The notes beneath the pieces are model-generated. The model did not search any database, was not told where the DNA came from, and saw only the letters and a list, made by a program, of their open reading frames with translations. Source: Deltaproteobacteria bacterium (lineage in GTDB: Bacteria > Desulfobacterota > Desulfuromonadia > Geobacterales > Pseudopelobacteraceae). Taken from it: a stretch of DNA of 64,000 bases. The translations under genes were made by a program, and so were the position numbers. Numbering within the stretch: the stretch's first letter is position 1; the number at the start of each line of letters is the position of its first letter. Of this stretch, positions 1-64,000 are shown in pieces. Location: contig JAJXWO010000001.1 in assembly GCA_021781535.1 (NCBI GenBank), positions 124,001 through 188,000 of the forward strand. The letters run 5' to 3'.

Positions 1-652
1 CGATATAGCCGGTGGCGAGACCGCGGTATGGCTCAAAGTTAAAGGTGGGAAACCTGGCCACCAGTCCGTCAACATGGCGCCGCAACCGGCTTTTACCGGC
101 CCCGCAGATAGTCATGTGGAGCAGCTGTCCCAGGCAGAGGCAGGCGGCATCAGATACCGGGTTGTTATGGGTGATGTGGGCCTGCTCAATCACGTATTTC
201 TTGAGCAACTCTTCGTCAGGAAGCGAAAAAAGTGCGGCCGGCAGGATGCGCATGGCCGCTCCGTTTCCCGCGTCCCATTCGTTGGGCGGGGATTCGAGCT
301 GGCCTTTGAGCATATAGGCACGGATCCCTTTCCGGCAGGTATCGCCGCAATCGACCGGCCGGGATTTAAGCCAGGTGGCAAAATTGTCGGCAACCGCCTC
401 GGTTGACCACGCCTGGTTTTTTACAATGGCCCGGGCAATACAGAGTGCCATCTCGGTGTCATCCGTCACCTGCCCCGCTTTCAAGCGCAGCCAGCCACCA
501 CCGCTAATGTCCCGAAATGTGCCGTATTTTGCGGCAATTTCTGTTGCTGTCATGAATTCGAGCGTGGCGCCCAGTGCATCGCCGATTGCCATGCCGATAA
601 AGGCGGCTCGGGCACGGTTGCGGATTTCATCGAGATTGTACTGGTTGAACAT
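1..652 (-). CDS. draG: ADP-ribosyl-dinitrogenase reductase glycohydrolase DraG (partial, C-terminus beyond window)
   Basis: DraG removes ADP-ribose from NifH and so reactivates nitrogenase after an ammonium or energy shock. Reading the minus strand from an ATG at 652-650 gives an open frame to the window edge, about 217 codons, beginning MFNQYNLDEIRNRARAAFIG. It contains the ADP-ribosylglycohydrolase signatures GDALGATLEFM and TDDTEMALCIAR; the DDTE acidic cluster binds the di-metal centre in this family. An AAAGG Shine-Dalgarno precedes the ATG. The gene is divergent from nifB, and its partner draT lies about 41 kb away beside nifX. The family also includes glycohydrolases acting on other targets, but the nif setting and the presence of draT favour DraG. 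Confidence 0.9.
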   Translation of the reverse strand, partial: MFNQYNLDEIRNRARAAFIGMAIGDALGATLEFMTATEIAAKYGTFRDISGGGWLRLKAGQVTDDTEMALCIARAIVKNQAWSTEAVADNFATWLKSRPVDCGDTCRKGIRAYMLKGQLESPPNEWDAGNGAAMRILPAALFSLPDEELLKKYVIEQAHITHNNPVSDAACLCLGQLLHMTICGAGKSRLRRHVDGLVARFPTFNFEPYRGLATGYI

Positions 653-676
653 GGACAGCCTTTCTTTCAGAACGCG

Positions 677-843
677 TAAACACAGAGGCACAGAGTCACG
701 GAGGTAATGCAATTCGTAAACCACATTAAATGCATAAATTTAGTGCAGATCTGACTGTTGTGGAACAAGAACCTCGGCGTGCCACAATTTTTTCAGAAGC
801 CTCGAAAGTACGATTTTTCTGTGTCTCCGTGCCTCTGTGTTTA
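677..843. repeat. Dispersed inverted-repeat element, copy 1 (between draG and nifB)
   Basis: The left arm at 677-703 carries AAACACAGAGGCACAGAG, and the right arm at about 814-843 carries the reverse complement CTCCGTGCCTCTGTGTTT. About 110 bases of unrelated sequence lie between them. Two more copies occur at 6028-6134 and 18279-18413. No coding capacity is seen, so this looks like a short non-autonomous palindromic element. The nifB promoter starts 14 bases past the right arm. Confidence 0.75.
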
Positions 844-856
844 ATTGTGTCTAAGC

Positions 857-872
857 TGGCACATTCTATGCT
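857..872 (+). promoter_or_regulatory. Sigma-54 promoter of nifB
   Basis: TGGCAC-N5-ATGCT matches the -24/-12 consensus TGGCACNNNNNTTGCW, with correct 12-base spacing from GG (858) to GC (870). It lies 77 bases before the nifB ATG. Confidence 0.85.
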
Positions 873-889
873 GTATCACTTCCAGCAAT

Positions 890-933
890 GGCAACGACGC
901 CCGTGGGATACCTTCCTGCGGGCGTTTTTATTT
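890..933 (+). terminator. Leader terminator with shared nif motif, upstream of nifB
   Basis: The motif GGCAACGACGCC (890-901) runs into a hairpin with arms ACGCCCG (897-903) and CGGGCGT (919-925), followed by TTTTATTT. It sits between the sigma-54 promoter and the nifB Shine-Dalgarno (934-942), so transcription must be antiterminated to reach nifB. Four other nif leaders have the same design. Confidence 0.8.
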
Positions 934-948
934 CGGAAGGAGAAACCC

Positions 949-1818
949 ATGGCAACTGCATGCGAGATGAAGAATAAAATTCAGGGGCACCCCTGTTTTG
1001 GCGGCAATCATCACAAAAACGGCCGTATGCACCTGGCCGTAGCTCCCAAATGCAACATCAAATGCGGCTACTGCACGCGCAAGCATGACTGCGCCAACGA
1101 ATCCCGTCCCGGCGTGACGAGCCGTTTGCTGACTCCGCAAGAGGCAATCGTAAAGGTCCGCGAGGTAATGGCCAGTCCGATAGCAGGTCCGATTATCAAG
1201 GTTATCGGCATCGCCGGTCCCGGGGACCCGCTTGCGAACGAAGAGACTTTCGAAACGTTTGAGCTGGTAAAGAAGGAATTCCCTGACCTGATGCTCTGCA
1301 TGAGTACCAACGGTCTGTTATTGCCGGAATCGATTGATTGTCTGTACGAATTGGGACTTCATAGCCTGACCGTTACCATCAATGCCATCGATCCTGAGGT
1401 CGGTGCCCGGATCTATCGTCATGTAATCTATCACGGCAAACACTACACCGGTGTGGAAGGTGCCAAAATCCTCATTGCCAACCAGTTTGAAGGTCTCAAG
1501 CGCGCCGGTGAACTGGGGCTGACGATCAAAGTGAATTCGGTGCTGGTGCCGGGCGTCAACGACGAGCAGATCCCGCTGATTGCCGCCAAGGTGAAGGAGT
1601 TGGGAGCTTTTGTGATGAACATCATGCCGATCATCCCGCAGGCTGATTTTGCTGATATCGAGCCACCCAGCGAAGCCCGCATGGCCGAGATCAGAAAAAC
1701 AAACGAGGGCATAATAGGCCAGTTTGCCCACTGCAAACAGTGCCGGGCAGATGCCATCGGGCTTATCGGTCAGGATCTGAATATGACGATCGCCGAGGCG
1801 GCCTGTCCCACTACATGA
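949..1818 (+). CDS. nifB: Nitrogenase cofactor biosynthesis radical SAM protein NifB
   Basis: NifB is a cytoplasmic radical SAM enzyme that joins two [4Fe-4S] clusters and inserts a carbide to make NifB-co, the 8Fe core of FeMo-co. The 289-residue product shows the SAM cluster motif CNIKCGYC (Cys35, Cys39, Cys42), the GIAGPGDPLAN segment and a C-terminal CKQCRADAIG cysteine pair typical of NifB. The frame is open further upstream, but the start is set at 949 by the GGAAGGAG ribosome site and by the leader terminator just before it. It is the short form without a fused NifX domain; separate NifX proteins are encoded at 40.2 and 41.0 kb. The stop overlaps the next gene by four bases (ATGA). Confidence 0.97.
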   Translation: MATACEMKNKIQGHPCFGGNHHKNGRMHLAVAPKCNIKCGYCTRKHDCANESRPGVTSRLLTPQEAIVKVREVMASPIAGPIIKVIGIAGPGDPLANEETFETFELVKKEFPDLMLCMSTNGLLLPESIDCLYELGLHSLTVTINAIDPEVGARIYRHVIYHGKHYTGVEGAKILIANQFEGLKRAGELGLTIKVNSVLVPGVNDEQIPLIAAKVKELGAFVMNIMPIIPQADFADIEPPSEARMAEIRKTNEGIIGQFAHCKQCRADAIGLIGQDLNMTIAEAACPTT

Positions 1819-2639
1819 TGATCGAGCCATTCCGCATCAATGATATCGCCACTTTTCTGGAGCTGGCAGCAACGGAGGGGTGGGTGGCCGAAGCGTGGGA
1901 GTTTGATTTCCTCCTGGCAACATTTCCCGCAGGAAGTTTCTGTATGCGGGATGAATCGGGTACGGGTGTCGGTTTTGTCACTTCCATGCGCCATGACCGG
2001 AGCGGCTGGATCGGCAACCTCATCGTCGGTGCGGAACATCGTGGGAGAGGGATTGGCGAGACACTTTTTCTCCGGGCAATTGATGCGCTTCGCGATGCGG
2101 GGGCAGAGACCATCTGGCTGACTGCCTCAAAAACTGGCAAATCCATCTATGAAAAGCACGGTTTTACCGCTGTCGATACCATTTTCCGCTGGACCGGTGT
2201 CGGGAGGCAGCGGCATTCCGGGTATACATCGCATCCGGACGGAAGTGTTGCACTCTCCTCGGCAAGCGGCATCGACAATCAGGCCTGGGGTGACCGGCGT
2301 GAGGCCTTACTGGCGGCAACCGCCGGTCGCGGCAGGGTGTTGGTCAAAGAGCCCGCTTTTCTGGTAATCCAGCCATGCGGAGAGGCCCTGCAGTTCGGGC
2401 CATTCTCGGCGCTGGACACCAGCAGGGCGGAACAGCTCTTCGATGCCGCGCTCTGTTCAGTGCCATGCGGAACAAAAGTCTATCTGGATGCCCCTGCCTC
2501 GAACCGCGCGGCCATGCGCTTTTTCAAGCGGAGAAGAATGCGCATCGCCGGTGCCAATGAGCTGATGTACGCAGGGAATAAGCCATTATATCGCCCCGAA
2601 TATATTTTCGGGCTGGCAACCATGGGGAGTTGCGGGTAG
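1815..2639 (+). CDS. GNAT-family N-acetyltransferase, probably two-domain
   Basis: The 274-residue product has a clear acetyl-CoA-binding motif A, VGAEHRGRGIGETLF, followed by a typical GNAT beta5-alpha4 stretch (ASKTGKSIYEKHGF). The second half looks like a diverged GNAT-like domain with a terminal PASNRAAMRFFKRRRM segment, which resembles the C-terminal part of GNAT folds. The start overlaps the nifB stop as ATGA, so the two genes are translationally coupled. A second ATG lies at 1818. The substrate is unknown. Coupling to nifB suggests a role linked to nitrogen fixation, but nothing in the sequence names the target. Confidence 0.85.
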   Translation: MMIEPFRINDIATFLELAATEGWVAEAWEFDFLLATFPAGSFCMRDESGTGVGFVTSMRHDRSGWIGNLIVGAEHRGRGIGETLFLRAIDALRDAGAETIWLTASKTGKSIYEKHGFTAVDTIFRWTGVGRQRHSGYTSHPDGSVALSSASGIDNQAWGDRREALLAATAGRGRVLVKEPAFLVIQPCGEALQFGPFSALDTSRAEQLFDAALCSVPCGTKVYLDAPASNRAAMRFFKRRRMRIAGANELMYAGNKPLYRPEYIFGLATMGSCG

Positions 2640-3055
2640 ATCAGGTAATTACGATCTCAACCACACTCCACACCACCCACAGACGAATCGTCCCTCTCAG
2701 TAAACCAAAAACCCCCCGCCGGCGTTTTTTAGCACCTTTCGGTCTCTAAATATACAAACCTGTGTATCCAACCCGTACCGGAATAGAAATAAGGCGGCAT
2801 TATGGGCTCAATCGTCACCGACATTACCATGTGTATATATTCTACCAGGCGCCAAATTTCAGCCATTACGGCACGAATTAAGCTGCCTTCTACCATTTTT
2901 GCTGATTTTGTATGCAAAAAAACTAACACCTACCATTGCATGCACACGCCATATAACTTACCGTAACTACTTGTGAATACGGAATAACTCTTTTGGCACG
3001 TTTTATGTAATTAAGGCTGTTACTGTTATAATAAATCGCTAGAGGAGGCCTCACC
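2640..3055. other. Intergenic region, 416 bases, low G+C
   Basis: No convincing gene is seen. A short GC-rich patch at 2715-2730 (CCCCGCCGGCG then TTTTTT) could end the nifB-GNAT transcript. The sequence from about 2740 is AT-rich compared with its neighbours. A 66-codon minus-strand frame (2729-2929) has no ribosome site or recognisable features. Confidence 0.5.
2994..3009 (+). promoter_or_regulatory. Possible weak sigma-54 promoter before the lipoprotein gene
   Basis: TGGCAC-N5-ATGTA has a perfect -24 box, but GT replaces GC at -12. It lies 47 bases before a well-positioned start codon, so it may be active, weakened or accidental. Confidence 0.35.
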
Positions 3056-3478
3056 ATGGTACGTAACTATTTTTTCGCTGTAGCACTTTTTCTCTCCTTG
3101 TCGGCTTGTGCTGGTACACAAAAACAGCTTGACAGCAATCCGGCGTATTCCTCCCATCAATACTCCAGTTCTGATATGGATATCAGCTGGAAAACTGAGA
3201 AGTCAGATAATGCTCTCCACATCGAGGGTATGGTTACAAATACCCGTACAAATCATGTATATAATGGTCTGGAACTTGAGGCAACTCTCCTTGATACCCA
3301 TGGAAAAGTCATTGCCAAACAAACGTACAGTTTTACACCACTCAAATTGAAGGGGTCGGAATCATTCAAAATGACTATTCCTCTTGAAAGTAGCATGCAA
3401 CCTGAAAGTATCAAGTTCAATTACAGATACGGAATAGATGAAGACAGATATTCAGTTAAGTTCGAGTCGAAACTGTAA
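3056..3478 (+). CDS. Small lipoprotein of unknown function
   Basis: The 140-residue product begins with a type II signal peptide: basic MVRN, a hydrophobic stretch, then the lipobox LSAC with Cys at residue 18. The mature part is a single beta-rich domain (SWKTEKSDNALHIEGMVTN... then ELEATLLDTHGKVI...) that resembles FxLYD-type or other Ig-like domains with a consensus of extracytoplasmic beta-strands. A strong ribosome site GAGGAGG sits nine bases before the ATG. It should be anchored in the outer membrane or periplasm. No specific role can be assigned. G+C is lower than in the flanking nif genes, which hints at a different origin. Confidence 0.75.
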   Translation: MVRNYFFAVALFLSLSACAGTQKQLDSNPAYSSHQYSSSDMDISWKTEKSDNALHIEGMVTNTRTNHVYNGLELEATLLDTHGKVIAKQTYSFTPLKLKGSESFKMTIPLESSMQPESIKFNYRYGIDEDRYSVKFESKL

Positions 3479-3709
3479 AAGAGATACATACGAAATGAGT
3501 GCTGCTTGAGCCATTGGTCCATCAATACTACTGTCCGGTGATTTTGATTTCACAGTTATAACTCTCTGAACAATTATCTCGGACAGTAGTGAGGTGGTTA
3601 CAGAATAAACTTCGGAATTGAAGAAGAAATTCGATGATGGAACGGAGTGAATTTTTTTCCCGCGATGAAGGGGAACGACAAACGTTCTTCTGAAAGGACG
3701 GTTATTTGT

Positions 3710-4072
3710 ATGGGACGGATGTTGATCTGTGTAGCCACAACGGTCATTGCACTGGTGGCGGGTGGATGTAGCACTAATAGTTTCAGGGTGTACAAGGATG
3801 GAAAATCGTTCCAAGTTACGAGTGGTAGCTCGGAACTGAAACAGGTCCTCTGTGATTCAGGGGACATTGACAACATATTGAAGAATTCTGAACTGCCAGA
3901 TTCGCTACAAAAGGAGTTGAAAGAGGGTATTTGCGCCTCTAGCAAGACAAAGAAAAATTTGACGGCCACCCTTGAGCGGATGACAAAAGAACAGCACTCA
4001 GCCTTGAAAGATGCTTTTCGTCGAAACGGGTACGAAATCAATAAGGTTGCAGATGCTTGCAGGGGCGGCTGA
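3710..4072 (+). CDS. Small Cys-containing lipoprotein of unknown function
   Basis: The 120-residue product has a type II signal peptide with lipobox VAGGC (Cys about residue 20). The ATG at 3710 is preferred because it places the basic MGRM just before the hydrophobic core and has GAAAGGA upstream; a GTG at 3647 would add an unlikely 21-residue leader. The mature protein has three further cysteines (VLCDSGD, EGICASS, DACRGG) and a charged helical middle. It is not recognised as a known family. It lies alone between nifB-GNAT and nifV, in the same AT-rich patch as the previous lipoprotein. Confidence 0.65.
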   Translation: MGRMLICVATTVIALVAGGCSTNSFRVYKDGKSFQVTSGSSELKQVLCDSGDIDNILKNSELPDSLQKELKEGICASSKTKKNLTATLERMTKEQHSALKDAFRRNGYEINKVADACRGG

Positions 4073-4193
4073 TTGCCGTATTCAGAATGGTTGATATGTA
4101 TCACGTGAAGTTGCAAGCAGGACGTCCATTGATTGACCTCTTCTGCGGTGATATAAGCAGTTCATGTAGTGCCTCTACCGCTTGTTCAACTCT

Positions 4194-4440
4194 CTAGTCC
4201 AGCTCAGATAAAAGCCCCGCCGCTTTTTCAAGATCACCCATATTTCGCCTTACAAGCTCGGACATATCGAAAATAGTGGCAGGGGTGGCGCCAGAACTTC
4301 TTTTTTCATCAGCGGTCGTGCAGGAAACAGTGCTGATTGCTGCCTCGAAGGACACCCTTTTCCCCTGCATTGCCAGCAACCCCGAAAACTCCACCGGTTT
4401 GCTCAGATAATCATTCCCTCTGGCCGCAAGGCAACAGTCA
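4194..4440 (-). pseudogene. Relic of a receiver-Hpt (hybrid histidine kinase) C-terminus
   Basis: Minus-strand translation reads CLAARGNDYLSKPVEFSGLL, which matches the last helix and KP motif of a receiver domain (usually CLAAGMNDYLSKP). A linker follows, then IFDMSELVRRNMGDLEKAAG, the start of an Hpt domain. The Hpt domain stops after LLSELD, well before its phosphorylated His, and the start of the receiver domain is missing. The remains lie directly upstream of the nifV promoter, so a signalling gene was probably lost here by deletion. No start codon or ribosome site supports expression. Confidence 0.6.
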
Positions 4441-4490
4441 CGGTTTTCCCGCGAGGCATCGGGCCGTGGGTGCAAACAATGCTTACGTGT

Positions 4491-4506
4491 TGGCACGCTC
4501 AATGCT
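4491..4506 (+). promoter_or_regulatory. Sigma-54 promoter of nifV
   Basis: TGGCAC-N5-ATGCT shows correct spacing, 84 bases before the nifV ATG. It is one of the best -24/-12 matches in the window. Confidence 0.85.
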
Positions 4507-4531
4507 TATATGTATGGTACATTTCAGGTTC

Positions 4532-4572
4532 GGCAACGACGCCGCGTACCCTTTGGGGTTGCGGCGTTTCTG
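4532..4572 (+). terminator. Leader terminator with shared nif motif, upstream of nifV
   Basis: GGCAACGACGCC (4532-4543) leads into a hairpin with arms ACGCCGC (4539-4545) and GCGGCGT (4561-4567), extended inside by ACCC/GGGT-type pairs, then TTCTGT. The U-run is short, so it may be a weak terminator. The motif matches the nifB leader exactly over 12 bases. Confidence 0.7.
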
Positions 4573-4589
4573 TATCAGAGGAGGCGATC

Positions 4590-5744
4590 ATGACAGACAC
4601 AGAAAACGGACAGACGATTGTTATCGACGATACCACCCTGCGTGACGGTGAACAGACCGCCGGGGTTGTCTTCTCCAAGCGTGAAAAAGTCGCCATTGCC
4701 CGTATGCTGGATTCCATCGGTGTGGGGGAAATCGAGTGCGGCATTCCCGCCATGGGCAGGGAAGAACAGGCTGGCATCCGTACCCTGGTTGACTTGGGGT
4801 TGAACGCCCGCCTGATAACGTGGAACCGGGCACTGGTGCCTGAAATTGAGGCAAGTATTGCCTGCGGCGTGCAGGCGGTGGATATTTCACTTTCGGTCTC
4901 CGATCAGATGATTGCGCATAAACTGCGCAAAAATCGTGCAGCGGTCAAGGAACAGCTCAAAATAGCCCTCGGTTTTGCCAAGCAGCACAACCTCTACGTA
5001 TCGGTTGGCGGCGAGGATGCCAGCCGCGCTGATCTCTCGTTTCTGGTGGAGCTGATGGAGATCACCCGCTCGCTCGGGGGCGACCGCTTCCGTTTCTGCG
5101 ATACGCTCGGCATCATGGACCCGTTCACCATGTTCGACAAGGTGGCATTCCTGCGCCAGGCGGTTCCCGAGGTTGATATCGAGGTACATACACATAATGA
5201 TCTGGGGATGGCCACCGCCAATGCCATTGCCGGTATCCGCGCCGGGGCAAAATTCGTCAACACCACGATCAACGGTCTGGGGGAACGGGCCGGCAATGCT
5301 GCTCTGGAAGAAGTGATCATGGGACTGAAGCATGCCTGCGGGATTGAGACCGGCATCGATACCCACCGCTTCCGGGAAATGTCGCTCTTCGTTGCGAAAG
5401 CTTCCCAGCGCCCGCTGTCGGTGTCCAAACCGGTGGTCGGCTCACGGGTTTTTGCACACGAGTCGGGTCTGCACGCCGACGGGGTCATAAAGGATCCCCA
5501 TAACTACGAAGGGTTTGACCCGGCAGAGGTCGGGCTGACGCGCAGTATCGTGATCGGTAAACATTCCGGCACCGGCGGACTGATCGAACGGTATCGAAGT
5601 ATGGGCATTGCTGTTGACCGCACCCGGGCCGTGCCGTTGCTTGAAATGACGCGGGCCATGTCGTGCAAGCGCAAGCGGGACCTGACCAACGGTGAATTAA
5701 TGTCCATTTATTGTGGCGGAGAGATGCTGCCGAAGGCGGCTTGA
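4590..5744 (+). CDS. nifV: Homocitrate synthase NifV
   Basis: NifV condenses acetyl-CoA with 2-oxoglutarate to give homocitrate, the organic ligand of FeMo-co. The 384-residue product has the HMGL-like TIM-barrel signatures DDTTLRDGEQTAG (residues about 12-24), the metal ligands HTHNDLGMA and the NGLGERAGNAALEE loop, and ends in a short C-terminal region like NifV rather than the long regulatory domain of LeuA. The start at 4590 follows GAGGAGG; the longer upstream frame is leader RNA. It heads a run of four further plus-strand genes. A true LeuA is encoded at 59.9 kb, which supports the nifV assignment. Confidence 0.95.
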   Translation: MTDTENGQTIVIDDTTLRDGEQTAGVVFSKREKVAIARMLDSIGVGEIECGIPAMGREEQAGIRTLVDLGLNARLITWNRALVPEIEASIACGVQAVDISLSVSDQMIAHKLRKNRAAVKEQLKIALGFAKQHNLYVSVGGEDASRADLSFLVELMEITRSLGGDRFRFCDTLGIMDPFTMFDKVAFLRQAVPEVDIEVHTHNDLGMATANAIAGIRAGAKFVNTTINGLGERAGNAALEEVIMGLKHACGIETGIDTHRFREMSLFVAKASQRPLSVSKPVVGSRVFAHESGLHADGVIKDPHNYEGFDPAEVGLTRSIVIGKHSGTGGLIERYRSMGIAVDRTRAVPLLEMTRAMSCKRKRDLTNGELMSIYCGGEMLPKAA

Positions 5745-5783
5745 AAGCAGGCCTATTTTTCAACTCCTTAAGGAGGAGACAAC

Positions 5784-6020
5784 ATGTGTAAATCAGGAAC
5801 TTCTTTTGTACCGATTGCTGAAGCGGCACAGCTTCTGGAGACGACCGAAATGCGGGTATTGATGATGCTCAAAAAAAACGAGCTGCAGGGTAAAATGGAT
5901 GATGACCTCTGGTATGTGGAGCGTTCCTCGCTACAACTGTGCGCCAAGCCAGAGGCGGCAGATATCGTCAAGCCGGGTGGCTGCGGCGGCGGGTGTGGTG
6001 GCGGCTGCGGTGGACATTAA
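5784..6020 (+). CDS. Small nif-cluster protein with helix-turn-helix-like body and Cys/Gly tail
   Basis: The 78-residue product has an N-terminal half resembling a MerR/excisionase-type helix-turn-helix (VPIAEAAQLLETTEMRVLMMLKKNEL, residues 10-35), followed by a short wing-like segment (LWYVERSSL). The tail is strikingly regular: GGCGGGCGGGCGGH, three cysteines spaced by glycines and a terminal His. That tail looks like a metal or Fe-S ligand. An AAGGAGGAG ribosome site precedes the ATG, 39 bases after nifV, so the two are likely co-transcribed. No named family is recognised. A metal-sensing regulator or a small metallochaperone are both possible. Confidence 0.8.
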   Translation: MCKSGTSFVPIAEAAQLLETTEMRVLMMLKKNELQGKMDDDLWYVERSSLQLCAKPEAADIVKPGGCGGGCGGGCGGH

Positions 6021-6027
6021 ATCAATG

Positions 6028-6134
6028 AAACACAGAGGCACGGAGTACACAGAGAAAGTCTTAAATATTTATGGGTTAAACCTGAGCAGTTTTAGATTTC
6101 GATCGTCTCAGGGGTCTCTGTGCCTCTGTGTTTA
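6028..6134. repeat. Dispersed inverted-repeat element, copy 2
   Basis: The left arm AAACACAGAGGCACGGAG (6028-6045) is followed by ACACAGAGAAAG; the right arm ends TCTGTGCCTCTGTGTTT (about 6115-6133). The core is AT-rich and unrelated to the cores of the other copies. It lies between two genes of the nifV run, so it is transcribed and would fold into a long hairpin. Confidence 0.75.
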
Positions 6135-6153
6135 AAAACAGTCGGAGGTTGTC

Positions 6154-6444
6154 ATGCCCATCATCGTCAAAACATCAGACCTGAAATTCAGATATCCGCG
6201 TGACGTTGCCAACCGGGACGCGCCCAAGTTTGCTGGACTCCCTGATCCGGCCCCGTTCAACCGTCACGACCTGTACGAGATTCTGCCGATTCTGTCGGCC
6301 GTCATGGATGCGGTGGAGAGCAGCGACGGCAAGGTGCTGCATCTGATTGAGGATGTTCTCAACGAGATGCCGGGTTTTGTCACCACCCGTGGGGAGGTCT
6401 TTGATTATCTGCGGGGATCGGCGCTGGAATGCTTGAAACGGTAG
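6154..6444 (+). CDS. Conserved-looking small protein of unknown function
   Basis: The 96-residue soluble product has no signal peptide. Visible features are an N-terminal TSDLKFRYPRDVANRDAPKF segment with many charged residues, and a predicted helical second half (EILPILSAVMDAVESSDGKVLHLIEDVLNEM). CGGAGG precedes the ATG. Its end overlaps the next gene by 16 bases, which argues that both are real and co-translated. It is not recognised. Its position inside the nifV transcript suggests an accessory role in nitrogen fixation or its control. Confidence 0.7.
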   Translation: MPIIVKTSDLKFRYPRDVANRDAPKFAGLPDPAPFNRHDLYEILPILSAVMDAVESSDGKVLHLIEDVLNEMPGFVTTRGEVFDYLRGSALECLKR

Positions 6445-6860
6445 GCGACATCTGGGAATTTGCCGATCGGGGGTGCGTCATCGTCATTACCACCAATGGT
6501 TCAATGGCCTGTGATGGCCGTGCGGTCTTCGGGCGCGGCGTGGCGAAACAGGCAACGCTCTGTTTTCCGCGGCTTGCCGAGAAGCTGGGCCGTCTGTTGG
6601 CAGAGCAGGGAAACCACGTGTTCGATCTGGGGCACGGCATCGTCACGTTTCCGGTGGAAGAGACCGCCTGGTCACAGCCGGACCTGCGAATCATCGCCCG
6701 TTCGGCAGAAGAACTGCGGCTGCTGGCAGACCGCTCGGGCTGGGAACGGGTTGTCGTACCGCGTCCCGGCTGCGGTGGCGGCGGCCTGGCGTGGAAGGAT
6801 GTCGAGCCGCTTCTTGCCCCCTGGTTTGACCACCGCTTTACCGTCATCAGTCAGCAATAG
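6429..6860 (+). CDS. Macro-domain-like (ADP-ribose-binding) protein
   Basis: The 143-residue product is a compact single domain. It shows features of the macro domain (Poa1p-like group): an N-terminal VIVITTNGSMACDGRAVFGRGVAKQA segment, which corresponds to the ligand-binding Asn/Gly loop, a central IVTFPVEE strand, and VVPRPGCGGGGLAWKDVEPLL, a glycine-rich loop typical of the phosphate-binding site. Macro domains bind or hydrolyse ADP-ribose and its adducts. It overlaps the preceding gene by 16 bases. In a cluster that also encodes DraT and DraG, a role in ADP-ribose metabolism is an attractive inference but not shown. Confidence 0.75.
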   Translation: MLETVGDIWEFADRGCVIVITTNGSMACDGRAVFGRGVAKQATLCFPRLAEKLGRLLAEQGNHVFDLGHGIVTFPVEETAWSQPDLRIIARSAEELRLLADRSGWERVVVPRPGCGGGGLAWKDVEPLLAPWFDHRFTVISQQ

Positions 6861-6946
6861 CTGGCGGCAGAGCCGTTGCTCTGAAGCGGACAGTGGATGT
6901 TTCAGATGCGGAGTGAATCTCATTCATCAGAGTTGAGGAGCCATTC

Positions 6947-7630
6947 GTGCTGTACATTATCCAGAATGACCCGGAAGTGCCTCCGGGTACTATTATCGAC
7001 CACCTGACCGTACCGTTTGTTGTCTGCCACCCGTACAATGGCGACCACCTGTCGCAGCTGGCGGATATATCCGCCCTCATCGTCCTTGGTGGTGCCATGG
7101 GGGCAAATGATGAGCAGAACCATCCCTTTCTTGCAGAGCTGAAAAAACTGATCCGCCGGGTTGTTGAATCGGGCGTTCCGTATCTCGGCATCTGCCTCGG
7201 CGGCCAGCTGCTGGCGGCAGCCCTTGGCGCAGTGGTGGCATCACGGCGATGGGAGGAGGTCGGGGCTCTGGATGTAGTACTGACTGCGGAAGGGAGACGT
7301 GACCCGTTGTTTCGCGGTATCCGGCAGGAATTCCGGGCATTCCAGTGGCATCATGACAGTTTTGATATCCCGGACAGGGGGATTTTACTGGCTTCTTCGG
7401 CAGCGTGCCCCAATCAGGCGTTCCGGGTTGGCACATGCGCGTGGGGATTACAGTTCCACCCGGAGGTGACGGAGGTGATAATTCGTGGCTGGTGCGCGTG
7501 GGAGCATTCGACAGCTGTTAAAACCGGAGCGTTCGTTGCCGCATTCTCCCGCGAGGCGGACGCATATCGCGCGACCGCCCGGCGCCTTGTTGAGAACTTC
7601 CTGACGGTGGCGGCACACTCGTCAAACTAA
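6947..7630 (+). CDS. Class I glutamine amidotransferase domain protein
   Basis: The 227-residue product is a stand-alone GATase1 domain. The catalytic nucleophile is in PYLGICLGGQLLA, and the His-Glu pair is in LQFHPEVTEVI, so all three triad residues are present. The start is a GTG at 6947, with GAGGAG six bases upstream. Stand-alone members of this family include GMP synthase-like and gamma-glutamyl-polyamine hydrolase-like enzymes; which one applies cannot be told. It is the last plus-strand gene of the nifV run, 86 bases after the macro-domain gene, and faces the pabBC gene. Confidence 0.85.
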   Translation: MLYIIQNDPEVPPGTIIDHLTVPFVVCHPYNGDHLSQLADISALIVLGGAMGANDEQNHPFLAELKKLIRRVVESGVPYLGICLGGQLLAAALGAVVASRRWEEVGALDVVLTAEGRRDPLFRGIRQEFRAFQWHHDSFDIPDRGILLASSAACPNQAFRVGTCAWGLQFHPEVTEVIIRGWCAWEHSTAVKTGAFVAAFSREADAYRATARRLVENFLTVAAHSSN

Positions 7631-7671
7631 ACACCACACATGTTCTCTTGCCGTGATCATGAGTTTGGGCG

Positions 7672-7866
7672 TCAGCAACTTTCCATTTCGATCTGTTCCA
7701 GTAATGCCAGTGCCGGCTGGTCATCATACTGCTCGAAGAGCTCCCTGATATTGTTGATATAGGAATGGATCAGGAACAGCTCGTCGAGTTCACAATGGTG
7801 ACATGGTTGTATGCAACTTTGTTGCCGTATTTGAAGCACTTGTGGGATTTCAAACGATAACGCCAC
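7672..7866 (-). CDS. Possible small protein downstream of pabBC
   Basis: A 64-codon frame starts with GTG inside the pabBC 3' end and overlaps it by 17 bases. The peptide has three Cys near the middle ([13 protein letters not shown]) and an acidic helical end. No good ribosome site is seen. It could be a translationally coupled small protein or chance. Confidence 0.3.
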
Positions 7867-9592
7867 GTCGCCACCCGCGCACCGAATTGATCAGCCAGAG
7901 ATCCTCAACCCGCTTCAGATCGGCGGGATAGAGAATGCTCTCCACAATTATGCCCTGTTCAAGCAGCTCCTGCCGCAGCAGCCCCGGCAGCAGGCCGCAG
8001 GTGAGCGGGGGTGTCACAAGCCGCCCTTCCAGTTTTACAACCAGATTATGATAACTCCCCTCTGTCAACTGGCCATGCTCATTACGCAGCAGCACGTCGT
8101 CACAATCGGGACGGCTTGTCCGGGCGGTGTCGAGCGACTCTCTCCGCGTGGTTTTGTGGTACCGCATGATATCGGTTGACTCGACCTTTATAGAGCTGAG
8201 GCCGATTCGCAGCAGTGCACTGCTTTCCGGCAACGGTTCTGACGAGATAGCAAGAGTGGCGTCTGCCGAGAGGAGAAGGCGCACCTTGCACAGGCCGGGG
8301 GTTTGGGCGGCATGATCTGAAAGCGCCTGTCGTACCTTATCCCGATCACAATAAAAACCAAAATATTCAGCTGAATCTGCCAGGCGGGTTATGTGTTGAT
8401 CCAGGAGAGTGTAGGCGCCGTTCTCCAGCCGCAACGATTCGATCAAGCGTACATCATCGTCCCGGCGCTTGATAAATGACCCCTTGCTCAAACATTCGGC
8501 ATATTCCAGTGACGCCTTCGAATCCCAGGTAACAGCACTTCCAACCCCCATCGTCACGGTGTTTGAGTGTGAGTCATGCAGCAAGGTGCGAATGGCCACT
8601 GAAAAAAAAGCTTCACCACCGGGGGCTACACAGCCAATTGCCCCGCAGTAGACCCCGCGTGGCGCGTTTTCAAGTTCGGCAATTATTTCCATGCTGCGCC
8701 GTTTCGGAGCTCCGGTTACCGACCCGCACGGGAACAGGGCTCTGAAAATGCCGGTCAAAGTTATGCCTGGACGGAGTTGCGCAGAAATAGTGGAGGTCAT
8801 CTGGTGGACGGTCGGATACGTTTCCACTTCGAAGAGAGATGCTACGTTTACGGAGCCGGTCTCGGCCACAATACCGAGATCGTTGCGCAGCAGGTCAACG
8901 ATCATGAGGTTCTCGGCTCTTTCCTTGGGGCTGTTGCGGAGTTGCCTGATGGCGGCACGATCTTCTCCTGCCCAGCGACCGCGCTGCACGGTGCCTTTCA
9001 TGGGACGGGTGGTAATAGTGCCATCCTTCAATGAAAAAAACAGCTCCGGCGAAGCCGAAAGGATGGTGAAGCGGCCAATGTCCAGGTATGCACAAAATGG
9101 GGCCTGTTGCGCCGTGCCAATTCGCGCGTACACATCATGCAGATTTCCTGAGAAAGTCCCCTGCAGGGTGAAGGTGTGATTTACCTGATAACAGTCACCA
9201 GCGGCTATGTAATCGTGGATGCGCTCTATTTCCCCCGCATACTCTGCCAAGCTTTTCCGTGCTTCAAGGGATACTTCCGCTGGTGAGGCACAAAGTCCCT
9301 CGCCGGCCGCCACGCTGTGCCGTTCCCGGAAGAGGGCAAACCAGGCGAGCGGCAGGCCTTCAAGCGGTGGAGTAGAGGGGAGATCCGGATTTAGTGCGGA
9401 AGCCGCTTCGTAGGCAACGAAGCCGACCGCATACAGGCCGTCTGCTGCAGCTTGTTCTGTCTGGGCCAGAATAGTGACGACCTCGTGGATGCGAGTCGCC
9501 ACAACAGTCTTGACGTAGCCGCCGAAACGCCATGAAGAAGCAAAACTCCCTCCACCGAAGGCGTCCAATCTGATTGTGGGAGAATCGGCCAT
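7850..9592 (-). CDS. pabB: Aminodeoxychorismate synthase component I fused to aminodeoxychorismate lyase (PabB-PabC)
   Basis: This bifunctional enzyme of the p-aminobenzoate branch of folate synthesis converts chorismate to aminodeoxychorismate and then to PABA plus pyruvate. The 580-residue product has a chorismate-binding domain (about 100-365) with MKGT, LRNDLG and the CGSVTGAPK signature, followed from about residue 375 by a class IV PLP aminotransferase-type lyase domain with [10 protein letters not shown] and [10 protein letters not shown]. This fusion is common in delta-type proteobacteria. The ATG at 9592 is the first in frame. No amidotransferase (PabA) lies beside it on this strand. 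The GATase at 6.9 kb is not of PabA type by its motifs. Confidence 0.93.
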
Positions 9593-9802
9593 AGGTTAAT
9601 TTCCACACTTTCTGTATTCTGTAGACCTGACCCTTTTACTTGCTTTTACTAAGACAAGTGCTACACTTTTATACAGGTGAAATGATTCTTCCTGTAACAT
9701 CTTTTGGATATTAAGGCGCGCCTTGATCTGCCACAATGCGACAATAGTACTGAATAGCCCTGACCCCTCTGTATTCCCTCGGTCAGATCCGGCCGAAGCC
9801 TG

Positions 9803-10495
9803 TCAGCCCTGCTTCATGTAGGCAACTATACTCTCCACATGAATTGCAGTCGTATTCAAAAACGGGATGCCGAATTCGCTCTTATCGAGGATCAGCGGCA
9901 ATTCCGTGCAGCCGAGAATTACCCCGTCGATCCTTTCCGTGGCTATCATGCGTTCGATAACCGCCAGCAACCCTTTTTTTGTCTCGTCAGTAATAATGCC
10001 GAGCTCAATTTCGGTCATCAGCTTGCCATGGATAAAGTCCTGGTCAGCTGTTGGAGGCACTACAACGGAGATATCCTGTTTTGAAAATTGCGGTGAAAAA
10101 AAGTTGGTCTGCATGGTGAATTTTGTCCCCAACAGCCCTACTTTTTTCAGCGCCAGTTCCTTTGATTTATCACATGTCGCCGTGACAATGCTCAGCAATG
10201 GGATGGGTGACTTTGTCTGAACCTCGTCAAAAACGATATGCGGCGTGTTGGCTGATATTACGGCAAAATCTGCGCCAGCTCGATGCAGCGCCTTGATCTT
10301 TGCGACCAGCAGATAAATAAGGCTACTCCATTCCTTCCTGGAGACGAGCGTAAGCACCTCTTCGATGTTGACGCTATAGATAATGATTTCCGGGGCAGCT
10401 AAACTCCCATCCGTTCTGAACGCTTTGATAATGCTTTTATAATAATCTACCGTTGATTCTGGGCCAAGACCGCCGATAATGCCGATTTGTTTCAC
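9803..10495 (-). CDS. Aspartate/glutamate racemase family protein
   Basis: The 230-residue product begins KQIGIIGGLGPESTVDYY, the classic opening of Asp/Glu racemases. The second catalytic cysteine is present in LGCTELPLIL, but the first site reads ISANTPH, where aspartate racemases have CNTAH. The missing first Cys may mean one-sided chemistry, as in broad-specificity members that use Thr and Cys. The start is a GTG at 10495 with CAGGAG upstream; the frame remains open for another 37 codons without a better start. It stands alone, convergent with nothing, 200 bases downstream of the pabBC start on the same strand. Confidence 0.8.
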   Translation of the reverse strand: MKQIGIIGGLGPESTVDYYKSIIKAFRTDGSLAAPEIIIYSVNIEEVLTLVSRKEWSSLIYLLVAKIKALHRAGADFAVISANTPHIVFDEVQTKSPIPLLSIVTATCDKSKELALKKVGLLGTKFTMQTNFFSPQFSKQDISVVVPPTADQDFIHGKLMTEIELGIITDETKKGLLAVIERMIATERIDGVILGCTELPLILDKSEFGIPFLNTTAIHVESIVAYMKQG

Positions 10496-11105
10496 GGTGG
10501 TACTCCTGTTGTTAGTAGTTTTGCTGGGGGAGCGTAAGTTTGTCAAATGTATAACTCGTTGTTGACCAGCCCCGCGCGCACGCGCGTGAACCGGTGATCT
10601 TCCCAAATGGAATACTTATCCTGTGAAATACATAAATACAGCTATCTAATACCACATTAAGTGCCGTTTAAAAAGACCAACTTCGGCCAATTAAAATTAT
10701 CAGTTGAAAGTTAAGATTCGAAATCCCTGCCGTTAAGCTTGAAGCACCGGGCATCATTTATGGGTTTATTTTTTACGCCTGATTTCAGATGAAAACTATT
10801 TACAATCCCCAGATCTACTCGCTCGCCGTACTAAGTGCCCAGTATCAATCATCATATACAGATATCCTTCGCATCAAATTTCATGGATTCTGCAAACCTA
10901 TTAGCAGAATTAACAGGCGATACGGGACTGTCGGGGGGAAACAAGAGCAGCATTAGACAGTAGATGCGTGATTTGCACTCTGACTATTTCCCGAGCATCA
11001 CATCAATTTCTGCTAAAAGTTACGGCAGTATGAACTCTGGCGCTTGAATCACAAATTCAAACACCCTGTTTTAACAGCATATTTTTTTAGCGGTACATTG
11101 GCACT

Positions 11106-11129
11106 CGTTATGTAATAACGGATATAACG
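11106..11129. promoter_or_regulatory. ModE-box-like palindrome 1
   Basis: CGTTATGT-N8-ATATAACG has the 8-8-8 layout of the E. coli ModE operator (CGTTATAT-N8-ACATAACG). Flanking bases extend it to TCGTTAT...ATAACGA. It lies about 260 bases before the porin gene and upstream of the Mop relic. Confidence 0.7.
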
Positions 11130-11199
11130 ATCATAAGTAACCTCAGTCTTACCGGGCATCAATCAATACGTGAATAATACAAAAAACAGGGAGGCAGGC

Positions 11200-11256
11200 A
11201 TGCCTGCCTGCACCCTGTTTAAGGATTCAAGCGTCATTATTGGCGTCGACTTATAA
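11200..11256 (+). pseudogene. 3' relic of a molybdate-binding (Mop/TOBE) domain gene
   Basis: From 11206 the frame reads ACTLFKDSSVIIGVDL then stop. The same residues, ACTLFKASSVIIGVS, end the modE gene at 13.5 kb, and the DNA is about 85 percent identical over 45 bases. The match ends abruptly at 11204, where the palindrome GCAGGCATGCCTGC begins. It is the tail of a lost Mop-domain or ModE-like gene. Confidence 0.75.
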
Positions 11257-11290
11257 AGTTAAAGGATATTGTCTCTTTTTTGTTGTTTAT

Positions 11291-11314
11291 CGTTATGTGG
11301 ATTGTTATGTAACG
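11291..11314. promoter_or_regulatory. ModE-box-like palindrome 2, just upstream of the porin gene
   Basis: CGTTATGT-N8-ATGTAACG keeps the same 8-8-8 layout with two differences from a perfect inverted repeat. It is 72 bases before the porin ATG, a position expected for a repressor site over the promoter. Confidence 0.6.
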
Positions 11315-11386
11315 TCTGTGAACGATTGATTTGTCTTTGGTGGTGTACACGCAATTTTGCAGGTCAAAAAAGGGGAGGAGAGCGTT

Positions 11387-12655
11387 ATGAAGAAATTTGT
11401 TGTGGCAGCAGGGATGGTGGTGGTTGCAGGCCAAAGTGGAATGGCGTCTGCCAGGAGCCTGGAAGATGTGCTGAAAGAAAAAGGAGTGATCTCCGAGGCC
11501 GATTACAAGGAAGTGCTCAAGAGCAAGCCGCTAAATTACAAAATCGGCAAGGGATTTACCTTCACCTCAGCTGATGAGAAATACCAGCTCTCACTGGGCG
11601 GACGGCTGCAGACCCGTCTCAGTGTGATTGATTCCGACAACACCACTCCCGCTAACCCCACATCAAGCAAGTGGGAAGTGAAGCGCATGAAATTATGGAT
11701 GACCGGCTACGCCTATACCAAGGACCTCACCTACCTGCTCCAGGTCGACTTTGCCAACTCCGGCAAGGCCCAAATGTTTGAACATGGCTACCTGAACTAC
11801 CGGTTGCTTGACGAAGTGCAAATCCTTGCCGGACAGACCAAGGTGCCGTTTGGCCGACAGTGGCTGAACTCCTCTGGGTCGCAGCAGTTCGTCGACCGCT
11901 CAGCAGCCTCGGACGCCTTCCGCCCCGGTTATGACGTCGGCGCCAAACTCCACGGCGATATTGCCAAAGGAGTCGCAACGTACGAATTCGGTGTTTACGG
12001 CGGTGCCGGCCAGAGTGCGACCCGGGCTGCCAATGGTGACACGACCGCCAACGCCATTGCCGCCCGGGTGACCTTTAACCCGTTCGGCGCCATGCCCTAC
12101 TCGGAAGGAGACCTGGCAAACAGTCCGAAGCCGCTCCTGTCCGTCGGCGCCAACTACTACGGCAACGTCCTTAAAAAGACCGGCGCGACCACCGCCAGCG
12201 CCACCGGACTGGAAACCACCAACATTACCCTCGCCGGCGCCACCGGCTGGCTCGGTCAAGGGGCCTCGACGTTTTCAACCAATGAAAAGATTGCTGTTGA
12301 TACATGGGGTTTCGATGCCGCCTTCAAATGGCACGGTTTCTCGTCACAGGCGGAATATCTGGTCGGCGAGGCAGACGGAAAAACGAGCAGTAAGATGCTC
12401 CGTGCCGAAGGCTTCTACGCACAGGCCGGCTACTGCATCATTCCGAAAACACTGGAAGCTGCTATCCGCTACTCCTATATCGATCCGAACCGGAGTAAGG
12501 TCAATGACCTGAGGACCGACATCCAGGGGGCGCTGTCGTACTACTTCAATATGCATAACCTGAAGCTCCAGGGAGACGTCACCGACACTCACGACCAGAG
12601 TAAAGGCGGCGCCGACGACATGACCTACCGGCTTCAGGCCCAGATCATCTTCTAG
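11387..12655 (+). CDS. OprP/OprO-type outer-membrane porin
   Basis: The 422-residue precursor has a Sec signal peptide (MKKFVVAAGMVVVAGQSGMASA) and a short coiled N-terminal segment (LEDVLKEKGVISEADYKEVL), followed by a 16-strand-type barrel of the phosphate-selective porin O/P family. Landmarks are GGRLQTRLSV, VKRMKLWMTGYAYTKDLTY, AGQTKVPFGRQWLNSSG and a terminal Phe, the usual outer-membrane assembly signal. GGGGAGGAG precedes the ATG. The family usually takes up phosphate or other oxyanions. With ModE-like boxes upstream and modE next, uptake of molybdate across the outer membrane is a reasonable inference. The frame upstream of 11387 is leader. Confidence 0.85.
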   Translation: MKKFVVAAGMVVVAGQSGMASARSLEDVLKEKGVISEADYKEVLKSKPLNYKIGKGFTFTSADEKYQLSLGGRLQTRLSVIDSDNTTPANPTSSKWEVKRMKLWMTGYAYTKDLTYLLQVDFANSGKAQMFEHGYLNYRLLDEVQILAGQTKVPFGRQWLNSSGSQQFVDRSAASDAFRPGYDVGAKLHGDIAKGVATYEFGVYGGAGQSATRAANGDTTANAIAARVTFNPFGAMPYSEGDLANSPKPLLSVGANYYGNVLKKTGATTASATGLETTNITLAGATGWLGQGASTFSTNEKIAVDTWGFDAAFKWHGFSSQAEYLVGEADGKTSSKMLRAEGFYAQAGYCIIPKTLEAAIRYSYIDPNRSKVNDLRTDIQGALSYYFNMHNLKLQGDVTDTHDQSKGGADDMTYRLQAQIIF

Positions 12656-12753
12656 ATCACCAAAGTGGTGGTCGCAGCTTGTTCTGGCCCGGCTATTGCG
12701 GTATAATTGCTGCGAACTGAGAGAATGCAAAAAAATCAAGTGATGGGAGCAAG

Positions 12754-13560
12754 ATGGGCAAAACAGGAACGGTAGAACTTGACGCCAGTCTCTGGTTTAC
12801 CAGGGCAGAGAGTAGATTTCTGGGGGGGGACCGCATCAACCTGCTGGAAAAGATCGACGAGCTGGGGTCGATCACCAGGGCCGCCAAAGCCGTCGGCATC
12901 AGTTACAAGACCGCCTGGGATACGGTCAACCTGATCAACAACCTGGCGGAAAAGCCGCTGGTGGATCGTTTGACCGGTGGCAAAGGGGGCGGTGGCACCA
13001 GTCTCACCGCCGAAGGGAAAAAAATAATCGCGCAGTACAATACCATCCAGGAAGAGCATCGCAAATTCCTGGACAATCTGGAAAACAGGCTCGGCGACAC
13101 CGGGAGCCTGTACAAGTTCTTGCGGAGGATATCCATGAAAGTCAGTGCACGCAACACATTTTCAGGAAGTGTTTCCAAGATCACCAAAGGCGCAGTTAAT
13201 GCGGAAGTAACCCTTTCACTCAAAGGTGGTGTCCCCCTGACAGCCGTCGTCACCAATGGTGCCATCGACAATCTGGGGCTCAGTACCGGCAATGAGGCCT
13301 ACGCCATCGTCAAGGCCAGTTCCGTCATCATCGGTACCGACCTGCATGACGCCAAGCTCAGTGCCCGCAATATTTTCTGCGGAACCATTACCAAGATCAT
13401 CGAGGGACCGGTCAATACCGAGGTGGATGTTGAAATCGGCGGCGGCAACACCGTCAGCGCCGTCATTACCCATGACAGTGCCAAGCGTCTTGAACTGAAG
13501 GTCGGTGGTCACGCCTGCACCCTGTTCAAGGCATCAAGCGTCATCATCGGCGTCAGCTGA
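12754..13560 (+). CDS. modE: Molybdate-responsive transcriptional regulator ModE
   Basis: ModE binds molybdate and controls molybdate uptake and molybdoenzyme genes. The 268-residue product has an N-terminal winged helix-turn-helix (LLEKIDELGSITRAAKAVGISYKTAWDTV, about 25-55) and then two tandem Mop/TOBE domains, each with SARNxFxGxVxKI and ending in KASSVIIG. This is the full-length two-Mop form. GGGAGCAAG precedes the ATG, and a strong terminator follows the stop. It lies 98 bases after the porin gene. Two ModE-box-like sites upstream of the porin and one upstream of modD suggest that it controls both sides of its own locus. Confidence 0.95.
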   Translation: MGKTGTVELDASLWFTRAESRFLGGDRINLLEKIDELGSITRAAKAVGISYKTAWDTVNLINNLAEKPLVDRLTGGKGGGGTSLTAEGKKIIAQYNTIQEEHRKFLDNLENRLGDTGSLYKFLRRISMKVSARNTFSGSVSKITKGAVNAEVTLSLKGGVPLTAVVTNGAIDNLGLSTGNEAYAIVKASSVIIGTDLHDAKLSARNIFCGTITKIIEGPVNTEVDVEIGGGNTVSAVITHDSAKRLELKVGGHACTLFKASSVIIGVS

Positions 13561-13568
13561 TAGTAGAT

Positions 13569-13600
13569 AAAGGGACATCAATGGTGCTGTCCCTTTTTTG
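13569..13600 (+). terminator. Intrinsic terminator after modE
   Basis: The stem AAAGGGACA (13569-13577) / TGTCCCTTT (13588-13596) is followed by TTT. It separates the porin-modE transcript from modDABC. Confidence 0.8.
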
Positions 13601-13608
13601 AGGTGCAT

Positions 13609-13632
13609 CGTTGTATTGTTTAAACTATAACG
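13609..13632. promoter_or_regulatory. ModE-box-like palindrome 3, upstream of modD
   Basis: CGTTGTAT-N8-CTATAACG has the same 8-8-8 layout as the two sites upstream of the porin. It lies 20 bases before the modD ATG, placing it across the promoter or start region of modDABC. Confidence 0.7.
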
Positions 13633-13651
13633 AATCACGGAAAGGGGTTAT

Positions 13652-15282
<1,631 letters not shown>

Positions 15283-15295
15283 CGGGTACCTGACC

Positions 15296-15973
15296 ATGTT
15301 CCTCGAGAGCGGCGACCTTCAGGCCATACTCCTTACTGTAAGACTCGCAACCATTGTTACTGCCATTTTGCTGGTGGTCGGTACTCCCATTGCCTGGTGG
15401 CTCGCCCGATCCCGCTCCTGGTGGAAAGGGCCGATCGGTGCCGTTGTCGCGCTGCCGCTGGTGCTGCCGCCGTCGGTGCTCGGATTCTACCTGCTGTTGG
15501 CCATGGGGCCGTACGGGCCGGTGGGGCACCTGACGCGTGCCATGGGGATCGGTGCGTTGCCCTTTACCTTCTGGGGGCTGGTGCTGGCATCGGTCTTTTA
15601 TTCGCTGCCGTTCATGGTGCAGCCGCTCCAGAATGCCTTTGAAGCGGTCGGGGACCGTCCCCTGGAAGTCGCCGCAACCCTGCGCTCTTCACCGCTGGAT
15701 ACATTCTTCACCGTCGTCCTCCCCATGGCGCTGCCCGGCTATCTCACCGCGTCGATTCTGACCTTTGCCCATACGGTCGGAGAATTTGGCGTGGTGCTGA
15801 TGATCGGCGGCAACATCCCCGGTAGCACCCGCGTCGCTTCGGTGCAGATCTATGATCATGTGGAAGCGCTGGAGTATGGCCAGGCGCACCGTCTGGCCGC
15901 GGTCATGCTGATATTCTCGTTTCTGGTGCTGCTGGCGATCTACGCCTGGCGCCCCGCCACCCGGAAAGGATAA
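15296..15973 (+). CDS. modB: Molybdate ABC transporter permease ModB
   Basis: ModB is the inner-membrane channel of the molybdate importer. The 225-residue product has about five transmembrane helices. The EAA-type cytoplasmic loop is visible as [35 protein letters not shown], and the family signature [15 protein letters not shown] follows. It starts 14 bases after modA, with a weak ribosome site, and ends three bases before modC, consistent with coupled translation. Confidence 0.95.
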
Positions 15974-15976
15974 GGC

Positions 15977-17047
15977 ATGGATCGGATCACGGCACGCTTT
16001 TGCCTTAATTGGCCTGGATTCACCCTTAACCTGGATCTGAACCTGCCCGGACGCGGGGTAACCGCCATCTTTGGCCAGTCCGGCTCCGGCAAGACAACGC
16101 TGCTCCGCTGCATAGCCGGGCTGGAGCGGGCAGAACACGGATTTCTGACATTCAAGGGGGAGGTCTGGCAGGATGACAGGATGTTTCTGCCGACCCACAA
16201 GCGCCCCCTGGGGTATGTGTTCCAGGAAGCGAGCCTCTTTCCACACCTCTCCGTGCTCGGAAACCTGCGGTACGGGTTAACGCGATCAAAAGCGGAGCAG
16301 AACATCAGCCTGGATCAGGCGATAGAACTGCTCGGGATAGGCGCCCTGCTGGAACGAAAGCCGGAGCGGCTCTCCGGTGGTGAGCGGCAGCGGGTCGGCA
16401 TCGCCAGGGCGCTGGCCGTATCGCCCCGGATCCTGCTGATGGACGAGCCGCTGGCTGCCCTTGATCTGGCGCGTAAACAGGAAATTCTCCCCTATCTGGA
16501 ACGGCTGCGCGATGAGCTGGAAATCCCGGTCCTGTACGTTACCCACTCGCCCGATGAGGTGGGTCGCCTGGCCAATTATCTGGTGGCGCTGGAAGCCGGC
16601 GCTGTTGCGGCACAGGGGCCGCTTGCCGAGACCCTGGCGCGCATCGATCTCCCAATCCGGCTCGGAGAAGAGCGGGGCGTGATACTGGAAGGGATCGTGG
16701 CAGAGCGCGATGAGCGGTGGCACCTGGAACGGGTGGAATTTCCGGGCGGTGCCCTCTGGATGCGGGATCGTGGACTTCCCATGGGGAGCCCCGTCCGGGT
16801 GCGGATTCCCTCGGGAGGGATAAGCCTGAGTCTTGAAGAGCAGCACGGCAGCAGCATTCTCAATATGCTGGCGGGAGAGGTTGAATCGATCGGAAACGAC
16901 GATCATCCTGCCCATTCTCTGGTACGGGTCAAAATTGGCGAGTCCGTGCTGCTGGCCCGAATTACGAAACGGTCGGAGGCTGCGTTATCGCTCAAACCGG
17001 GCCTGCGGGTGTGGGCACAGGTCAAATCGGTGGCCGTCATGGAATGA
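15977..17047 (+). CDS. modC: Molybdate ABC transporter ATP-binding protein ModC
   Basis: ModC powers molybdate import. The 356-residue product has Walker A FGQSGSGKTT (about residue 34-43), Q-loop FQEASLF, the ABC signature LSGGERQR, Walker B ILLMDEPLAALD and the switch His in VTHSPDEV. A C-terminal TOBE/Mop domain (about 290-355, SILNMLAGEVESIGNDD...) would bind oxyanion. AAAGGA precedes the ATG. It is the last gene of modDABC; no clear terminator follows before the nifH promoter region. Confidence 0.96.
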   Translation: MDRITARFCLNWPGFTLNLDLNLPGRGVTAIFGQSGSGKTTLLRCIAGLERAEHGFLTFKGEVWQDDRMFLPTHKRPLGYVFQEASLFPHLSVLGNLRYGLTRSKAEQNISLDQAIELLGIGALLERKPERLSGGERQRVGIARALAVSPRILLMDEPLAALDLARKQEILPYLERLRDELEIPVLYVTHSPDEVGRLANYLVALEAGAVAAQGPLAETLARIDLPIRLGEERGVILEGIVAERDERWHLERVEFPGGALWMRDRGLPMGSPVRVRIPSGGISLSLEEQHGSSILNMLAGEVESIGNDDHPAHSLVRVKIGESVLLARITKRSEAALSLKPGLRVWAQVKSVAVME

Positions 17048-17229
17048 ATCGGAAGTATCCATTCTGCCATTTGTAGACCCCTCTGTTTTTTTTGTCTACG
17101 CCGGGCTGATTAATTTTACGGCACCTGCCTGCGCTACTGGCGCACAACCCAATCAATCATCTCTCCTGAAACCGCTTCTTTTATAGGCAATAATTTATAA
17201 CATGCTAATAATATTGCATAAAATAATAT

Positions 17230-17245
17230 TGGCACGGCAAATGCT
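17230..17245 (+). promoter_or_regulatory. Sigma-54 promoter of nifHD
   Basis: TGGCAC-N5-ATGCT with correct spacing, 158 bases before the nifH ATG. AT-rich sequence directly upstream would help DNA bending by an activator. Confidence 0.88.
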
Positions 17246-17304
17246 TTAGAATCTGCATTCACCAACAAGCGATTTAACAGATGACAGAGTCAATATGAAT
17301 TTAA

Positions 17305-18270
<966 letters not shown>

Positions 18271-18278
18271 AAAACTAT

Positions 18279-18413
18279 TAAACACGGAGGCACAGAGTTC
18301 ACAGAGAAAGACGGAAACCAATTTTTGCTTTAAACCATAAATTTAAGGTTTTAGATTCTCTCCGTGTTCTCGCTTAAAAGCGCCTACTTTTGGTTGTGCC
18401 TCTGTGTTAAAAG
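18279..18413. repeat. Dispersed inverted-repeat element, copy 3 (between nifH and nifD)
   Basis: The left arm TAAACACGGAGGCACAGAG (18279-18297) is followed by CACAGAGAAAG. The right arm is split: TTCTCTCCGTGTTCT (about 18355-18369), then about 24 extra bases, then TGTGCCTCTGTGTTA (18396-18410). Because nifH and nifD share a promoter, the element is transcribed and would form a large hairpin between the two cistrons. Confidence 0.7.
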
Positions 18414-18424
18414 CGAGGTTTCCC

Positions 18425-19870
18425 ATGTCAGATAAAATAAAAAAAGTTGAAGGCATTACCAAGGAATCAACCCAGGCAATGATCGACAAGTCCCTGTCGG
18501 TGTACCCCGAGAAGGGAAGAAAGAAGCGCGCACCGCACCTGGCTCCCAACGACCAGAGTTCGGGAAGCGCCTGCGTTAAGTCAAACAAGAAAACTATTCC
18601 GGGTGTCATGAGTGCCCGTGGCTGTGCTTATGCGGGAGCCAAAGGGGTCGTCTGGGGGCCGATCCGCGATATGGTCCACGTTTCCCACGGTCCGGTCGGC
18701 TGCGGTTGGTACTCCTGGGGTACGCGCCGTAATCTGGTCACCGGTACCACCGGCGTCGATAAATTCGACATGCAGTTCACCTCCGACTTTCAGGAAAAAG
18801 ACATCGTCTACGGAGGCGACAAGAAATTGGCTGTTCTGCTCAAAGAGGCAAAAGAACTTTTCCCTCTGGCCAAGGGTATCTCGGTTCTCTCCGAATGTCC
18901 TGTCGGTCTGATCGGTGACGACATCAACTCTGTTGCCAAAAAATCGTCCGCGGAACTGGATATTCCGATTATTCCCTGCAACTGCGAAGGTTTCCGCGGC
19001 GTATCCCAGTCGCTCGGCCATCATATCTCCAATGACACCATCCGCGATTACATCATTGGCACCCGCGAGTTTGCCGAACCTTCCAGCCCCTATGACATCG
19101 CCCTTATCGGCGAATACAATATCGGCGGCGACGCCTGGTCGACCAAGCCGCTTCTTGAAGAGTGCGGCCTGAACGTCAAGGCTGTCTGGACCGGCGACGG
19201 CGAGATAGAGAAGATCGCCGCCACTCATACGGTTAAGCTCAACGTGATACACTGCTACCGTTCCATGAACTATATGTGCAAAGTCATGGAAGAGAAGTAC
19301 GGCATCCCCTGGATCGAACTCAACTTCTTCGGCCCGACCAAGATCAGGGAGAGCCTGCGCAAGCTTGCCGAACTATTCGACGACTCCATCAAGGAGAAGG
19401 TTGAGGCGGTTATCGCCAAGTACGACCCACAGATGCAGGCCGTGGTCGAACAGTACCGGCCGCGCCTGGAAGGGAAAACGGTGATGCTTTATGTCGGTGG
19501 TCTGCGTCCCCGCCATACCATCAACGCTTATGAGGATCTGGGAATGACCTGTGTTGGTTCCGGCTACGAATTCGCCCACGGCGATGACTATGACCGCACC
19601 GCTCCGGAAATGCCCGATGCCACAGTGGTGTACGATGACGTCACCGAGCTGGAGTTTGAAGAGTTTGCCGATGCCCTGAAGCCGGACCTTGTCGGCAGCG
19701 GAATCAAGGAGAAGTACCTGTTCCAGAAGATGGGAATACCGTTCCGGCAGATGCACAGCTGGGATTATTCCGGTCCTTACCACGGCTACAAGGGATTCCC
19801 GATCTTTGCCCGCGATATCGACATGGCGATCAACAGCCCGACATGGGAACTGGTAAAGGCACCGTTTTAG
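18425..19870 (+). CDS. nifD: Nitrogenase molybdenum-iron protein alpha chain NifD
   Basis: NifD carries FeMo-co and half of each P-cluster. The 481-residue product shows P-cluster Cys ligands in [23 protein letters not shown] and [12 protein letters not shown], the FeMo-co Cys in HCYRSMNY (Cys277, equal to Cys275 of Azotobacter), and the FeMo-co His in [13 protein letters not shown] (His444). All key residues are intact. The start is placed at 18425; the ribosome site is GCGAGGTTT. A terminator follows, and nifK is not next: it lies 3.7 kb further on, behind a helicase gene on the opposite strand. Confidence 0.99.
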
Positions 19871-19911
19871 CAAGGGAGAAGTTGTTGCGTGTATAACGTT
19901 GAGGAAGTAAA

Positions 19912-19966
19912 CAGGGCCACGGTCAAGGGGCAGTAAATCCCTGATCGTGGCCCTGACCTCTTTTTA
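19912..19966 (+). terminator. Intrinsic terminator after nifD
   Basis: The 14-base-pair stem CAGGGCCACGGTCA (19912-19925) / TGATCGTGGCCCTG (19942-19955) contains one G-U pair and is followed by ACCTCTTTTTA. It closes the nifHD transcript before the opposing helicase gene. Confidence 0.85.
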
Positions 19967-19971
19967 CCGCA

Positions 19972-22900
19972 TCACGCCAGCAGAAACTCCAGATCCTCCC
20001 GCGTCAACCCTGCTCCGCCGCCGTCCGCTCCATCATCCAGAATAGCTTTATACAACTTGGTTTTCTGCGCTTTCAAAGCCATCATCTTTTCCTCAATCGT
20101 ATGACGCATAATCAATCGCGTGATGGTGACCTGCTCAGTCTGGCCGATGCGGTGGGCACGGTCGGACGCCTGGTTTTCAACCGCCGGATTCCACCAGGGG
20201 TCCATATGATACACGTAGGTGGCGCGGGTCAGGTTCAGTCCCTTGCCGCCTGCCTTGAGGCTGATCAGAAACACGGATGGCGCCATCGAATTCTGAAAGG
20301 TCTGCACAAGCTTTTTGCGCTGGGGAACCGGCGTCGAGCCGTCCAGGCGGAGGCAGTCAAATCCGTGATCCTGCAGCCCCTTCTCAATGATGTCAAGGTA
20401 GCCGGTGAATTGGGAAAATACGAGGGCACTGTGTCCTTCTTCGCGCAATTCGGCCAGTTGTTCCGTCAGAAATTCCAGTTTTGGCGAGGAATCGCTGGCT
20501 CCGGGTGAGGCGAGAGCGGGGGCGAGGCAGATCTGGCGCAGGCGCAGAATCGCGGTCAGGGCGATGATTCTGGCCTGACCGGGAGCATGGTTTTCGTAGG
20601 CTTCCTTGACCTGGCCGCGCACCTCTTCCACGGTTCGCTGGTAAAAGATTCTCTGTTTCGTCGTCAGCTCCAGCGGGATGTTCATCTCGATCTTTGGCGG
20701 CAGCTCATTGGCAATAAGTTGTTTTGTCCGCCGCAGCACAAAGGGCCGGGTGCGGCCGATCAGTCGCGCCGTGCCTGCGGGGCCATCCTTATTGAGTTTG
20801 CGGCTGAACTCCTCGCGTGTTCCGAGCAATCCCGGCAGGCAGAGATCCATGATGGCGAAGTATTCCCCCAGATGGTTTTCCACCGGCGTTCCGGTCAACG
20901 CCAGCGTAAAAGCGCCACGCAGCTTGCGGACGGCGTTTGTCGTCGCTGCCTGCAGATTTTTGACCACCTGGGTTTCGTCGAAAATAAGGACATTGAAGCG
21001 GTGCTCGGCCAGCAGATCGCAGTCGCGCTGGACAACGCCGTAGCTGGTGATGATGATGTCGTAATTGACAAATTCAGCGCTGCTCCGTCCCGCGCCGCTG
21101 TATATCATGACCCGGGCGTCCGGGAGAAAACGGGTCAGTTCCGCTTCCCAGTTAAAGAGCAGCGACGGGGGGGCAACCACCAGGTGCGGCGCTCCCGGTG
21201 CGGCGGTTGAAGCAAGCTCGCCGGATATGATCCCGGCCAGCAGCGTGATCCCCTGCACCGTTTTACCCAGGCCCATGTCGTCGGCCAGGCAGGCGCCGAA
21301 ACGGTGCTCGTACAGAAAGGCCAGCCAGTGCCAGGCATCGACCTGGTAATGGCGCAGGGTTGCGTTGAGATTTTCCGGCACCAGCCGCGCCGGTATTGAT
21401 GAAAAATTAAGCAGACTCTCCATGATCCGGGCATCGTCCGGCGCCAGCCTGACCTCGACCCCGTGGCTGCGCAGCTGCAGCCAATCCAGAATCTGCAGGC
21501 GCGGTACGCGCACCAGATCCTGTTCGCCCTTTTTCTTTTTTTTGCCTGCCGGCAGGGTGCCGGCAAACATTGCCAGCACCTGGGCGCTGACGTCATCCAG
21601 CAGGAGCAGCCTGCCGCCGCGCTGCAAAATGGCATTGCCGTCCAGCAGGCCACGCAGCTCTTCCCCGGTCACCATCTCGCCATTGCAGCGGATTTCCGGT
21701 TTCAATTCAAACCAGTCCTGGCTGCTGTGGGTGGCATCGAGAGAAAATTCCCATGCTGCCGCTGCAAGAGGCACGCTGCCGATCCGCAGGGCAAATCCCT
21801 CTGCCTGCAGGCGTGCCGTCAGCTGCGGCAACTCCTTCAGCAGTCTGGCAGTGGCAACCTCAATTTTCACCGGTACAAAGGCGTCGACAAAGGATTCAAG
21901 CCCGAAAATTTCGTACAGAATCTGCATCAGTCGTACCTGGCTGCGGAGGTCATCCTCTAAAAAGTGCCAGCCGGAGGGAGATGCCGTAGCGATAATCAGT
22001 TGTTTTTCCCATGATGCGGCCAGCTGGGTGATCAGCTGTTTGGCCTCCCGCCGTACGTCTCTTTTCAGAAAATCGGAGGAGCCGGTCACGGAGCGGAAAA
22101 TCGTGTTCCGTGCGGTGGTTTTGGTCTCGTCCAGCAGCGCAAATGCCGCCTCGATCACCGCCCGGACCCGCTTTCTGGTCTTCATCGGCTGCGAGAGCCG
22201 TGAGCGGAGAGCGGGGTTGAACAGCCAGAAGGACGAAGGGGAGAAGGGGAACGTCTCGTTTTTGTACTGACTGACCGGCTCCATGGAGGTTGTGGCGCCG
22301 GTCAGTCCCTGCGGAATATCCAGCAGGTACGTCTGGGTGCTGGCCGGATATTCATGGCAGGGGGCGCCATTCAGATAAAAGTAGCAATGCGTGTCCAGAT
22401 TATTGATTGTTTCCGGCGGCAGCCGGATGGCGGCACTGTTAAAGAGCTCCAGAGGCGCAATGACGGTATGGCGGAGGTTGCGGAGCCCCGGGGTGGCAGG
22501 CGGTGTATCCAGACCCTCTTCGTCATCCCACGGATCGTCCCATTCTTCACCATCCCATTTTTCATCATCAGGATCATCCTGCGCTCTATCCAGTTGCTCG
22601 AAGACGGCCTCCCATTTTTGCCAGGCATTATTATCGGTAACCGGTACGATAACACCGGCAGTAGTATCGAACAACATCTGCCCATGCACGAATGCGGTCT
22701 CCGGGAGTGGCGCACCGTTTTCATAGGAGCGGGAGATATGGACTTCATCTCCACGGATGTCGAACGTAATCCCGGCGGTGCAGGGGTGGTCGCCATAATA
22801 GGCAAGTGTCGTTTCGTGCCCATCGCCATTGCGAAAAATGATCGGATATGCGCCGCCGGTCATCTGGTGAAACATCTTGAAATATCGCTGGGTGGATTCA

Positions 22901-23082
22901 TAGAAATAATGCGACACGAGAAAACGGGACAGGTCGGGCGGCAGGCCATGCGAGGCCCAGCCATACACCGTTTCGTCGCCCCGCTTGATAGCGCCGCGGA
23001 TGCTGTTGCCGTTACCGCTCTGCTCGATCAGCAGCCGATATTTCGTGTTTTTTTTCTGCGGGAGTGCCGGGGATTGAATCAT
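19972..23082 (-). CDS. SNF2-family DNA helicase/ATPase, inserted between nifD and nifK
   Basis: The 1036-residue product has a C-terminal SNF2 motor: motif I LADDMGLGKT, motif II FDETQVVKN (DETQ where most relatives have DEAQ or DEGH), motif III LTGTPVEN, and the helicase-C motifs VFSQFTGYL, LISLKAGGKGLNLT and SDRAHRIGQ. The first 600 residues form a long accessory region with an acidic patch near residue 200 (DPDDEKWDGEEWDDPWDDEE) and a lysine-rich run KKKKK near 530. ATG 23082 is chosen for its AGGAAG ribosome site; another start lies 17 codons upstream. Bacterial SNF2 proteins act in DNA repair, RNA polymerase recycling or phage defence; the role here is unknown. It splits the nifHDK gene order. 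Confidence 0.9.
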   Translation of the reverse strand: MIQSPALPQKKNTKYRLLIEQSGNGNSIRGAIKRGDETVYGWASHGLPPDLSRFLVSHYFYESTQRYFKMFHQMTGGAYPIIFRNGDGHETTLAYYGDHPCTAGITFDIRGDEVHISRSYENGAPLPETAFVHGQMLFDTTAGVIVPVTDNNAWQKWEAVFEQLDRAQDDPDDEKWDGEEWDDPWDDEEGLDTPPATPGLRNLRHTVIAPLELFNSAAIRLPPETINNLDTHCYFYLNGAPCHEYPASTQTYLLDIPQGLTGATTSMEPVSQYKNETFPFSPSSFWLFNPALRSRLSQPMKTRKRVRAVIEAAFALLDETKTTARNTIFRSVTGSSDFLKRDVRREAKQLITQLAASWEKQLIIATASPSGWHFLEDDLRSQVRLMQILYEIFGLESFVDAFVPVKIEVATARLLKELPQLTARLQAEGFALRIGSVPLAAAAWEFSLDATHSSQDWFELKPEIRCNGEMVTGEELRGLLDGNAILQRGGRLLLLDDVSAQVLAMFAGTLPAGKKKKKGEQDLVRVPRLQILDWLQLRSHGVEVRLAPDDARIMESLLNFSSIPARLVPENLNATLRHYQVDAWHWLAFLYEHRFGACLADDMGLGKTVQGITLLAGIISGELASTAAPGAPHLVVAPPSLLFNWEAELTRFLPDARVMIYSGAGRSSAEFVNYDIIITSYGVVQRDCDLLAEHRFNVLIFDETQVVKNLQAATTNAVRKLRGAFTLALTGTPVENHLGEYFAIMDLCLPGLLGTREEFSRKLNKDGPAGTARLIGRTRPFVLRRTKQLIANELPPKIEMNIPLELTTKQRIFYQRTVEEVRGQVKEAYENHAPGQARIIALTAILRLRQICLAPALASPGASDSSPKLEFLTEQLAELREEGHSALVFSQFTGYLDIIEKGLQDHGFDCLRLDGSTPVPQRKKLVQTFQNSMAPSVFLISLKAGGKGLNLTRATYVYHMDPWWNPAVENQASDRAHRIGQTEQVTITRLIMRHTIEEKMMALKAQKTKLYKAILDDGADGGGAGLTREDLEFLLA

Positions 23083-23315
23083 GGTCTCTTCCTGTTCATG
23101 TTGTTTCCGTCTCCCGCACGCGGTGGAGGTCATTCCTTACATGATAATAATGCGCGGCGCATTTGACAACCGCTAACACCTGCGAATAAAAGATAGGTAC
23201 CCGCGACACGCAACGTGCCATTTTGCCGGTGTGCTGCAGGGGTACGGGGATGATGACGCTTCTGAATCCGCCCGCTACACGGAAAATCATGCCATAACCG
23301 GTGCATAAAAAAACG

Positions 23316-23335
23316 GCATAAAATCTGTTTTATGC
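23316..23335. promoter_or_regulatory. Palindrome upstream of the nifK promoter (possible activator site)
   Basis: GCATAAAA-TCTG-TTTTATGC is a perfect 8-base inverted repeat with a 4-base centre, centred about 77 bases before the -24 box. That is a usual place for a sigma-54 activator to bind. It is a single example; no second copy with the same arms was found before the other nif promoters. Confidence 0.4.
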
Positions 23336-23401
23336 AATGCCGCTGACGCAATAAAAACGTAACAGGCTTATATTACAGATAAATATATTAATAGCGGTTT
23401 T

Positions 23402-23417
23402 AGGCACACCTCATGCA
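23402..23417 (+). promoter_or_regulatory. Sigma-54 promoter of nifK
   Basis: AGGCAC-N5-ATGCA keeps GG and GC at the right distance, with A for T at the first -24 base. It lies 116 bases before nifK. Confidence 0.7.
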
Positions 23418-23460
23418 AATATGCTGACACAAGCGGTTTTATATTCCAATAAATCAGCAC

Positions 23461-23515
23461 GGCAACGGCGCCCATATACTCTTCATCGTAAGAGGTACGG
23501 GCGCCGTTAGCATTT
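23461..23515 (+). terminator. Leader terminator with shared nif motif, upstream of nifK
   Basis: GGCAACGGCGCC (23461-23472) opens a hairpin with ten-base arms AACGGCGCCC (23464-23473) and GGGCGCCGTT (23499-23508). An inner stem CTCTT/AAGAG carries the six-base loop CATCGT. The U-run after it is poor (AGCATTTCT). Confidence 0.78.
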
Positions 23516-23532
23516 CTGCAAAGGAGAATAGC

Positions 23533-25002
23533 ATGTCAAACTTACTGGGACTCGAAGTCAAGAAGATTGTTGAGACCCCGCCGGAAGAGGTGGAACGGGT
23601 CAGGAACTGGATCAACAGTGAAGAGTACAAAGAAAAGAACTTTGCCCGTCAGGCGCTGGTGATCACACCGGCCCACGCGTGCCAGCCTCTGGGTGCCGAG
23701 TTGGCCGCCCACGGTTTTGAGGGGACTCTTCCCTTCGTGCATGGCTCGCAGGGGTGTACTTCCTATTTTCGCTCTACGTTCAACCGCCATTACCGCGAAC
23801 CTGCCCCGGCGGCTTCTTCGGCCATGAGTGAGGACGGTGCCGTGTTCGGTGGTCAGAACAATCTGCATGAGGGACTTGAAAATGCCGTTGCCCTGTATAA
23901 ACCGAAAATGATTGCGGTATTCACCTCCTGCATGCCGGAGGTAATCGGGGACGACCTGACCGCCTTCATCAGAAACGCCAAACAGAAGGGGTGCGTACCC
24001 AACGAACTGCCGACCCCCTATGCCAACACTCCCAGTTTCAACGGGTGCCATATACATGGCTACGACTCCATGCTGGTATCGATCCTTCAGACCTTGACCG
24101 AAGGGAAGCAGATCGAGGGACGCTGCACCGGCAAACTCAACCTGCTGGCCGGCTGCGATTTCAACACCGGCAACTATCGTGAGTACAAGCGGATCTTGAA
24201 GGAATTCGGTATACCCTACACGCTGCTGGCTGATATTTCTGAGACATTCGATTCGCCGCTTGACGGCAACTATCGCATCTACCCCGGCGGCACCAAGTTG
24301 GATGATGCGGCTGATTCAATCAACGGCAAGGCGACCATTGCTCTCGGGTCATATTCAACCGCCAAGACTTACGGCTGGATCAAGGATACCTATTCGGGCA
24401 AGCATGTTTCAATGCCGGTGCCGTTCGGCATCGCCAAGACGGATGCCTTCCTGATGAAGATATCGGAACTTTTCGGCAAGCCGGTTCCCGAGTCCCTTAA
24501 GGCCGAGCGTGGCCGGGCTGTTGACCTCATGACCGATGCTCATCAGTATATCCACGGCAAAAAGTTTGCGGTCTACGGAGACCCGGATTATCTCCTCGGG
24601 TACGTCTCCTTCCTGCTGGAGATGGGAGCTGTTCCCTACCACATCCTTTGTTCCAAGGGGACCAAGAAGCTGGAAAAAGAGATTCAGGCGCTGCTTGACG
24701 CTTCCCCGTTCGGCACGGAAGGGAAGATATACATCAACAAGGATCTCTGGCACATGCACAGCCTGCTGATGACTGACCCGGTAGATGCCATGATAGGCGA
24801 CACTCACGGAAAGTTCCCGGCGAAAACCGCCAAAATTCCACTGTTCCGTTTCGGCTTCCCGGTCTTCGATCGGGTCAATCTGCACCGTGTCCCGCTCATC
24901 GGCTATCAGGGCGTTCTCAACATGCTCTCCACGATCTGCAACAAGTTTATCGACATCACGGATGATACCTGTGATGAGCAGCATTTCGAGATGATGCGCT
25001 AA
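23533..25002 (+). CDS. nifK: Nitrogenase molybdenum-iron protein beta chain NifK
   Basis: NifK pairs with NifD to form the dinitrogenase tetramer and supplies the other P-cluster ligands. The 489-residue product shows HACQPLGAELAAHG, VHGSQGCTSYFRS and TSCMPEVIGDD, which hold the three P-cluster cysteines, and SAMSEDGAVFGG with the conserved Ser next to the cluster. AAAGGAGAA precedes the ATG. It has its own sigma-54 promoter and leader, and is separated from nifD by a 3.1 kb helicase gene on the other strand. Equal dosage of NifD and NifK must therefore be set by two separate transcripts. Confidence 0.98.
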   Translation: MSNLLGLEVKKIVETPPEEVERVRNWINSEEYKEKNFARQALVITPAHACQPLGAELAAHGFEGTLPFVHGSQGCTSYFRSTFNRHYREPAPAASSAMSEDGAVFGGQNNLHEGLENAVALYKPKMIAVFTSCMPEVIGDDLTAFIRNAKQKGCVPNELPTPYANTPSFNGCHIHGYDSMLVSILQTLTEGKQIEGRCTGKLNLLAGCDFNTGNYREYKRILKEFGIPYTLLADISETFDSPLDGNYRIYPGGTKLDDAADSINGKATIALGSYSTAKTYGWIKDTYSGKHVSMPVPFGIAKTDAFLMKISELFGKPVPESLKAERGRAVDLMTDAHQYIHGKKFAVYGDPDYLLGYVSFLLEMGAVPYHILCSKGTKKLEKEIQALLDASPFGTEGKIYINKDLWHMHSLLMTDPVDAMIGDTHGKFPAKTAKIPLFRFGFPVFDRVNLHRVPLIGYQGVLNMLSTICNKFIDITDDTCDEQHFEMMR

Positions 25003-25030
25003 TTACAACCCATTTCAGGTCGGGCAATAA

Positions 25031-25065
25031 AAACAGGCCGGGAGGAAGTTCCTCCCGGCCTGTTT
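25031..25065. terminator. Bidirectional terminator between nifK and rubrerythrin
   Basis: A perfect 17-base inverted repeat, AAACAGGCCGGGAGGAA against TTCCTCCCGGCCTGTTT. A-runs on one side and T-runs on the other let it serve both converging genes. Confidence 0.9.
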
Positions 25066-25093
25066 GCGTCGGCCTCAGTTCTGGGCAGTTTCG

Positions 25094-25618
25094 TCAGATC
25101 TGTTCGAAATATGCCTGGGGATGTTTGCAAACCGGACACATCTTGAGTGCTTCCTTGCCTTCATGGATATGGCCGCAGTTCATGCATTTCCAGCTGACCT
25201 TCTCTGTGCTGGAGAAGACCGTGCCGGCTTCCAGTTCTTCCAGCAATCTCTGGTAGCGCTCCTGGTGATGTTTTTCTATCTTGCCGATGGATTCAAAGAG
25301 GAAGGCGATTTCGGCAAAGCCCTCTTCCTTTGCCTCTTTTGCCATGCGCGGGTACATGTCGGTAAATTCCTCGGCTTCACCGGCTGCGGCTGCTCTCAGG
25401 TTGTCGGCTGTGGTGCCGATGCCGGAGAGGTGCTTGAAATGAAGCTTGGCATGCTCCTTCTCGTTTTCGGCTGTCTCCAGAAAGATGGCGGCGATTTTTT
25501 CATATCCTTCCTTTTTTGCCACCGATGCAAAGTAGGTGTACTTGTTGCGGGCCTGGGATTCCCCGGCAAATGCGTCCTTCAGGTTCTGCTCCGTTTTTGT
25601 TCCTTTGATTTCAGCCAT
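25094..25618 (-). CDS. rbr: Rubrerythrin
   Basis: Rubrerythrin reduces hydrogen peroxide in anaerobes. The 174-residue product has a ferritin-like di-iron four-helix domain (GESQARNKYTYFASVAKKEG, ETAENEKEHAKLHF, EEFTDMYPRMAKEAKEEG, IEKHHQERY), followed by a C-terminal rubredoxin-like domain with CMNCGHIHEG and CPVCKHPQAYF. All expected Glu/His and Cys ligands are visible. GGGAGG precedes the ATG at 25618; the frame is open upstream but lacks a better start. It converges on nifK and may help to protect oxygen-sensitive enzymes, though no shared regulation is seen. Confidence 0.95.
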   Translation of the reverse strand: MAEIKGTKTEQNLKDAFAGESQARNKYTYFASVAKKEGYEKIAAIFLETAENEKEHAKLHFKHLSGIGTTADNLRAAAAGEAEEFTDMYPRMAKEAKEEGFAEIAFLFESIGKIEKHHQERYQRLLEELEAGTVFSSTEKVSWKCMNCGHIHEGKEALKMCPVCKHPQAYFEQI

Positions 25619-25896
25619 GCGGCATTCCTCCCGTTGTTGATTTCGATAGGTAAAGTTATACCCGAGCCGTATGCTGATTGTAAAGCAGGCACTGTGTATT
25701 TCATCCGATGAAAAGACTCCGCTTTCACCTGCTGGTGCAGAAAGGGACGGGATGCCGTGTTTCATTGCACCGCTTGAGGATTTCAGGGATAACGGCTTCA
25801 ATCCCAACATTCCCTCTTACGGTATTGAAATAGTCTCAACTTGCTGTTAAACAAATACCTTGTTCCTCTCTCACTACATCCCATTCAAGGCATAGT

Positions 25897-28800
25897 ATGT
25901 CAAACCTTCAATCAGAGCACCTTATATCGCTCCTTGACACGATCACCGCTCTGCACCCGGCAGAACGTGCCGCAGTTGCCATGCTGGCCGTTATGTACGC
26001 ACCGGTTGCCCGCAGCCCATTTGCCCTGTGCCTGCAAAGCGCTGAAATAAAGAGTACACAGGGCAAAACCATGAACCCAGCTCTTGTAATCCCGCTCATG
26101 GAAAAACTTGTCGGCAGCAATCTTGTGGTTGAAATCAGCGGCGCCTATCGCTGCAATCCGCTGCTATCGCATTTTCTTACGCGTCAGACTCAAAAGGCCG
26201 GGCATTTTGAACGCTATGCACAAGCGGTGCAGGAGAATCTTAAACCCACAATATCGTACGGTTCTACGTACTACCGCTCGTTTGCGCTCGCTGTACAGGA
26301 TCTTCGAATCGCCCTGTATCGCGGCAATCATGCCGACGTCACTCGGCTGCTTTCCATCTGTGGGAATAACTATTCGTGGGAAGTCAGCAATAATCATCCT
26401 TTTTCGCTGGTATGCCCGGAACCGCTGGACAGTGAATGGATCAAGGAGATGCCGGGACCTCTCCAGGCCGATATTCTTTCGTTTCATCTCGAACAATCAC
26501 TGCTGAAGCTCCATCCGTCTGACGCCGCTTTCGGATTGCTCGAAGAACTCATAACCTCTGGCAGGGAACCGTCTCTCAAAACCTTGAAGTTCTACCTGAC
26601 ACAGCTGCTGTTGCGCGGGCAGATCAACAAGGTAACGCAGATCCTGAAGAGCAGTGAAACGCTGCCTGTGGATGACCTGCGCGGCTGGCTGGCGGTGCTG
26701 CAGGGAAATGATGATCTGGCTATCGCCCATTTTGAGAGTGGCATGGCAGCGCTGAAAAAAGAGAGCGGCAAGCGCAAGGTCTTTTTCCGGGACCTACCCG
26801 GCCTGTTTTACCTGCTGGCGCTTATTCGCAGCGGCCTGCCGCAGCAGCTGCAGGCGGCGGTCGAACTGGGTGAATGGGTGATCAAACAGCGCAACCACCC
26901 GCAGCAGTTTGTGATCTGGATGTTGCATCAGTACGCTGAGGTGAAACTGGGGAAAAACAGTGCGAAACAAGACCTTATCCAACTCTGCAACCGCGAACAA
27001 AAACTGGGGCCGATGTCGCAGCTGTTTCATTCGCTGATCGGTCACTGGATGCCGGAAACCGCAGCGGCGCCACATCTGAAGGCGTTGGAGCGCATCCGTA
27101 CCGAGGCGACAAAAAGCGGCTACTTCTGGCTTGGCGCAGAAGCGGCGTTCCTGGGCAAAAGGATCAACCCGGGCGGCAGGGACATGACCGCCGTGGGCGT
27201 GCAGCTGTTTCAAGCCGGAGGGCTGGTCAGTATCAGCGAAAAGGCTGATAGCGCCGACAACTGGGAACGTTCGCTCAAGGCGCTCATGTCGTTGGGGGGC
27301 GCCGCTCCGATGGCGGCAAAAGAGATTACGGCCAAGGCGTCCCGCATCATCTGGATGCTCTCCGGTAATGAAACGTATGTCGATATTCAGCCGATTGAGC
27401 AGAAGCAGAGCGGCAAGGGGTGGAGTACCGGACTCAATGCGGCGCTGAAGCGTCTGAAAGAGGATGGCGTCAAGCTGGACTTCCTGTCGCCCCAGGACCG
27501 GGAGATCGTGGCGTGCATAAAAAAGAACCGTAGCGGCTATGGCTATTACGGCAAGGAGGTGTACGAATTCGACACGGTGCGGGCGATCAGGGCCATGGCC
27601 GCGCATCCGCTGGTCTTTAGCGCCGTGCATGATGCTGAACAGATCAGCGTGGCGAAAGGTGAATTCGCCCTGGAGGTCAAGCGGGTTAAGGGCAATCTCT
27701 GCATCACGTTGAAACCTTCGATCAACGTCGAGAATAATGCATTTTTCCGTTGGGAAGGGACGAGCCGTCTGCTGTTGTTCGAGCCGACGGCGGATCAGCG
27801 GCGCATCGCCGGCATCATCGGCGCTAAACTGACCGTGCCACAGGCCGGTGAAGCGCAGGTGATGGCGGCAATCACGGCGGTTTCGCCGCACGTTATCATC
27901 CATTCCGATGTGGCCGGCGAGAATGGTGCAGTCGATGTTGTTGAACCGGACAGCCGCCTGCAGATCCTGCTCCGTCCCAACAGCGGCGGCCTGGTGATGG
28001 AGATCGTCCTGCTGCCGCTCGGTGAGGGAGGCCCCCGTTTCATCCCCGGTCGCGGCGGTGCGACGGTGATCGCCGATGTGAAGGGTAAAAAACTGCAGAC
28101 GAGCAGGCAGTTGGCGAGTGAGAAAGAGCATTTTACCCGGCTTGTGGACGCCTGTCCGGCGTTGGAACTGTCTGAAATACGGGACGGGATCTGGCGATTT
28201 GAAGATCCGGAAGCATCCCTGGAGCTGCTTGAAGAGCTGAAGGTCGTTGTCGCCGGCCAAACAGAGTGCTACTGCATCAACTGGCCGGAAGGGGAGAGCT
28301 TCAAGCTGCGGGGAAAAGCCGAATGGCCGAAGATGAAGCTGTCGGTCAAATCCGGCAAGGAGTGGTTTTCTCTGAGTGGCGAAGTTGCCGTTTCCGATGA
28401 TGAAGTCATGTCGTTGCAACGTTTGATGGAGCTGGTGGATGGCGAAACGGGGCGCTTCATCCGGCTGGCCGATGGTGAGTTTCTGGCTCTGACGGAAGAG
28501 TTCCGCCGCAAGCTGCAGGATCTGCGGCGTCTGGTGGAGAAGAACGGCCGTTTTACCCCGTTGATCGCGCCGTTGGTCGAAGAGACCCTGCAAGGCGCCG
28601 CCGGAGTAAAGGGAGATAAACAGTGGAAGGCCGATATGGGCCGCTTCAAAGCATCTCAGGAGCTTGTCCCCATGCTTCCGCCGACGCTGCAGGCCGAGCT
28701 GCGTGAGTATCAGCGGGAAGGCTTCGACTGGCTCTGCCGTCTGGCAGAGTGGGGGGTGGGAGCCTGCCTCGCAGATGACATGGGCCTGGGGAAAACGCTG

Positions 28801-30078
28801 CAGGCGTTGGCGCTGCTGCTGACGCGGGCCGCCGCCGGTCCGGCGCTGGTGCTGGCTCCTACTTCGGTCTGTTTTAACTGGGAGAGTGAAGCGCGCCGCT
28901 TTGCGCCAACGCTCAATCCGCGTATCTTCGGTGGCGGCAACCGCGCTGAGTTCATCGCGTCGCTGGCCCCGTTCGACCTGGTGATCTGCAGCTATACCCT
29001 GTTTCAGCAGGAAGCCGACCTGCTTACCGGCGTGCAGTGGGAAACCGCTGTGCTGGATGAGGCCCAGGCGATCAAGAACATGACCACCAAACGCTCCCAG
29101 GCCGCCATGCAGATCAAAGCCGGGTTCCGCCTCGCCACCAGCGGTACCCCGGTGGAAAACCGGCTGGATGAACTCTGGAACCTGTTCCGTTTCCTCAATC
29201 CCGGCCTGCTCGGCTCCCACACCAGTTTCAGCACCCGCTTCGCCATCCAGATCGAAAAACATGGCAGCAAAGCTGCCCGCACCCTGCTGAAACGGCTGAT
29301 CCGCCCCTTTATCCTGCGCCGCACCAAGAGCCAGGTGCTGGAGGAGTTGCCGCCACGTACCGACATCCTGCACCTGGTCGAACTATCCCGTGAAGAAGCA
29401 GTTTTTTACGAGGCGCTCCGGCGTACGGCGGTCGAGACGCTTGCCGGCGCTGCAGACGCGCCTCCAGGGGAGAAGCAGATTCGCATCTTGGCAGAAATAA
29501 TGCGTCTGCGCCGCGCCTGCTGCAACCCGCAGCTGGTGATGCCGGGGAGCGAAATTCCGAGCGCCAAACTGTCCGCGTTTCATGAAATTGTCGCCGAGTT
29601 GCGCGAAGGGGGGCACCGGGCGCTGGTGTTCAGCCAGTTTGTCGATCACCTGTCGATCCTGCGCCGCGACCTGGACACAGCCGGGATCATCTATCAGTAT
29701 CTGGACGGCTCTACTCCGCAGAAAGAACGGCAGGGGCGGGTCGCCTCCTTCCAGTCCGGCGAGGGTGAACTGTTCCTCATCAGCCTCAAGGCGGGTGGCG
29801 TCGGCCTCAATCTGACCGCCGCCGATTACGTCATCCATATGGACCCGTGGTGGAATCCGGCGGTGGAGGATCAGGCCTCTGACCGTGCCCACCGCATCGG
29901 CCAGAGCCGACCGGTCACGGTCTACCGCCTGGTGGCGGCCAACACCATCGAAGAGAAGATCGTCGCCCTGCACCACCAGAAGCGCGACCTGGCTGATTCG
30001 TTGCTGGAGGGGACCGAGACATCGGCGCGGGTCTCAGCGGAGGATTTGATGGCGCTGTTGCGGGATGCGGGGGAATAG
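25897..30078 (+). CDS. Very large SNF2-family DNA helicase/ATPase
   Basis: The 1393-residue product has a C-terminal SNF2 motor (about 930-1390): motif I LADDMGLGKTLQ, motif II LDEAQAIKN, TSGTPVENRLDELW, VFSQFVDHL, LISLKAGGVGLNLT and SDRAHRIGQ, all intact. The first 500 residues are helical and repeat-like (possible TPR-type folds, for example LKFYLTQLLLRGQINKVTQIL and the following 200 residues), and a beta-rich region with no recognised name lies between. No Cys-rich SWIM motif is visible. The ATG is poorly served by a ribosome site. With the helicase at 20-23 kb it brackets nifK; the two share the motor but differ in their N-terminal parts. Confidence 0.9.
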   Translation: MSNLQSEHLISLLDTITALHPAERAAVAMLAVMYAPVARSPFALCLQSAEIKSTQGKTMNPALVIPLMEKLVGSNLVVEISGAYRCNPLLSHFLTRQTQKAGHFERYAQAVQENLKPTISYGSTYYRSFALAVQDLRIALYRGNHADVTRLLSICGNNYSWEVSNNHPFSLVCPEPLDSEWIKEMPGPLQADILSFHLEQSLLKLHPSDAAFGLLEELITSGREPSLKTLKFYLTQLLLRGQINKVTQILKSSETLPVDDLRGWLAVLQGNDDLAIAHFESGMAALKKESGKRKVFFRDLPGLFYLLALIRSGLPQQLQAAVELGEWVIKQRNHPQQFVIWMLHQYAEVKLGKNSAKQDLIQLCNREQKLGPMSQLFHSLIGHWMPETAAAPHLKALERIRTEATKSGYFWLGAEAAFLGKRINPGGRDMTAVGVQLFQAGGLVSISEKADSADNWERSLKALMSLGGAAPMAAKEITAKASRIIWMLSGNETYVDIQPIEQKQSGKGWSTGLNAALKRLKEDGVKLDFLSPQDREIVACIKKNRSGYGYYGKEVYEFDTVRAIRAMAAHPLVFSAVHDAEQISVAKGEFALEVKRVKGNLCITLKPSINVENNAFFRWEGTSRLLLFEPTADQRRIAGIIGAKLTVPQAGEAQVMAAITAVSPHVIIHSDVAGENGAVDVVEPDSRLQILLRPNSGGLVMEIVLLPLGEGGPRFIPGRGGATVIADVKGKKLQTSRQLASEKEHFTRLVDACPALELSEIRDGIWRFEDPEASLELLEELKVVVAGQTECYCINWPEGESFKLRGKAEWPKMKLSVKSGKEWFSLSGEVAVSDDEVMSLQRLMELVDGETGRFIRLADGEFLALTEEFRRKLQDLRRLVEKNGRFTPLIAPLVEETLQGAAGVKGDKQWKADMGRFKASQELVPMLPPTLQAELREYQREGFDWLCRLAEWGVGACLADDMGLGKTLQALALLLTRAAAGPALVLAPTSVCFNWESEARRFAPTLNPRIFGGGNRAEFIASLAPFDLVICSYTLFQQEADLLTGVQWETAVLDEAQAIKNMTTKRSQAAMQIKAGFRLATSGTPVENRLDELWNLFRFLNPGLLGSHTSFSTRFAIQIEKHGSKAARTLLKRLIRPFILRRTKSQVLEELPPRTDILHLVELSREEAVFYEALRRTAVETLAGAADAPPGEKQIRILAEIMRLRRACCNPQLVMPGSEIPSAKLSAFHEIVAELREGGHRALVFSQFVDHLSILRRDLDTAGIIYQYLDGSTPQKERQGRVASFQSGEGELFLISLKAGGVGLNLTAADYVIHMDPWWNPAVEDQASDRAHRIGQSRPVTVYRLVAANTIEEKIVALHHQKRDLADSLLEGTETSARVSAEDLMALLRDAGE

Positions 30079-30099
30079 CGGCCCCGAGACTCTATATCA

Positions 30100-30286
30100 C
30101 GATAGTTCTGGAAGTGACCGTTTTAACCGCTTCTGGCGCGGCGTTCCACCCAAGTCAAAGGCTGGCTGGGCCTTCATCAGCCACATGGTTGAATCGGCTC
30201 TGGAAAAGGAAGGGCGGGTTTCGGTTGTCGTCCCGCACGGCGTGCTGTTCCGTGGTGCTGCCGAGGGGCGTATCCGCTGGTATTGA
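30100..30286 (+). pseudogene. Fragment of a type I restriction-modification methylase (HsdM)
   Basis: The frame reads RFWRGVPPKSKAGWAFISHM, then ALEKEGRVSVVVPHGVLFRG, then AAEGRIR, and stops. That is an internal HsdM segment just after the NPPF catalytic region. The catalytic N-terminal part and the rest of the methylase are missing. It follows the helicase gene by about 20 bases, so a deletion has joined them. Confidence 0.8.
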
Positions 30287-30331
30287 CGGACATGAACCAT
30301 ATTGCTGATCTCAGCAAAATGGTCTGATAAA

Positions 30332-30377
30332 TGGTGGATGACCATTTCGTGGGGAGGCACGAGATGGTCATCCACCA
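30332..30377. repeat. Perfect 14-base inverted repeat
   Basis: TGGTGGATGACCAT (30332-30345) and ATGGTCATCCACCA (30364-30377) are exact inverted copies. The spacer also pairs (TCGTG with CACGA), giving a near-continuous 20-base-pair hairpin. No U-run follows. It lies between the hsdM fragment and the rhuM-like gene and may be a regulatory or recombination site. Confidence 0.8.
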
Positions 30378-30438
30378 AATCGGCGTGGAATAATAGAACG
30401 TTTTATCTCTGCATAATCTGAAGATATGGAGAAAGCCG

Positions 30439-31455
30439 ATGACAGCAAAGAAAGTTATGATCCGCAACAGCACGGCTGAGTTCCTGATTTTTACCTCACA
30501 TTCCGGTGAAAATAGCATTGAAGTTCGCATTGAGGATGAAACAGTCTGGCTGACGCAAAAGCTGATCGCTGAGCTGTTTGATGTCGATGTCAGGACTATC
30601 AGTGAACACCTCAATAATATTATCAACAGCAATGAGCTTGAAAAAGATTCAGTTATCCGGAAATTCCGGAATACTGCCACGGATGGCAAACAATACCTGA
30701 CAAATTTCTACAACCTCGATGCCATAATCTCGGTCGGTTATCGCATCAACTCATTGCGTGCTACCCAGTTCCGTCAATGGGCGACCGGCATTCTGCGGGA
30801 TTTTTCAATTCGTGGTTATGTGTTCGATAAGGAGCGATTGAAAAACGGTTCATTTCTCAGCAAGGAGTACTACGAAAACCTTCTGGCCGAAATCCGCGAG
30901 ATCAGGGCGAGTGAGCGGAAGTTCTATCAGAAGATTACCGACATTTACGCCACAGCCATGGATTATCGGGCCGATGCCGAGATTACCCAAAATTTATTTG
31001 CCGCTGTCCAAAACAAGCTTCACTTTGCCATCCACGGACACACCGCTGCCGAATTGATCATGAAACGGGCAGACAGCAACAAAGAGCGCATGGGGTTAAC
31101 CACTTGGAAGAACGCACCCGATGGCAAAATTCTCAAACCGGATGTTTCGGTAGCCAAGAATTACCTGACGGCAAAGGAGTTGAAGTCGCTTGATCGCTTC
31201 GTAACCATGTATCTGGATTACGCCGAAGATCAGGCGGAACGCAACATCCCCATGACCATGGAAGATTGGGCCAACAAGCTGAATGCTTTTTTGCAGTTCA
31301 ATGAGCGGGAGATTCTAGACCATCCGGGAACGGTTAGTCAGGCGATTGCCAAGACTTTTGCCGAAAGCGAGTTCGAGAAATACCGGATAGTGCAGGATCG
31401 GTTGTTTGAGTCTGATTTTGACAAGATGGTGAAGAAGCTGGTGGGTAGGGAATGA
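30439..31455 (+). CDS. rhuM: RhuM-family protein within a decayed type I restriction locus
   Basis: The 338-residue product matches the RhuM family (named from Salmonella pathogenicity island 3; function unknown). It starts with a segment like EVRIEDETVWLTQKLIAELF, then VDVRTISEHLNNI and FYNLDAIISVGYRINSLRATQFRQWA, the hallmark of these Fic/KilA-N-like companions of type I restriction systems. The frame is intact and ends in an ATGA overlap with the hsdS fragment, so the original order hsdM-rhuM-hsdS is still visible. RhuM genes commonly sit between hsdM and hsdS. It seems to be the only undamaged gene of the locus. Confidence 0.85.
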   Translation: MTAKKVMIRNSTAEFLIFTSHSGENSIEVRIEDETVWLTQKLIAELFDVDVRTISEHLNNIINSNELEKDSVIRKFRNTATDGKQYLTNFYNLDAIISVGYRINSLRATQFRQWATGILRDFSIRGYVFDKERLKNGSFLSKEYYENLLAEIREIRASERKFYQKITDIYATAMDYRADAEITQNLFAAVQNKLHFAIHGHTAAELIMKRADSNKERMGLTTWKNAPDGKILKPDVSVAKNYLTAKELKSLDRFVTMYLDYAEDQAERNIPMTMEDWANKLNAFLQFNEREILDHPGTVSQAIAKTFAESEFEKYRIVQDRLFESDFDKMVKKLVGRE

Positions 31456-31529
31456 GTAGATCAAAAAGCCAAATTCAGACTACGTTGGGAAAAATATCTT
31501 CCTTGATAACTAGCGGTTCTCGCGGCTGG
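31452..31529 (+). pseudogene. 5' fragment of hsdS (type I specificity subunit)
   Basis: The ATG overlaps the rhuM stop. The first 26 codons end in LGKISSLITSGSRGW, the usual start of an HsdS target-recognition domain. After SRGW the similarity ends, and the frame stops 11 codons later. Confidence 0.7.
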
Positions 31530-31530
31530 G

Positions 31531-31851
31531 TGGTATCCTGCAAAGGCTGCCGCCAAGTTTGAAGAAAGCCTGGGTCACTGCTAGCCATATTTTGATAAGC
31601 TCAACTTGCTAAAGCCGTGCCTACAGATCAAACGCATGCAGAAAAGGTGGGGGAGTCTGCCAAAAAGAGGTACTCTTACCCTCAACAGAGACCTGATTCG
31701 AGCCTCAACAGAGTGTATTGACTATGTTATCACCCATGAGCTCTGCCATCTGCAATGTCATGGTCACAGTTCAGAGTTTTATCGACTGTTGGAAAAGGTG
31801 ATGCCGGATTGGGAGAAGCGGAAGCACAAGTTGGAGCTGGCACTGGTGTAG
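31531..31851 (+). pseudogene. 3' fragment of a YgjP-like (DUF45) zinc metallopeptidase
   Basis: From 31531, in another frame than hsdS, the translation reads WYPAKAAAKFEESLGHC, a TAG stop (31582-31584), then PYFDKLNLLKPCLQIKRMQKRWGSL and THELCHLQ with the HExxH-type zinc motif, ending MPDWEKRKHKLEL. Such metallopeptidases often accompany hsdR. The N-terminal half is missing and one stop codon interrupts the rest. The sequence 3' of the stop is open, 81 codons, and might still be translated from a TTG. Confidence 0.75.
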
Positions 31852-31890
31852 AACCGTCATGATTAAAATTCTTGAGGAGGCCCGAACCCG

Positions 31891-33165
31891 ATGCCGATGA
31901 CAATCTTTGAGGCGATGAGCGGTAATATCAGCTCTTTTCTTGGCGGTGCCGAGGTCGTTCTTTCCCCTGTTGCCGAACGTGCGCAGCATGAGGGGTATGC
32001 TATATTCCTGCCGGTCGTGACGGACGGGCGGGAGCTTATGTTCAGTGCCACGCGAAAACACATTCCTTTCACCCGCCTGGAGGAGTCGTTTTGTGCCGAA
32101 CTGCTGACTGCATTTGCCATGCTCTACGGTGGTTTCCGGCAGGAAGGGTATGCGGCGCAGTTCAGGACGGCGCTTGTCGCCTCGATCATGGATATCACGG
32201 TTGCCCGCTCCCTGCGCGGCGATCATAACAAGGGGTTCTGGCCCATCCAGCAGCTCATCCAGCTGTTAAAGAGCCTTTCCTATCAGAAGTACGAAGGAAA
32301 ACCGGCCACCACCGGCGTGATCATCCATCGCACGACAGCGGCAGAACTCCGTGCCGTGATGAAACAGCGCAAACACACTCTGGTTCCCCTGAAAAGGTCA
32401 CAAAGCATCGGTCCCGGTTTTTTTGATAATCCGCTGACCTACCGGTTTATCGATGGCACGAACCTGTTCTTTCTGGCCGGTATCCAGATGCAGGTGAACG
32501 GCATCGTCACCATGTCCGGCACCGCCCTCCAGAATGAGGTGGAGCGGCTGACCCAGCGGGAACTCTTTTCCATCATCAGGAGAAGCGGGACGGGGGCCTT
32601 TGCCGTCACGGTAAACGAAGCTTCCGATATCGAGGTGCTCACCAGTCCGGCCCGGATCATGGTGCGGCGAAAGGGGATGTGGAGCATCTTTGATCCGGAC
32701 ATCTTCCGGGCGTTCCTGGCAGATTGTATTGAGGCGGAGTCGGCTGATGATCTTATCTGGACGCTCTATGCACTCTCCAAGATGCGGTATGGCACGGTTG
32801 TCATGGTGTACGGAGGGAGCGGAAAAAAGCTGGCCGAATTAAAAAAGGGAGCGGTCGGTGGCTCTGACCCCATCGGGCGGCTGCTGATAGAGCGGGTGCA
32901 AAAGAGAAGCATTCGCGAACTGAAGGAGGCCGGGACACTCCTCAGAATTCTTTCATCGGATGGCTTGACCGTGTTCAATTCGAAGGGGAAACTGGTTGAT
33001 ACCGGGTTTATCATCGATACGTCCCACGCCCGGGAAATGGTGGCCGGTGGCGGAAGGACCACGGCCGCCTGCGCTGCGTCACATTTCGGCAAAGTTATCA
33101 AGGTCTCTCAGGATGGGCCTATTGAACTTTACGAGAATGGCGCGCAGATCTATCGTTTCGGCTAG
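31891..33165 (+). CDS. DisA_N/DAC-like domain protein, catalytic motifs replaced (possible nucleotide sensor)
   Basis: The 424-residue soluble product has an N-terminal 190 residues without a recognised family. The last 130 residues follow the order of a diadenylate cyclase (DAC) domain: a strand YGTVVMVYGG, helices, LLRILSSDGLTVFNSKGKLVDTG, and then GGGRTTAACAASHFGKVIKV and DGPIELYENG. In active cyclases these places read DGA and RHRAA; here they are DGL and RTTAA, so synthesis of c-di-AMP is doubtful. Related predicted sensor domains (DACNV and kin) have been linked to nucleotide-signal systems. A GAGGAGG ribosome site precedes the ATG. It lies between the restriction-locus wreckage and a hybrid kinase. 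Confidence 0.65.
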   Translation: MPMTIFEAMSGNISSFLGGAEVVLSPVAERAQHEGYAIFLPVVTDGRELMFSATRKHIPFTRLEESFCAELLTAFAMLYGGFRQEGYAAQFRTALVASIMDITVARSLRGDHNKGFWPIQQLIQLLKSLSYQKYEGKPATTGVIIHRTTAAELRAVMKQRKHTLVPLKRSQSIGPGFFDNPLTYRFIDGTNLFFLAGIQMQVNGIVTMSGTALQNEVERLTQRELFSIIRRSGTGAFAVTVNEASDIEVLTSPARIMVRRKGMWSIFDPDIFRAFLADCIEAESADDLIWTLYALSKMRYGTVVMVYGGSGKKLAELKKGAVGGSDPIGRLLIERVQKRSIRELKEAGTLLRILSSDGLTVFNSKGKLVDTGFIIDTSHAREMVAGGGRTTAACAASHFGKVIKVSQDGPIELYENGAQIYRFG

Positions 33166-33290
33166 TTCGATGGAAGTGCTTTAAAAATGATGTAACGCGC
33201 AGTAATCACTTGCGTTGACGCAGGAATCGGGTATATCTAAACAAGCTCCATCTGCTGAAAGAGGCAAACAGAAAGGGTGAGGGGATTGAT

Positions 33291-35909
33291 ATGCATCCAG
33301 CCAGATTCATGCAGTTCCTGCTCGGCCTGTTGTTCCTGCTTTTTCTCGCCATACCGACTGTTTCTGTTTTAGCCGCCGAATATTCCGCAGGCAGTGTGGC
33401 ACTCACCGAGGCAGAACGCCAATGGCTCAAAGCGCATCCCGTCATCACTCTTGCCCCCGATCCCGACTTCAAACCCATCGAGTACTTTGATAAGAACGGT
33501 GCCTATCAAGGCGCTGCCGCCGACATCATCCGGCTTCTGGAAAAGAAGCTCGGCATCACCATCACCATTGTTCACCTGAAAAATTGGGACGAGGCACTGG
33601 CCAAGTTCAAAAACCATGAAGTGGACCTGTTGGGGGCAATGGTCAAGACCCCTACCCGGGAGACGTTTGCCCTCTTTTCCGAGACCCTGGTAGCCGTGCC
33701 GGGGGGGATCTTTGCTCGGAGTGGTTCGCCAACCAATCTGACGTTGAACAAGCTTAAGGGGAAAAAAGTAGCGGTTGTTTCAAATTATGCCGCTGATGAC
33801 ATCATCAAAAACCAGTACCCGGATATTATCCGGGAGGAAGTTCAGGACGTCTCCACCGGCTTGGCCAAGGCGTCTCTCGGAATGGTGGATGCCTATGTGG
33901 AGAACATGGCCAATGCCACGTTTTACTCACAGGAGGCCGGCATCACCAACCTGCAGCAGGCCGGCACAACCGAATTCGACTATCGGTGGGGGATCGGCAT
34001 CCGCAAGGACTGGCCGGAGCTGCAGGGTATTCTGAACAAGGGGCTGGCGGCGATCAGTCCTGAAGAGAGGAATCAGGCTCTCCAGCGGTGGATCTATATC
34101 GAGGGGCAGCGGTGGCATCCCACCAAGACATTCATTGCCGGGGCAGTGGCCACCGCTCTGGGAGCCCTGTTGCTGCTCGCCAGCTACTGGAACTATTCAT
34201 TGCGAAGGGTGGTCAAGAGGCGCACAGCTTTGCTGCAGCAGGAACTCGATGAGCGGCAAAAAGCGGAAGCGGCCCTCATAACCGTAACCGGCCAGTTGGA
34301 GGAACGGGTCAAAGAGCGGACTGCAGATCTTCAAAAGGAGATTGCCGAGCGGATAAAATCTGAAGAACAGCTTAAAATAAGCGAAGAAAATTATCGCTGC
34401 TTTACGGGACTCACGTCGGATTACGTGTACAAATGCTCCCGTACGGGTGGCGCTCCGTTCCGGGTTCAATGGATTGGAGGGTCAGTTGACGTTATTACCG
34501 GGTACAGTGCAGAGGAGATTTTTGCACAGGGGTGTTGGCTCCCGCTTGTTCATCCTGATGACAGGCCGGCAGTTACCTCTCTTCTCTTTAATATGACTCC
34601 GGGAGAGACGAAACAGGCGGAGTTCAGGCTGGTCACAAAGCAGGGAGAAACCCGCTGGGTATGGGAAACATCGCGATGCGAGGCCGGGCAGGATGAAGGT
34701 GAGCTGGTACTGTTTGGCTCGTCAACGGACATCACCGAACGCAAGCGGGCCGAGGATGAACGCCAGAAGCTGGAACAGCAGCTTCTGCACGCCCAGAAGC
34801 TGGAGAGCCTGGGGGTGCTGGCGGGAGGTATCGCCCATGATTTCAACAACATCCTGATGGCAATCATCGGCAATGCCGATCTGGCCTTGATGCGGATCAA
34901 CAAGGAATCACCGGCCGTAGAGAACCTGCACCGCATCGAACAGGCCGCAGCCCGGGCCGCCGATCTGGCCAAGCAGATGCTCGCCTACTCCGGCAAGGGG
35001 AAATTTGTGGTTGAGAGTCTGGATCTGAATATCCTGCTGGAGGAAATGCTGCATATGCTGGAGGTGTCCATCTCCAAGAAAGCGGTGCTGCGCCTCAACT
35101 TGCACCAGCAACTCCCGCCCGTGGAAGCCGATGCCACCCAGGTGCGCCAGATCATCATGAATCTGGTGATCAACGCTTCCGAGGCGATCGCTGATAAAAG
35201 CGGGGTCATCGCCATCACAACCGGCTGCATGGAGTGTGACCGGAACTATCTGAAAGATGTCTGGCTCGATGAAAACCTGACCGACGGTTTCTACGTGTAT
35301 CTTGAAATTGCCGACAGTGGGTGCGGTATGGACAAGGGTACCATGGCAAAGCTGTTCGACCCCTTTTTCACTACCAAGTTCACCGGCAGGGGGCTCGGCA
35401 TGTCGGCTGTCCTGGGAATTGTGCGGGGGCACAAAGGGGCGATTAAAATCTACAGCGAAAAAGAGAAGGGAACCTCATTCAAGATCCTGCTTCCCGCCAG
35501 CGGGCGCCCTGCCAGTCTGTTCAACAGCGATAACCATACAGACCAATGGCAGGGAAGCGGCACGGTCCTGTTGGTTGACGATGAAGAAACGGTGCGCGGC
35601 ATCGGCGCCGAAATGCTGAAAGAGCTTGGTTTCACCGTGGTCACCGCCGATGATGGCCGGGAGGCGCTCGAACGCTTCAAGTCCATGCCTGATGTAGACT
35701 TTGTGATCCTCGACCTGACCATGCCGCACATGGACGGAGAACAGTGCTTCCGCGAACTGCGGCAACTGCAGGCGGACGTCAAGGTGATCATGTCGAGCGG
35801 CTACAACCAGCAGGAGGTCACCCAAAAGTTTGCCGGCAAGGGGTTGGCGGGTTTCGTCCAGAAGCCGTACCGGCTGTCAACTTTGAAAGAAGTGATCAGA
35901 AGTCTGTAA
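33291..35909 (+). CDS. Hybrid sensor histidine kinase with periplasmic solute-binding domain
   Basis: The 872-residue protein consists of a signal peptide, a periplasmic SBP_bac_3-type domain (about 40-270, HPVITLAPDPDFKPIEYFDKNG...), one transmembrane helix (TFIAGAVATALGALLLLASYW), a coiled coil, a PAS domain (about 370-490), a HisKA domain with phospho-acceptor His in GGIAHDFNNIL, an HATPase domain (NLVINASEAI, DSGCGMD, GRGLGMSAVLGIV) and a C-terminal receiver domain with the phospho-Asp in FVILDLTMPHMDG. It should sense a small periplasmic ligand such as an amino acid. No DNA-binding partner is adjacent. The start is the first in-frame ATG with GAGGGG upstream. Confidence 0.93.
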   Translation: MHPARFMQFLLGLLFLLFLAIPTVSVLAAEYSAGSVALTEAERQWLKAHPVITLAPDPDFKPIEYFDKNGAYQGAAADIIRLLEKKLGITITIVHLKNWDEALAKFKNHEVDLLGAMVKTPTRETFALFSETLVAVPGGIFARSGSPTNLTLNKLKGKKVAVVSNYAADDIIKNQYPDIIREEVQDVSTGLAKASLGMVDAYVENMANATFYSQEAGITNLQQAGTTEFDYRWGIGIRKDWPELQGILNKGLAAISPEERNQALQRWIYIEGQRWHPTKTFIAGAVATALGALLLLASYWNYSLRRVVKRRTALLQQELDERQKAEAALITVTGQLEERVKERTADLQKEIAERIKSEEQLKISEENYRCFTGLTSDYVYKCSRTGGAPFRVQWIGGSVDVITGYSAEEIFAQGCWLPLVHPDDRPAVTSLLFNMTPGETKQAEFRLVTKQGETRWVWETSRCEAGQDEGELVLFGSSTDITERKRAEDERQKLEQQLLHAQKLESLGVLAGGIAHDFNNILMAIIGNADLALMRINKESPAVENLHRIEQAAARAADLAKQMLAYSGKGKFVVESLDLNILLEEMLHMLEVSISKKAVLRLNLHQQLPPVEADATQVRQIIMNLVINASEAIADKSGVIAITTGCMECDRNYLKDVWLDENLTDGFYVYLEIADSGCGMDKGTMAKLFDPFFTTKFTGRGLGMSAVLGIVRGHKGAIKIYSEKEKGTSFKILLPASGRPASLFNSDNHTDQWQGSGTVLLVDDEETVRGIGAEMLKELGFTVVTADDGREALERFKSMPDVDFVILDLTMPHMDGEQCFRELRQLQADVKVIMSSGYNQQEVTQKFAGKGLAGFVQKPYRLSTLKEVIRSL

Positions 35910-35968
35910 CCGGTCTCTTCGAGCTCCAGGGTGTGATGTCGTGCTGGTGCAAGTACAACAAGGTTACT

Positions 35969-36925
35969 ATGGATTTGGATCGTCCTTTAAGCGAAGGTGT
36001 TGATGAGGAGCCCTGGCTGGAAATTCTGCCGGCAGACGTGGCGGCCCTGCCCGATGCCGCCCATGATCACCGGCGTATTCAGCTCTGGGCGTTGGCGCTG
36101 GACTCCCGCCTGGTCCCGTGCCAGATTGTCAGGGACGAGCACGGCTGGCATCTGCTGGTGCCGCCGGAGCATCATGCGACAGCCGTACGCGAGCTGTCTT
36201 GCTTTGAAAAACTGAACCGCGACTGGCCACCTCCTGATCCGCCGCCCCATCATCTGGCGGAGAATACCCTGACAACGCTCTCGATTCTGCTCCTCCTCGC
36301 GACCTTTCACAACATCACCCAGCTTGGTGTCTCTGCGACCGGTATCCCCATGCCCGACTGGGTCTCCCTCGGGAATGCCCAGGCGGCAAAAATACTTGAC
36401 GGGGAGTGGTGGCGAGTCGTGACGGCGCTTACCCTTCACGCCGATTGGGTCCATCTCTCCAGTAATCTGGCCATAGGCGGGATATTTATTGTCTTTCTCT
36501 GCCGGGAGCTCGGCTCGGGGCTGGCCTGGAGCCTGCTGCTCGGTGCCGGAGCCTGTGGTAATCTGATCAATGCCTGTCTGCAATCTCCCACCCATAGCTC
36601 GATCGGTGCGTCCACCGCCGTGTTCGGCGCAGTCGGTATCCTGGCGGCGCTCAGTCTGGTGCGGTACCGGCGCAATCTCCGCACCCGCTGGATGCTTCCT
36701 GTCTCTGCGGCCCTGGCGTTACTGGCACTGCTCGGCACGGAGGGTAAAAATACGGATCTGGGTGCGCATCTGTTCGGTTTTATCTCCGGTTGCTGTCTCG
36801 GAATGATGACGGAATACCTTATCGGGAGGCATGGGCGCCCCGGGCGCTTCCTGAATGCTCTGCTGGCGATTTCGAGTATTGCTGTGGTGGTGGCAGCATG
36901 GGGGGCGGCATTGCTTAATAAATAA
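35969..36925 (+). CDS. Rhomboid family intramembrane serine protease
   Basis: The 318-residue membrane protein has a soluble N-terminal 90 residues and about seven hydrophobic segments. The active-site motif GASTAVFG (catalytic Ser) is clear, the partner His is in GAHLFGFISG, and the conserved TALTLHADWVHLSSNL segment is present. ATG 35969 has AAGG close upstream; another candidate is 35936. It lies 59 bases after the hybrid kinase. Substrate unknown. Confidence 0.88.
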   Translation: MDLDRPLSEGVDEEPWLEILPADVAALPDAAHDHRRIQLWALALDSRLVPCQIVRDEHGWHLLVPPEHHATAVRELSCFEKLNRDWPPPDPPPHHLAENTLTTLSILLLLATFHNITQLGVSATGIPMPDWVSLGNAQAAKILDGEWWRVVTALTLHADWVHLSSNLAIGGIFIVFLCRELGSGLAWSLLLGAGACGNLINACLQSPTHSSIGASTAVFGAVGILAALSLVRYRRNLRTRWMLPVSAALALLALLGTEGKNTDLGAHLFGFISGCCLGMMTEYLIGRHGRPGRFLNALLAISSIAVVVAAWGAALLNK

Positions 36926-37001
36926 GCACAAGCGGATGTCCCTGACCCAGTGTGTATCTAAAAAAGTAGTATATTCAGTATATTGCAGATGTCTCGCGCA
37001 T

Positions 37002-37017
37002 TGGCATGCCCCATGCT
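37002..37017 (+). promoter_or_regulatory. Sigma-54 promoter of nifEN
   Basis: TGGCAT-N5-ATGCT, 68 bases before the nifEN start. Unlike the other nif leaders, the following leader lacks the shared GGCAA motif and the terminator. Confidence 0.82.
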
Positions 37018-37084
37018 CTACCTGATGGCAGAACGACAGTTTTGCGAACTATCCTGCTTATCAGGGTCAGGTGAGGAGCATGCA

Positions 37085-39844
37085 ATGGCAAAACCCGATT
37101 ATTACGATGTAACTGATTGCGAAACCAACGACAAAGGTGCTCCCAAGTTCTGCAAGAAATCGGAACCGGGTGAGGGAACCGAGCGTTCCTGTGCCTATGA
37201 CGGGGCCCGGGTCGTGCTGATGCCGATTACCGATGCCATTCATCTGGTGCACGGGCCGATCGGCTGCGCCGGCAACTCCTGGGACAACCGGGGTGCCAGA
37301 TCATCGGATTCTCAACTCTACCGGCGCGGCTTTACCACCGAAATGCTGGAAAATGACGTTATCTTCGGCGGCGAGAAGAAACTCTACCGGGCGATCCTCG
37401 ATCTTGCCGAGCGCTACAAGGATCAGGCGAGGGCCATCTTCGTCTATGCCACCTGTGTTACCGCCATGACCGGCGATGATGTGGAGGCGGTTTGCACGGC
37501 GGCTGCGGCAAAAGTCGCCATTCCGGTCATCCCGGTCAACACCCCCGGGTTCATCGGTGACAAGAATATCGGCAACCGCCTGGCCGGAGAGATCCTCTTC
37601 AAGTATGTAATCGGCACGACCGAGCCGCCGCTTCTGGGTGAATATCCGATCAACCTGATCGGCGAGTACAACATCGCCGGTGACCTGTGGGGGATGCTGC
37701 CGCTTTTTGACCGGCTCGGAATCCAGATCCTCTCCTGCTTCAGCGGCGACTCGAAGTTTGAGGAGTTGCGCTATGCTCACCGTGCCAAGCTCAATATCAT
37801 CATCTGCTCCAAATCGTTGACCAATCTTGCCAAGAAGATGCAGAAAACTTACGGCATGCCATATATAGAGGAATCTTTCTATGGTATGACCGATACCGCC
37901 AAGGCGCTGCGCGATATCGCCCGTGAACTGGACAATATTGTCAACGGTTTGGAGAAGCGGGTCATGCAGGATCGGGTGGAACGGCTGATCGAAGAGGAGG
38001 AGGCAAAATGCCGCGATGCGATTGCACCCTACCGGGAGAGATTGGAAGGCAAGACGGCGGTTTTATTCACCGGTGGCGTCAAGACCTGGTCGATGGTTAA
38101 TTCCCTGCGCGAGTTAGGTGTGGAGGTCCTGGCGGCCGGCACGCAGAACTCGACCCTCGAGGACTTCTACCGCATGAAGGGGTTGATGCATAAAGATGCC
38201 AAAATTATTGAAGATACCTCCACAGCGGGGCTGCTGGCGGTCATGCGCGAGAAAATGCCCGATCTGATCGTCGCCGGCGGCAAGACAAAGTTCCTGGCGC
38301 TGAAGACCAAGACCCCTTTTATGGATATCAATCATGGTCGTTCCCACCCCTATGCCGGCTATGACGGGATGGTGACCTTTTCAAAACAGCTGGACATGAC
38401 GGTCAACAATCCGATCTGGCCGGTTCTTAATGCTCTGGCACCGTGGGAGAAGAGTCCTGATGAGCTGCAGGCTGACGTGGCTGCTGCGGCGGGGCATGCC
38501 GAAACCTTTATGGCCGAGGATATTTCGGCGTCACGGGTCAAGGTTTCCAGCAAGGCGGCCACCGTCAATCCGCAGAAGAACTCGCCCGCGCTGGGCGCCA
38601 CCATGGCCTACCTGGGGATCAACAACATGCTCGGGTTGCTGCACGGCGCCCAGGGATGTTCGACTTTTATCAGGCTGCAGCTGTCGCGGCACTACAAGGA
38701 GTCCATCGCCCTGAATGCCACCGCCATGAGCGAGGATAGCGCGATCTTTGGCGGCTGGGAGAACCTGAAAAAGGGGATCGGACGGGTGATCGAGAAGTTC
38801 AGTCCCGAGGTGGTCGGGGTGATGACAACCGGCTTGACGGAAACCATGGGAGATGATGTTCACAAGATCATAAAGGAGTTCCGTACGGAACATCCGGAAC
38901 ATGATGCCGTCCCGATTATCTGGGCGTCCACACCGGATTACTGCGGCTCCATGCAGGAAGGATACGCCACCGCGGTGGAGGCGATCGTCGGAAGCCTGGC
39001 TGAAGGTGGCATGGCCGTGCCCGATCAGGTCAACCTGCTGCCGGGGGCTCATCTGACCCCTGCCGATGTGGAAGAGCTGAAGGAGCTGATTGAGTCATTC
39101 GGGCTGACGGTGCTCTGCATTCCTGATATTTCCAACGCCATGGACGGGCATATCGACGAGGTCGTATCACCGCTGTCAACCGGCGGTATACCTGTTGAAG
39201 AAATCAAGAAAGGTGGGCGCAGTGTTGCGACGTTATATGTCGGTGATTCGCTGGCGAAGGCCGCTCTCAAGCTGAAGGAAAAGTTCGCTATCCCCGCGTA
39301 CGGCTTCACGTCGCTCACCGGTCTTGCCGAGACTGACCGCTTCATGGAGGTGCTGTCCGCCATAAGCGGCCGACCGATTCCGGAAAAAAACCGTCGTTGG
39401 CGGAGTCGCCTGATGGATGCGATGGTGGACAGCCATTACCAGTTCGGTACCAAGAAGGTTGCCATCGCTTTGGAGTCTGACAATCTCAAGACACTGACCG
39501 GTTTCTTGGCAGGAATGGGGTGCGAGATTCAGGCGGCGCTGTCTGCCACCAGAACACGCGGGCTGGATGTGCTGCCGAGCGCCAACGTTTTTGTCGGCGA
39601 TCTGGAGGATCTGGAAAGCGCCGCGGTTGGCGCCGACCTGATTGTGGCGAACTCCAACGGCCGCCAGGCGGCGGCCAGGCTCAAAATCGGCGCCCATCTG
39701 CGGGCCGGATTGCCGTCCTTTGATCGTTTGGGTGCTCACCAGAAAGTATGGGTAGGGTATCGCGGCACGCTGAACCTGGTATTCGAGACCGCCAACCTGT
39801 TCCAGGCGAATGCCAAAGAGGCGCAGAAGCTGGCGCATAATTGA
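37085..39844 (+). CDS. nifEN: NifEN fusion: nitrogenase FeMo-co scaffold
   Basis: NifEN is the scaffold on which NifB-co is matured to FeMo-co before transfer to NifDK. Here the two subunits are one 919-residue polypeptide. Residues 1-480 are NifE-like (ERSCAYDGARVVLMPI, HGPIGCAGNSWDNRG, YATCVTAMTGDD), and from about 498 the chain is NifN-like (NSPALGATMAYLGINNML, HGAQGCSTFIR, SAMSED-type ATAMSEDSAIFGG). The joining segment is about 40 residues of Ala-rich and charged sequence. The frame is open upstream, but 37085 is chosen since it follows GTGAGGAGC and begins MAKPDYYDV. Fused nifEN is known in Geobacter relatives. Confidence 0.97.
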   Translation: MAKPDYYDVTDCETNDKGAPKFCKKSEPGEGTERSCAYDGARVVLMPITDAIHLVHGPIGCAGNSWDNRGARSSDSQLYRRGFTTEMLENDVIFGGEKKLYRAILDLAERYKDQARAIFVYATCVTAMTGDDVEAVCTAAAAKVAIPVIPVNTPGFIGDKNIGNRLAGEILFKYVIGTTEPPLLGEYPINLIGEYNIAGDLWGMLPLFDRLGIQILSCFSGDSKFEELRYAHRAKLNIIICSKSLTNLAKKMQKTYGMPYIEESFYGMTDTAKALRDIARELDNIVNGLEKRVMQDRVERLIEEEEAKCRDAIAPYRERLEGKTAVLFTGGVKTWSMVNSLRELGVEVLAAGTQNSTLEDFYRMKGLMHKDAKIIEDTSTAGLLAVMREKMPDLIVAGGKTKFLALKTKTPFMDINHGRSHPYAGYDGMVTFSKQLDMTVNNPIWPVLNALAPWEKSPDELQADVAAAAGHAETFMAEDISASRVKVSSKAATVNPQKNSPALGATMAYLGINNMLGLLHGAQGCSTFIRLQLSRHYKESIALNATAMSEDSAIFGGWENLKKGIGRVIEKFSPEVVGVMTTGLTETMGDDVHKIIKEFRTEHPEHDAVPIIWASTPDYCGSMQEGYATAVEAIVGSLAEGGMAVPDQVNLLPGAHLTPADVEELKELIESFGLTVLCIPDISNAMDGHIDEVVSPLSTGGIPVEEIKKGGRSVATLYVGDSLAKAALKLKEKFAIPAYGFTSLTGLAETDRFMEVLSAISGRPIPEKNRRWRSRLMDAMVDSHYQFGTKKVAIALESDNLKTLTGFLAGMGCEIQAALSATRTRGLDVLPSANVFVGDLEDLESAAVGADLIVANSNGRQAAARLKIGAHLRAGLPSFDRLGAHQKVWVGYRGTLNLVFETANLFQANAKEAQKLAHN

Positions 39845-40054
39845 CCGCCGCGCGAAAGTGTGGCCTCAGAGTTGAGTCTGGCGCACATTCTCCACCACGC
39901 TTTTCAATATCCGGCTGTACGCATGCCCGCAAAAGATTGCCCGCGTGCAACAGGCAATCAGATATGATTACTTATTAAGCAGTGAATTATTCCCCGGCAG
40001 CTTCCGCAATGCTGCTGTGGGGTGAAAAGCTTTAAGATTCAGTATGATACGTTT

Positions 40055-40070
40055 TGGCACGTCACGTGCT
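40055..40070 (+). promoter_or_regulatory. Sigma-54 promoter of nifX
   Basis: TGGCAC-N5-GTGCT with the correct spacing, 98 bases before the nifX ATG. Confidence 0.85.
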
Positions 40071-40105
40071 AAACAGCCATTGACATGGTTTTCTACAGGC
40101 ACAAC

Positions 40106-40146
40106 GGCAAAGGCGCCGCCATCAGAGAGATGGTGCGCCTTTTTCC
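40106..40146 (+). terminator. Leader terminator with shared nif motif, upstream of nifX
   Basis: GGCAAAGGCGCC (40106-40117) is identical to the nifH leader over 12 bases. AAAGGCGC (40109-40116) pairs with GCGCCTTT (40135-40142), and CCATC/GATGG pairs inside. TTTTTCC follows. The inner hairpin resembles that of nifH. Confidence 0.85.
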
Positions 40147-40167
40147 ATTTAAAAAGGAAGGTGAGCA

Positions 40168-40554
40168 ATGAAAATAGCATTTACGACATCAACTGGTGAA
40201 ATCATCGATCAGCACTTCGGTCAGTGTCAGAACTTCCATATCTGGGAGGTCGGTCCGGATGAGGCTGTTTTTCTTGAGGCGGTCAGCGTGGAAGAACATG
40301 GCGGTGATGAAGAGGATCGTATCTCAGCCCGGACGCAGCTCCTTTCTGATTGCGCCATTGTCTATACAATGCAGATCGGCGGACCGGCAGCAGCCAAGCT
40401 GGTGGCTCAAAAGATTCATCCGATGAAGACCAACAGCGAGGCCAACCTGAAAGAAACCGTAGAGCGCTTTCAGGAGGTGTTGCGCGGCAACCCGCCACCC
40501 TGGCTCAGGAAGGCTATGAACGGCAAGACTGATAATCCGAATTATGAATTGTGA
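40168..40554 (+). CDS. nifX: NifX, FeMo-co biosynthesis carrier protein
   Basis: NifX family proteins bind NifB-co or FeMo-co precursors and move them between NifB, NifEN and NifDK. The 128-residue product has the family start MKIAFTTSTGEIIDQHFGQCQNF, where the Asp-Gln-His-Phe-Gly stretch is typical, and a CAIVYTMQIGGPAAAKL strand-loop. AAAAGGAAGGTG precedes the ATG. It heads a run with a ferredoxin, a second NifX-like protein and draT. Confidence 0.93.
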   Translation: MKIAFTTSTGEIIDQHFGQCQNFHIWEVGPDEAVFLEAVSVEEHGGDEEDRISARTQLLSDCAIVYTMQIGGPAAAKLVAQKIHPMKTNSEANLKETVERFQEVLRGNPPPWLRKAMNGKTDNPNYEL

Positions 40555-40606
40555 ATTTTATACGTGCCGCATTCAAAATCCATAATTCAAAATCCACATT
40601 CACAAA
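40555..40606. repeat. Short AT-rich repeats between nifX and the ferredoxin gene
   Basis: The gap begins with TGAATTTT and holds CATTCAAAATCCATAATTCAAAATCCACATTC, in which ATTCAAAATCCA occurs as two tandem near-copies. The preceding nifX end (GAATTATGAATTGTGAATT) is partly complementary, so a weak hairpin can form. Such AATTC-rich repeats are common genome-wide elements. Confidence 0.45.
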
Positions 40607-40617
40607 GGAGACAAAAA

Positions 40618-40881
40618 ATGGCTTACATTACCGGATTAACCCGCGACAAAAAAGAATGGACCCCGCAGTTTGTTACTTCCATTGACAAGGAAACCTGCAT
40701 TGGGTGCGGACGTTGCTACAAGGTTTGTGCTCATGATGTCCTGACGTTCGAGGAGCTTGATGAGGAGGATTCCGCCAAGATGTTCATGAAGGTGGAAAAC
40801 CCGGGGAACTGCATCGGCTGCCAGGCCTGCGAGCGAACCTGCTCGAAGAAGTGCTTCAGTTTTGAACCGGTCATGCTGTAG
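40618..40881 (+). CDS. fdxB: Nif-specific ferredoxin (2[4Fe-4S], ferredoxin III type)
   Basis: The 87-residue ferredoxin has two cluster motifs, CIGCGRCYKVC (residues 27-37) and CIGCQACERTCSKKC (about 65-79), separated by a loop of about 27 residues as in FdxB proteins of nif clusters. It begins MAYITGLTRDKKEW, which is typical for that family. AAAGGAG precedes the ATG. It may supply electrons for FeMo-co assembly or for nitrogenase itself. Confidence 0.93.
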   Translation: MAYITGLTRDKKEWTPQFVTSIDKETCIGCGRCYKVCAHDVLTFEELDEEDSAKMFMKVENPGNCIGCQACERTCSKKCFSFEPVML

Positions 40882-40960
40882 TTTTGGGTCTTCGGGGAGA
40901 TTGTGCCGCTCTTAAGAACGGGACTTCTCCCCGGTGGTTCTGTTGTTGAGGAGGTATCGT

Positions 40961-41290
40961 ATGTTGATCGCAGTCGCATCAAAAGATGGTAAGGAGATTA
41001 ACCAGCACTTCGGCCATGCTGAGCGTTTCTTGATATTTGATATCGAAAACGGTGATGTAAAACTGGTTGATGAACGAAAAGTTGAGCGGTATTGCAGTTT
41101 TGATCCTGAACACCCATTGCGGAAGCATTTGCTGAAGGGTATTTCCGATGCGCTTTCCGGGTGCAGGGCCATTGTGACTGCTCAGATGGGCGAACATCCG
41201 AAGGGAGAACTTGAAAAGCTTGGTGTTGAATCGTTCGTGATCAGCGGGCCTATCAAGCGTACTCTCGTGGAACTGGCTAAAATTCTGTAG
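40961..41290 (+). CDS. Second NifX-like / dinitrogenase iron-molybdenum cofactor family protein
   Basis: The 109-residue product belongs to the NifX/NafY/VnfX-type fold: MLIAVASKDGKEINQHFGHAERFLIFDI at the start and SGCRAIVTAQMGEHPKGELEKLG in the middle. It has single cysteines in RYCSFDPEHPLRKH and SGCRAI. GAGGAGG precedes the ATG at 40961. It follows the ferredoxin by 79 bases, with a CGGGGAGA/TCTCCCCG stem between (40891-40933). It could be a cofactor carrier working with NifX or a regulator of the DraT gene that follows. Confidence 0.88.
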   Translation: MLIAVASKDGKEINQHFGHAERFLIFDIENGDVKLVDERKVERYCSFDPEHPLRKHLLKGISDALSGCRAIVTAQMGEHPKGELEKLGVESFVISGPIKRTLVELAKIL

Positions 41291-41335
41291 CGACGCACAG
41301 GGCGATCGCTGCGTCACAAAGAGGTGATGACCATC

Positions 41336-42136
41336 ATGCACAACGGCTCTTTCAATAATTGTAACCTGCCGCCCTGGGTCATCGCTTCGCGTCATTTCAA
41401 TGACAATCCCCAAAAGCTGGAGATTCAAGGGGTCAAGGAGGGAAACCGCTTCCTTTTTGACAAACTGCGGACATTAAATAGTCAGGAAGAGAGGGCTCTC
41501 ATCTTCAATGACTATATGTCGGTAAAATTTCAGCTGCATCAGTGGCAGGATCAGACCGATGCAGCCCGGAAAAGTATCAAGAACAGTTACCTGCGCTATC
41601 TGCGCGGCTGGATGATGGATTCCAACTCCATCGAAGGCGCCGTTCTCAAGCGGTGGGTCGAGAGCCGTATGGGCATTGTGCCCAGCTTTCACCGGGCCCG
41701 CATTACAGGCATTCACAGTGAGGCTTACTTTGATTACTCTGTGGATGTCATGAAGGGAAGCGCCCGTACCAATGCAATCCAATCACAACTCGATATCCTC
41801 TACGAATATTGCCAGTTTGAACTGTCACGGAAATTTCCGGCATCCTCAATAATCCCCCTGTATCGCGGTACCTACGACGCCAGCGAGCATGACGTCATTG
41901 AACAGATCGACAGACGCACACAGATAGTTCGCCTGAACAACCTGGTATCGTTTACCTCCGATGAGGAACGAGCCTGGGAATTCGGCTCAACGGTCTGGGA
42001 AGTGCAGGTGCCGCTGTGCAAACTATTCTTCTACAATGATCTGCTGCCGGGAAGTATCATGAAAGGTGAAGGGGAGTATCTCGTCATTGGCGGGGAATAC
42101 CGGGTGCGGAGGGTAATGTGTACCATCGGTTCGTAA
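41336..42136 (+). CDS. draT: NAD+-dinitrogenase reductase ADP-ribosyltransferase DraT
   Basis: DraT transfers ADP-ribose from NAD+ to one Arg of NifH and switches nitrogenase off when ammonium appears. The 266-residue product shows the DraT family course: LPPWVIASRHFNDNPQKLEIQG near the start, NRFLFDKL, a central MDSNSIEGAVLKRWVESRMGI, and LYRGTYDASEHDVI, which carries the catalytic-type Arg of the NAD-binding region. GTG 41324 and ATG 41327 are alternative starts, but GAGGTG fits ATG 41336 best. It ends the nifX run. DraG is encoded at the left edge of the window. Confidence 0.93.
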   Translation: MHNGSFNNCNLPPWVIASRHFNDNPQKLEIQGVKEGNRFLFDKLRTLNSQEERALIFNDYMSVKFQLHQWQDQTDAARKSIKNSYLRYLRGWMMDSNSIEGAVLKRWVESRMGIVPSFHRARITGIHSEAYFDYSVDVMKGSARTNAIQSQLDILYEYCQFELSRKFPASSIIPLYRGTYDASEHDVIEQIDRRTQIVRLNNLVSFTSDEERAWEFGSTVWEVQVPLCKLFFYNDLLPGSIMKGEGEYLVIGGEYRVRRVMCTIGS

Positions 42137-42198
42137 AAAAAATATCTCGATTCAGTGATAAAGCTCCCTCCTGAGTGCTCTCCGGCACAAGTTTGTAC

Positions 42199-42226
42199 TT
42201 GCTAATCATGCAGGTTGCTGTATAAA
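42199..42226 (+). promoter_or_regulatory. Sigma-70-type promoter of the EAL/HDOD gene
   Basis: TTGCTA (42199-42204), a 16-base spacer, then TATAAA (42221-42226). The predicted start lies just before the hairpin at 42234. Confidence 0.6.
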
Positions 42227-42233
42227 TGGTATC

Positions 42234-42256
42234 GTCCTCACACGAGGACATTTTTG
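42234..42256 (+). terminator. Terminator-like hairpin at the very start of the EAL/HDOD transcript
   Basis: GTCCTC (42234-42239), loop ACAC, GAGGAC (42244-42249), then ATTTTTG. It would begin within the first few bases of the transcript and leaves about 100 bases of leader before the gene. Confidence 0.5.
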
Positions 42257-42354
42257 CGTGGTAAACGTTACGTGGGTACGGAGAAATTGCCGTCCCTCAT
42301 ACACCGCGATGAACCTTTTGCCAGCCAGACCTGTTACGCGTTACGGAGTACCTT

Positions 42355-43596
42355 TTGACTCATTCAAACCATCTCATGGGCCGGCAGCCAATTCTGAACG
42401 GCCTTGAAGAGGTTGTTGCCTACGAGTTGCTTTTTCGCTCGCCTCAGTCCACATCTTCAGCAGCCATACGTAACTCTTCCCAGGCTACATCCAGTGTCAT
42501 GCTTAATGTGCTGTCCAATTTCGGCGCCCATGAAATTCTCGGCGGTTATCGCGGATTTATCAATGTGGATGCCGATATGTTGATGAACGAGGCTCTGGAG
42601 CTGTTGCCGGCGGATATGATCGGGCTGGAATTGCTGGAAGACACCATCATTACTCCCGGAATCATCGATCGATGCCGGAAACTTAAAGCCAAAGGGTTTG
42701 TTCTGGCTCTTGATGACCATCGCTATTCTCCCGAATTCGAGGAACTCTATGCCGGGGTGGTGGATATTGTCAAGATGGACCTGCTTGCAACGCCGCTGGA
42801 TGCTCTGTACCAGGAGGTCGAACAATTACGGAGGTATCCGGTCAAGCTCCTGGCGGAAAAGGTCGACAGCAGGCATGTGTATCTCCGCTGCCGCAGGATG
42901 GGGTTTGAACTTTTTCAGGGATACTTTTTTGCCCGGCCATCGCTGATGCAGAAATCCCGGATGGAAAACTCGGCAGGCACGTTTTTCAGGTTGATGCAGC
43001 AATTAACCGATGATGCCGATATTGAAGAAATCGAAGAAACGTTTAAGCAGAGCCCGGCACTTACGTACAAACTTCTGCTGCTCGTAAATTCAGTCTCGTT
43101 TTCTGCGCGGGAGAAAATACGTACCGTCCGTCATGCAATTACCCAGGTCGGCATGGAACATCTTAACCGCTGGGTGCAGCTTGCCCTTTTCGCCGATGAT
43201 GGCGGTTCGGGTTTGAATAGCGCGCTTCTCGACATGGCTGCAGTCCGGGCGGCTTTCATGGAAGAGCTGGCTCGTTTCAGGCCTCAAAGCCCGCGGTTGT
43301 TGCGCCATGCGCATCCAGAGCAGGCATTCATGGTTGGGACTCTTTCGATGCTGAAAGATATCTACGATGTGGACATGAAAACGATTGTAACTAATCTGAA
43401 TTTGTCGGAAGAGATTCAGGATGCTCTGGTCAACCGGGGTGGAGATCTGGGAACCCTGCTCTGTCTGGCGGAGATGATGGAGTCGCTTGACCTTGATGAG
43501 GCGGCACTATGTCTTGGTAAACTTGACATCACGCTTGACAGCGTCATCGAGTGCCAGAAAAAGGCATATAACTGGCGGAGTAAGCTGTTGGGATGA
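42355..43596 (+). CDS. EAL-HDOD (YuxH-type) signalling protein with degenerate EAL domain
   Basis: The 413-residue product has an N-terminal EAL-type domain (about 5-200) and a C-terminal HDOD domain (about 205-390, ETFKQSPALTYKLLLLVNSVSFS, TVRHAITQVGMEHLNRWVQL). The EAL signature reads AYELLFR, and the other catalytic acids are altered (LDDHRYS, LAEKVDS), so c-di-GMP hydrolysis is unlikely and a protein-binding role is expected. The start is a TTG at 42355 after ACGGAG; an ATG at 42376 is possible. Confidence 0.88.
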   Translation: MTHSNHLMGRQPILNGLEEVVAYELLFRSPQSTSSAAIRNSSQATSSVMLNVLSNFGAHEILGGYRGFINVDADMLMNEALELLPADMIGLELLEDTIITPGIIDRCRKLKAKGFVLALDDHRYSPEFEELYAGVVDIVKMDLLATPLDALYQEVEQLRRYPVKLLAEKVDSRHVYLRCRRMGFELFQGYFFARPSLMQKSRMENSAGTFFRLMQQLTDDADIEEIEETFKQSPALTYKLLLLVNSVSFSAREKIRTVRHAITQVGMEHLNRWVQLALFADDGGSGLNSALLDMAAVRAAFMEELARFRPQSPRLLRHAHPEQAFMVGTLSMLKDIYDVDMKTIVTNLNLSEEIQDALVNRGGDLGTLLCLAEMMESLDLDEAALCLGKLDITLDSVIECQKKAYNWRSKLLG

Positions 43597-43692
43597 CAAA
43601 CATCAATCCGCCGTTGTTGTCCCTGATCTGGTTGTGTTTCTGGTGGAGCAGGATAAAATTGGCTCCTTGTCTGTGCCTAAGTCCAACCCTGT

Positions 43693-44436
43693 TTACTGGC
43701 ATACCGGCAACGTGACCGTAAACGTTGTACCTCCGCCGGTTCTGCTCGTTACGGCAATTCCCCCCCCCATATTCTCAACCAGGTTTTTTGTGACGAACAG
43801 GCCGAGTCCCGTACCTTCCCCCGGTTTCTTAGTCGTGAAATAGCGGTCAAAGATCTGGCTGATCGTTTCAGCGGGGATCCCTGGGCCATTGTCAGCAACC
43901 GTGAAGCAAACGGTGTCGGCTTCGCAGGTTGACGTTTCGACCAGCAGTTTCCCGCCGCTCTCTTCCATAGCCTGCAGTGCGTTCATGATGATATTCAGCA
44001 GAATCTGCTTCAACAGGTTGGCATCCAGCCTGATAACCGGCAGCGTGTAGTCGAGCTGTTTCAGGACAACAATCCCGCGGCGCGCGGCTTCATAATTCAG
44101 AAAATTGAGCACGAAATCCACGATGAGGTTGAGATCCACGTCGCTGATGCTTTCCTCGTGGCTGCTGAAATTCAGCAGGCTTTTGGTCAAATGTGACAGG
44201 CGCTGGGCTTCTGAACTGATGCGGGAGATCATTTCTTGCACGGCCTTGGGAACACCTTCTTCACGCATGATCATCTGCGCTGCCGAAATTATGACGGAGA
44301 GGGGAGAATTGAGTTCATGTACGACCCCAGCAGAAATTTTGCCCAGTTCGGCCATTTTTTCGTTATAGGCCAACTGCCGCAGCAGGTCGGTGGTGATGAT
44401 AGCATCATCGTTATGTCTGGCAGCCGGATTTTTCAT
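43693..44436 (-). CDS. Cytoplasmic histidine kinase (NtrB-like), next to amtB
   Basis: The 247-residue kinase has no membrane segment and only a short N-terminal region. It has HisKA with GVVHELNSPLSVI (phospho-acceptor His), N box LNIIMNALQAMEE, G1 DNGPGIP, F box FDRYFTTK and G2 GEGTGLGLFVTKNLVEN. CTGGAGC precedes the ATG at 44436. It lies 75 bases downstream of amtB on the same strand, behind a terminator. A soluble kinase beside an ammonium transporter suggests nitrogen sensing; the receiver-type sigma-54 activator at 53.4 kb is a candidate partner. Confidence 0.88.
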   Translation of the reverse strand: MKNPAARHNDDAIITTDLLRQLAYNEKMAELGKISAGVVHELNSPLSVIISAAQMIMREEGVPKAVQEMISRISSEAQRLSHLTKSLLNFSSHEESISDVDLNLIVDFVLNFLNYEAARRGIVVLKQLDYTLPVIRLDANLLKQILLNIIMNALQAMEESGGKLLVETSTCEADTVCFTVADNGPGIPAETISQIFDRYFTTKKPGEGTGLGLFVTKNLVENMGGGIAVTSRTGGGTTFTVTLPVCQ

Positions 44437-44455
44437 ACATGCTCCAGATGAGAAA

Positions 44456-44487
44456 GAAGCCGCCCGCAATCGGGCGGCTTCTTGTGG
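44456..44487 (-). terminator. Terminator between amtB and the histidine kinase gene
   Basis: On the minus strand the stem AAGCCGCCCGATT/GCGGGCGGCTT is followed by CTTTCTC. Arms are AGCCGCCCG and CGGGCGGCT with a four-base loop. Confidence 0.8.
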
Positions 44488-44511
44488 TATGAGAGCTGGA
44501 CCGACGCAAAA

Positions 44512-46071
44512 TTACATGTTGTAACCCGATTCGGAATGCTGAGTCTGGTCAAGGCCCATGATTTCATCTTCCTTGTCAACGCGCAGACCGATGGTCTTGT
44601 CGAGAACGAAGGCGATTATTAGTGTCACGATAAAAGCATAGGCGCCGGCAGCCAGAACGGCTATCAGCTGGATCATCAGCTGTTTGGCATTTCCGGCCAG
44701 AAGGCCGGTGGCCCCGACCGTGGCGAATACGCCGGTAATAATTGCGCCGAAGGTACCACCGATGCCATGTACGCCAAAGGCATCAAGTGAGTCGTCATAT
44801 TTCAGTTTTGCCTTCAACAGGACGCCGCCATAGCAGACGACACCAGCCATCAGACCCATCAGAAGTGCCGCGCCGGGCTGCACGAAGCCGGCGGCGGGGG
44901 TGATGACAACCAGACCGGCAACGACGCCGGAGCCGAAACCAAGTGCGCTCGGCTTGCCGGAATGGATCCATTCTGCGATCATCCAGGAAAGGCCGGCTGC
45001 CGCCGGAGCGATGGTCGTGGTGGCAAAGGCCAGGCCGGCCAGGCCTCCTGCGGCATCGGAGGTGTTGACGCCGACGATTGCCGAGCCGGCGTTGAAGCCG
45101 AACCAACCGAACCAGAGCAGGCCGACACCCAGCAGGGTCAGCGGCAGATTGTGCGGGGCCATGCGCTCAGTGGGGAAGCCGTGACGCTTGCCGAGGAAAA
45201 TCAGGAAAGCCAGGGCAGAGATACCGGACGAGAGGTGAACAACGGTCCCGCCGGCGAAGTCGAGAGCACCTTTTTTGAACAACCAGCCATCGGTCATCCA
45301 GACCCAGTGTGCCAGCGGGTCATAGACCAGCGTGGTCCAGAGGAGAATAAATATGCAGTATGCAGAAAATTTGACACGTTCGGCCATGGCACCCGAGATA
45401 AGGGCCACGGTGATGATGGCGAACATGCACTGGTACATGGCGAACACGAGCTCAGGGACAGCTCCCGGTTCCTTGGTATAGTTCTGGAAGAGAGCCCAGT
45501 CGACGGTGCCGCTGGCAGCGTCCTTCATGATGACCAGACCGTTCAGCATGATCTTGCTGAAGTCGCCGATCAACCCCATGTGTCCCATGTCAGGTCCAAA
45601 GGCAAGTGAATAGCCGATTACCGACCACTGTACGCCGACGATACCCATGGCGACGAACGAGTGCATGAAGGTTGACAGTACGTTTTTCTGGCGGACCATG
45701 CCGCCGTAGAACAGTGCCAGGCCGGGGATCATCAGCAGTACCAGTGCCGATGAAATCAGCATCCAGGCGGTGTCGCCGGTATTCAAAACCGGTTTGACAT
45801 CCGGCGGAGTGGCGGCGGCGGGGGCCGGAGACGCCGAGTCGGCCGGCTTGGCGGCATCAACGGCAGGGGGTGGCGTTGCAGAGGCAGACGGTGCGGTCAC
45901 GGCAGGAGTTGCTGGTTTTGCTTCGTCTGCCATAACCGCGAGTGGCGTTAGAAACGCGAATACCACAAGGATTACGAACGCGAACAGAAACTGACGGGTG
46001 ATGGTGAAGCTGCAGGGTGGTGTGCATAAGGCTTCATTACGCTTACGGGTAGAGATACAACTTTGTACCAT
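44512..46071 (-). CDS. amtB: Ammonium transporter AmtB with Ala/Pro-rich N-terminal extension
   Basis: AmtB conducts ammonium across the inner membrane and binds GlnK when ammonium is plentiful. The 519-residue product starts with a signal-like helix, an Ala/Pro/Ser-rich stretch of about 50 residues (TPAVTAPSASATPPPAVDAA...), and then the 11-helix Amt core: NTGDTAWMLISSALVLLM, GLALFYGGMVRQKN, AERVKFSAYC, DFAGGTVVHLSSG, GWFGFNAGSA and the His of DAFGVHGIGG. AGGAGG precedes the ATG at 46071. A sigma-54 promoter lies 109 bases upstream. It is not next to glnK; the second amtB is. Confidence 0.95.
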   Translation of the reverse strand: MVQSCISTRKRNEALCTPPCSFTITRQFLFAFVILVVFAFLTPLAVMADEAKPATPAVTAPSASATPPPAVDAAKPADSASPAPAAATPPDVKPVLNTGDTAWMLISSALVLLMIPGLALFYGGMVRQKNVLSTFMHSFVAMGIVGVQWSVIGYSLAFGPDMGHMGLIGDFSKIMLNGLVIMKDAASGTVDWALFQNYTKEPGAVPELVFAMYQCMFAIITVALISGAMAERVKFSAYCIFILLWTTLVYDPLAHWVWMTDGWLFKKGALDFAGGTVVHLSSGISALAFLIFLGKRHGFPTERMAPHNLPLTLLGVGLLWFGWFGFNAGSAIVGVNTSDAAGGLAGLAFATTTIAPAAAGLSWMIAEWIHSGKPSALGFGSGVVAGLVVITPAAGFVQPGAALLMGLMAGVVCYGGVLLKAKLKYDDSLDAFGVHGIGGTFGAIITGVFATVGATGLLAGNAKQLMIQLIAVLAAGAYAFIVTLIIAFVLDKTIGLRVDKEDEIMGLDQTQHSESGYNM

Positions 46072-46179
46072 GATAGACCTCCTATTTTTGTATCCACCGA
46101 GTGGAGAGAGTTTAAACTACGTAGCTGTGTGCCCGTTTTATCCCGGTTGATAACTAACTCATTATGTAAGTTTCCAGTT

Positions 46180-46195
46180 AGCACAGGTCGTGCCA
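46180..46195 (-). promoter_or_regulatory. Sigma-54 promoter of amtB (44.5-46.1 kb)
   Basis: On the minus strand TGGCAC-N5-GTGCT lies with correct spacing, 109 bases upstream of the AmtB ATG. Confidence 0.82.
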
Positions 46196-46379
46196 TATTT
46201 AAAAAACTAATATTATCAGTCTGTTGTAGCAAATACTGCGTGGTAAACATGTTAGATGCATGCACATGTTTCCAGCAGGAGCTAAAAAAAACAGCAGTGT
46301 AAAAACGGGCAGGGCTTGCTCATCGCTCGGTTACGGAAGAGCAGGGCCATGACGGCCTGCCAAACGAGCCATTGCCGCG

Positions 46380-47663
46380 TTAATGCAGGAGTTTGTACTG
46401 TATGAGGTATGCGAAGACGCCGGCTATATACCCTGTCAACGCCAATCCGCTGATTTTTTTTACATACCAGATGAAATTAATTTTTTCCAGACTCATGGCA
46501 GCAATTCCGGCCGCTGAGCCTATTATCAAAATGGAGCCGCCGGTGCCGGCACAGTAGGCCATAAATTCCCACAGAAAACTGTCCGGGGGATATGCGGCCT
46601 GGCTGTACATCCCCATGGATGCCGCTACCAGTGGCACGTTGTCAATAACTGCACTTGCCAGGCCGATGATCGTCACGATGATGTCCTGACGCCCAACCAT
46701 TCTGTCGAGCCATGCAGCCAGCGATGTCAAAATGTGACTATGTTCGAGAACGGCAACTGAAAGCAGGATGCCGATAAAAAAAACGACCGAACTCATATCG
46801 ATCCTCATCAGAGCATTTGCAAGCGTCAGGTGCGCCTTTTCTTCCTCTTCTTTGTTTCGGTGCACCAACTCGCCGGCCAGCCAGAGTATGCCGAGACCAA
46901 AGAGGATTCCCATGAAGGGCGGCAGGTGTGTCAGCGTCTTGAAAAGAGGGACCGTCACCAGAATTCCGATCCCCAGAAAAAACATGAGATTTTGTTCAAA
47001 TTTTGTCGTTACATAGCGGTTATCGGTTTCATCAGGTTCGGGATCGACCACTTTTGTCCCCCGCAAGACATAACTTGTGACCGCCAGCGGTATAATCATA
47101 TTTATCAGAGAAGGGATGAAAAGCCCTTTCATGATTGCTGTGGTACTGATTTGTCCGCCAATCCAGAGCATGGTTGTGGTCACGTCACCAATCGGAGTCC
47201 AGGCGCCTCCCGCATTGGCGGCAATGACAATAATTCCTGCAAAGAACAATCGGTCGTCCTTGCGGTCCAAAAGTTTTCGCATCATCGAGATCATGACGAT
47301 TGTGGTTGTAAGGTTATCAAGAACAGAGCTGAGAAAAAAAGTGACGAAACCGACCAACCACAGTAATGACGTCAGGTTGGTGGTCTTGATGCGGGAGGTA
47401 ATCACCTCGAATCCGTTGTGTGCATCGACGACTTCAACAATGGTCATGGCCCCCATAAGGAAAAAAACTATCTGGGCGGTCGAGGCCAGGGATACATTCA
47501 ACTGTTCTACGGCTCTGCTAGCATTGCCGTTCGCTGCCGCATACACAGTCCATAAAAGACCGGAGCCAAGGAGTGCCGTGGCGGTCTTGTTTATTTTGAG
47601 CGGATGCTCCAAAGCGATTGCGGCGTAGACGATAACAAAAATTATGACAAGTGCGGCGAGCAT
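46380..47663 (-). CDS. nhaD: NhaD-type sodium/proton antiporter
   Basis: The 427-residue membrane protein has about 11-12 transmembrane helices of the ArsB/NhaD superfamily. Matches to NhaD include FLSSVLDNLTTTIVMISM, AANAGGAWTPIGDVTTTMLWI and LASAVIDNVPLVAASMGMY, with the conserved Asp-Asn pairs inside helices. It should exchange sodium for protons at the inner membrane. It lies between two amtB genes on the same strand without shared promoter signals. The ATG at 47663 has AAGGAGC upstream. Confidence 0.88.
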   Translation of the reverse strand: MLAALVIIFVIVYAAIALEHPLKINKTATALLGSGLLWTVYAAANGNASRAVEQLNVSLASTAQIVFFLMGAMTIVEVVDAHNGFEVITSRIKTTNLTSLLWLVGFVTFFLSSVLDNLTTTIVMISMMRKLLDRKDDRLFFAGIIVIAANAGGAWTPIGDVTTTMLWIGGQISTTAIMKGLFIPSLINMIIPLAVTSYVLRGTKVVDPEPDETDNRYVTTKFEQNLMFFLGIGILVTVPLFKTLTHLPPFMGILFGLGILWLAGELVHRNKEEEEKAHLTLANALMRIDMSSVVFFIGILLSVAVLEHSHILTSLAAWLDRMVGRQDIIVTIIGLASAVIDNVPLVAASMGMYSQAAYPPDSFLWEFMAYCAGTGGSILIIGSAAGIAAMSLEKINFIWYVKKISGLALTGYIAGVFAYLIQYKLLH

Positions 47664-47772
47664 GCTGGCTCCTTTACAGTTGAGACTTGCTGCAACTATT
47701 CAAATGGTAACAAGCACCAATGTGTCAAACGGGGATGATGGAGAAATAAGTGTAAAATGGCTTAATAGGCAG

Positions 47773-47813
47773 CTTGACCGTCATTGTCTCATTTTCGGAA
47801 ACAATGACGGTCA
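47773..47813 (-). terminator. Hairpin downstream of the second amtB
   Basis: GACCGTCATTGT and ACAATGACGGTC form a perfect 12-base stem with a loop of about 14 bases. There is no clear U-run, so it may be a processing barrier or a weak terminator for the upstream operon. Confidence 0.5.
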
Positions 47814-47862
47814 TGTGGTGGTATTGCAGCAGTGACTCAGTTCTAATAACTACAGATGTTTT

Positions 47863-49590
47863 TTATTTCTCTGGCTTGTAAGAGTGATGCCCCCCGCCAA
47901 GCGGCAGGTTGCGAAGGTTGAAATCCGGGTATGCGTTAACAGCAACCTCGTAATGGTCGAGACCTTCCAGTTCCTGATCCTTGGGAACGCGCAAGCCTAT
48001 GACCTTGTCGAGCACCTTGAAGAATACATACGAAATAACGAAGACGTAGACGATGTTTGTCAGGGTGCCGATGCATTGCGCAACAAACTGACTCGAATCT
48101 CCGTAAAAAAGTCCTGTTACCGTACCTTTGACGCCGTTCCAGCCATCACCGTACGTGCCATCGGCAAAGAGACCCAGGGCGAGTGCGCCCCACGCGCCAT
48201 TGGTGCCATGCACCGAAATCGCACCGACTGGATCGTCGATCTTCAAGACATTTTCGACAAAGAAGATGCTTAAACAGCAGAGGATACCGCCGATGGCCCC
48301 AATGAGGACCGCAACTGGCGCGGTGACAAAGGCGCAAGGAGCAGTGATGGCGACCAGGCCGGCCAGCAGGCCGTTGGCGCTCATGGAAATGTCCGGTTTA
48401 CCATAGCGCATCCACATGAACACATAGGATGAAAATGCTCCGGCGGCGCCGGCCAGCATGGTATTGGTAGCGACTACTGCGATGCGGAGATCGGTACCGG
48501 CCAGGGTGGAGCCGGCATTGAAGCCGAACCAGCCGAAGGCCAAAATAAAGCAGCCGACGATCGCCATCGGAATGTGATGGCCGGGGATTGGGTTGGCTGA
48601 GCCGTCCTTGTTGAACTTGCCGATGCGTGGTCCAAGTACCATGGCGCCCGCCAAGGCACAGACCCCGCCGGTCAAATGAACGACAGATGAACCGGCAAAG
48701 TCAACATGGCCATGGCCAAGTCCAAAGTTGCTACCCAATGTGGCAAGCCAGCCACCGCCCCAGACCCAGTTGGCATACAGCGGATAAATGATGCCCGAAA
48801 CAAAGAAGCCGTAGACAAAGAACGATTTCATGTTCCAGCGTTCAGCCATGGAGCCGGTTGGTATCGTGGCCGTTGTGTCCATGAAGACCATCTGGAAGAG
48901 GAACAGAGCAAATATTGATGTATCGTACACTTTACTGCCGAGAAAGAAACCGGTCGTGCCAAACAGGCCGAAATCTTTGTCGAAAAGGTGGATGGTAAAT
49001 TCGCTGCTTAACGCCTTGGCACCCCCAAGAGCCGGTATGCCGCCGACCCCGCCCATCTGGATGGCAAAACCACAGATCCAGTAGCCGAGAAGCCCAAGGG
49101 CATAGACCATGAAGTTCATGGCCATGGTGTGTCCTGCATTTTTGGCACGGGTAAAGCCGGTCTCGGCCATGGCAAAGCCAGCTTGCATGAACATGACCAG
49201 GAAGCCGCAAACAAGGGTCCAGACAAAATTGATGGAGATCTTGTTATGACCGACGACATCAGCCACCTTGGCGGCCAGCGGCTCGGTCTTGCCAAGCTTG
49301 TCAATTTCATCCTGCGTAGGAGCGTTGGCGGAGCCGCCAACGATATCGCTGGCAACACCGGTGTTGGCGCCGGTGGGGTCATTTTTGACTGCTGCAGCAG
49401 GTGTCGCAGTCGCAGCAGCAGGGGCTGGAGTTGAGGCTGACGGGGCCTCAGGTGTTGCTGAAGCAGCCGGCGCTGTAGTAGCTCCAGGCGCAGAAGCCGG
49501 CTTGTCTTCCGCAAGAAGTGGTACGGCGACCATCAGCACGATTGCCATGGCAACCAAGATGCGGATTATTTTAAGGAAGTTGTTTTTCAC
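47863..49590 (-). CDS. amtB: Ammonium transporter AmtB, second copy, with long Ala/Pro-rich linker
   Basis: The 575-residue product starts with a Sec-like signal helix (LVAMAIVLMVAVPLLA), an Ala/Pro/Thr-rich stretch of about 55 residues, and a polar segment, before the Amt core (FVWTLVCGFLVMFMQAGFAMAETG, FLFQMVFMDTTATIPTGSMAER, DFAGSSVVHLTGG, GWFGFNAGSTLAG, DDPVGAISVHGTNGAWG). The core is 11 helices with the two pore His residues expected. GAAAGGAG precedes the ATG. It forms an operon with an outer-membrane protein gene and glnK. The last base pairs before it contain the nif-leader motif on the minus strand (49638-49627). Confidence 0.95.
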   Translation of the reverse strand: MKNNFLKIIRILVAMAIVLMVAVPLLAEDKPASAPGATTAPAASATPEAPSASTPAPAAATATPAAAVKNDPTGANTGVASDIVGGSANAPTQDEIDKLGKTEPLAAKVADVVGHNKISINFVWTLVCGFLVMFMQAGFAMAETGFTRAKNAGHTMAMNFMVYALGLLGYWICGFAIQMGGVGGIPALGGAKALSSEFTIHLFDKDFGLFGTTGFFLGSKVYDTSIFALFLFQMVFMDTTATIPTGSMAERWNMKSFFVYGFFVSGIIYPLYANWVWGGGWLATLGSNFGLGHGHVDFAGSSVVHLTGGVCALAGAMVLGPRIGKFNKDGSANPIPGHHIPMAIVGCFILAFGWFGFNAGSTLAGTDLRIAVVATNTMLAGAAGAFSSYVFMWMRYGKPDISMSANGLLAGLVAITAPCAFVTAPVAVLIGAIGGILCCLSIFFVENVLKIDDPVGAISVHGTNGAWGALALGLFADGTYGDGWNGVKGTVTGLFYGDSSQFVAQCIGTLTNIVYVFVISYVFFKVLDKVIGLRVPKDQELEGLDHYEVAVNAYPDFNLRNLPLGGGHHSYKPEK

Positions 49591-49626
49591 GGGTAACTCC
49601 TTTCAAGAGTAATCGTTTTTGTAAGG

Positions 49627-49638
49627 GGCGCCGTTGCC
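49627..49638 (-). promoter_or_regulatory. Shared nif-leader 12-mer between glnK and amtB
   Basis: The minus strand reads GGCAACGGCGCC, identical to the nifK leader motif. Here the downstream half of a terminator is missing: no second GGCGCC arm or U-run follows. A short stem TAAG-GG / CC-CTTA can form around it. Confidence 0.6.
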
Positions 49639-49682
49639 GCTTATAGCAGAATATAAGTATTTTATTTGTCTGGAATTAAAGG

Positions 49683-50878
<1,196 letters not shown>

Positions 50879-50884
50879 CATCAT

Positions 50885-51257
50885 CTCCTTTTCATCGTTG
50901 ATTTTGAACGGTGATAGATGAAAGCTTCCTTGGTTCCATCGCTGCACGTTCTGTTGAAGTTGACTGCTGTTGGCCACAACAATTCACATTATTGTACGTG
51001 TATGTAGTTTTCGTTCCCAACTTTAGCAGAGAGCGTGCCAATAACAAAAACTAACAATACCGGTAAGTTACGGTTTTTACTGTTGTGAAATTGCGGAAAA
51101 CAAGGCAGATGTAGCACCTGATTGATTATAATTTAGGCACGCCTGCCCTAAAATTAAATCAGGAGCCGGATTGATAAGAGCAATTGCGCGGATGGCCTTT
51201 TTAAGGTAGATTTAACGTTGTTTATATCGACCCACGTCATGAAGAAGGAGGCGATGT
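50885..51257. other. Divergent promoter region between the glnK operon and the Rieske gene
   Basis: A 373-base gap with the sigma-54 promoter of the outer-membrane-protein-glnK-amtB operon. The rest is AT-rich with a few short inverted repeats (for example CCGGTAAGTTACGG at 51060). No gene is seen. Confidence 0.6.
51025..51040 (-). promoter_or_regulatory. Sigma-54 promoter of the OMP-glnK-amtB operon
   Basis: On the minus strand TGGCAC-N5-CTGCT has correct spacing, with about 147 bases of leader to the first gene. Confidence 0.82.
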
Positions 51258-51557
51258 ATGGATCTTGTTGCGAAAGTGAGCGAAGTACCGAATTTCGGAA
51301 AAAAGGTCGTATCAATCTCCGGCCGGGAGATTCTGCTGGTCAACGTCAAGGGGACGATTTATGCGGTTGAGAATGAGTGCCCCCACCAGGGGAGTCCGAT
51401 GACTGCAGCTGTCGTCAAGGATGGCTATATTTCCTGCCCTCGACACGGCTATCGTTTCAGTCTGACTGATGGGCGGTGCGATGACCATCCGGAATGTGTC
51501 CTTGCCACATTTCCGGTGCACCTGACTGGTGATGATATTTCAGTCGATCTGGGCTGA
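51258..51557 (+). CDS. Rieske [2Fe-2S] ferredoxin
   Basis: The 99-residue soluble product has both Rieske cluster boxes: CPHQG (residues 41-45) and CPRHGYRF (about 60-67), with the two Cys and two His ligands. The fold resembles NirD-like and dioxygenase-type Rieske ferredoxins. AAGGAGG precedes the ATG. No oxygenase or reductase gene is adjacent, so the partner is unknown. It is followed 45 bases later by a cardiolipin synthase gene. Confidence 0.93.
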   Translation: MDLVAKVSEVPNFGKKVVSISGREILLVNVKGTIYAVENECPHQGSPMTAAVVKDGYISCPRHGYRFSLTDGRCDDHPECVLATFPVHLTGDDISVDLG

Positions 51558-51602
51558 TTCTTGGCACTGCGATAAACAGCACCGGCCGGCACGGGATAAC
51601 AA

Positions 51603-53036
51603 ATGGATCATGTTTTGACAGTTTTGATCGGATGCAGCACAATTCTGCTCTCCTTAATTGCGGCGGGGCACGCGCTGCTCAATAAACGCGACTCTCGTTC
51701 GGCGCTCGTATGGGTAAGTTTAAGCCTCATGATACCTTTAATCGGTCCATTTTTTTATTGGTGTCTGGGGATGAACCGAATCTCAAGGCGAGCAAGAAGT
51801 TGGCAGGAAAGTGGTCGTTGGCTGAGCCATACTGAAATATATCCGATAGAAGACCATGGCCGTTTTGGACCACAACTTCCGGGTTCTGCCGCACACTTGT
51901 CGGATTTGCTCTATCTTGAAGAAAAAATCGTAACAACTCGCCAGCGTGAAGGAAATCGTATTGTTGCTTTAGTAGGCGGCGAAGAAGCCTATCCTGCCAT
52001 GTTAGTTGCCATAAGGCGCGCTGAGGAAACCATAAATTTGTCGAGCTATATCTTTGATGCTGACGGTATCGGAGCTGAATTTGTAGAACACTTGATAGAG
52101 GCTGCCAAGCGTGGAGTCGAAGTGCGGGTCATCATCGATTCGTTGGGTGAGAAGTACAGCCGTACGTCTCCGCGTGTTGCTTTTCGGGGTACAGCTGTAA
52201 AGTTAGTACGGTATTTGCCACTTCGCCAAGGCGCATATATCAATTTGCGCAATCATAGAAAACTTCTGATTGTTGATGGAGTAGAAGCTTTTACTGGTGG
52301 GATGAATATTCGAAGCCGCCACCTTAATGCCTCTGAACCGGTTATTAATTCGATTCAGGACGTACATTTCAGCGTAAAGGGCCCTGTTGTTGCTGACCTC
52401 CAGGGGACATTTTTAGGGGACTGGTATTTTGTAACTGGTGAAAAATTGCATCATCAATGTTTTTTCCCTGTTATTGAACCGCAGGGGAATGCATTGGTAT
52501 GTTGCGTTGCAGATGGCCCTGACAGGGAATTCCGAAAAATAGAGCAGATCATCAAGGGGGCTCTTTCGTGCGCGAAAAATCAAGTTTACATCATGACTCC
52601 TTACTTTATCCCAGATCGCGAAATGATATCATCACTCGTTACTGCAGCACTCCGAGGAGTTGATATACGCGTTTTCCTTCCTGACCGTAACAATCTCCCC
52701 TTTGTTGATTGGGCAAGTCGAGCTTTGCATTGGGAGCTTCTCGCTAATGGCATCCGGATCTTCTATCAACCGCCTCCCTTTGTTCACACGAAACTGTTGC
52801 TTGTAGACAAAATATGGTCATTCATAGGATCTGCCAATTTGGATACTCGAAGCCTGAGGCTGAACTTTGAATTGAACCTGAGTGTGTTTGATTCAGAGCT
52901 ATCAACGACCATACACAGTCATTTTGATCGGGCTTTTGCCGGAGGCCGCGAAATCACACTTCAGGAAGTTAAAGCGTACCCTTTGATAATTAAACTCAGA
53001 AACAATTTGGCCCGACTGTTTTCACCATATCTATAA
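51603..53036 (+). CDS. cls: Cardiolipin synthase, phospholipase D type
   Basis: Cardiolipin synthase joins two phosphatidylglycerol molecules at the inner membrane. The 477-residue product has two N-terminal hydrophobic helices (LTVLIGCSTILLSLIAAGHAL; LVWVSLSLMIPLIGPFFYWCLG) and two PLD catalytic motifs, NHRKLLIVDG and VHTKLLLVDK (HxKxxxxD), each followed by the expected GG-N or GSAN stretch (FTGGMNIR, FIGSANLDTRSLRLNFE). The length and layout fit ClsA. It lies downstream of the Rieske gene. The ATG at 51603 has GGGAT upstream, a weak ribosome site. Confidence 0.95.
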   Translation: MDHVLTVLIGCSTILLSLIAAGHALLNKRDSRSALVWVSLSLMIPLIGPFFYWCLGMNRISRRARSWQESGRWLSHTEIYPIEDHGRFGPQLPGSAAHLSDLLYLEEKIVTTRQREGNRIVALVGGEEAYPAMLVAIRRAEETINLSSYIFDADGIGAEFVEHLIEAAKRGVEVRVIIDSLGEKYSRTSPRVAFRGTAVKLVRYLPLRQGAYINLRNHRKLLIVDGVEAFTGGMNIRSRHLNASEPVINSIQDVHFSVKGPVVADLQGTFLGDWYFVTGEKLHHQCFFPVIEPQGNALVCCVADGPDREFRKIEQIIKGALSCAKNQVYIMTPYFIPDREMISSLVTAALRGVDIRVFLPDRNNLPFVDWASRALHWELLANGIRIFYQPPPFVHTKLLLVDKIWSFIGSANLDTRSLRLNFELNLSVFDSELSTTIHSHFDRAFAGGREITLQEVKAYPLIIKLRNNLARLFSPYL

Positions 53037-53371
53037 AAATGACTTCCTCCATCGAGGCATATTTTATGGCCGAAAACTGAAATGTTGCGTAACATATTAA
53101 TTTGTAAAGCTAATATAAAGTACAATTGAACAGAATTGAACACATATCAGTTTTCCCATTGATATGAAAGTTTGATTCCCTCCTGTCGACGCAATCAGGA
53201 TCGACGAGATTGTCCTGCTTTGCCGGATGCGCACCGCCGCTGTGTAGGTCAGCAGACCGATCAACCGTTTACCTGCAGAGCAAACCCGTACGGCTCTAGA
53301 TTGTACAAGACCTGCCCGTATATGACCACCAAGCTGTTCCGACAGCAATAAAGCGCGACCTGGCAGTATCC
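53037..53371. other. Intergenic region between cls and the sigma-54 activator
   Basis: A 335-base gap between converging genes. The first half is AT-rich; the second half has G+C near the genome level. No clear gene, terminator or repeat is seen. Confidence 0.5.
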
Positions 53372-54925
<1,554 letters not shown>

Positions 54926-55719
54926 ATCGGTGCCTCAATAGCGGGTATAGGTGCTCGCTTTAAAGTATTTCTTTTTCTTTGGGATTTAAAATTATCAGAA
55001 TAGATTGACAAGAAAGCGGGGGGGGGGCGGATTATTCGGCTTTCACACGAGGCATTTTCTGTTTTCAGAATAGAGTGGTCGGAAAGTTTTGCAGAACTCC
55101 CCGATCAGTTACCAGCGGGGGAGTTGCCTTCAACAACACTTTATCATTATATATTTTGTTTCCGCCCAGCTCAAGCAGTTTTTTATTTCTGGTAAGAATC
55201 ATCCCGGGTGCGACCAAGTGAGTGCCCCGCTGCGGGTATTACCGCCTCTAGGAGCACGGCTACTATAGGCTGTTTTTGGACAGGCTCAGACGAGGCTAAG
55301 TTTTGACCAGTTTGAGGTGGCCGGCATTGGGGTAAGTGCGTATTCGGTGGACGAGAAACTTCCACCTTCCCCTTTTTGGGGAAGCAAACATGATCAACAT
55401 TGTCAACCAGATGCAGCCTGTCGATGTTGTACTTGATCCAATCAGAACTTTTTTTGTTATTCCGGGGGTATTCATGCAGAACGCGGACGTCTGGCTTTGT
55501 GTGTTGCAAGAGCGAGCAAGTTTTGGGAATTAAGATTCGAGAAATGGCAGGGTGAACTGGGCAATCACGTGTATCAACCTGTTCAACACAAACCTTCTAA
55601 AATAGATGGTATAATTCATCAGTAAGATTTGCATGATCGCACCAATAGTCCACACCACTTTGGGATTTTTTTAAGAGGCTTTACGGGAGATCCCAGCTAC
55701 AACTAAATGAGGAATATTT
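54926..55719. other. Long intergenic region with a G10 tract
   Basis: 794 bases without a convincing gene. It holds a run of ten G (55018-55027), a 21-base near-repeat (CAGAATAGATTGACAAGAAAG and CAGAATAGAGTGGTCGGAAAG at 54997 and 55058), and a small hairpin TTCCCC-TTTTT-GGGGAA at about 55369-55385. A 108-codon minus-strand frame (55183-55509) shows no known features and is left out. Confidence 0.5.
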
Positions 55720-56607
55720 ATGAAACCAAAATCTAAAGATCTTAAAAAAGCTGTGACCGTTGCCAAAAACGCTTCGCTTAAACGTGTCCTTAACCAAAAT
55801 GAGAAAATCAAAAAAACTGTCGTGCAGGCTGCAAGTGAACTCACCTCGGTAAATGAAGTTCTCAAGCAGGGAAAAGAAGCCAAGATCCCTGCTCAGATCA
55901 TTAAAGATGCCATCTCTCAGAACAAAGAGGTCGAGTACAAAGTGGCGAAAGCCGGAGACGATTTGCATCAAGTTAACACCGAACTTGCCAAGGAAATGAT
56001 TGTACGATTAGGTCTCGAATCCGAGCTCTCCGATACGAAGGCCGATCTGGCCGATGTACGCGACGATTTATTGAAATCACAGGCCAAAGAAGAAGAAACA
56101 CGAAAATTTGCGCTCCATGACGCACTCACGGGACTTCCGAATCGTGAGTTGTTTGAACAGAGCTTTGACAATGGGTTGATCCAAGCAAAACGGCACGGTT
56201 GGAGACTTGCAGTCCTGTTTATTGACATCGACAACTTCAAGAACATTAACGATACGTATGGTCATGATATGGGAGACAAGGTACTGATCATGGTAGCAGA
56301 ACGTTTAAAGTCTTCTGTCCGCGAAGAAGATATAATCAGTCGATGGGGGGGCGACGAGTTTGTGTGCCTGTTGTTGGAAGTCAAGCAAGAAGCAGACGTG
56401 ACTCGCTTTGCAGAAAATATGGTTAATCAAATTTCCGAGTCGTGCGAGTATAACAAGACTGTTCTTTCTATAAAAACAAGTATCGGCATTGCCATATATC
56501 CCGCAGATGGAGAAACGGCTGAAATTCTTTTCAAAAAAGCCGATTCTGCAATGTATAAAGCCAAGGGGACAGAGAGGGGAGTTATGCTGTTTCGGGAATC
56601 CCTATAA
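55720..56607 (+). CDS. Diguanylate cyclase (GGDEF)
   Basis: This enzyme makes c-di-GMP from two GTP. The 295-residue product has an N-terminal half that is highly charged and helical (MKPKSKDLKKAVTVAKNASLK... to about 120), likely a coiled coil, then a GGDEF domain (about 125-290) with DALTGLPNR, DIDNFKNINDTYGHDMGD and the active site SRWGGDEFVC intact. A possible I-site RxxD upstream of GGDEF is not clear. TATTT and AGGAAT precede the ATG. There is no membrane segment. It stands alone after a long gap. Confidence 0.93.
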   Translation: MKPKSKDLKKAVTVAKNASLKRVLNQNEKIKKTVVQAASELTSVNEVLKQGKEAKIPAQIIKDAISQNKEVEYKVAKAGDDLHQVNTELAKEMIVRLGLESELSDTKADLADVRDDLLKSQAKEEETRKFALHDALTGLPNRELFEQSFDNGLIQAKRHGWRLAVLFIDIDNFKNINDTYGHDMGDKVLIMVAERLKSSVREEDIISRWGGDEFVCLLLEVKQEADVTRFAENMVNQISESCEYNKTVLSIKTSIGIAIYPADGETAEILFKKADSAMYKAKGTERGVMLFRESL

Positions 56608-56709
56608 ATAAACTGTTTCACAGCAATAGAGCTGTTGTCAGGGCGCCTACAAGCCCAGTCTCCCTCGCCCTGAGATGCCCGCTCTCTCTGACCCCTGATA
56701 GCAAATCAT

Positions 56710-57108
56710 TTAACCGACCTGTATAGCGATTCGTTTTGGTTTAGCGGCTTCAGCCTTTGGTACGCGCAGGGTCAGAATGCCATTGACATACTCTGCTTTG
56801 GCCTTTTCATGGTCAAGGCTATCCGGAATCGAGAATTGACGGTAGTAATTGGCAAGTTCGAATTCTCGGTATGCAGAGGTTCCCGGCAGGGTGTGCTGTG
56901 CCGGCGCACTGATGGTCAGGATGCCTTTTTCTACGCTGGCATCGAGTGATTCTTTAGATGCGCCGGGAATGTCTGCCGTAAGAACAAGACCTTCCACTGT
57001 TTCAATGATGTTCACCGCCGGTCGAATGTATTTTTCGTTCGACCGCGTCTCTTCGCGTGCCTGAACATTCTTTTCGTCATTTCGTTCTGTGATGCTGTTG
57101 GTTGCCAT
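56710..57108 (-). CDS. hsp20: Hsp20-family small heat-shock protein (second gene)
   Basis: Holds unfolded proteins for refolding. The 132-residue product has an alpha-crystallin domain (about 35-125, PAVNIIETVEGLVLTADIPGASKESLDASV, ANYYRQFSIPDSLDHEKAKAEYVNGILTLRVPK) and a short C-terminal IAIQV extension. ATG 57108 fits AGGAGG best; ATG 57114 is an alternative. It lies 35 bases downstream of another hsp20 gene, so they form an operon. Confidence 0.93.
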   Translation of the reverse strand: MATNSITERNDEKNVQAREETRSNEKYIRPAVNIIETVEGLVLTADIPGASKESLDASVEKGILTISAPAQHTLPGTSAYREFELANYYRQFSIPDSLDHEKAKAEYVNGILTLRVPKAEAAKPKRIAIQVG

Positions 57109-57143
57109 GATCATTGCCTCCTTTCTGAATGGACTCGTACGTT

Positions 57144-57593
57144 TTACGAAAGTTTGATTTCGATTTTCTTTGGTTTGGCATGTTCGGCTTTAGCCAGCGT
57201 TATCTGCATGATGCCGTCTTTGCACTGAGCAGAAATTTTTTCGGGATCAATGTCGACTGGCAGTTCCAGAGTCCGGGAAAATTTGCCGGAACCGAGTTCG
57301 GAGCGGTGCACTATCTGGCCTTCTTTTTCGTCAAACGGTTTACGCTCACCGCTGATGGTGATAGTGTTCCTCAATACGGACAGATCAACATCTTTCGGAT
57401 CAACGCCGGGAACCAGAGCTTCAATATAGACATGCCCATCATCCTCGTTAAAATTGACCAGTGGGAAGCGTCGAGTCGTTACCGGCGAAAGAAATGTTGG
57501 CCCGAATGGCCGGCTGTAACCAGCACCACGAAACGCTTCATCGATCTCCCTTCTCAGAGTGTCCAGTTCTTTGAATACATCCCAGGTTGCCAT
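57144..57593 (-). CDS. hsp20: Hsp20-family small heat-shock protein (first gene)
   Basis: The 149-residue product has a class A start (MATWDVFKELDTLRREIDEAF), an alpha-crystallin domain (about 45-140: PLVNFNEDDGHVYIEALVPGVDPKDVDLSV, KFSRTLELPVDIDPEKISAQCKDGIMQITLAK) and the C-terminal KKIEIKL, an IXI-type motif for oligomer docking. AAAGGAGG precedes the ATG. A CIRCE-like element lies about 160 bases upstream. Confidence 0.94.
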   Translation of the reverse strand: MATWDVFKELDTLRREIDEAFRGAGYSRPFGPTFLSPVTTRRFPLVNFNEDDGHVYIEALVPGVDPKDVDLSVLRNTITISGERKPFDEKEGQIVHRSELGSGKFSRTLELPVDIDPEKISAQCKDGIMQITLAKAEHAKPKKIEIKLS

Positions 57594-58019
57594 GTGGATT
57601 ACCTCCTTTCAATTTGTGTTTCTGACATATGAATAAGGAGGTTTTTAAAAAAATCAAGGGGGTAGTTAAATTTTTTTTGCTTCACCTATCACATTAATAT
57701 TATTGGTAAAAGTAGATATTGTCTCTTGATTTTATGATCTTTTATTGCGACATTGTTAGCAGCCACATGGCGAGAGTGCTAATTCACTGTGCATTTTAAA
57801 TCTGGAAATGCGAGATGGTAATCAATTACCCGGTTGTAGCTGACAGCCTGACGCTGTATTTGGCTGATATCAGAAAATTCAAGATTATGAATGAGGAAGA
57901 GAAACGTTTGGGGTGGGCCAAACCATGAAGCCTTTGCACATGTGTCGTGGTTACGACCCTTGGCAGCGCAACATTGGCTGCGGTTTAGCTACAACTTTAA
58001 TATTGAAAGGAAAATCTGC
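57594..58019. other. Divergent region between hsp20 and an outer-membrane protein gene
   Basis: A 426-base gap, AT-rich from 57620 to 57740, with a CIRCE-like element at 57756-57782. Further right an open frame (57891-58019) joins the next gene but lacks a good ribosome site and is not counted as coding. Confidence 0.55.
57756..57782. promoter_or_regulatory. CIRCE-like element upstream of the hsp20 operon
   Basis: TTAGCAGCC-N9-GAGTGCTAA matches the HrcA operator TTAGCACTC-N9-GAGTGCTAA at 16 of 18 positions, with the right half perfect and the nine-base spacer exact. It lies 163 bases before the first hsp20 ATG. Confidence 0.6.
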
Positions 58020-58808
58020 ATGCAGCGCGTAAATTCTATCCCCAGTTGTCTGAAGATGGCGGCGATGTTCTTCCTCCTGTGCTTCTCCTTGCTTGCCCCG
58101 GTAACGGTATGGGCAGGACCGCCATTCATAACCGATGACCCGGAACCTGTAGAATTCAAGCATGGCGAACTCTACATCTCCTCCATCTACACGGACACCA
58201 AGGACGGAAAAACGGGGACACTGCCTCATCTTGAGGTAAACTACGGCGTTATCCCCGATATGCAACTACATCTTCTTGTCCCGTTTGCGTTTTCCCATCC
58301 AAACGGCGGGCCGACCTCTTATGGTTTGGGAGACACCGAGCTCGGCGTGAAAAGCCGCTTTATCCACGAGTCTGAAAATATTCCGCAGGTGGGCATCTTT
58401 CCTCTCGTGCATCTTCCCACGGGAAACAGCGACCGTGGTCTCGGCGGTGGGCATGTTTCGGCGTTTTTGCCGTTATGGCTGCAGAAAAGCTGGGGACCAT
58501 GGACGACTTACGGCGGCGGCGGGTACTGGATAAATCCGGGCACGGACAAGAAGAATTACTGGCAACTTGGTTGGCTTGTCCAACGGGAAATTACCAAAGC
58601 TCTGACATTGGGGACAGAGGTCTTCCACCTTGGTAAGCAAACGGCCGATGGACGCGACGAGACGGGTTACAACATCGGCGGGATAATCAACGTGAGTGAC
58701 GAGCATCATATCCTGTTCTCTGCCGGGGGCGATTTTGCAGGTGATACCAGGTTTGCGGCATATCTGGGGTACCAGTGGACATTCGGCCCGAGGAATGATG
58801 AAAAATAA
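58020..58808 (+). CDS. Outer-membrane beta-barrel protein (phenol-MetA-like family)
   Basis: The 262-residue precursor has a Sec signal peptide (about residues 1-32) ending VTVWA-GPPFITDDPEPVE. That mature start is typical of the MetA-pathway/putative transporter outer-membrane family. Alternating strands follow (HGELYISSIYTDTK, HLEVNYGVIPDMQLHLLVPFAF, SYGLGDTELGVKSRF), with GLGGGHVSAFLPLWL near the middle. GAAAGG precedes the ATG at 58020. Function unknown; passage of hydrophobic small molecules has been proposed for relatives. Confidence 0.8.
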   Translation: MQRVNSIPSCLKMAAMFFLLCFSLLAPVTVWAGPPFITDDPEPVEFKHGELYISSIYTDTKDGKTGTLPHLEVNYGVIPDMQLHLLVPFAFSHPNGGPTSYGLGDTELGVKSRFIHESENIPQVGIFPLVHLPTGNSDRGLGGGHVSAFLPLWLQKSWGPWTTYGGGGYWINPGTDKKNYWQLGWLVQREITKALTLGTEVFHLGKQTADGRDETGYNIGGIINVSDEHHILFSAGGDFAGDTRFAAYLGYQWTFGPRNDEK

Positions 58809-58889
58809 TAGGCTGATTATGGAAGTAACCTGCCTTCAAATTTTAATCCTTGTCAACCGTAAAAAGACTAAAAGACTATTTTTATCCTC

Positions 58890-58918
58890 TTGACAAGTGA
58901 AAGTTTGGCTGGTATTAC
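58890..58918 (+). promoter_or_regulatory. Sigma-70-type promoter of the peroxiredoxin gene
   Basis: TTGACA (58890-58895), a 17-base spacer, then TATTAC (58913-58918), 46 bases before the ATG. Confidence 0.65.
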
Positions 58919-58963
58919 AATTTCATCAGCTTTTACTTTTTTAAATATAAGGAGAACTACCCA

Positions 58964-59560
58964 ATGTGTCTTACAACTCTTGTAACAAAGGAAGCTCCAG
59001 ATTTTACTGCAAGTGCAGTAATGCCAGACAACAGCTTCGGTACCATAACTCTTTCAGCACTGAAAGGTAAATATGTGGTGCTGTTTTTTTATCCGTTGGA
59101 CTTCACATTTGTCTGTCCATCTGAAATCCTTGCCTTCAATAAAAAAATTGCAGAATTCAAGGAAAAAAATTGTGAACTTATTGGCGTTTCTGTTGACTCA
59201 AAATTCACACATCTGGCCTGGAAAAACACTGCCATTGAAAATGGCGGTATCGGGGACATCAAATATCCGCTGGTCGAAGACCTTAATAAAGAAATCTCAA
59301 AAGCCTACGGAATCCTCTTTGGTGGTTCAGTTGCCCTGCGTGGTCTGTTCCTGATCGACACCAAAGGTGTTGTACGCCACTCGGTGATTAATGACCTGCC
59401 GCTGGGGCGTAACGTCGACGAAGCTCTCCGTATGGTTGATGCTCTCCAGTTTCACGAAACACATGGTGATGTCTGCCCCGCTAACTGGAAACAGGGTGAT
59501 GATGCCATGAAGCCGACCGCCGAAGGTGTTGCTTCCTATTTGGCCAAGCACTCGAAATAA
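58964..59560 (+). CDS. 2-Cys peroxiredoxin (AhpC/Prx1 type)
   Basis: Reduces hydrogen peroxide and alkyl hydroperoxides in the cytoplasm. The 198-residue product has the peroxidatic Cys51 in DFTFVCPSE, the resolving Cys in GDVCPANWKQG (about residue 172), and the GGLG-like GGIGDIKYPL loop and C-terminal YLAKHSK helix of typical 2-Cys enzymes. AAGGAGA precedes the ATG. A sigma-70-type promoter is directly upstream and a short hairpin follows the stop. Confidence 0.95.
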   Translation: MCLTTLVTKEAPDFTASAVMPDNSFGTITLSALKGKYVVLFFYPLDFTFVCPSEILAFNKKIAEFKEKNCELIGVSVDSKFTHLAWKNTAIENGGIGDIKYPLVEDLNKEISKAYGILFGGSVALRGLFLIDTKGVVRHSVINDLPLGRNVDEALRMVDALQFHETHGDVCPANWKQGDDAMKPTAEGVASYLAKHSK

Positions 59561-59579
59561 AAATTGTTTTTAAAACCTC

Positions 59580-59609
59580 TTGACATTAAGAGGTCAACTT
59601 TTCTACTAT
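59580..59609 (+). promoter_or_regulatory. Sigma-70-type promoter of the T-box-leuA unit
   Basis: TTGACA (59580-59585), an 18-base spacer, then TACTAT (59604-59609). It overlaps the small CCTCTT/AAGAGG hairpin that follows the peroxiredoxin gene. Confidence 0.6.
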
Positions 59610-59615
59610 GTCAGA

Positions 59616-59852
59616 AATCGTAAAGGCAATGAAGAGGAGTAGTAACCATTTACGTGCTTTTCAGAGAGCCGGTGGCTGGTGCAAACCGGTAAGCATTGTG
59701 GTGAACTCGCCTTGGAGCCGCTCTGGTGAATAGGTAGTCAGAGTCGTGAGCCTGCGTTAAAGGCGCAATAAGGCCTGTTTTTCAGGCGAATTGGGTGGTA
59801 CCGCGGATGGTTCAAAACCTCTGCCCCAAATATGGGGTGGAGGTTTTTTTTG
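59616..59852 (+). ncRNA. T-box leader RNA controlling leuA (leucine specifier)
   Basis: The leader has the near-invariant T-box sequence AATTGGGTGGTACCGCGG (59789-59806), upstream AGAGAGCC... and GGTGGCTGGTGCAAACC elements of stem I, and GTGAACTCGCC, which places a CTC (Leu) codon at 59706-59708 as the specifier. A terminator follows: CCTCTGCCCC (59818-59827) pairs with GGGGTGGAGG (59834-59843), then eight T. Uncharged tRNA-Leu should favour readthrough into leuA. T-boxes are mostly Firmicutes elements, but leuA T-boxes are known in delta-type proteobacteria. Confidence 0.92.
59818..59851 (+). terminator. Terminator arm of the T-box
   Basis: Ten-base stem with a six-base loop AAATAT and TTTTTTTT. 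It competes with the antiterminator formed by the T-box bulge. Confidence 0.9.
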
Positions 59853-59916
59853 TCCATTAGATTAAAATTTTGTAAAATAAGCACTACGTCGCAGGACACA
59901 GAAAGGGGGACAGGCA

Positions 59917-61470
59917 ATGGCAAAAGCAGCGAAGAAAGATGACCGCACGATTATAAGAATTTTTGATACGACTCTGAGGGATGGGGAACAGGCACCGGGT
60001 AACAGCATGAATATTGAAGAAAAACTGCGGATCGCCAAACAGCTGCAGAGGCTGAATGTTGATATTATTGAGGCCGGTTTTCCGATTGCTTCCGAGGGGG
60101 ACTTCGAAGCGGTTAAAAAAATAGCTCAGAGCATCAAAGGTCCCGAAATTGCGGGGCTGTGCCGCTCAAGCGAAAAAGATATCGATCGTGCCTGGGAAGC
60201 GCTTAAATATGCCGGCGAAAAGGGACGAATCCATACGTTTATCGCCACCTCTGACATCCATATGAAATACAAGCTGCAGATGGAGCCGGCTAAAGTCCTC
60301 GCTTCAGCAATAAAGGCCGTCAAGCGTGCTGCTTCATATACCCCCAATGTTGAATTTTCCTGCGAGGATGCCGTCCGCACGCGTTTGCCGTTTCTTGCCG
60401 AAGTTGTCGAAGCCGTCATTGCCGCCGGTGCAACGACAGTCAACATCCCCGATACCGTTGGATACACTATTCCCTTTGAATATTTCAACATCATAAAATA
60501 TCTCAAAGACACGGTGCCGAATATCGACAAGGCGATCATTTCGGTTCACTGTCATAACGATCTGGGACTGTCGGTGGCCAACTCGATCGCTGCCATACAG
60601 GCGGGTGCCGGTCAGGTGGAGTGTACCATCAACGGCATCGGCGAACGGGCAGGAAACTGTTCGCTGGAAGAGTTCGTCATGATCCTGAAAACCCGGGGAG
60701 ACATTCTTCCCTTTGCAACCAACGTGGTAACTGAACAGCTTACGCCAGCCAGCCGTTTGTTAACCATGGTCACCGGAATTGCAGTGCAGCCGAATAAATC
60801 TATCGTCGGTGCGAATGCCTTTGCCCACGAGGCGGGGATCCACCAGCACGGGATGCTGATGGAAAAAACTACCTATGAAATAATGACACCTGAATCGGTC
60901 GGTCTCTCGGCAAGTGCCATCGTGCTTGGTAAACATTCCGGGCATCACGCGCTGCGCAAACGCCTTGCTGAATTAGGTCACGACCTGGATGATGAAAAGT
61001 TCCAGCGCACCTTTGACCGGTTCAAGGAACTGGCCGATTTGAAAAAAGAAATTTTTGACGAAGATCTGGATGCAATTGTCTCTGATGAAGTTCGGGAAGA
61101 AGACCAGTACAAACTGGATCATGTCACCGTCACATGCGGCTCGTTTGCTGTGGCAACGGCTACCGTTCAGATGGAAATTAACGGCGTCACCGTGCGTACC
61201 GCGGAACTTGGGGATGGGCCGGTTGATTCAACGTTCAAAGCCATCAAAAAACTGACAAAGTCCAAAGCAAAGCTTACTCAGTATAATGTCGGTTCAATTA
61301 CCGGCGGAACAGATGCGCAGGGTGAAGTTACCGTGAGGGTAAGCGAAGGAGACCATACTGCTGTCGGCAAAGGGGCTTCAACCGATATTATCGTCGCATC
61401 GGCCAAAGCGTATATCCACGCTCTCAATCGCTTGAACAATAAACAAAAACGGCTGACAGACGCGGTCTGA
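59917..61470 (+). CDS. leuA: 2-isopropylmalate synthase LeuA
   Basis: LeuA condenses acetyl-CoA and 2-oxoisovalerate, the first step of leucine synthesis. The 517-residue product has the HMGL-like barrel (FDTTLRDGEQAPGNSMN at about 16-32, HCHNDLGLSVANS, NGIGERAGNCSLEEFVM) and a C-terminal LeuA allosteric domain (about 400-500, LDHVTVTCGSFAVATATVQM...). The long C-terminal domain separates it from NifV. AAAGGGGGA precedes the ATG. The T-box leader supplies leucine control. It is monocistronic, with a terminator after the stop. Confidence 0.97.
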   Translation: MAKAAKKDDRTIIRIFDTTLRDGEQAPGNSMNIEEKLRIAKQLQRLNVDIIEAGFPIASEGDFEAVKKIAQSIKGPEIAGLCRSSEKDIDRAWEALKYAGEKGRIHTFIATSDIHMKYKLQMEPAKVLASAIKAVKRAASYTPNVEFSCEDAVRTRLPFLAEVVEAVIAAGATTVNIPDTVGYTIPFEYFNIIKYLKDTVPNIDKAIISVHCHNDLGLSVANSIAAIQAGAGQVECTINGIGERAGNCSLEEFVMILKTRGDILPFATNVVTEQLTPASRLLTMVTGIAVQPNKSIVGANAFAHEAGIHQHGMLMEKTTYEIMTPESVGLSASAIVLGKHSGHHALRKRLAELGHDLDDEKFQRTFDRFKELADLKKEIFDEDLDAIVSDEVREEDQYKLDHVTVTCGSFAVATATVQMEINGVTVRTAELGDGPVDSTFKAIKKLTKSKAKLTQYNVGSITGGTDAQGEVTVRVSEGDHTAVGKGASTDIIVASAKAYIHALNRLNNKQKRLTDAV

Positions 61471-61519
61471 CTCGAGTGCCGACCACCCAAGACGTTACAT
61501 GAAACGATAGGATAAAATG

Positions 61520-61558
61520 AAGGCCTGATGGGTAGTAGCCTGTCAGGCCTTCGTCATA
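61520..61558 (+). terminator. Terminator-like hairpin after leuA
   Basis: AAGGCCTGA (61520-61528) pairs with TCAGGCCTT (61543-61551). The U-run is poor (CGTCAT). Confidence 0.6.
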
Positions 61559-61565
61559 AGGGGGG

Positions 61566-64000
61566 TTATATCTTCACCGTCTTGTATAAAAAATTCTTGA
61601 ATCGGAACAACTGGCGTTGTTCCTCCACTTTTTCCAGGCCATCGGCAACAGCTTTAAGATAGTGTGCTACTGCCGGTAAAGTCTTGCCCGCCTTGGTGCG
61701 CGCTTTCTCAATAACCAACCGCACCGTTTCGCGCGAAATATCGTTCCGTGAGAACGGCTCGTAAATATCCGACCAAAAATCACCGCCTCCAGCAATCCTC
61801 GACAGTATTTCTCCTGCCAACTGGTCATCAAGATCATGGACGGCCGATTGCTTTTGTCGCACCTCCAGGCGTCCGGTCCCGGCGATAGCTTCCCTGATCG
61901 CTTCACCCGTGATGATACTTTTTCGTCTGAAGAACAGGGCTCGCAACAAAATACTGCGCAGCTCACGGATGTTGCCATTGTAATTGTGGCGCTTGAGAAT
62001 GTCTTTTGCTTCTTCAGTTAGATGCGGTGGCTGCTCCTCCGTTTCATTTTCGGCACGGTAGGTACGGTAAAGTTTACCCAGAAAATGGACCGAAAGATCA
62101 GGAATGTCTTCGCGGCGCTCGTTCAGTGACGGCAGGCGTATGGAAAGTTCAGAGAGGCGGTGGTAGAGATCTTCGCGGAAGCGGCCTGACGAGATCTCAT
62201 CGGCCAGATTTTTGTTGGTGGCTGCAACGAGCAAAACCCTGCTGTAGCGCTCGGTATTTTCTCCGAGCCTCATGAAACCGCCATTGTCGAGAAACCGCAG
62301 CAACTGCACCTGGGTCTTGGGATCGGCATCACCGATTTCATCAAGAAAGACGATGCCGCCGATGGTTTCTTCCAAAATTCCACGCCGATCAGTGTAGGCT
62401 CCGGTAAAAGCTCCTTTTTTGTGCCCAAACAGCTCTGAATAGGTCAAATCACCCGAATAAGCAGCTATGTTTGTTTTTTTTACCGGTAGTTCCCCGTTGG
62501 GGTTAATAGTGCGGCGATACAGTTCATTAAGTTTGTTGTACAGGTTATTAAAGAAGAATTCCTTGCCGGACCCGGTCTGGCCGGTCACCAGTATTGAGGG
62601 GAGGCCGATGGTCGCCTCCTGTAGAACATTGCGCGACCAGAATACGATTCGATTGAAAAGTGGTGGCGAAACGGTGTTGATAAATTCGACGATCTCCTGT
62701 GATTTTGGACTGTTGCCGATGATGTTACCCAGTCGATACGAAGAGACGTGGGGATCTTTGTAGGCAACATCTGTTGTGAGCCGATTGACTTCACCCTGAA
62801 GCCGCTCGATGCGCTGCAGATCGGATATGTGGCGTGCAGTCAAGGAGCCAATGACTTGTAATAAACGGCGATGCTCCTCACGGAAATAGTCGTACTGGAG
62901 TGAATTCAGGCAGATAACGGCAATTACTTCGTCGTCACAAATGATTGGCACGGCAATTTCGCTTTTCAGGAGGGCACTCATTGAGCGGTGGAAGCCTTCC
63001 CCCTGAAGTTCCGCCTCAACACGAGGAGTTATTTTCGACTGCTTGGTAAATGCGACGAACCCTGTCAGGCTCCGTGATTCCTTTGGCAGTTCGTTTCCGC
63101 CGACAACGAGAGGTGGAATATATTTTTTTAGCCACTCCTTGTTTTTGGCACCAATAATGGTACCGTTCTCGTTCTCTACCACCAGCCACCTGGCACCATC
63201 CCGTTCAACGACAACGGCAATGCTGCCGGTATCTGCGCCAATCAATTCGGTCGCCTTGGAAAGAACCCTGGTTAAAAATGGCTGCAGGCTTTCAGTCCTC
63301 TCATTCAGAAGATCACTGATTTCGGAAAGCACCCGGATTTCAAGATGTTCTCCACCAACTTCACTGATGACCTTTTCAACCATTTCTGCATGAGTCTGCA
63401 GTAACCCCATTTCAAAATCGTTGAACTGATACAATTCATGAGAGTAATAATTAAGCAGGCAGATTATACGTCGGGTTTCAGGATCAAAACGCGGCACAAC
63501 GTAGAGCGAGCGAAGCTCCAGTGATTCAGTCAATGCCCGTTTCTGCAGGTTGTGCTGGGTTAAATCGGGGATAAAAAGCGGCTTTAACAGGCGGTCGTCA
63601 GTAATCAGCCCCTGATCACTGATATAATTGGAAATCAGCGACATACCCTTGCGAAGATCCAGGGCTCCCAGCAGGTCATACTCTTTTTTCAGGTTTTCAT
63701 CAGCAGAATAGCTGGCGATGTTTTCCAGAGCACCTGCAACGCCGTCCTGATGGGTCGGCACCAGCACTGCCGCAAGAGAAACCTTCTCAATCAGTTTAAC
63801 AGCGGATCGTACCATCATTCCCGCCGCCTCACGCGCCTTGAACTTCTCGAGATGCCGGGCCAGATGGACCTGTTGGTGGTATATCCTTGCCTGGTCAAGC
63901 GGCTCAGCAATAATATCGGCCAGTTCAGCCAGTTGAGCTTTTATCGGGGCGCTCAACAGTGTCGCGGAGTTGTCGTGGTCGACACAGAGTACGCCAATCG
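61566..64000 (-). CDS. Sigma-54 activator with GAF domains (partial, N-terminus beyond window)
   Basis: The frame enters from the right edge: bases 64000-63957 read IGVLCVDHDNSATLL in phase with the rest, so a TTG at 63956 is internal. The visible 811 residues contain the end of one GAF-like domain, a helical connector, a second GAF domain (about 250-395), and an AAA+ sigma-54 domain with Walker A VTGQTGSGKEFF, the loop KKGAFTGAYTD (complete GAFTGA), Walker B GGIVFLDEIGDA and NKNLADEISSGRFR. No Fis-type helix-turn-helix is recognised; the C-terminus has NDISRETVRLVIEKARTKAG..., an atypical possible DNA-binding segment. Target genes are unknown. Confidence 0.9.
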   Translation of the reverse strand, partial: IGVLCVDHDNSATLLSAPIKAQLAELADIIAEPLDQARIYHQQVHLARHLEKFKAREAAGMMVRSAVKLIEKVSLAAVLVPTHQDGVAGALENIASYSADENLKKEYDLLGALDLRKGMSLISNYISDQGLITDDRLLKPLFIPDLTQHNLQKRALTESLELRSLYVVPRFDPETRRIICLLNYYSHELYQFNDFEMGLLQTHAEMVEKVISEVGGEHLEIRVLSEISDLLNERTESLQPFLTRVLSKATELIGADTGSIAVVVERDGARWLVVENENGTIIGAKNKEWLKKYIPPLVVGGNELPKESRSLTGFVAFTKQSKITPRVEAELQGEGFHRSMSALLKSEIAVPIICDDEVIAVICLNSLQYDYFREEHRRLLQVIGSLTARHISDLQRIERLQGEVNRLTTDVAYKDPHVSSYRLGNIIGNSPKSQEIVEFINTVSPPLFNRIVFWSRNVLQEATIGLPSILVTGQTGSGKEFFFNNLYNKLNELYRRTINPNGELPVKKTNIAAYSGDLTYSELFGHKKGAFTGAYTDRRGILEETIGGIVFLDEIGDADPKTQVQLLRFLDNGGFMRLGENTERYSRVLLVAATNKNLADEISSGRFREDLYHRLSELSIRLPSLNERREDIPDLSVHFLGKLYRTYRAENETEEQPPHLTEEAKDILKRHNYNGNIRELRSILLRALFFRRKSIITGEAIREAIAGTGRLEVRQKQSAVHDLDDQLAGEILSRIAGGGDFWSDIYEPFSRNDISRETVRLVIEKARTKAGKTLPAVAHYLKAVADGLEKVEEQRQLFRFKNFLYKTVKI

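Follow-up and report, generated by a model that had tools for sequence, protein, structure and literature searches.

The window, by which we mean the whole 64,000 nucleotide stretch of DNA that was analysed, contains nif genes, named here from NCBIfam profiles, and seven exact matches to the 12-mer GGCAANGNCGCC, where dinucleotide shuffles give an expectation of 0.23 and the largest count in 100 shuffles was two. The original prediction was that this motif, GGCAAxGxCGCC, recurs in the leaders of nifB, nifV, nifH, nifK and nifX, each time between a sigma-54 promoter and the start codon and with its 3′ part serving as the 5′ arm of a terminator-type hairpin. All of this held: the five sites are on the + strand at the positions in Table 1, a sigma-54-like site precedes each, and a downstream arm pairs with the 3′ part of the motif in every leader. 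The promoters of nifB, nifV, nifH and nifX read TGGCAC-N6-TGC; that of nifK departs from the first hexamer by a single base, and the promoter scan missed it. NifB scores just below its profile cut-off because the window's protein is a short form.

The genome assembly is of draft quality, and its contamination is 8.87%; the regulator described below and the leaders nonetheless lie on one contig. Genome-wide there are 48 matches to the 12-mer against 20 to the reversed pattern. Among the 35 of these 48 matches that we examined, a terminator arm followed by a T-rich tail occurs only at the five nif sites, and the other 30 all lie inside open frames of at least 120 codons, except the amtB site. 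A search of the whole window against Rfam at gathering thresholds returned only a T-box elsewhere, and at these thresholds the leaders match no Rfam element.

Table 1. Leader elements, genes and the regulator at the nif locus (positions are those of the window unless a contig is named)
Feature	Position	Strand	Basis or remark
ANTAR response regulator, outside the window	G000:C21:123126-123689	+	some 310 bp before the window's first base
draG-like ADP-ribosylglycohydrolase gene	1..313	-	runs off the left end of the window; regulator beyond
nifB sigma-54-type promoter	857..871	+	promoter scan; TGGCACATTCTATGC
nifB leader P2 mini-hairpin GGC[AACGAC]GCC	890..901	+	about +8 or +9 from inferred start
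nifB terminator hairpin and U-tract, overlaps P2	896..930	+	folding
nifB, short form, 289 aa	949..1818	+	TIGR01290, 341 bits, cut-off 343.65, model 4-284 of 441
nifV sigma-54-type promoter	4491..4505	+	promoter scan
nifV leader P2 mini-hairpin	4532..4543	+	pattern match, folding
nifV terminator hairpin, overlaps P2	4538..4572	+	folding
nifH sigma-54-type promoter	17230..17244	+	promoter scan
nifH leader P2 mini-hairpin	17305..17316	+	pattern match, folding
nifH terminator hairpin and U-tract, overlaps P2	17308..17349	+	folding
nifK sigma-54-like site AGGCACACCTCATGC	23402..23416	+	by eye; like sites in 4 other split-nifK loci
nifK leader P2 mini-hairpin	23461..23472	+	pattern match, locus comparison, folding
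nifK long hairpin overlapping P2, without good U-tract	23462..23511	+	folding
nifX sigma-54-type promoter	40055..40069	+	promoter scan
nifX leader P2 mini-hairpin	40106..40117	+	pattern match, folding
nifX terminator hairpin and U-tract, overlaps P2	40109..40144	+	folding
Sixth P2-like hairpin, glnB-amtB intergenic, doubtful member	49627..49638	-	without terminator; kept in 4/30 genus glnB loci

A mini-hairpin that overlaps the terminator

The 12-mer is a mini-hairpin, GGC[AANGNC]GCC, whose hexaloop has A at position 1 and G at position 4 (A1 and G4), as does the P2 hairpin of ANTAR-target RNAs. All five leaders have such a hexaloop on a stem of at least three pairs. The suspicion that GGCAA, kept outside the core of the terminator stem, serves a separate function was right: GGC pairs with GCC, and AA opens the hexaloop. 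By folding, P2 and the terminator are mutually exclusive, nifK being doubtful for want of a U-tract, and forcing P2 costs 5.5-16.6 kcal/mol. An automatic terminator test by a folding script, which replaced simple base-opposite counts that bulged stems had muddied, was passed by 96/104 nif leaders and failed by 8/104.

To follow P2 across the genus we used 30 nifB leaders gathered through the NifB protein rather than through the motif. In all 29 usable leaders GGC, A1, A2, G4 and GCC are invariant; loop positions 3, 5 and 6 vary, and 1 and 4 do not. In the window's nifB leader the terminator stem leaves out GGCAAC, and its one contact with G4 is a G-U pair that involves the U-tract. That the 12-mer is mere terminator sequence was thus rejected, as GGCAAC is off the stem yet constant in the 29 usable leaders save for loop position 3. 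Since the P2 stem is invariant in this set, it has no covariation support there, and terminator covariation is not clearly above shuffles (at least as many doubly changed pairs arise in 31/500 shuffles, and at least as high a score in 40/500). A second ANTAR hairpin downstream, in the terminator loop, was also rejected, since A1 and G4 are not both kept in the loops read by eye.

The terminator is weakest at nifK, because what comes after the hairpin is GTTAGCATTT, no real U-tract. The original prediction that nifK, split here from nifHD, carries its own copy of the device was borne out, and the arrangement recurs: among 30 nifK loci read, the motif and hairpin are present in 5/5 that have 1500 bases upstream and no nifD there, and in 0/24 with nifD just upstream, one further locus being cut by the contig end. 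The companion claim that nifEN lacks the motif stands for this genome, where nifEN has a sigma-54-like site found by eye (TGGCATGCCCCATGC) and no motif; it fails for the genus, in which 18 nifEN leaders have it.

Two matches in the window were absent from the original prediction, the sixth hairpin of Table 1 and one at 44917 on the + strand, which runs antisense within a second amt gene and is probably due to chance. We rejected a conserved amtB attenuator, the motif being found in only 4/30 loci and the window's copy being without a terminator. The glnB operon has a conserved leader element, for which Rfam gave no meaningful match.

The ANTAR regulator and the spread of the motif

The proposed regulon depends on the presence of an ANTAR protein, and the genome has exactly one, a receiver-ANTAR response regulator encoded beside nifB, with an ANTAR profile score of 72.9 bits against a cut-off of 27.3. 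It is built like regulators of the EutV/Rv1626 type, a receiver domain (PF00072) with its Asp (D54) and acidic pocket (D9-D10) being followed by the ANTAR domain (PF03861), and its best matches in the PDB are 1s8n and 6wsh. The 11 RNA-contact residues of EutV were taken from the passage on contacts in PMC8934654 and compared with the regulator in the structure-match alignment. Eight of the 11 are identical (R142, K143, K147, K149, E160, Y164, M172 and R175), and three differ (R168 to Q, N173 to D and R177 to T). Position 163 is Tyr in the genus regulators read, whereas the resident regulators that were read in three further families have Phe; as a mark of single-hairpin recognition this is only a lead, since another genus of the family, also without P1, has Phe in 2/4. 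By eye, no kinase gene was seen among open frames of at least 120 aa in a 12.4 kb stretch surrounding the regulator.

The combination of sigma-54 promoter and motif gave 100 matches in the 39 genus genomes against none for the reversed pattern, and is present in 37/39. Nearly all genus sites that were fetched (94/96) precede nifH, nifB, nifEN, nifX or nifV. Across the order it occurs in 127/141 genomes, the reversed pattern having one match. The ANTAR gene lies within 7 kb of nifB in 25/34 genus genomes that have both. It is missing from 12/141 order genomes, and co-occurrence of motif and ANTAR gene was rejected as proof, since it is confounded by completeness, 9 of the 12 being less than 90% complete. 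Two genomes, G047 and G054 (100 and 99% complete), have the leaders and no recognisable ANTAR protein, which counts against an ANTAR reading.

Leaders without a recognisable P1

GnfR of Geobacter sulfurreducens reportedly controls nitrogen-fixation genes by ANTAR antitermination. The window's regulator is likewise a nitrogen-fixation response regulator, a likeness to GnfK/GnfR by description (gnfR is GSU2822 and gnfK GSU0941 in PMC7962754). The closest known RNA is the ANTAR-target RNA of the eut, nas and ami leaders (EutV, NasR and AmiR; Ramesh et al. 2012, PMC3369931), with which our leaders share the A1/G4 hexaloop of P2, its stem of at least three pairs, the overlap of P2 with the 5′ arm of an intrinsic terminator, an ANTAR gene in the genome and nitrogen genes downstream. 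That RNA, however, also has an upstream hairpin, P1, whose deletion ablated eutP induction, and the window's leaders have no recognisable P1.

The absence of P1 was overlooked in the original prediction. In the window no convincing P1 was seen, the sole upstream candidate, at nifH, overlapping P2 itself. A search for P1 with A1, G4 and a Watson-Crick stem of at least four pairs found it in 1/94 genus leaders. When the criteria were relaxed to admit either A or G at the first position and G-U pairs in a stem of at least four, the counts were 1/30 for nifB, 2/32 for nifH, 1/18 for nifEN, 1/13 for nifX and 0/7 for nifV, each inside its own shuffle range. Leaders of the cultured relative Oryzomonas japonica (L300) also have no recognisable P1. 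From promoter spacing, the genus nifB leaders would have 4-8 nt before P2, and the nifH leaders 26-50 nt. In a sister family, P1 followed by the same P2 is found in 27/30 nifB leaders, and the P2 stem is imperfect in two of the 30 (L380 and L398). Taken across 25 of these 30 leaders, P1 is 98% paired, and 4/6 of its pairs have changed at both bases. P1 is retained in sister families ahead of nifB, at part of the nifH loci and ahead of the glnB operon.

A nitrogenase ANTAR regulon of three units was predicted for Pelobacter carbinolicus in 2012 (Figure 9B text, PMC3369931), which likewise puts several nitrogenase-related units under the control of RNA elements of the ANTAR type; its search model was dual-hairpin, and single-hairpin leaders fell outside. 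In EutV one dimer grips one hexaloop, which is the minimal binding motif, and P1 is kept as a hairpin required for recruitment during transcription (Walshe et al. 2022, PMC8934654). Single-hexaloop sites are expected by that model where polymerase sets no time limit, whereas those of the window sit in attenuators. We found no description of single-hexaloop ANTAR attenuators in the open-licence literature searched. What is new is the anatomy: judged from sequence, these look like natural single-hexaloop attenuators, unexpected in current models of ANTAR antitermination.

The leaders might be dual-hairpin targets after all, with a P1 that escapes recognition owing to another loop size, a broken stem or a longer transcript from an upstream promoter. 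Its retention in the sister families is in keeping with this, as are the room in the nifH leaders and the few of them that by eye show a stem with a 13-15 nt loop. We nevertheless think it unlikely, given the single strict hit, relaxed counts no higher than shuffles and, if the promoter spacing is right, the few nucleotides available before P2 at nifB.

A factor other than an ANTAR protein (another RNA-binding protein, an sRNA, Rho or translation) could read real terminators, the A1/G4 likeness being coincidental, and both the ANTAR-less G047 and G054 and the nifK and amtB sites without a normal terminator would fit such a factor. This is very improbable, however: the sister family has the same P2 behind a textbook covarying P1, a single ANTAR gene lies near nifB in most genus genomes, and the P2 loop varies at 3, 5 and 6 but is fixed at 1 and 4. 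Strict conservation on a constant strand would also suit a DNA operator downstream of the sigma-54 promoters, but the promoter-motif spacing ranges from 15 to about 60 nt, the sister-family P1 stems covary and the site is a 5′ hairpin arm in the 96 leaders passed by the script, so that we give this explanation almost no weight.

A probable nif-wide antitermination regulon and its meaning

The antitermination regulon of the original prediction is well supported by the motif, the promoters, the exclusive folds and the one ANTAR regulator, antitermination itself being what we infer from them. The five leaders very probably act as transcription attenuators in an ANTAR regulon that spans the nif genes. 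Sigma-54 RNA polymerase would initiate at each promoter, as the spacing suggests, and the nascent leader would fold either as P2 or as the terminator that uses the 3′ half of P2; the terminator is the more stable, and termination would therefore be the default. When nitrogen fixation is needed, the sole ANTAR regulator, presumably phosphorylated at Asp54 and dimeric, would grip the hexaloop of P2 via G4 and hold P2 until polymerase clears the U-tract. With no recognisable P1 to recruit it, the regulator would have to catch P2 directly. We consider it reasonably likely that a whole diazotroph family does without the recruitment hairpin and that its single-hexaloop ANTAR attenuators act in the short time that a transcribing polymerase allows, the nifB hexaloop lying almost at the transcript's 5′ end.

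A remaining question in PMC8934654 is what makes a second hairpin necessary for ANTAR proteins, given that a dimer holds just one at a time. Sister bacteria, most of which have a single ANTAR protein, control nifB either with P1 or without it and offer a natural comparison for answering this. If our reading is true, ANTAR antitermination does not include P1 among its basic components, and search models built on two hairpins would overlook many leaders of the single-hairpin kind. In this order nitrogenase genes may then be controlled one by one once transcription has started, nifK having a gate of its own where it lies outside the nifHD operon.

An ANTAR-type hairpin in five nif leaders

The sequence GGCAANGNCGCC has seven exact matches in the window, against a mean of 0.23 and a maximum of 2 in dinucleotide shuffles. 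The five sites of the original prediction are real: with nif gene names assigned from NCBIfam, each follows a sigma-54-like site and precedes the start of nifB, nifV, nifH, nifK or nifX, the nifK promoter being one base away from the usual TGGCAC. The additional matches are listed in the table. In the whole genome the 12-mer pattern has 48 matches and its reversal 20, and among the 35 of the 48 that were examined a terminator arm with a T-rich tail follows the 12-mer only at the five nif sites. As had been stated, nifEN lacks the motif in this genome, though a sigma-54-like site is present there.

At the RNA level the 12-mer forms a hairpin, with GGC paired to GCC around the hexaloop AANGNC. 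Where Ramesh et al. (2012, PMC3369931) define ANTAR-target RNAs, the hallmark is a stem of three or more pairs capped by a hexaloop whose first base is A and whose fourth is G, and the second such hairpin, P2, shares sequence with the 5′ arm of an intrinsic terminator. The window has the same layout: the 5′ arm of the terminator hairpin is supplied by the 3′ half of the 12-mer, so that P2 and the terminator are mutually exclusive. Folding predicts the long hairpin as the energy optimum in all five leaders; P2 alone has −2.8 kcal/mol, and forcing P2 raises the leader energy by 5.5 to 16.6 kcal/mol. The GGCAA that was said to stay outside the stem core thus consists of the 5′ strand of the antiterminator hairpin and its first two loop bases. 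In nifB and nifV GGCAAC lies outside the predicted terminator stem; in nifH, nifK and nifX the stem extends further into the 12-mer. The nifK hairpin has no U-tract.

The pattern of promoter plus motif matched 100 times among 39 genus genomes, 37 of which have it, and never when reversed. The 96 sites outside the window's genome, all of which were fetched, lie before nifH (32), nifB (24), nifEN (18), nifX (13) and nifV (7); of the remaining two, one precedes a homologue of the open frame at 1740-2639 (a GNAT-type protein) and one is non-nif. An automatic terminator test, defined as a stable hairpin using the 3′ half of P2 with at least four T in ten bases at its 3′ end, was passed by 96 of 104 nif leaders (94 genus nif leaders, the one before the GNAT-type gene, five from the window and four more before nifK; two sites that failed, the non-nif one and that of amtB, were left out). 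By eye, the eight nif leaders that failed show a T run and a hairpin rich in G-C, which in L188 is a poor one.

Genus nifB leaders were also collected through the NifB protein, without using the motif, and 29 of 30 were usable, one being cut by a contig end. The pattern is matched by 27 of these; the other two carry GGCAACGATGCC, and in one of them (L354) the other arm of the terminator co-changes from GGGCGT to GGGCAT. GGC, A1, A2, G4 and GCC are invariant in all 29, and the bases directly upstream of P2 vary far more (28 leaders). Because the P2 stem never varies in this set, P2 is without covariation support inside the genus, and covariation of the terminator is not clearly above shuffles.

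The probable regulator and its pairing with the leaders

An ANTAR protein, on which the original prediction depended, was sought in the genome (3.8 Mb in 133 contigs, with 95% completeness and 8.9% contamination), and exactly one ANTAR domain was found. It belongs to a receiver-ANTAR response regulator of 187 residues. The gene shares the window's contig, ends some 310 bp before the window's left edge and is separated from nifB by a draG-like gene. The regulator's closest solved relatives are 1s8n ("putative antiterminator", identified as Rv1626 in the text of PMC8934654) and EutV (6wsh, 6ww6). Among the 11 RNA-contact residues named where Walshe et al. (2022, PMC8934654) describe the EutV-RNA structure, eight have identical counterparts in the regulator, including Arg141, Lys148, Glu159, Tyr163 and Met171, and three differ; by analogy, Arg141, Lys148, Glu159 and Tyr163 would hold G4 and Met171 would plug the loop. 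The regulator keeps both Asp54 and the acidic pair. The window's regulator has a full phosphorylation site, in contrast to the degenerate receivers of some sister genera, in which Asp54 is changed to Glu or the acidic pair is lost (L064-L066; L047, L060, L203, L210). By eye, no kinase was seen among the open frames neighbouring the regulator gene. Among the matches listed, the regulator's nearest named relatives come from uncultured metagenome genomes labelled Desulfuromonadaceae, Geobacteraceae or plain Proteobacteria, the best two being 98 and 99% identical, and the closest isolate is Oryzomonas japonica (73%).

Regulator and leader are tied together by the proximity of the ANTAR gene to nifB, by a cassette in a sister-family genome (G065) and by the leaders of split nifK genes. 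The ANTAR gene lies no more than 7 kb from nifB in 25 of the 34 genus genomes having both. G065 has two ANTAR matches, the second in a short open frame (95 residues); its nifB leader (L376) is P2-only, its NifB is 86% identical and a Tyr-type regulator adjoins, and from these sequences an ANTAR-nifB cassette of the window's genus type was apparently acquired whole. Thirty nifK loci were fetched. In five the 1500 bases upstream of nifK are free of nifD, and all five have P2 and a long hairpin before nifK, so that the separate copy proposed for a nifK split from nifHD recurs throughout; nifD is directly upstream in 24, none with P2 and hairpin, and one locus cut by a contig end has neither in its 141 upstream bases. 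An SNF2-type helicase gene lies upstream of nifK on the opposite strand in the window, as it does in two of the four other split loci. In the window (19972-30078) it separates nifK from nifHD, with another SNF2-type gene downstream of nifK.

Against this pairing stand G047 and G054, both nearly complete and from a single genus, which keep P2-terminator leaders with no recognisable ANTAR protein and whose P1-like loops, by eye, have five bases, and G012, a member of the window's genus in which an ANTAR gene is present without a full nifB and without the motif. The missing U-tract of the nifK hairpin and the three differing EutV contacts also speak against the proposed control. Across the order (141 genomes, 29 genera) the pattern is present in 127 genomes, its reversal giving one match, and an ANTAR domain in 129, as a single copy in 122 of these.

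The missing upstream hairpin, and other arrangements

Sister-family nifB leaders, again collected by way of NifB, have a textbook upstream hairpin P1, such as AGGTAC[AACGAT]GTATCT, with A or G as first loop base. A script found P1 in 27 of 30 (shuffle mean 1.5, largest 7), or 28 if every P2-like match was tried; the linker, 6-12 nt long, is close to the 5-12 nt of the Enterococcus faecalis eut leaders as described in PMC3369931. L376 is without P1, L381 has it only given a bulge or a different loop size, and L380 and L398 have an imperfect P2 stem. In 25 of the 30 leaders (omitting L376, L381, the near-duplicate L399, and L380 and L398, whose P2 the first pattern missed) P1 is 98% paired with four of six pairs changed on both sides, and P2, whose stem is invariant, is 100% paired and varies at loop positions 3, 5 and 6.

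Strict P1 occurs in 13 of 35 motif-found leaders of other families (shuffle mean 0.3): 7/9 before the glnB operon, whose outer-membrane protein was recognised by eye in sorting, 3/6 before nifH (one doubtful), 1/2 before nifB (overlapping the inferred start), 2/2 where the downstream gene has no assignment, and none before nifV (0/9), nifEN (0/5) or nifX (0/2). The window's genus has strict P1 in 1 of 94 leaders, and a relaxed search there gave nifB 1/30, nifH 2/32, nifEN 1/18, nifX 1/13 and nifV 0/7, all within shuffle range. The inferred transcription start of genus nifB lies 4 to 8 nt ahead of P2 (24 leaders), so P1 has no room there. A second genus of the family has P1 in none of 14 readable leaders (21 matches in all). 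Since P1 is near-absent in the genus and family searches, the window's leaders are P2-only.

Other arrangements were also seen. Seven of the 30 sister-family nifB leaders (L377, L379, L380, L381, L384, L388, L404) apparently have two attenuators in series, P1-P2-terminator and then TCGGC[AARGGC]GCTG, which has a hairpin and T-run of its own. Four nifV leaders of one sister genus (L224-L227) have a P2-like hairpin near the RBS and, by eye, no evident terminator. In the window's genus the glnB operon keeps its sigma-54 site, and the P1-P2-terminator leader of its relatives is missing. A conserved stretch of about 80 nt, without a meaningful Rfam match, takes its place and reaches the RBS in those 20 of 30 genus loci that were shown with a promoter (L253 much diverged); in this leader CTTTCATC is, by eye, able to pair upstream or with the RBS. 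The P2-like hairpin before amtB, present in 4 of 30 genus loci, has a longer stem with one mismatch, lies about 25 nt ahead of the amtB RBS without a terminator and could act on translation. The draG-like and draT genes make post-translational control of nitrogenase alongside the attenuators possible.

Additional motif matches and other elements in the window
Feature	Position	Strand	Remarks
12-mer match	49627-49638	−	between glnB and amtB
12-mer match	44917		antisense strand of an amt gene, inside the gene
Leader of glnB operon	51026-50880	−	operon of putative outer-membrane protein (no Pfam match), glnB, amtB
ADP-ribosylglycohydrolase (draG-like) gene	1-313	−	in or beside nif region
draT gene	41324-42136	+	in or beside nif region
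T-box leader	59620-59831	+	131.5 bits, before open frame at 59917

A probable single-hairpin attenuator

GnfR of Geobacter acts by antitermination. GnfR (GSU2822) and GnfK (GSU0941) are named as Geobacter nitrogen-fixation regulators in a passage of PMC7962754, as is gnfR in one of PMC11934962, and ANTAR control of nitrogenase in Pelobacter carbinolicus is among the predictions of Ramesh et al. (2012, PMC3369931); the nif ANTAR regulon itself is therefore of an already known type. Dual stem-loops are likewise what the actinobacterial ANTAR survey describes in its account of targets (PMC8164766). What is new is the single-hairpin attenuator, of which a literature search of open-licence papers found no description.

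Judging from the protein families, nitrogen shortage would start sigma-54 transcription, the leader would terminate by default, and the activated regulator would seize the P2 hexaloop as it emerges and so prevent the terminator. In the EutV model, as set out in the mechanistic part of PMC8934654, recruitment by P1 precedes the appearance of P2, both hairpins are obligatory in vivo, and single-hexaloop sites are possible where the polymerase imposes no time limit. The single hexaloops of the window's genus, by contrast, sit in attenuators, where that limit does apply. In this lineage, either direct capture of P2 suffices or some other feature takes the place of P1.
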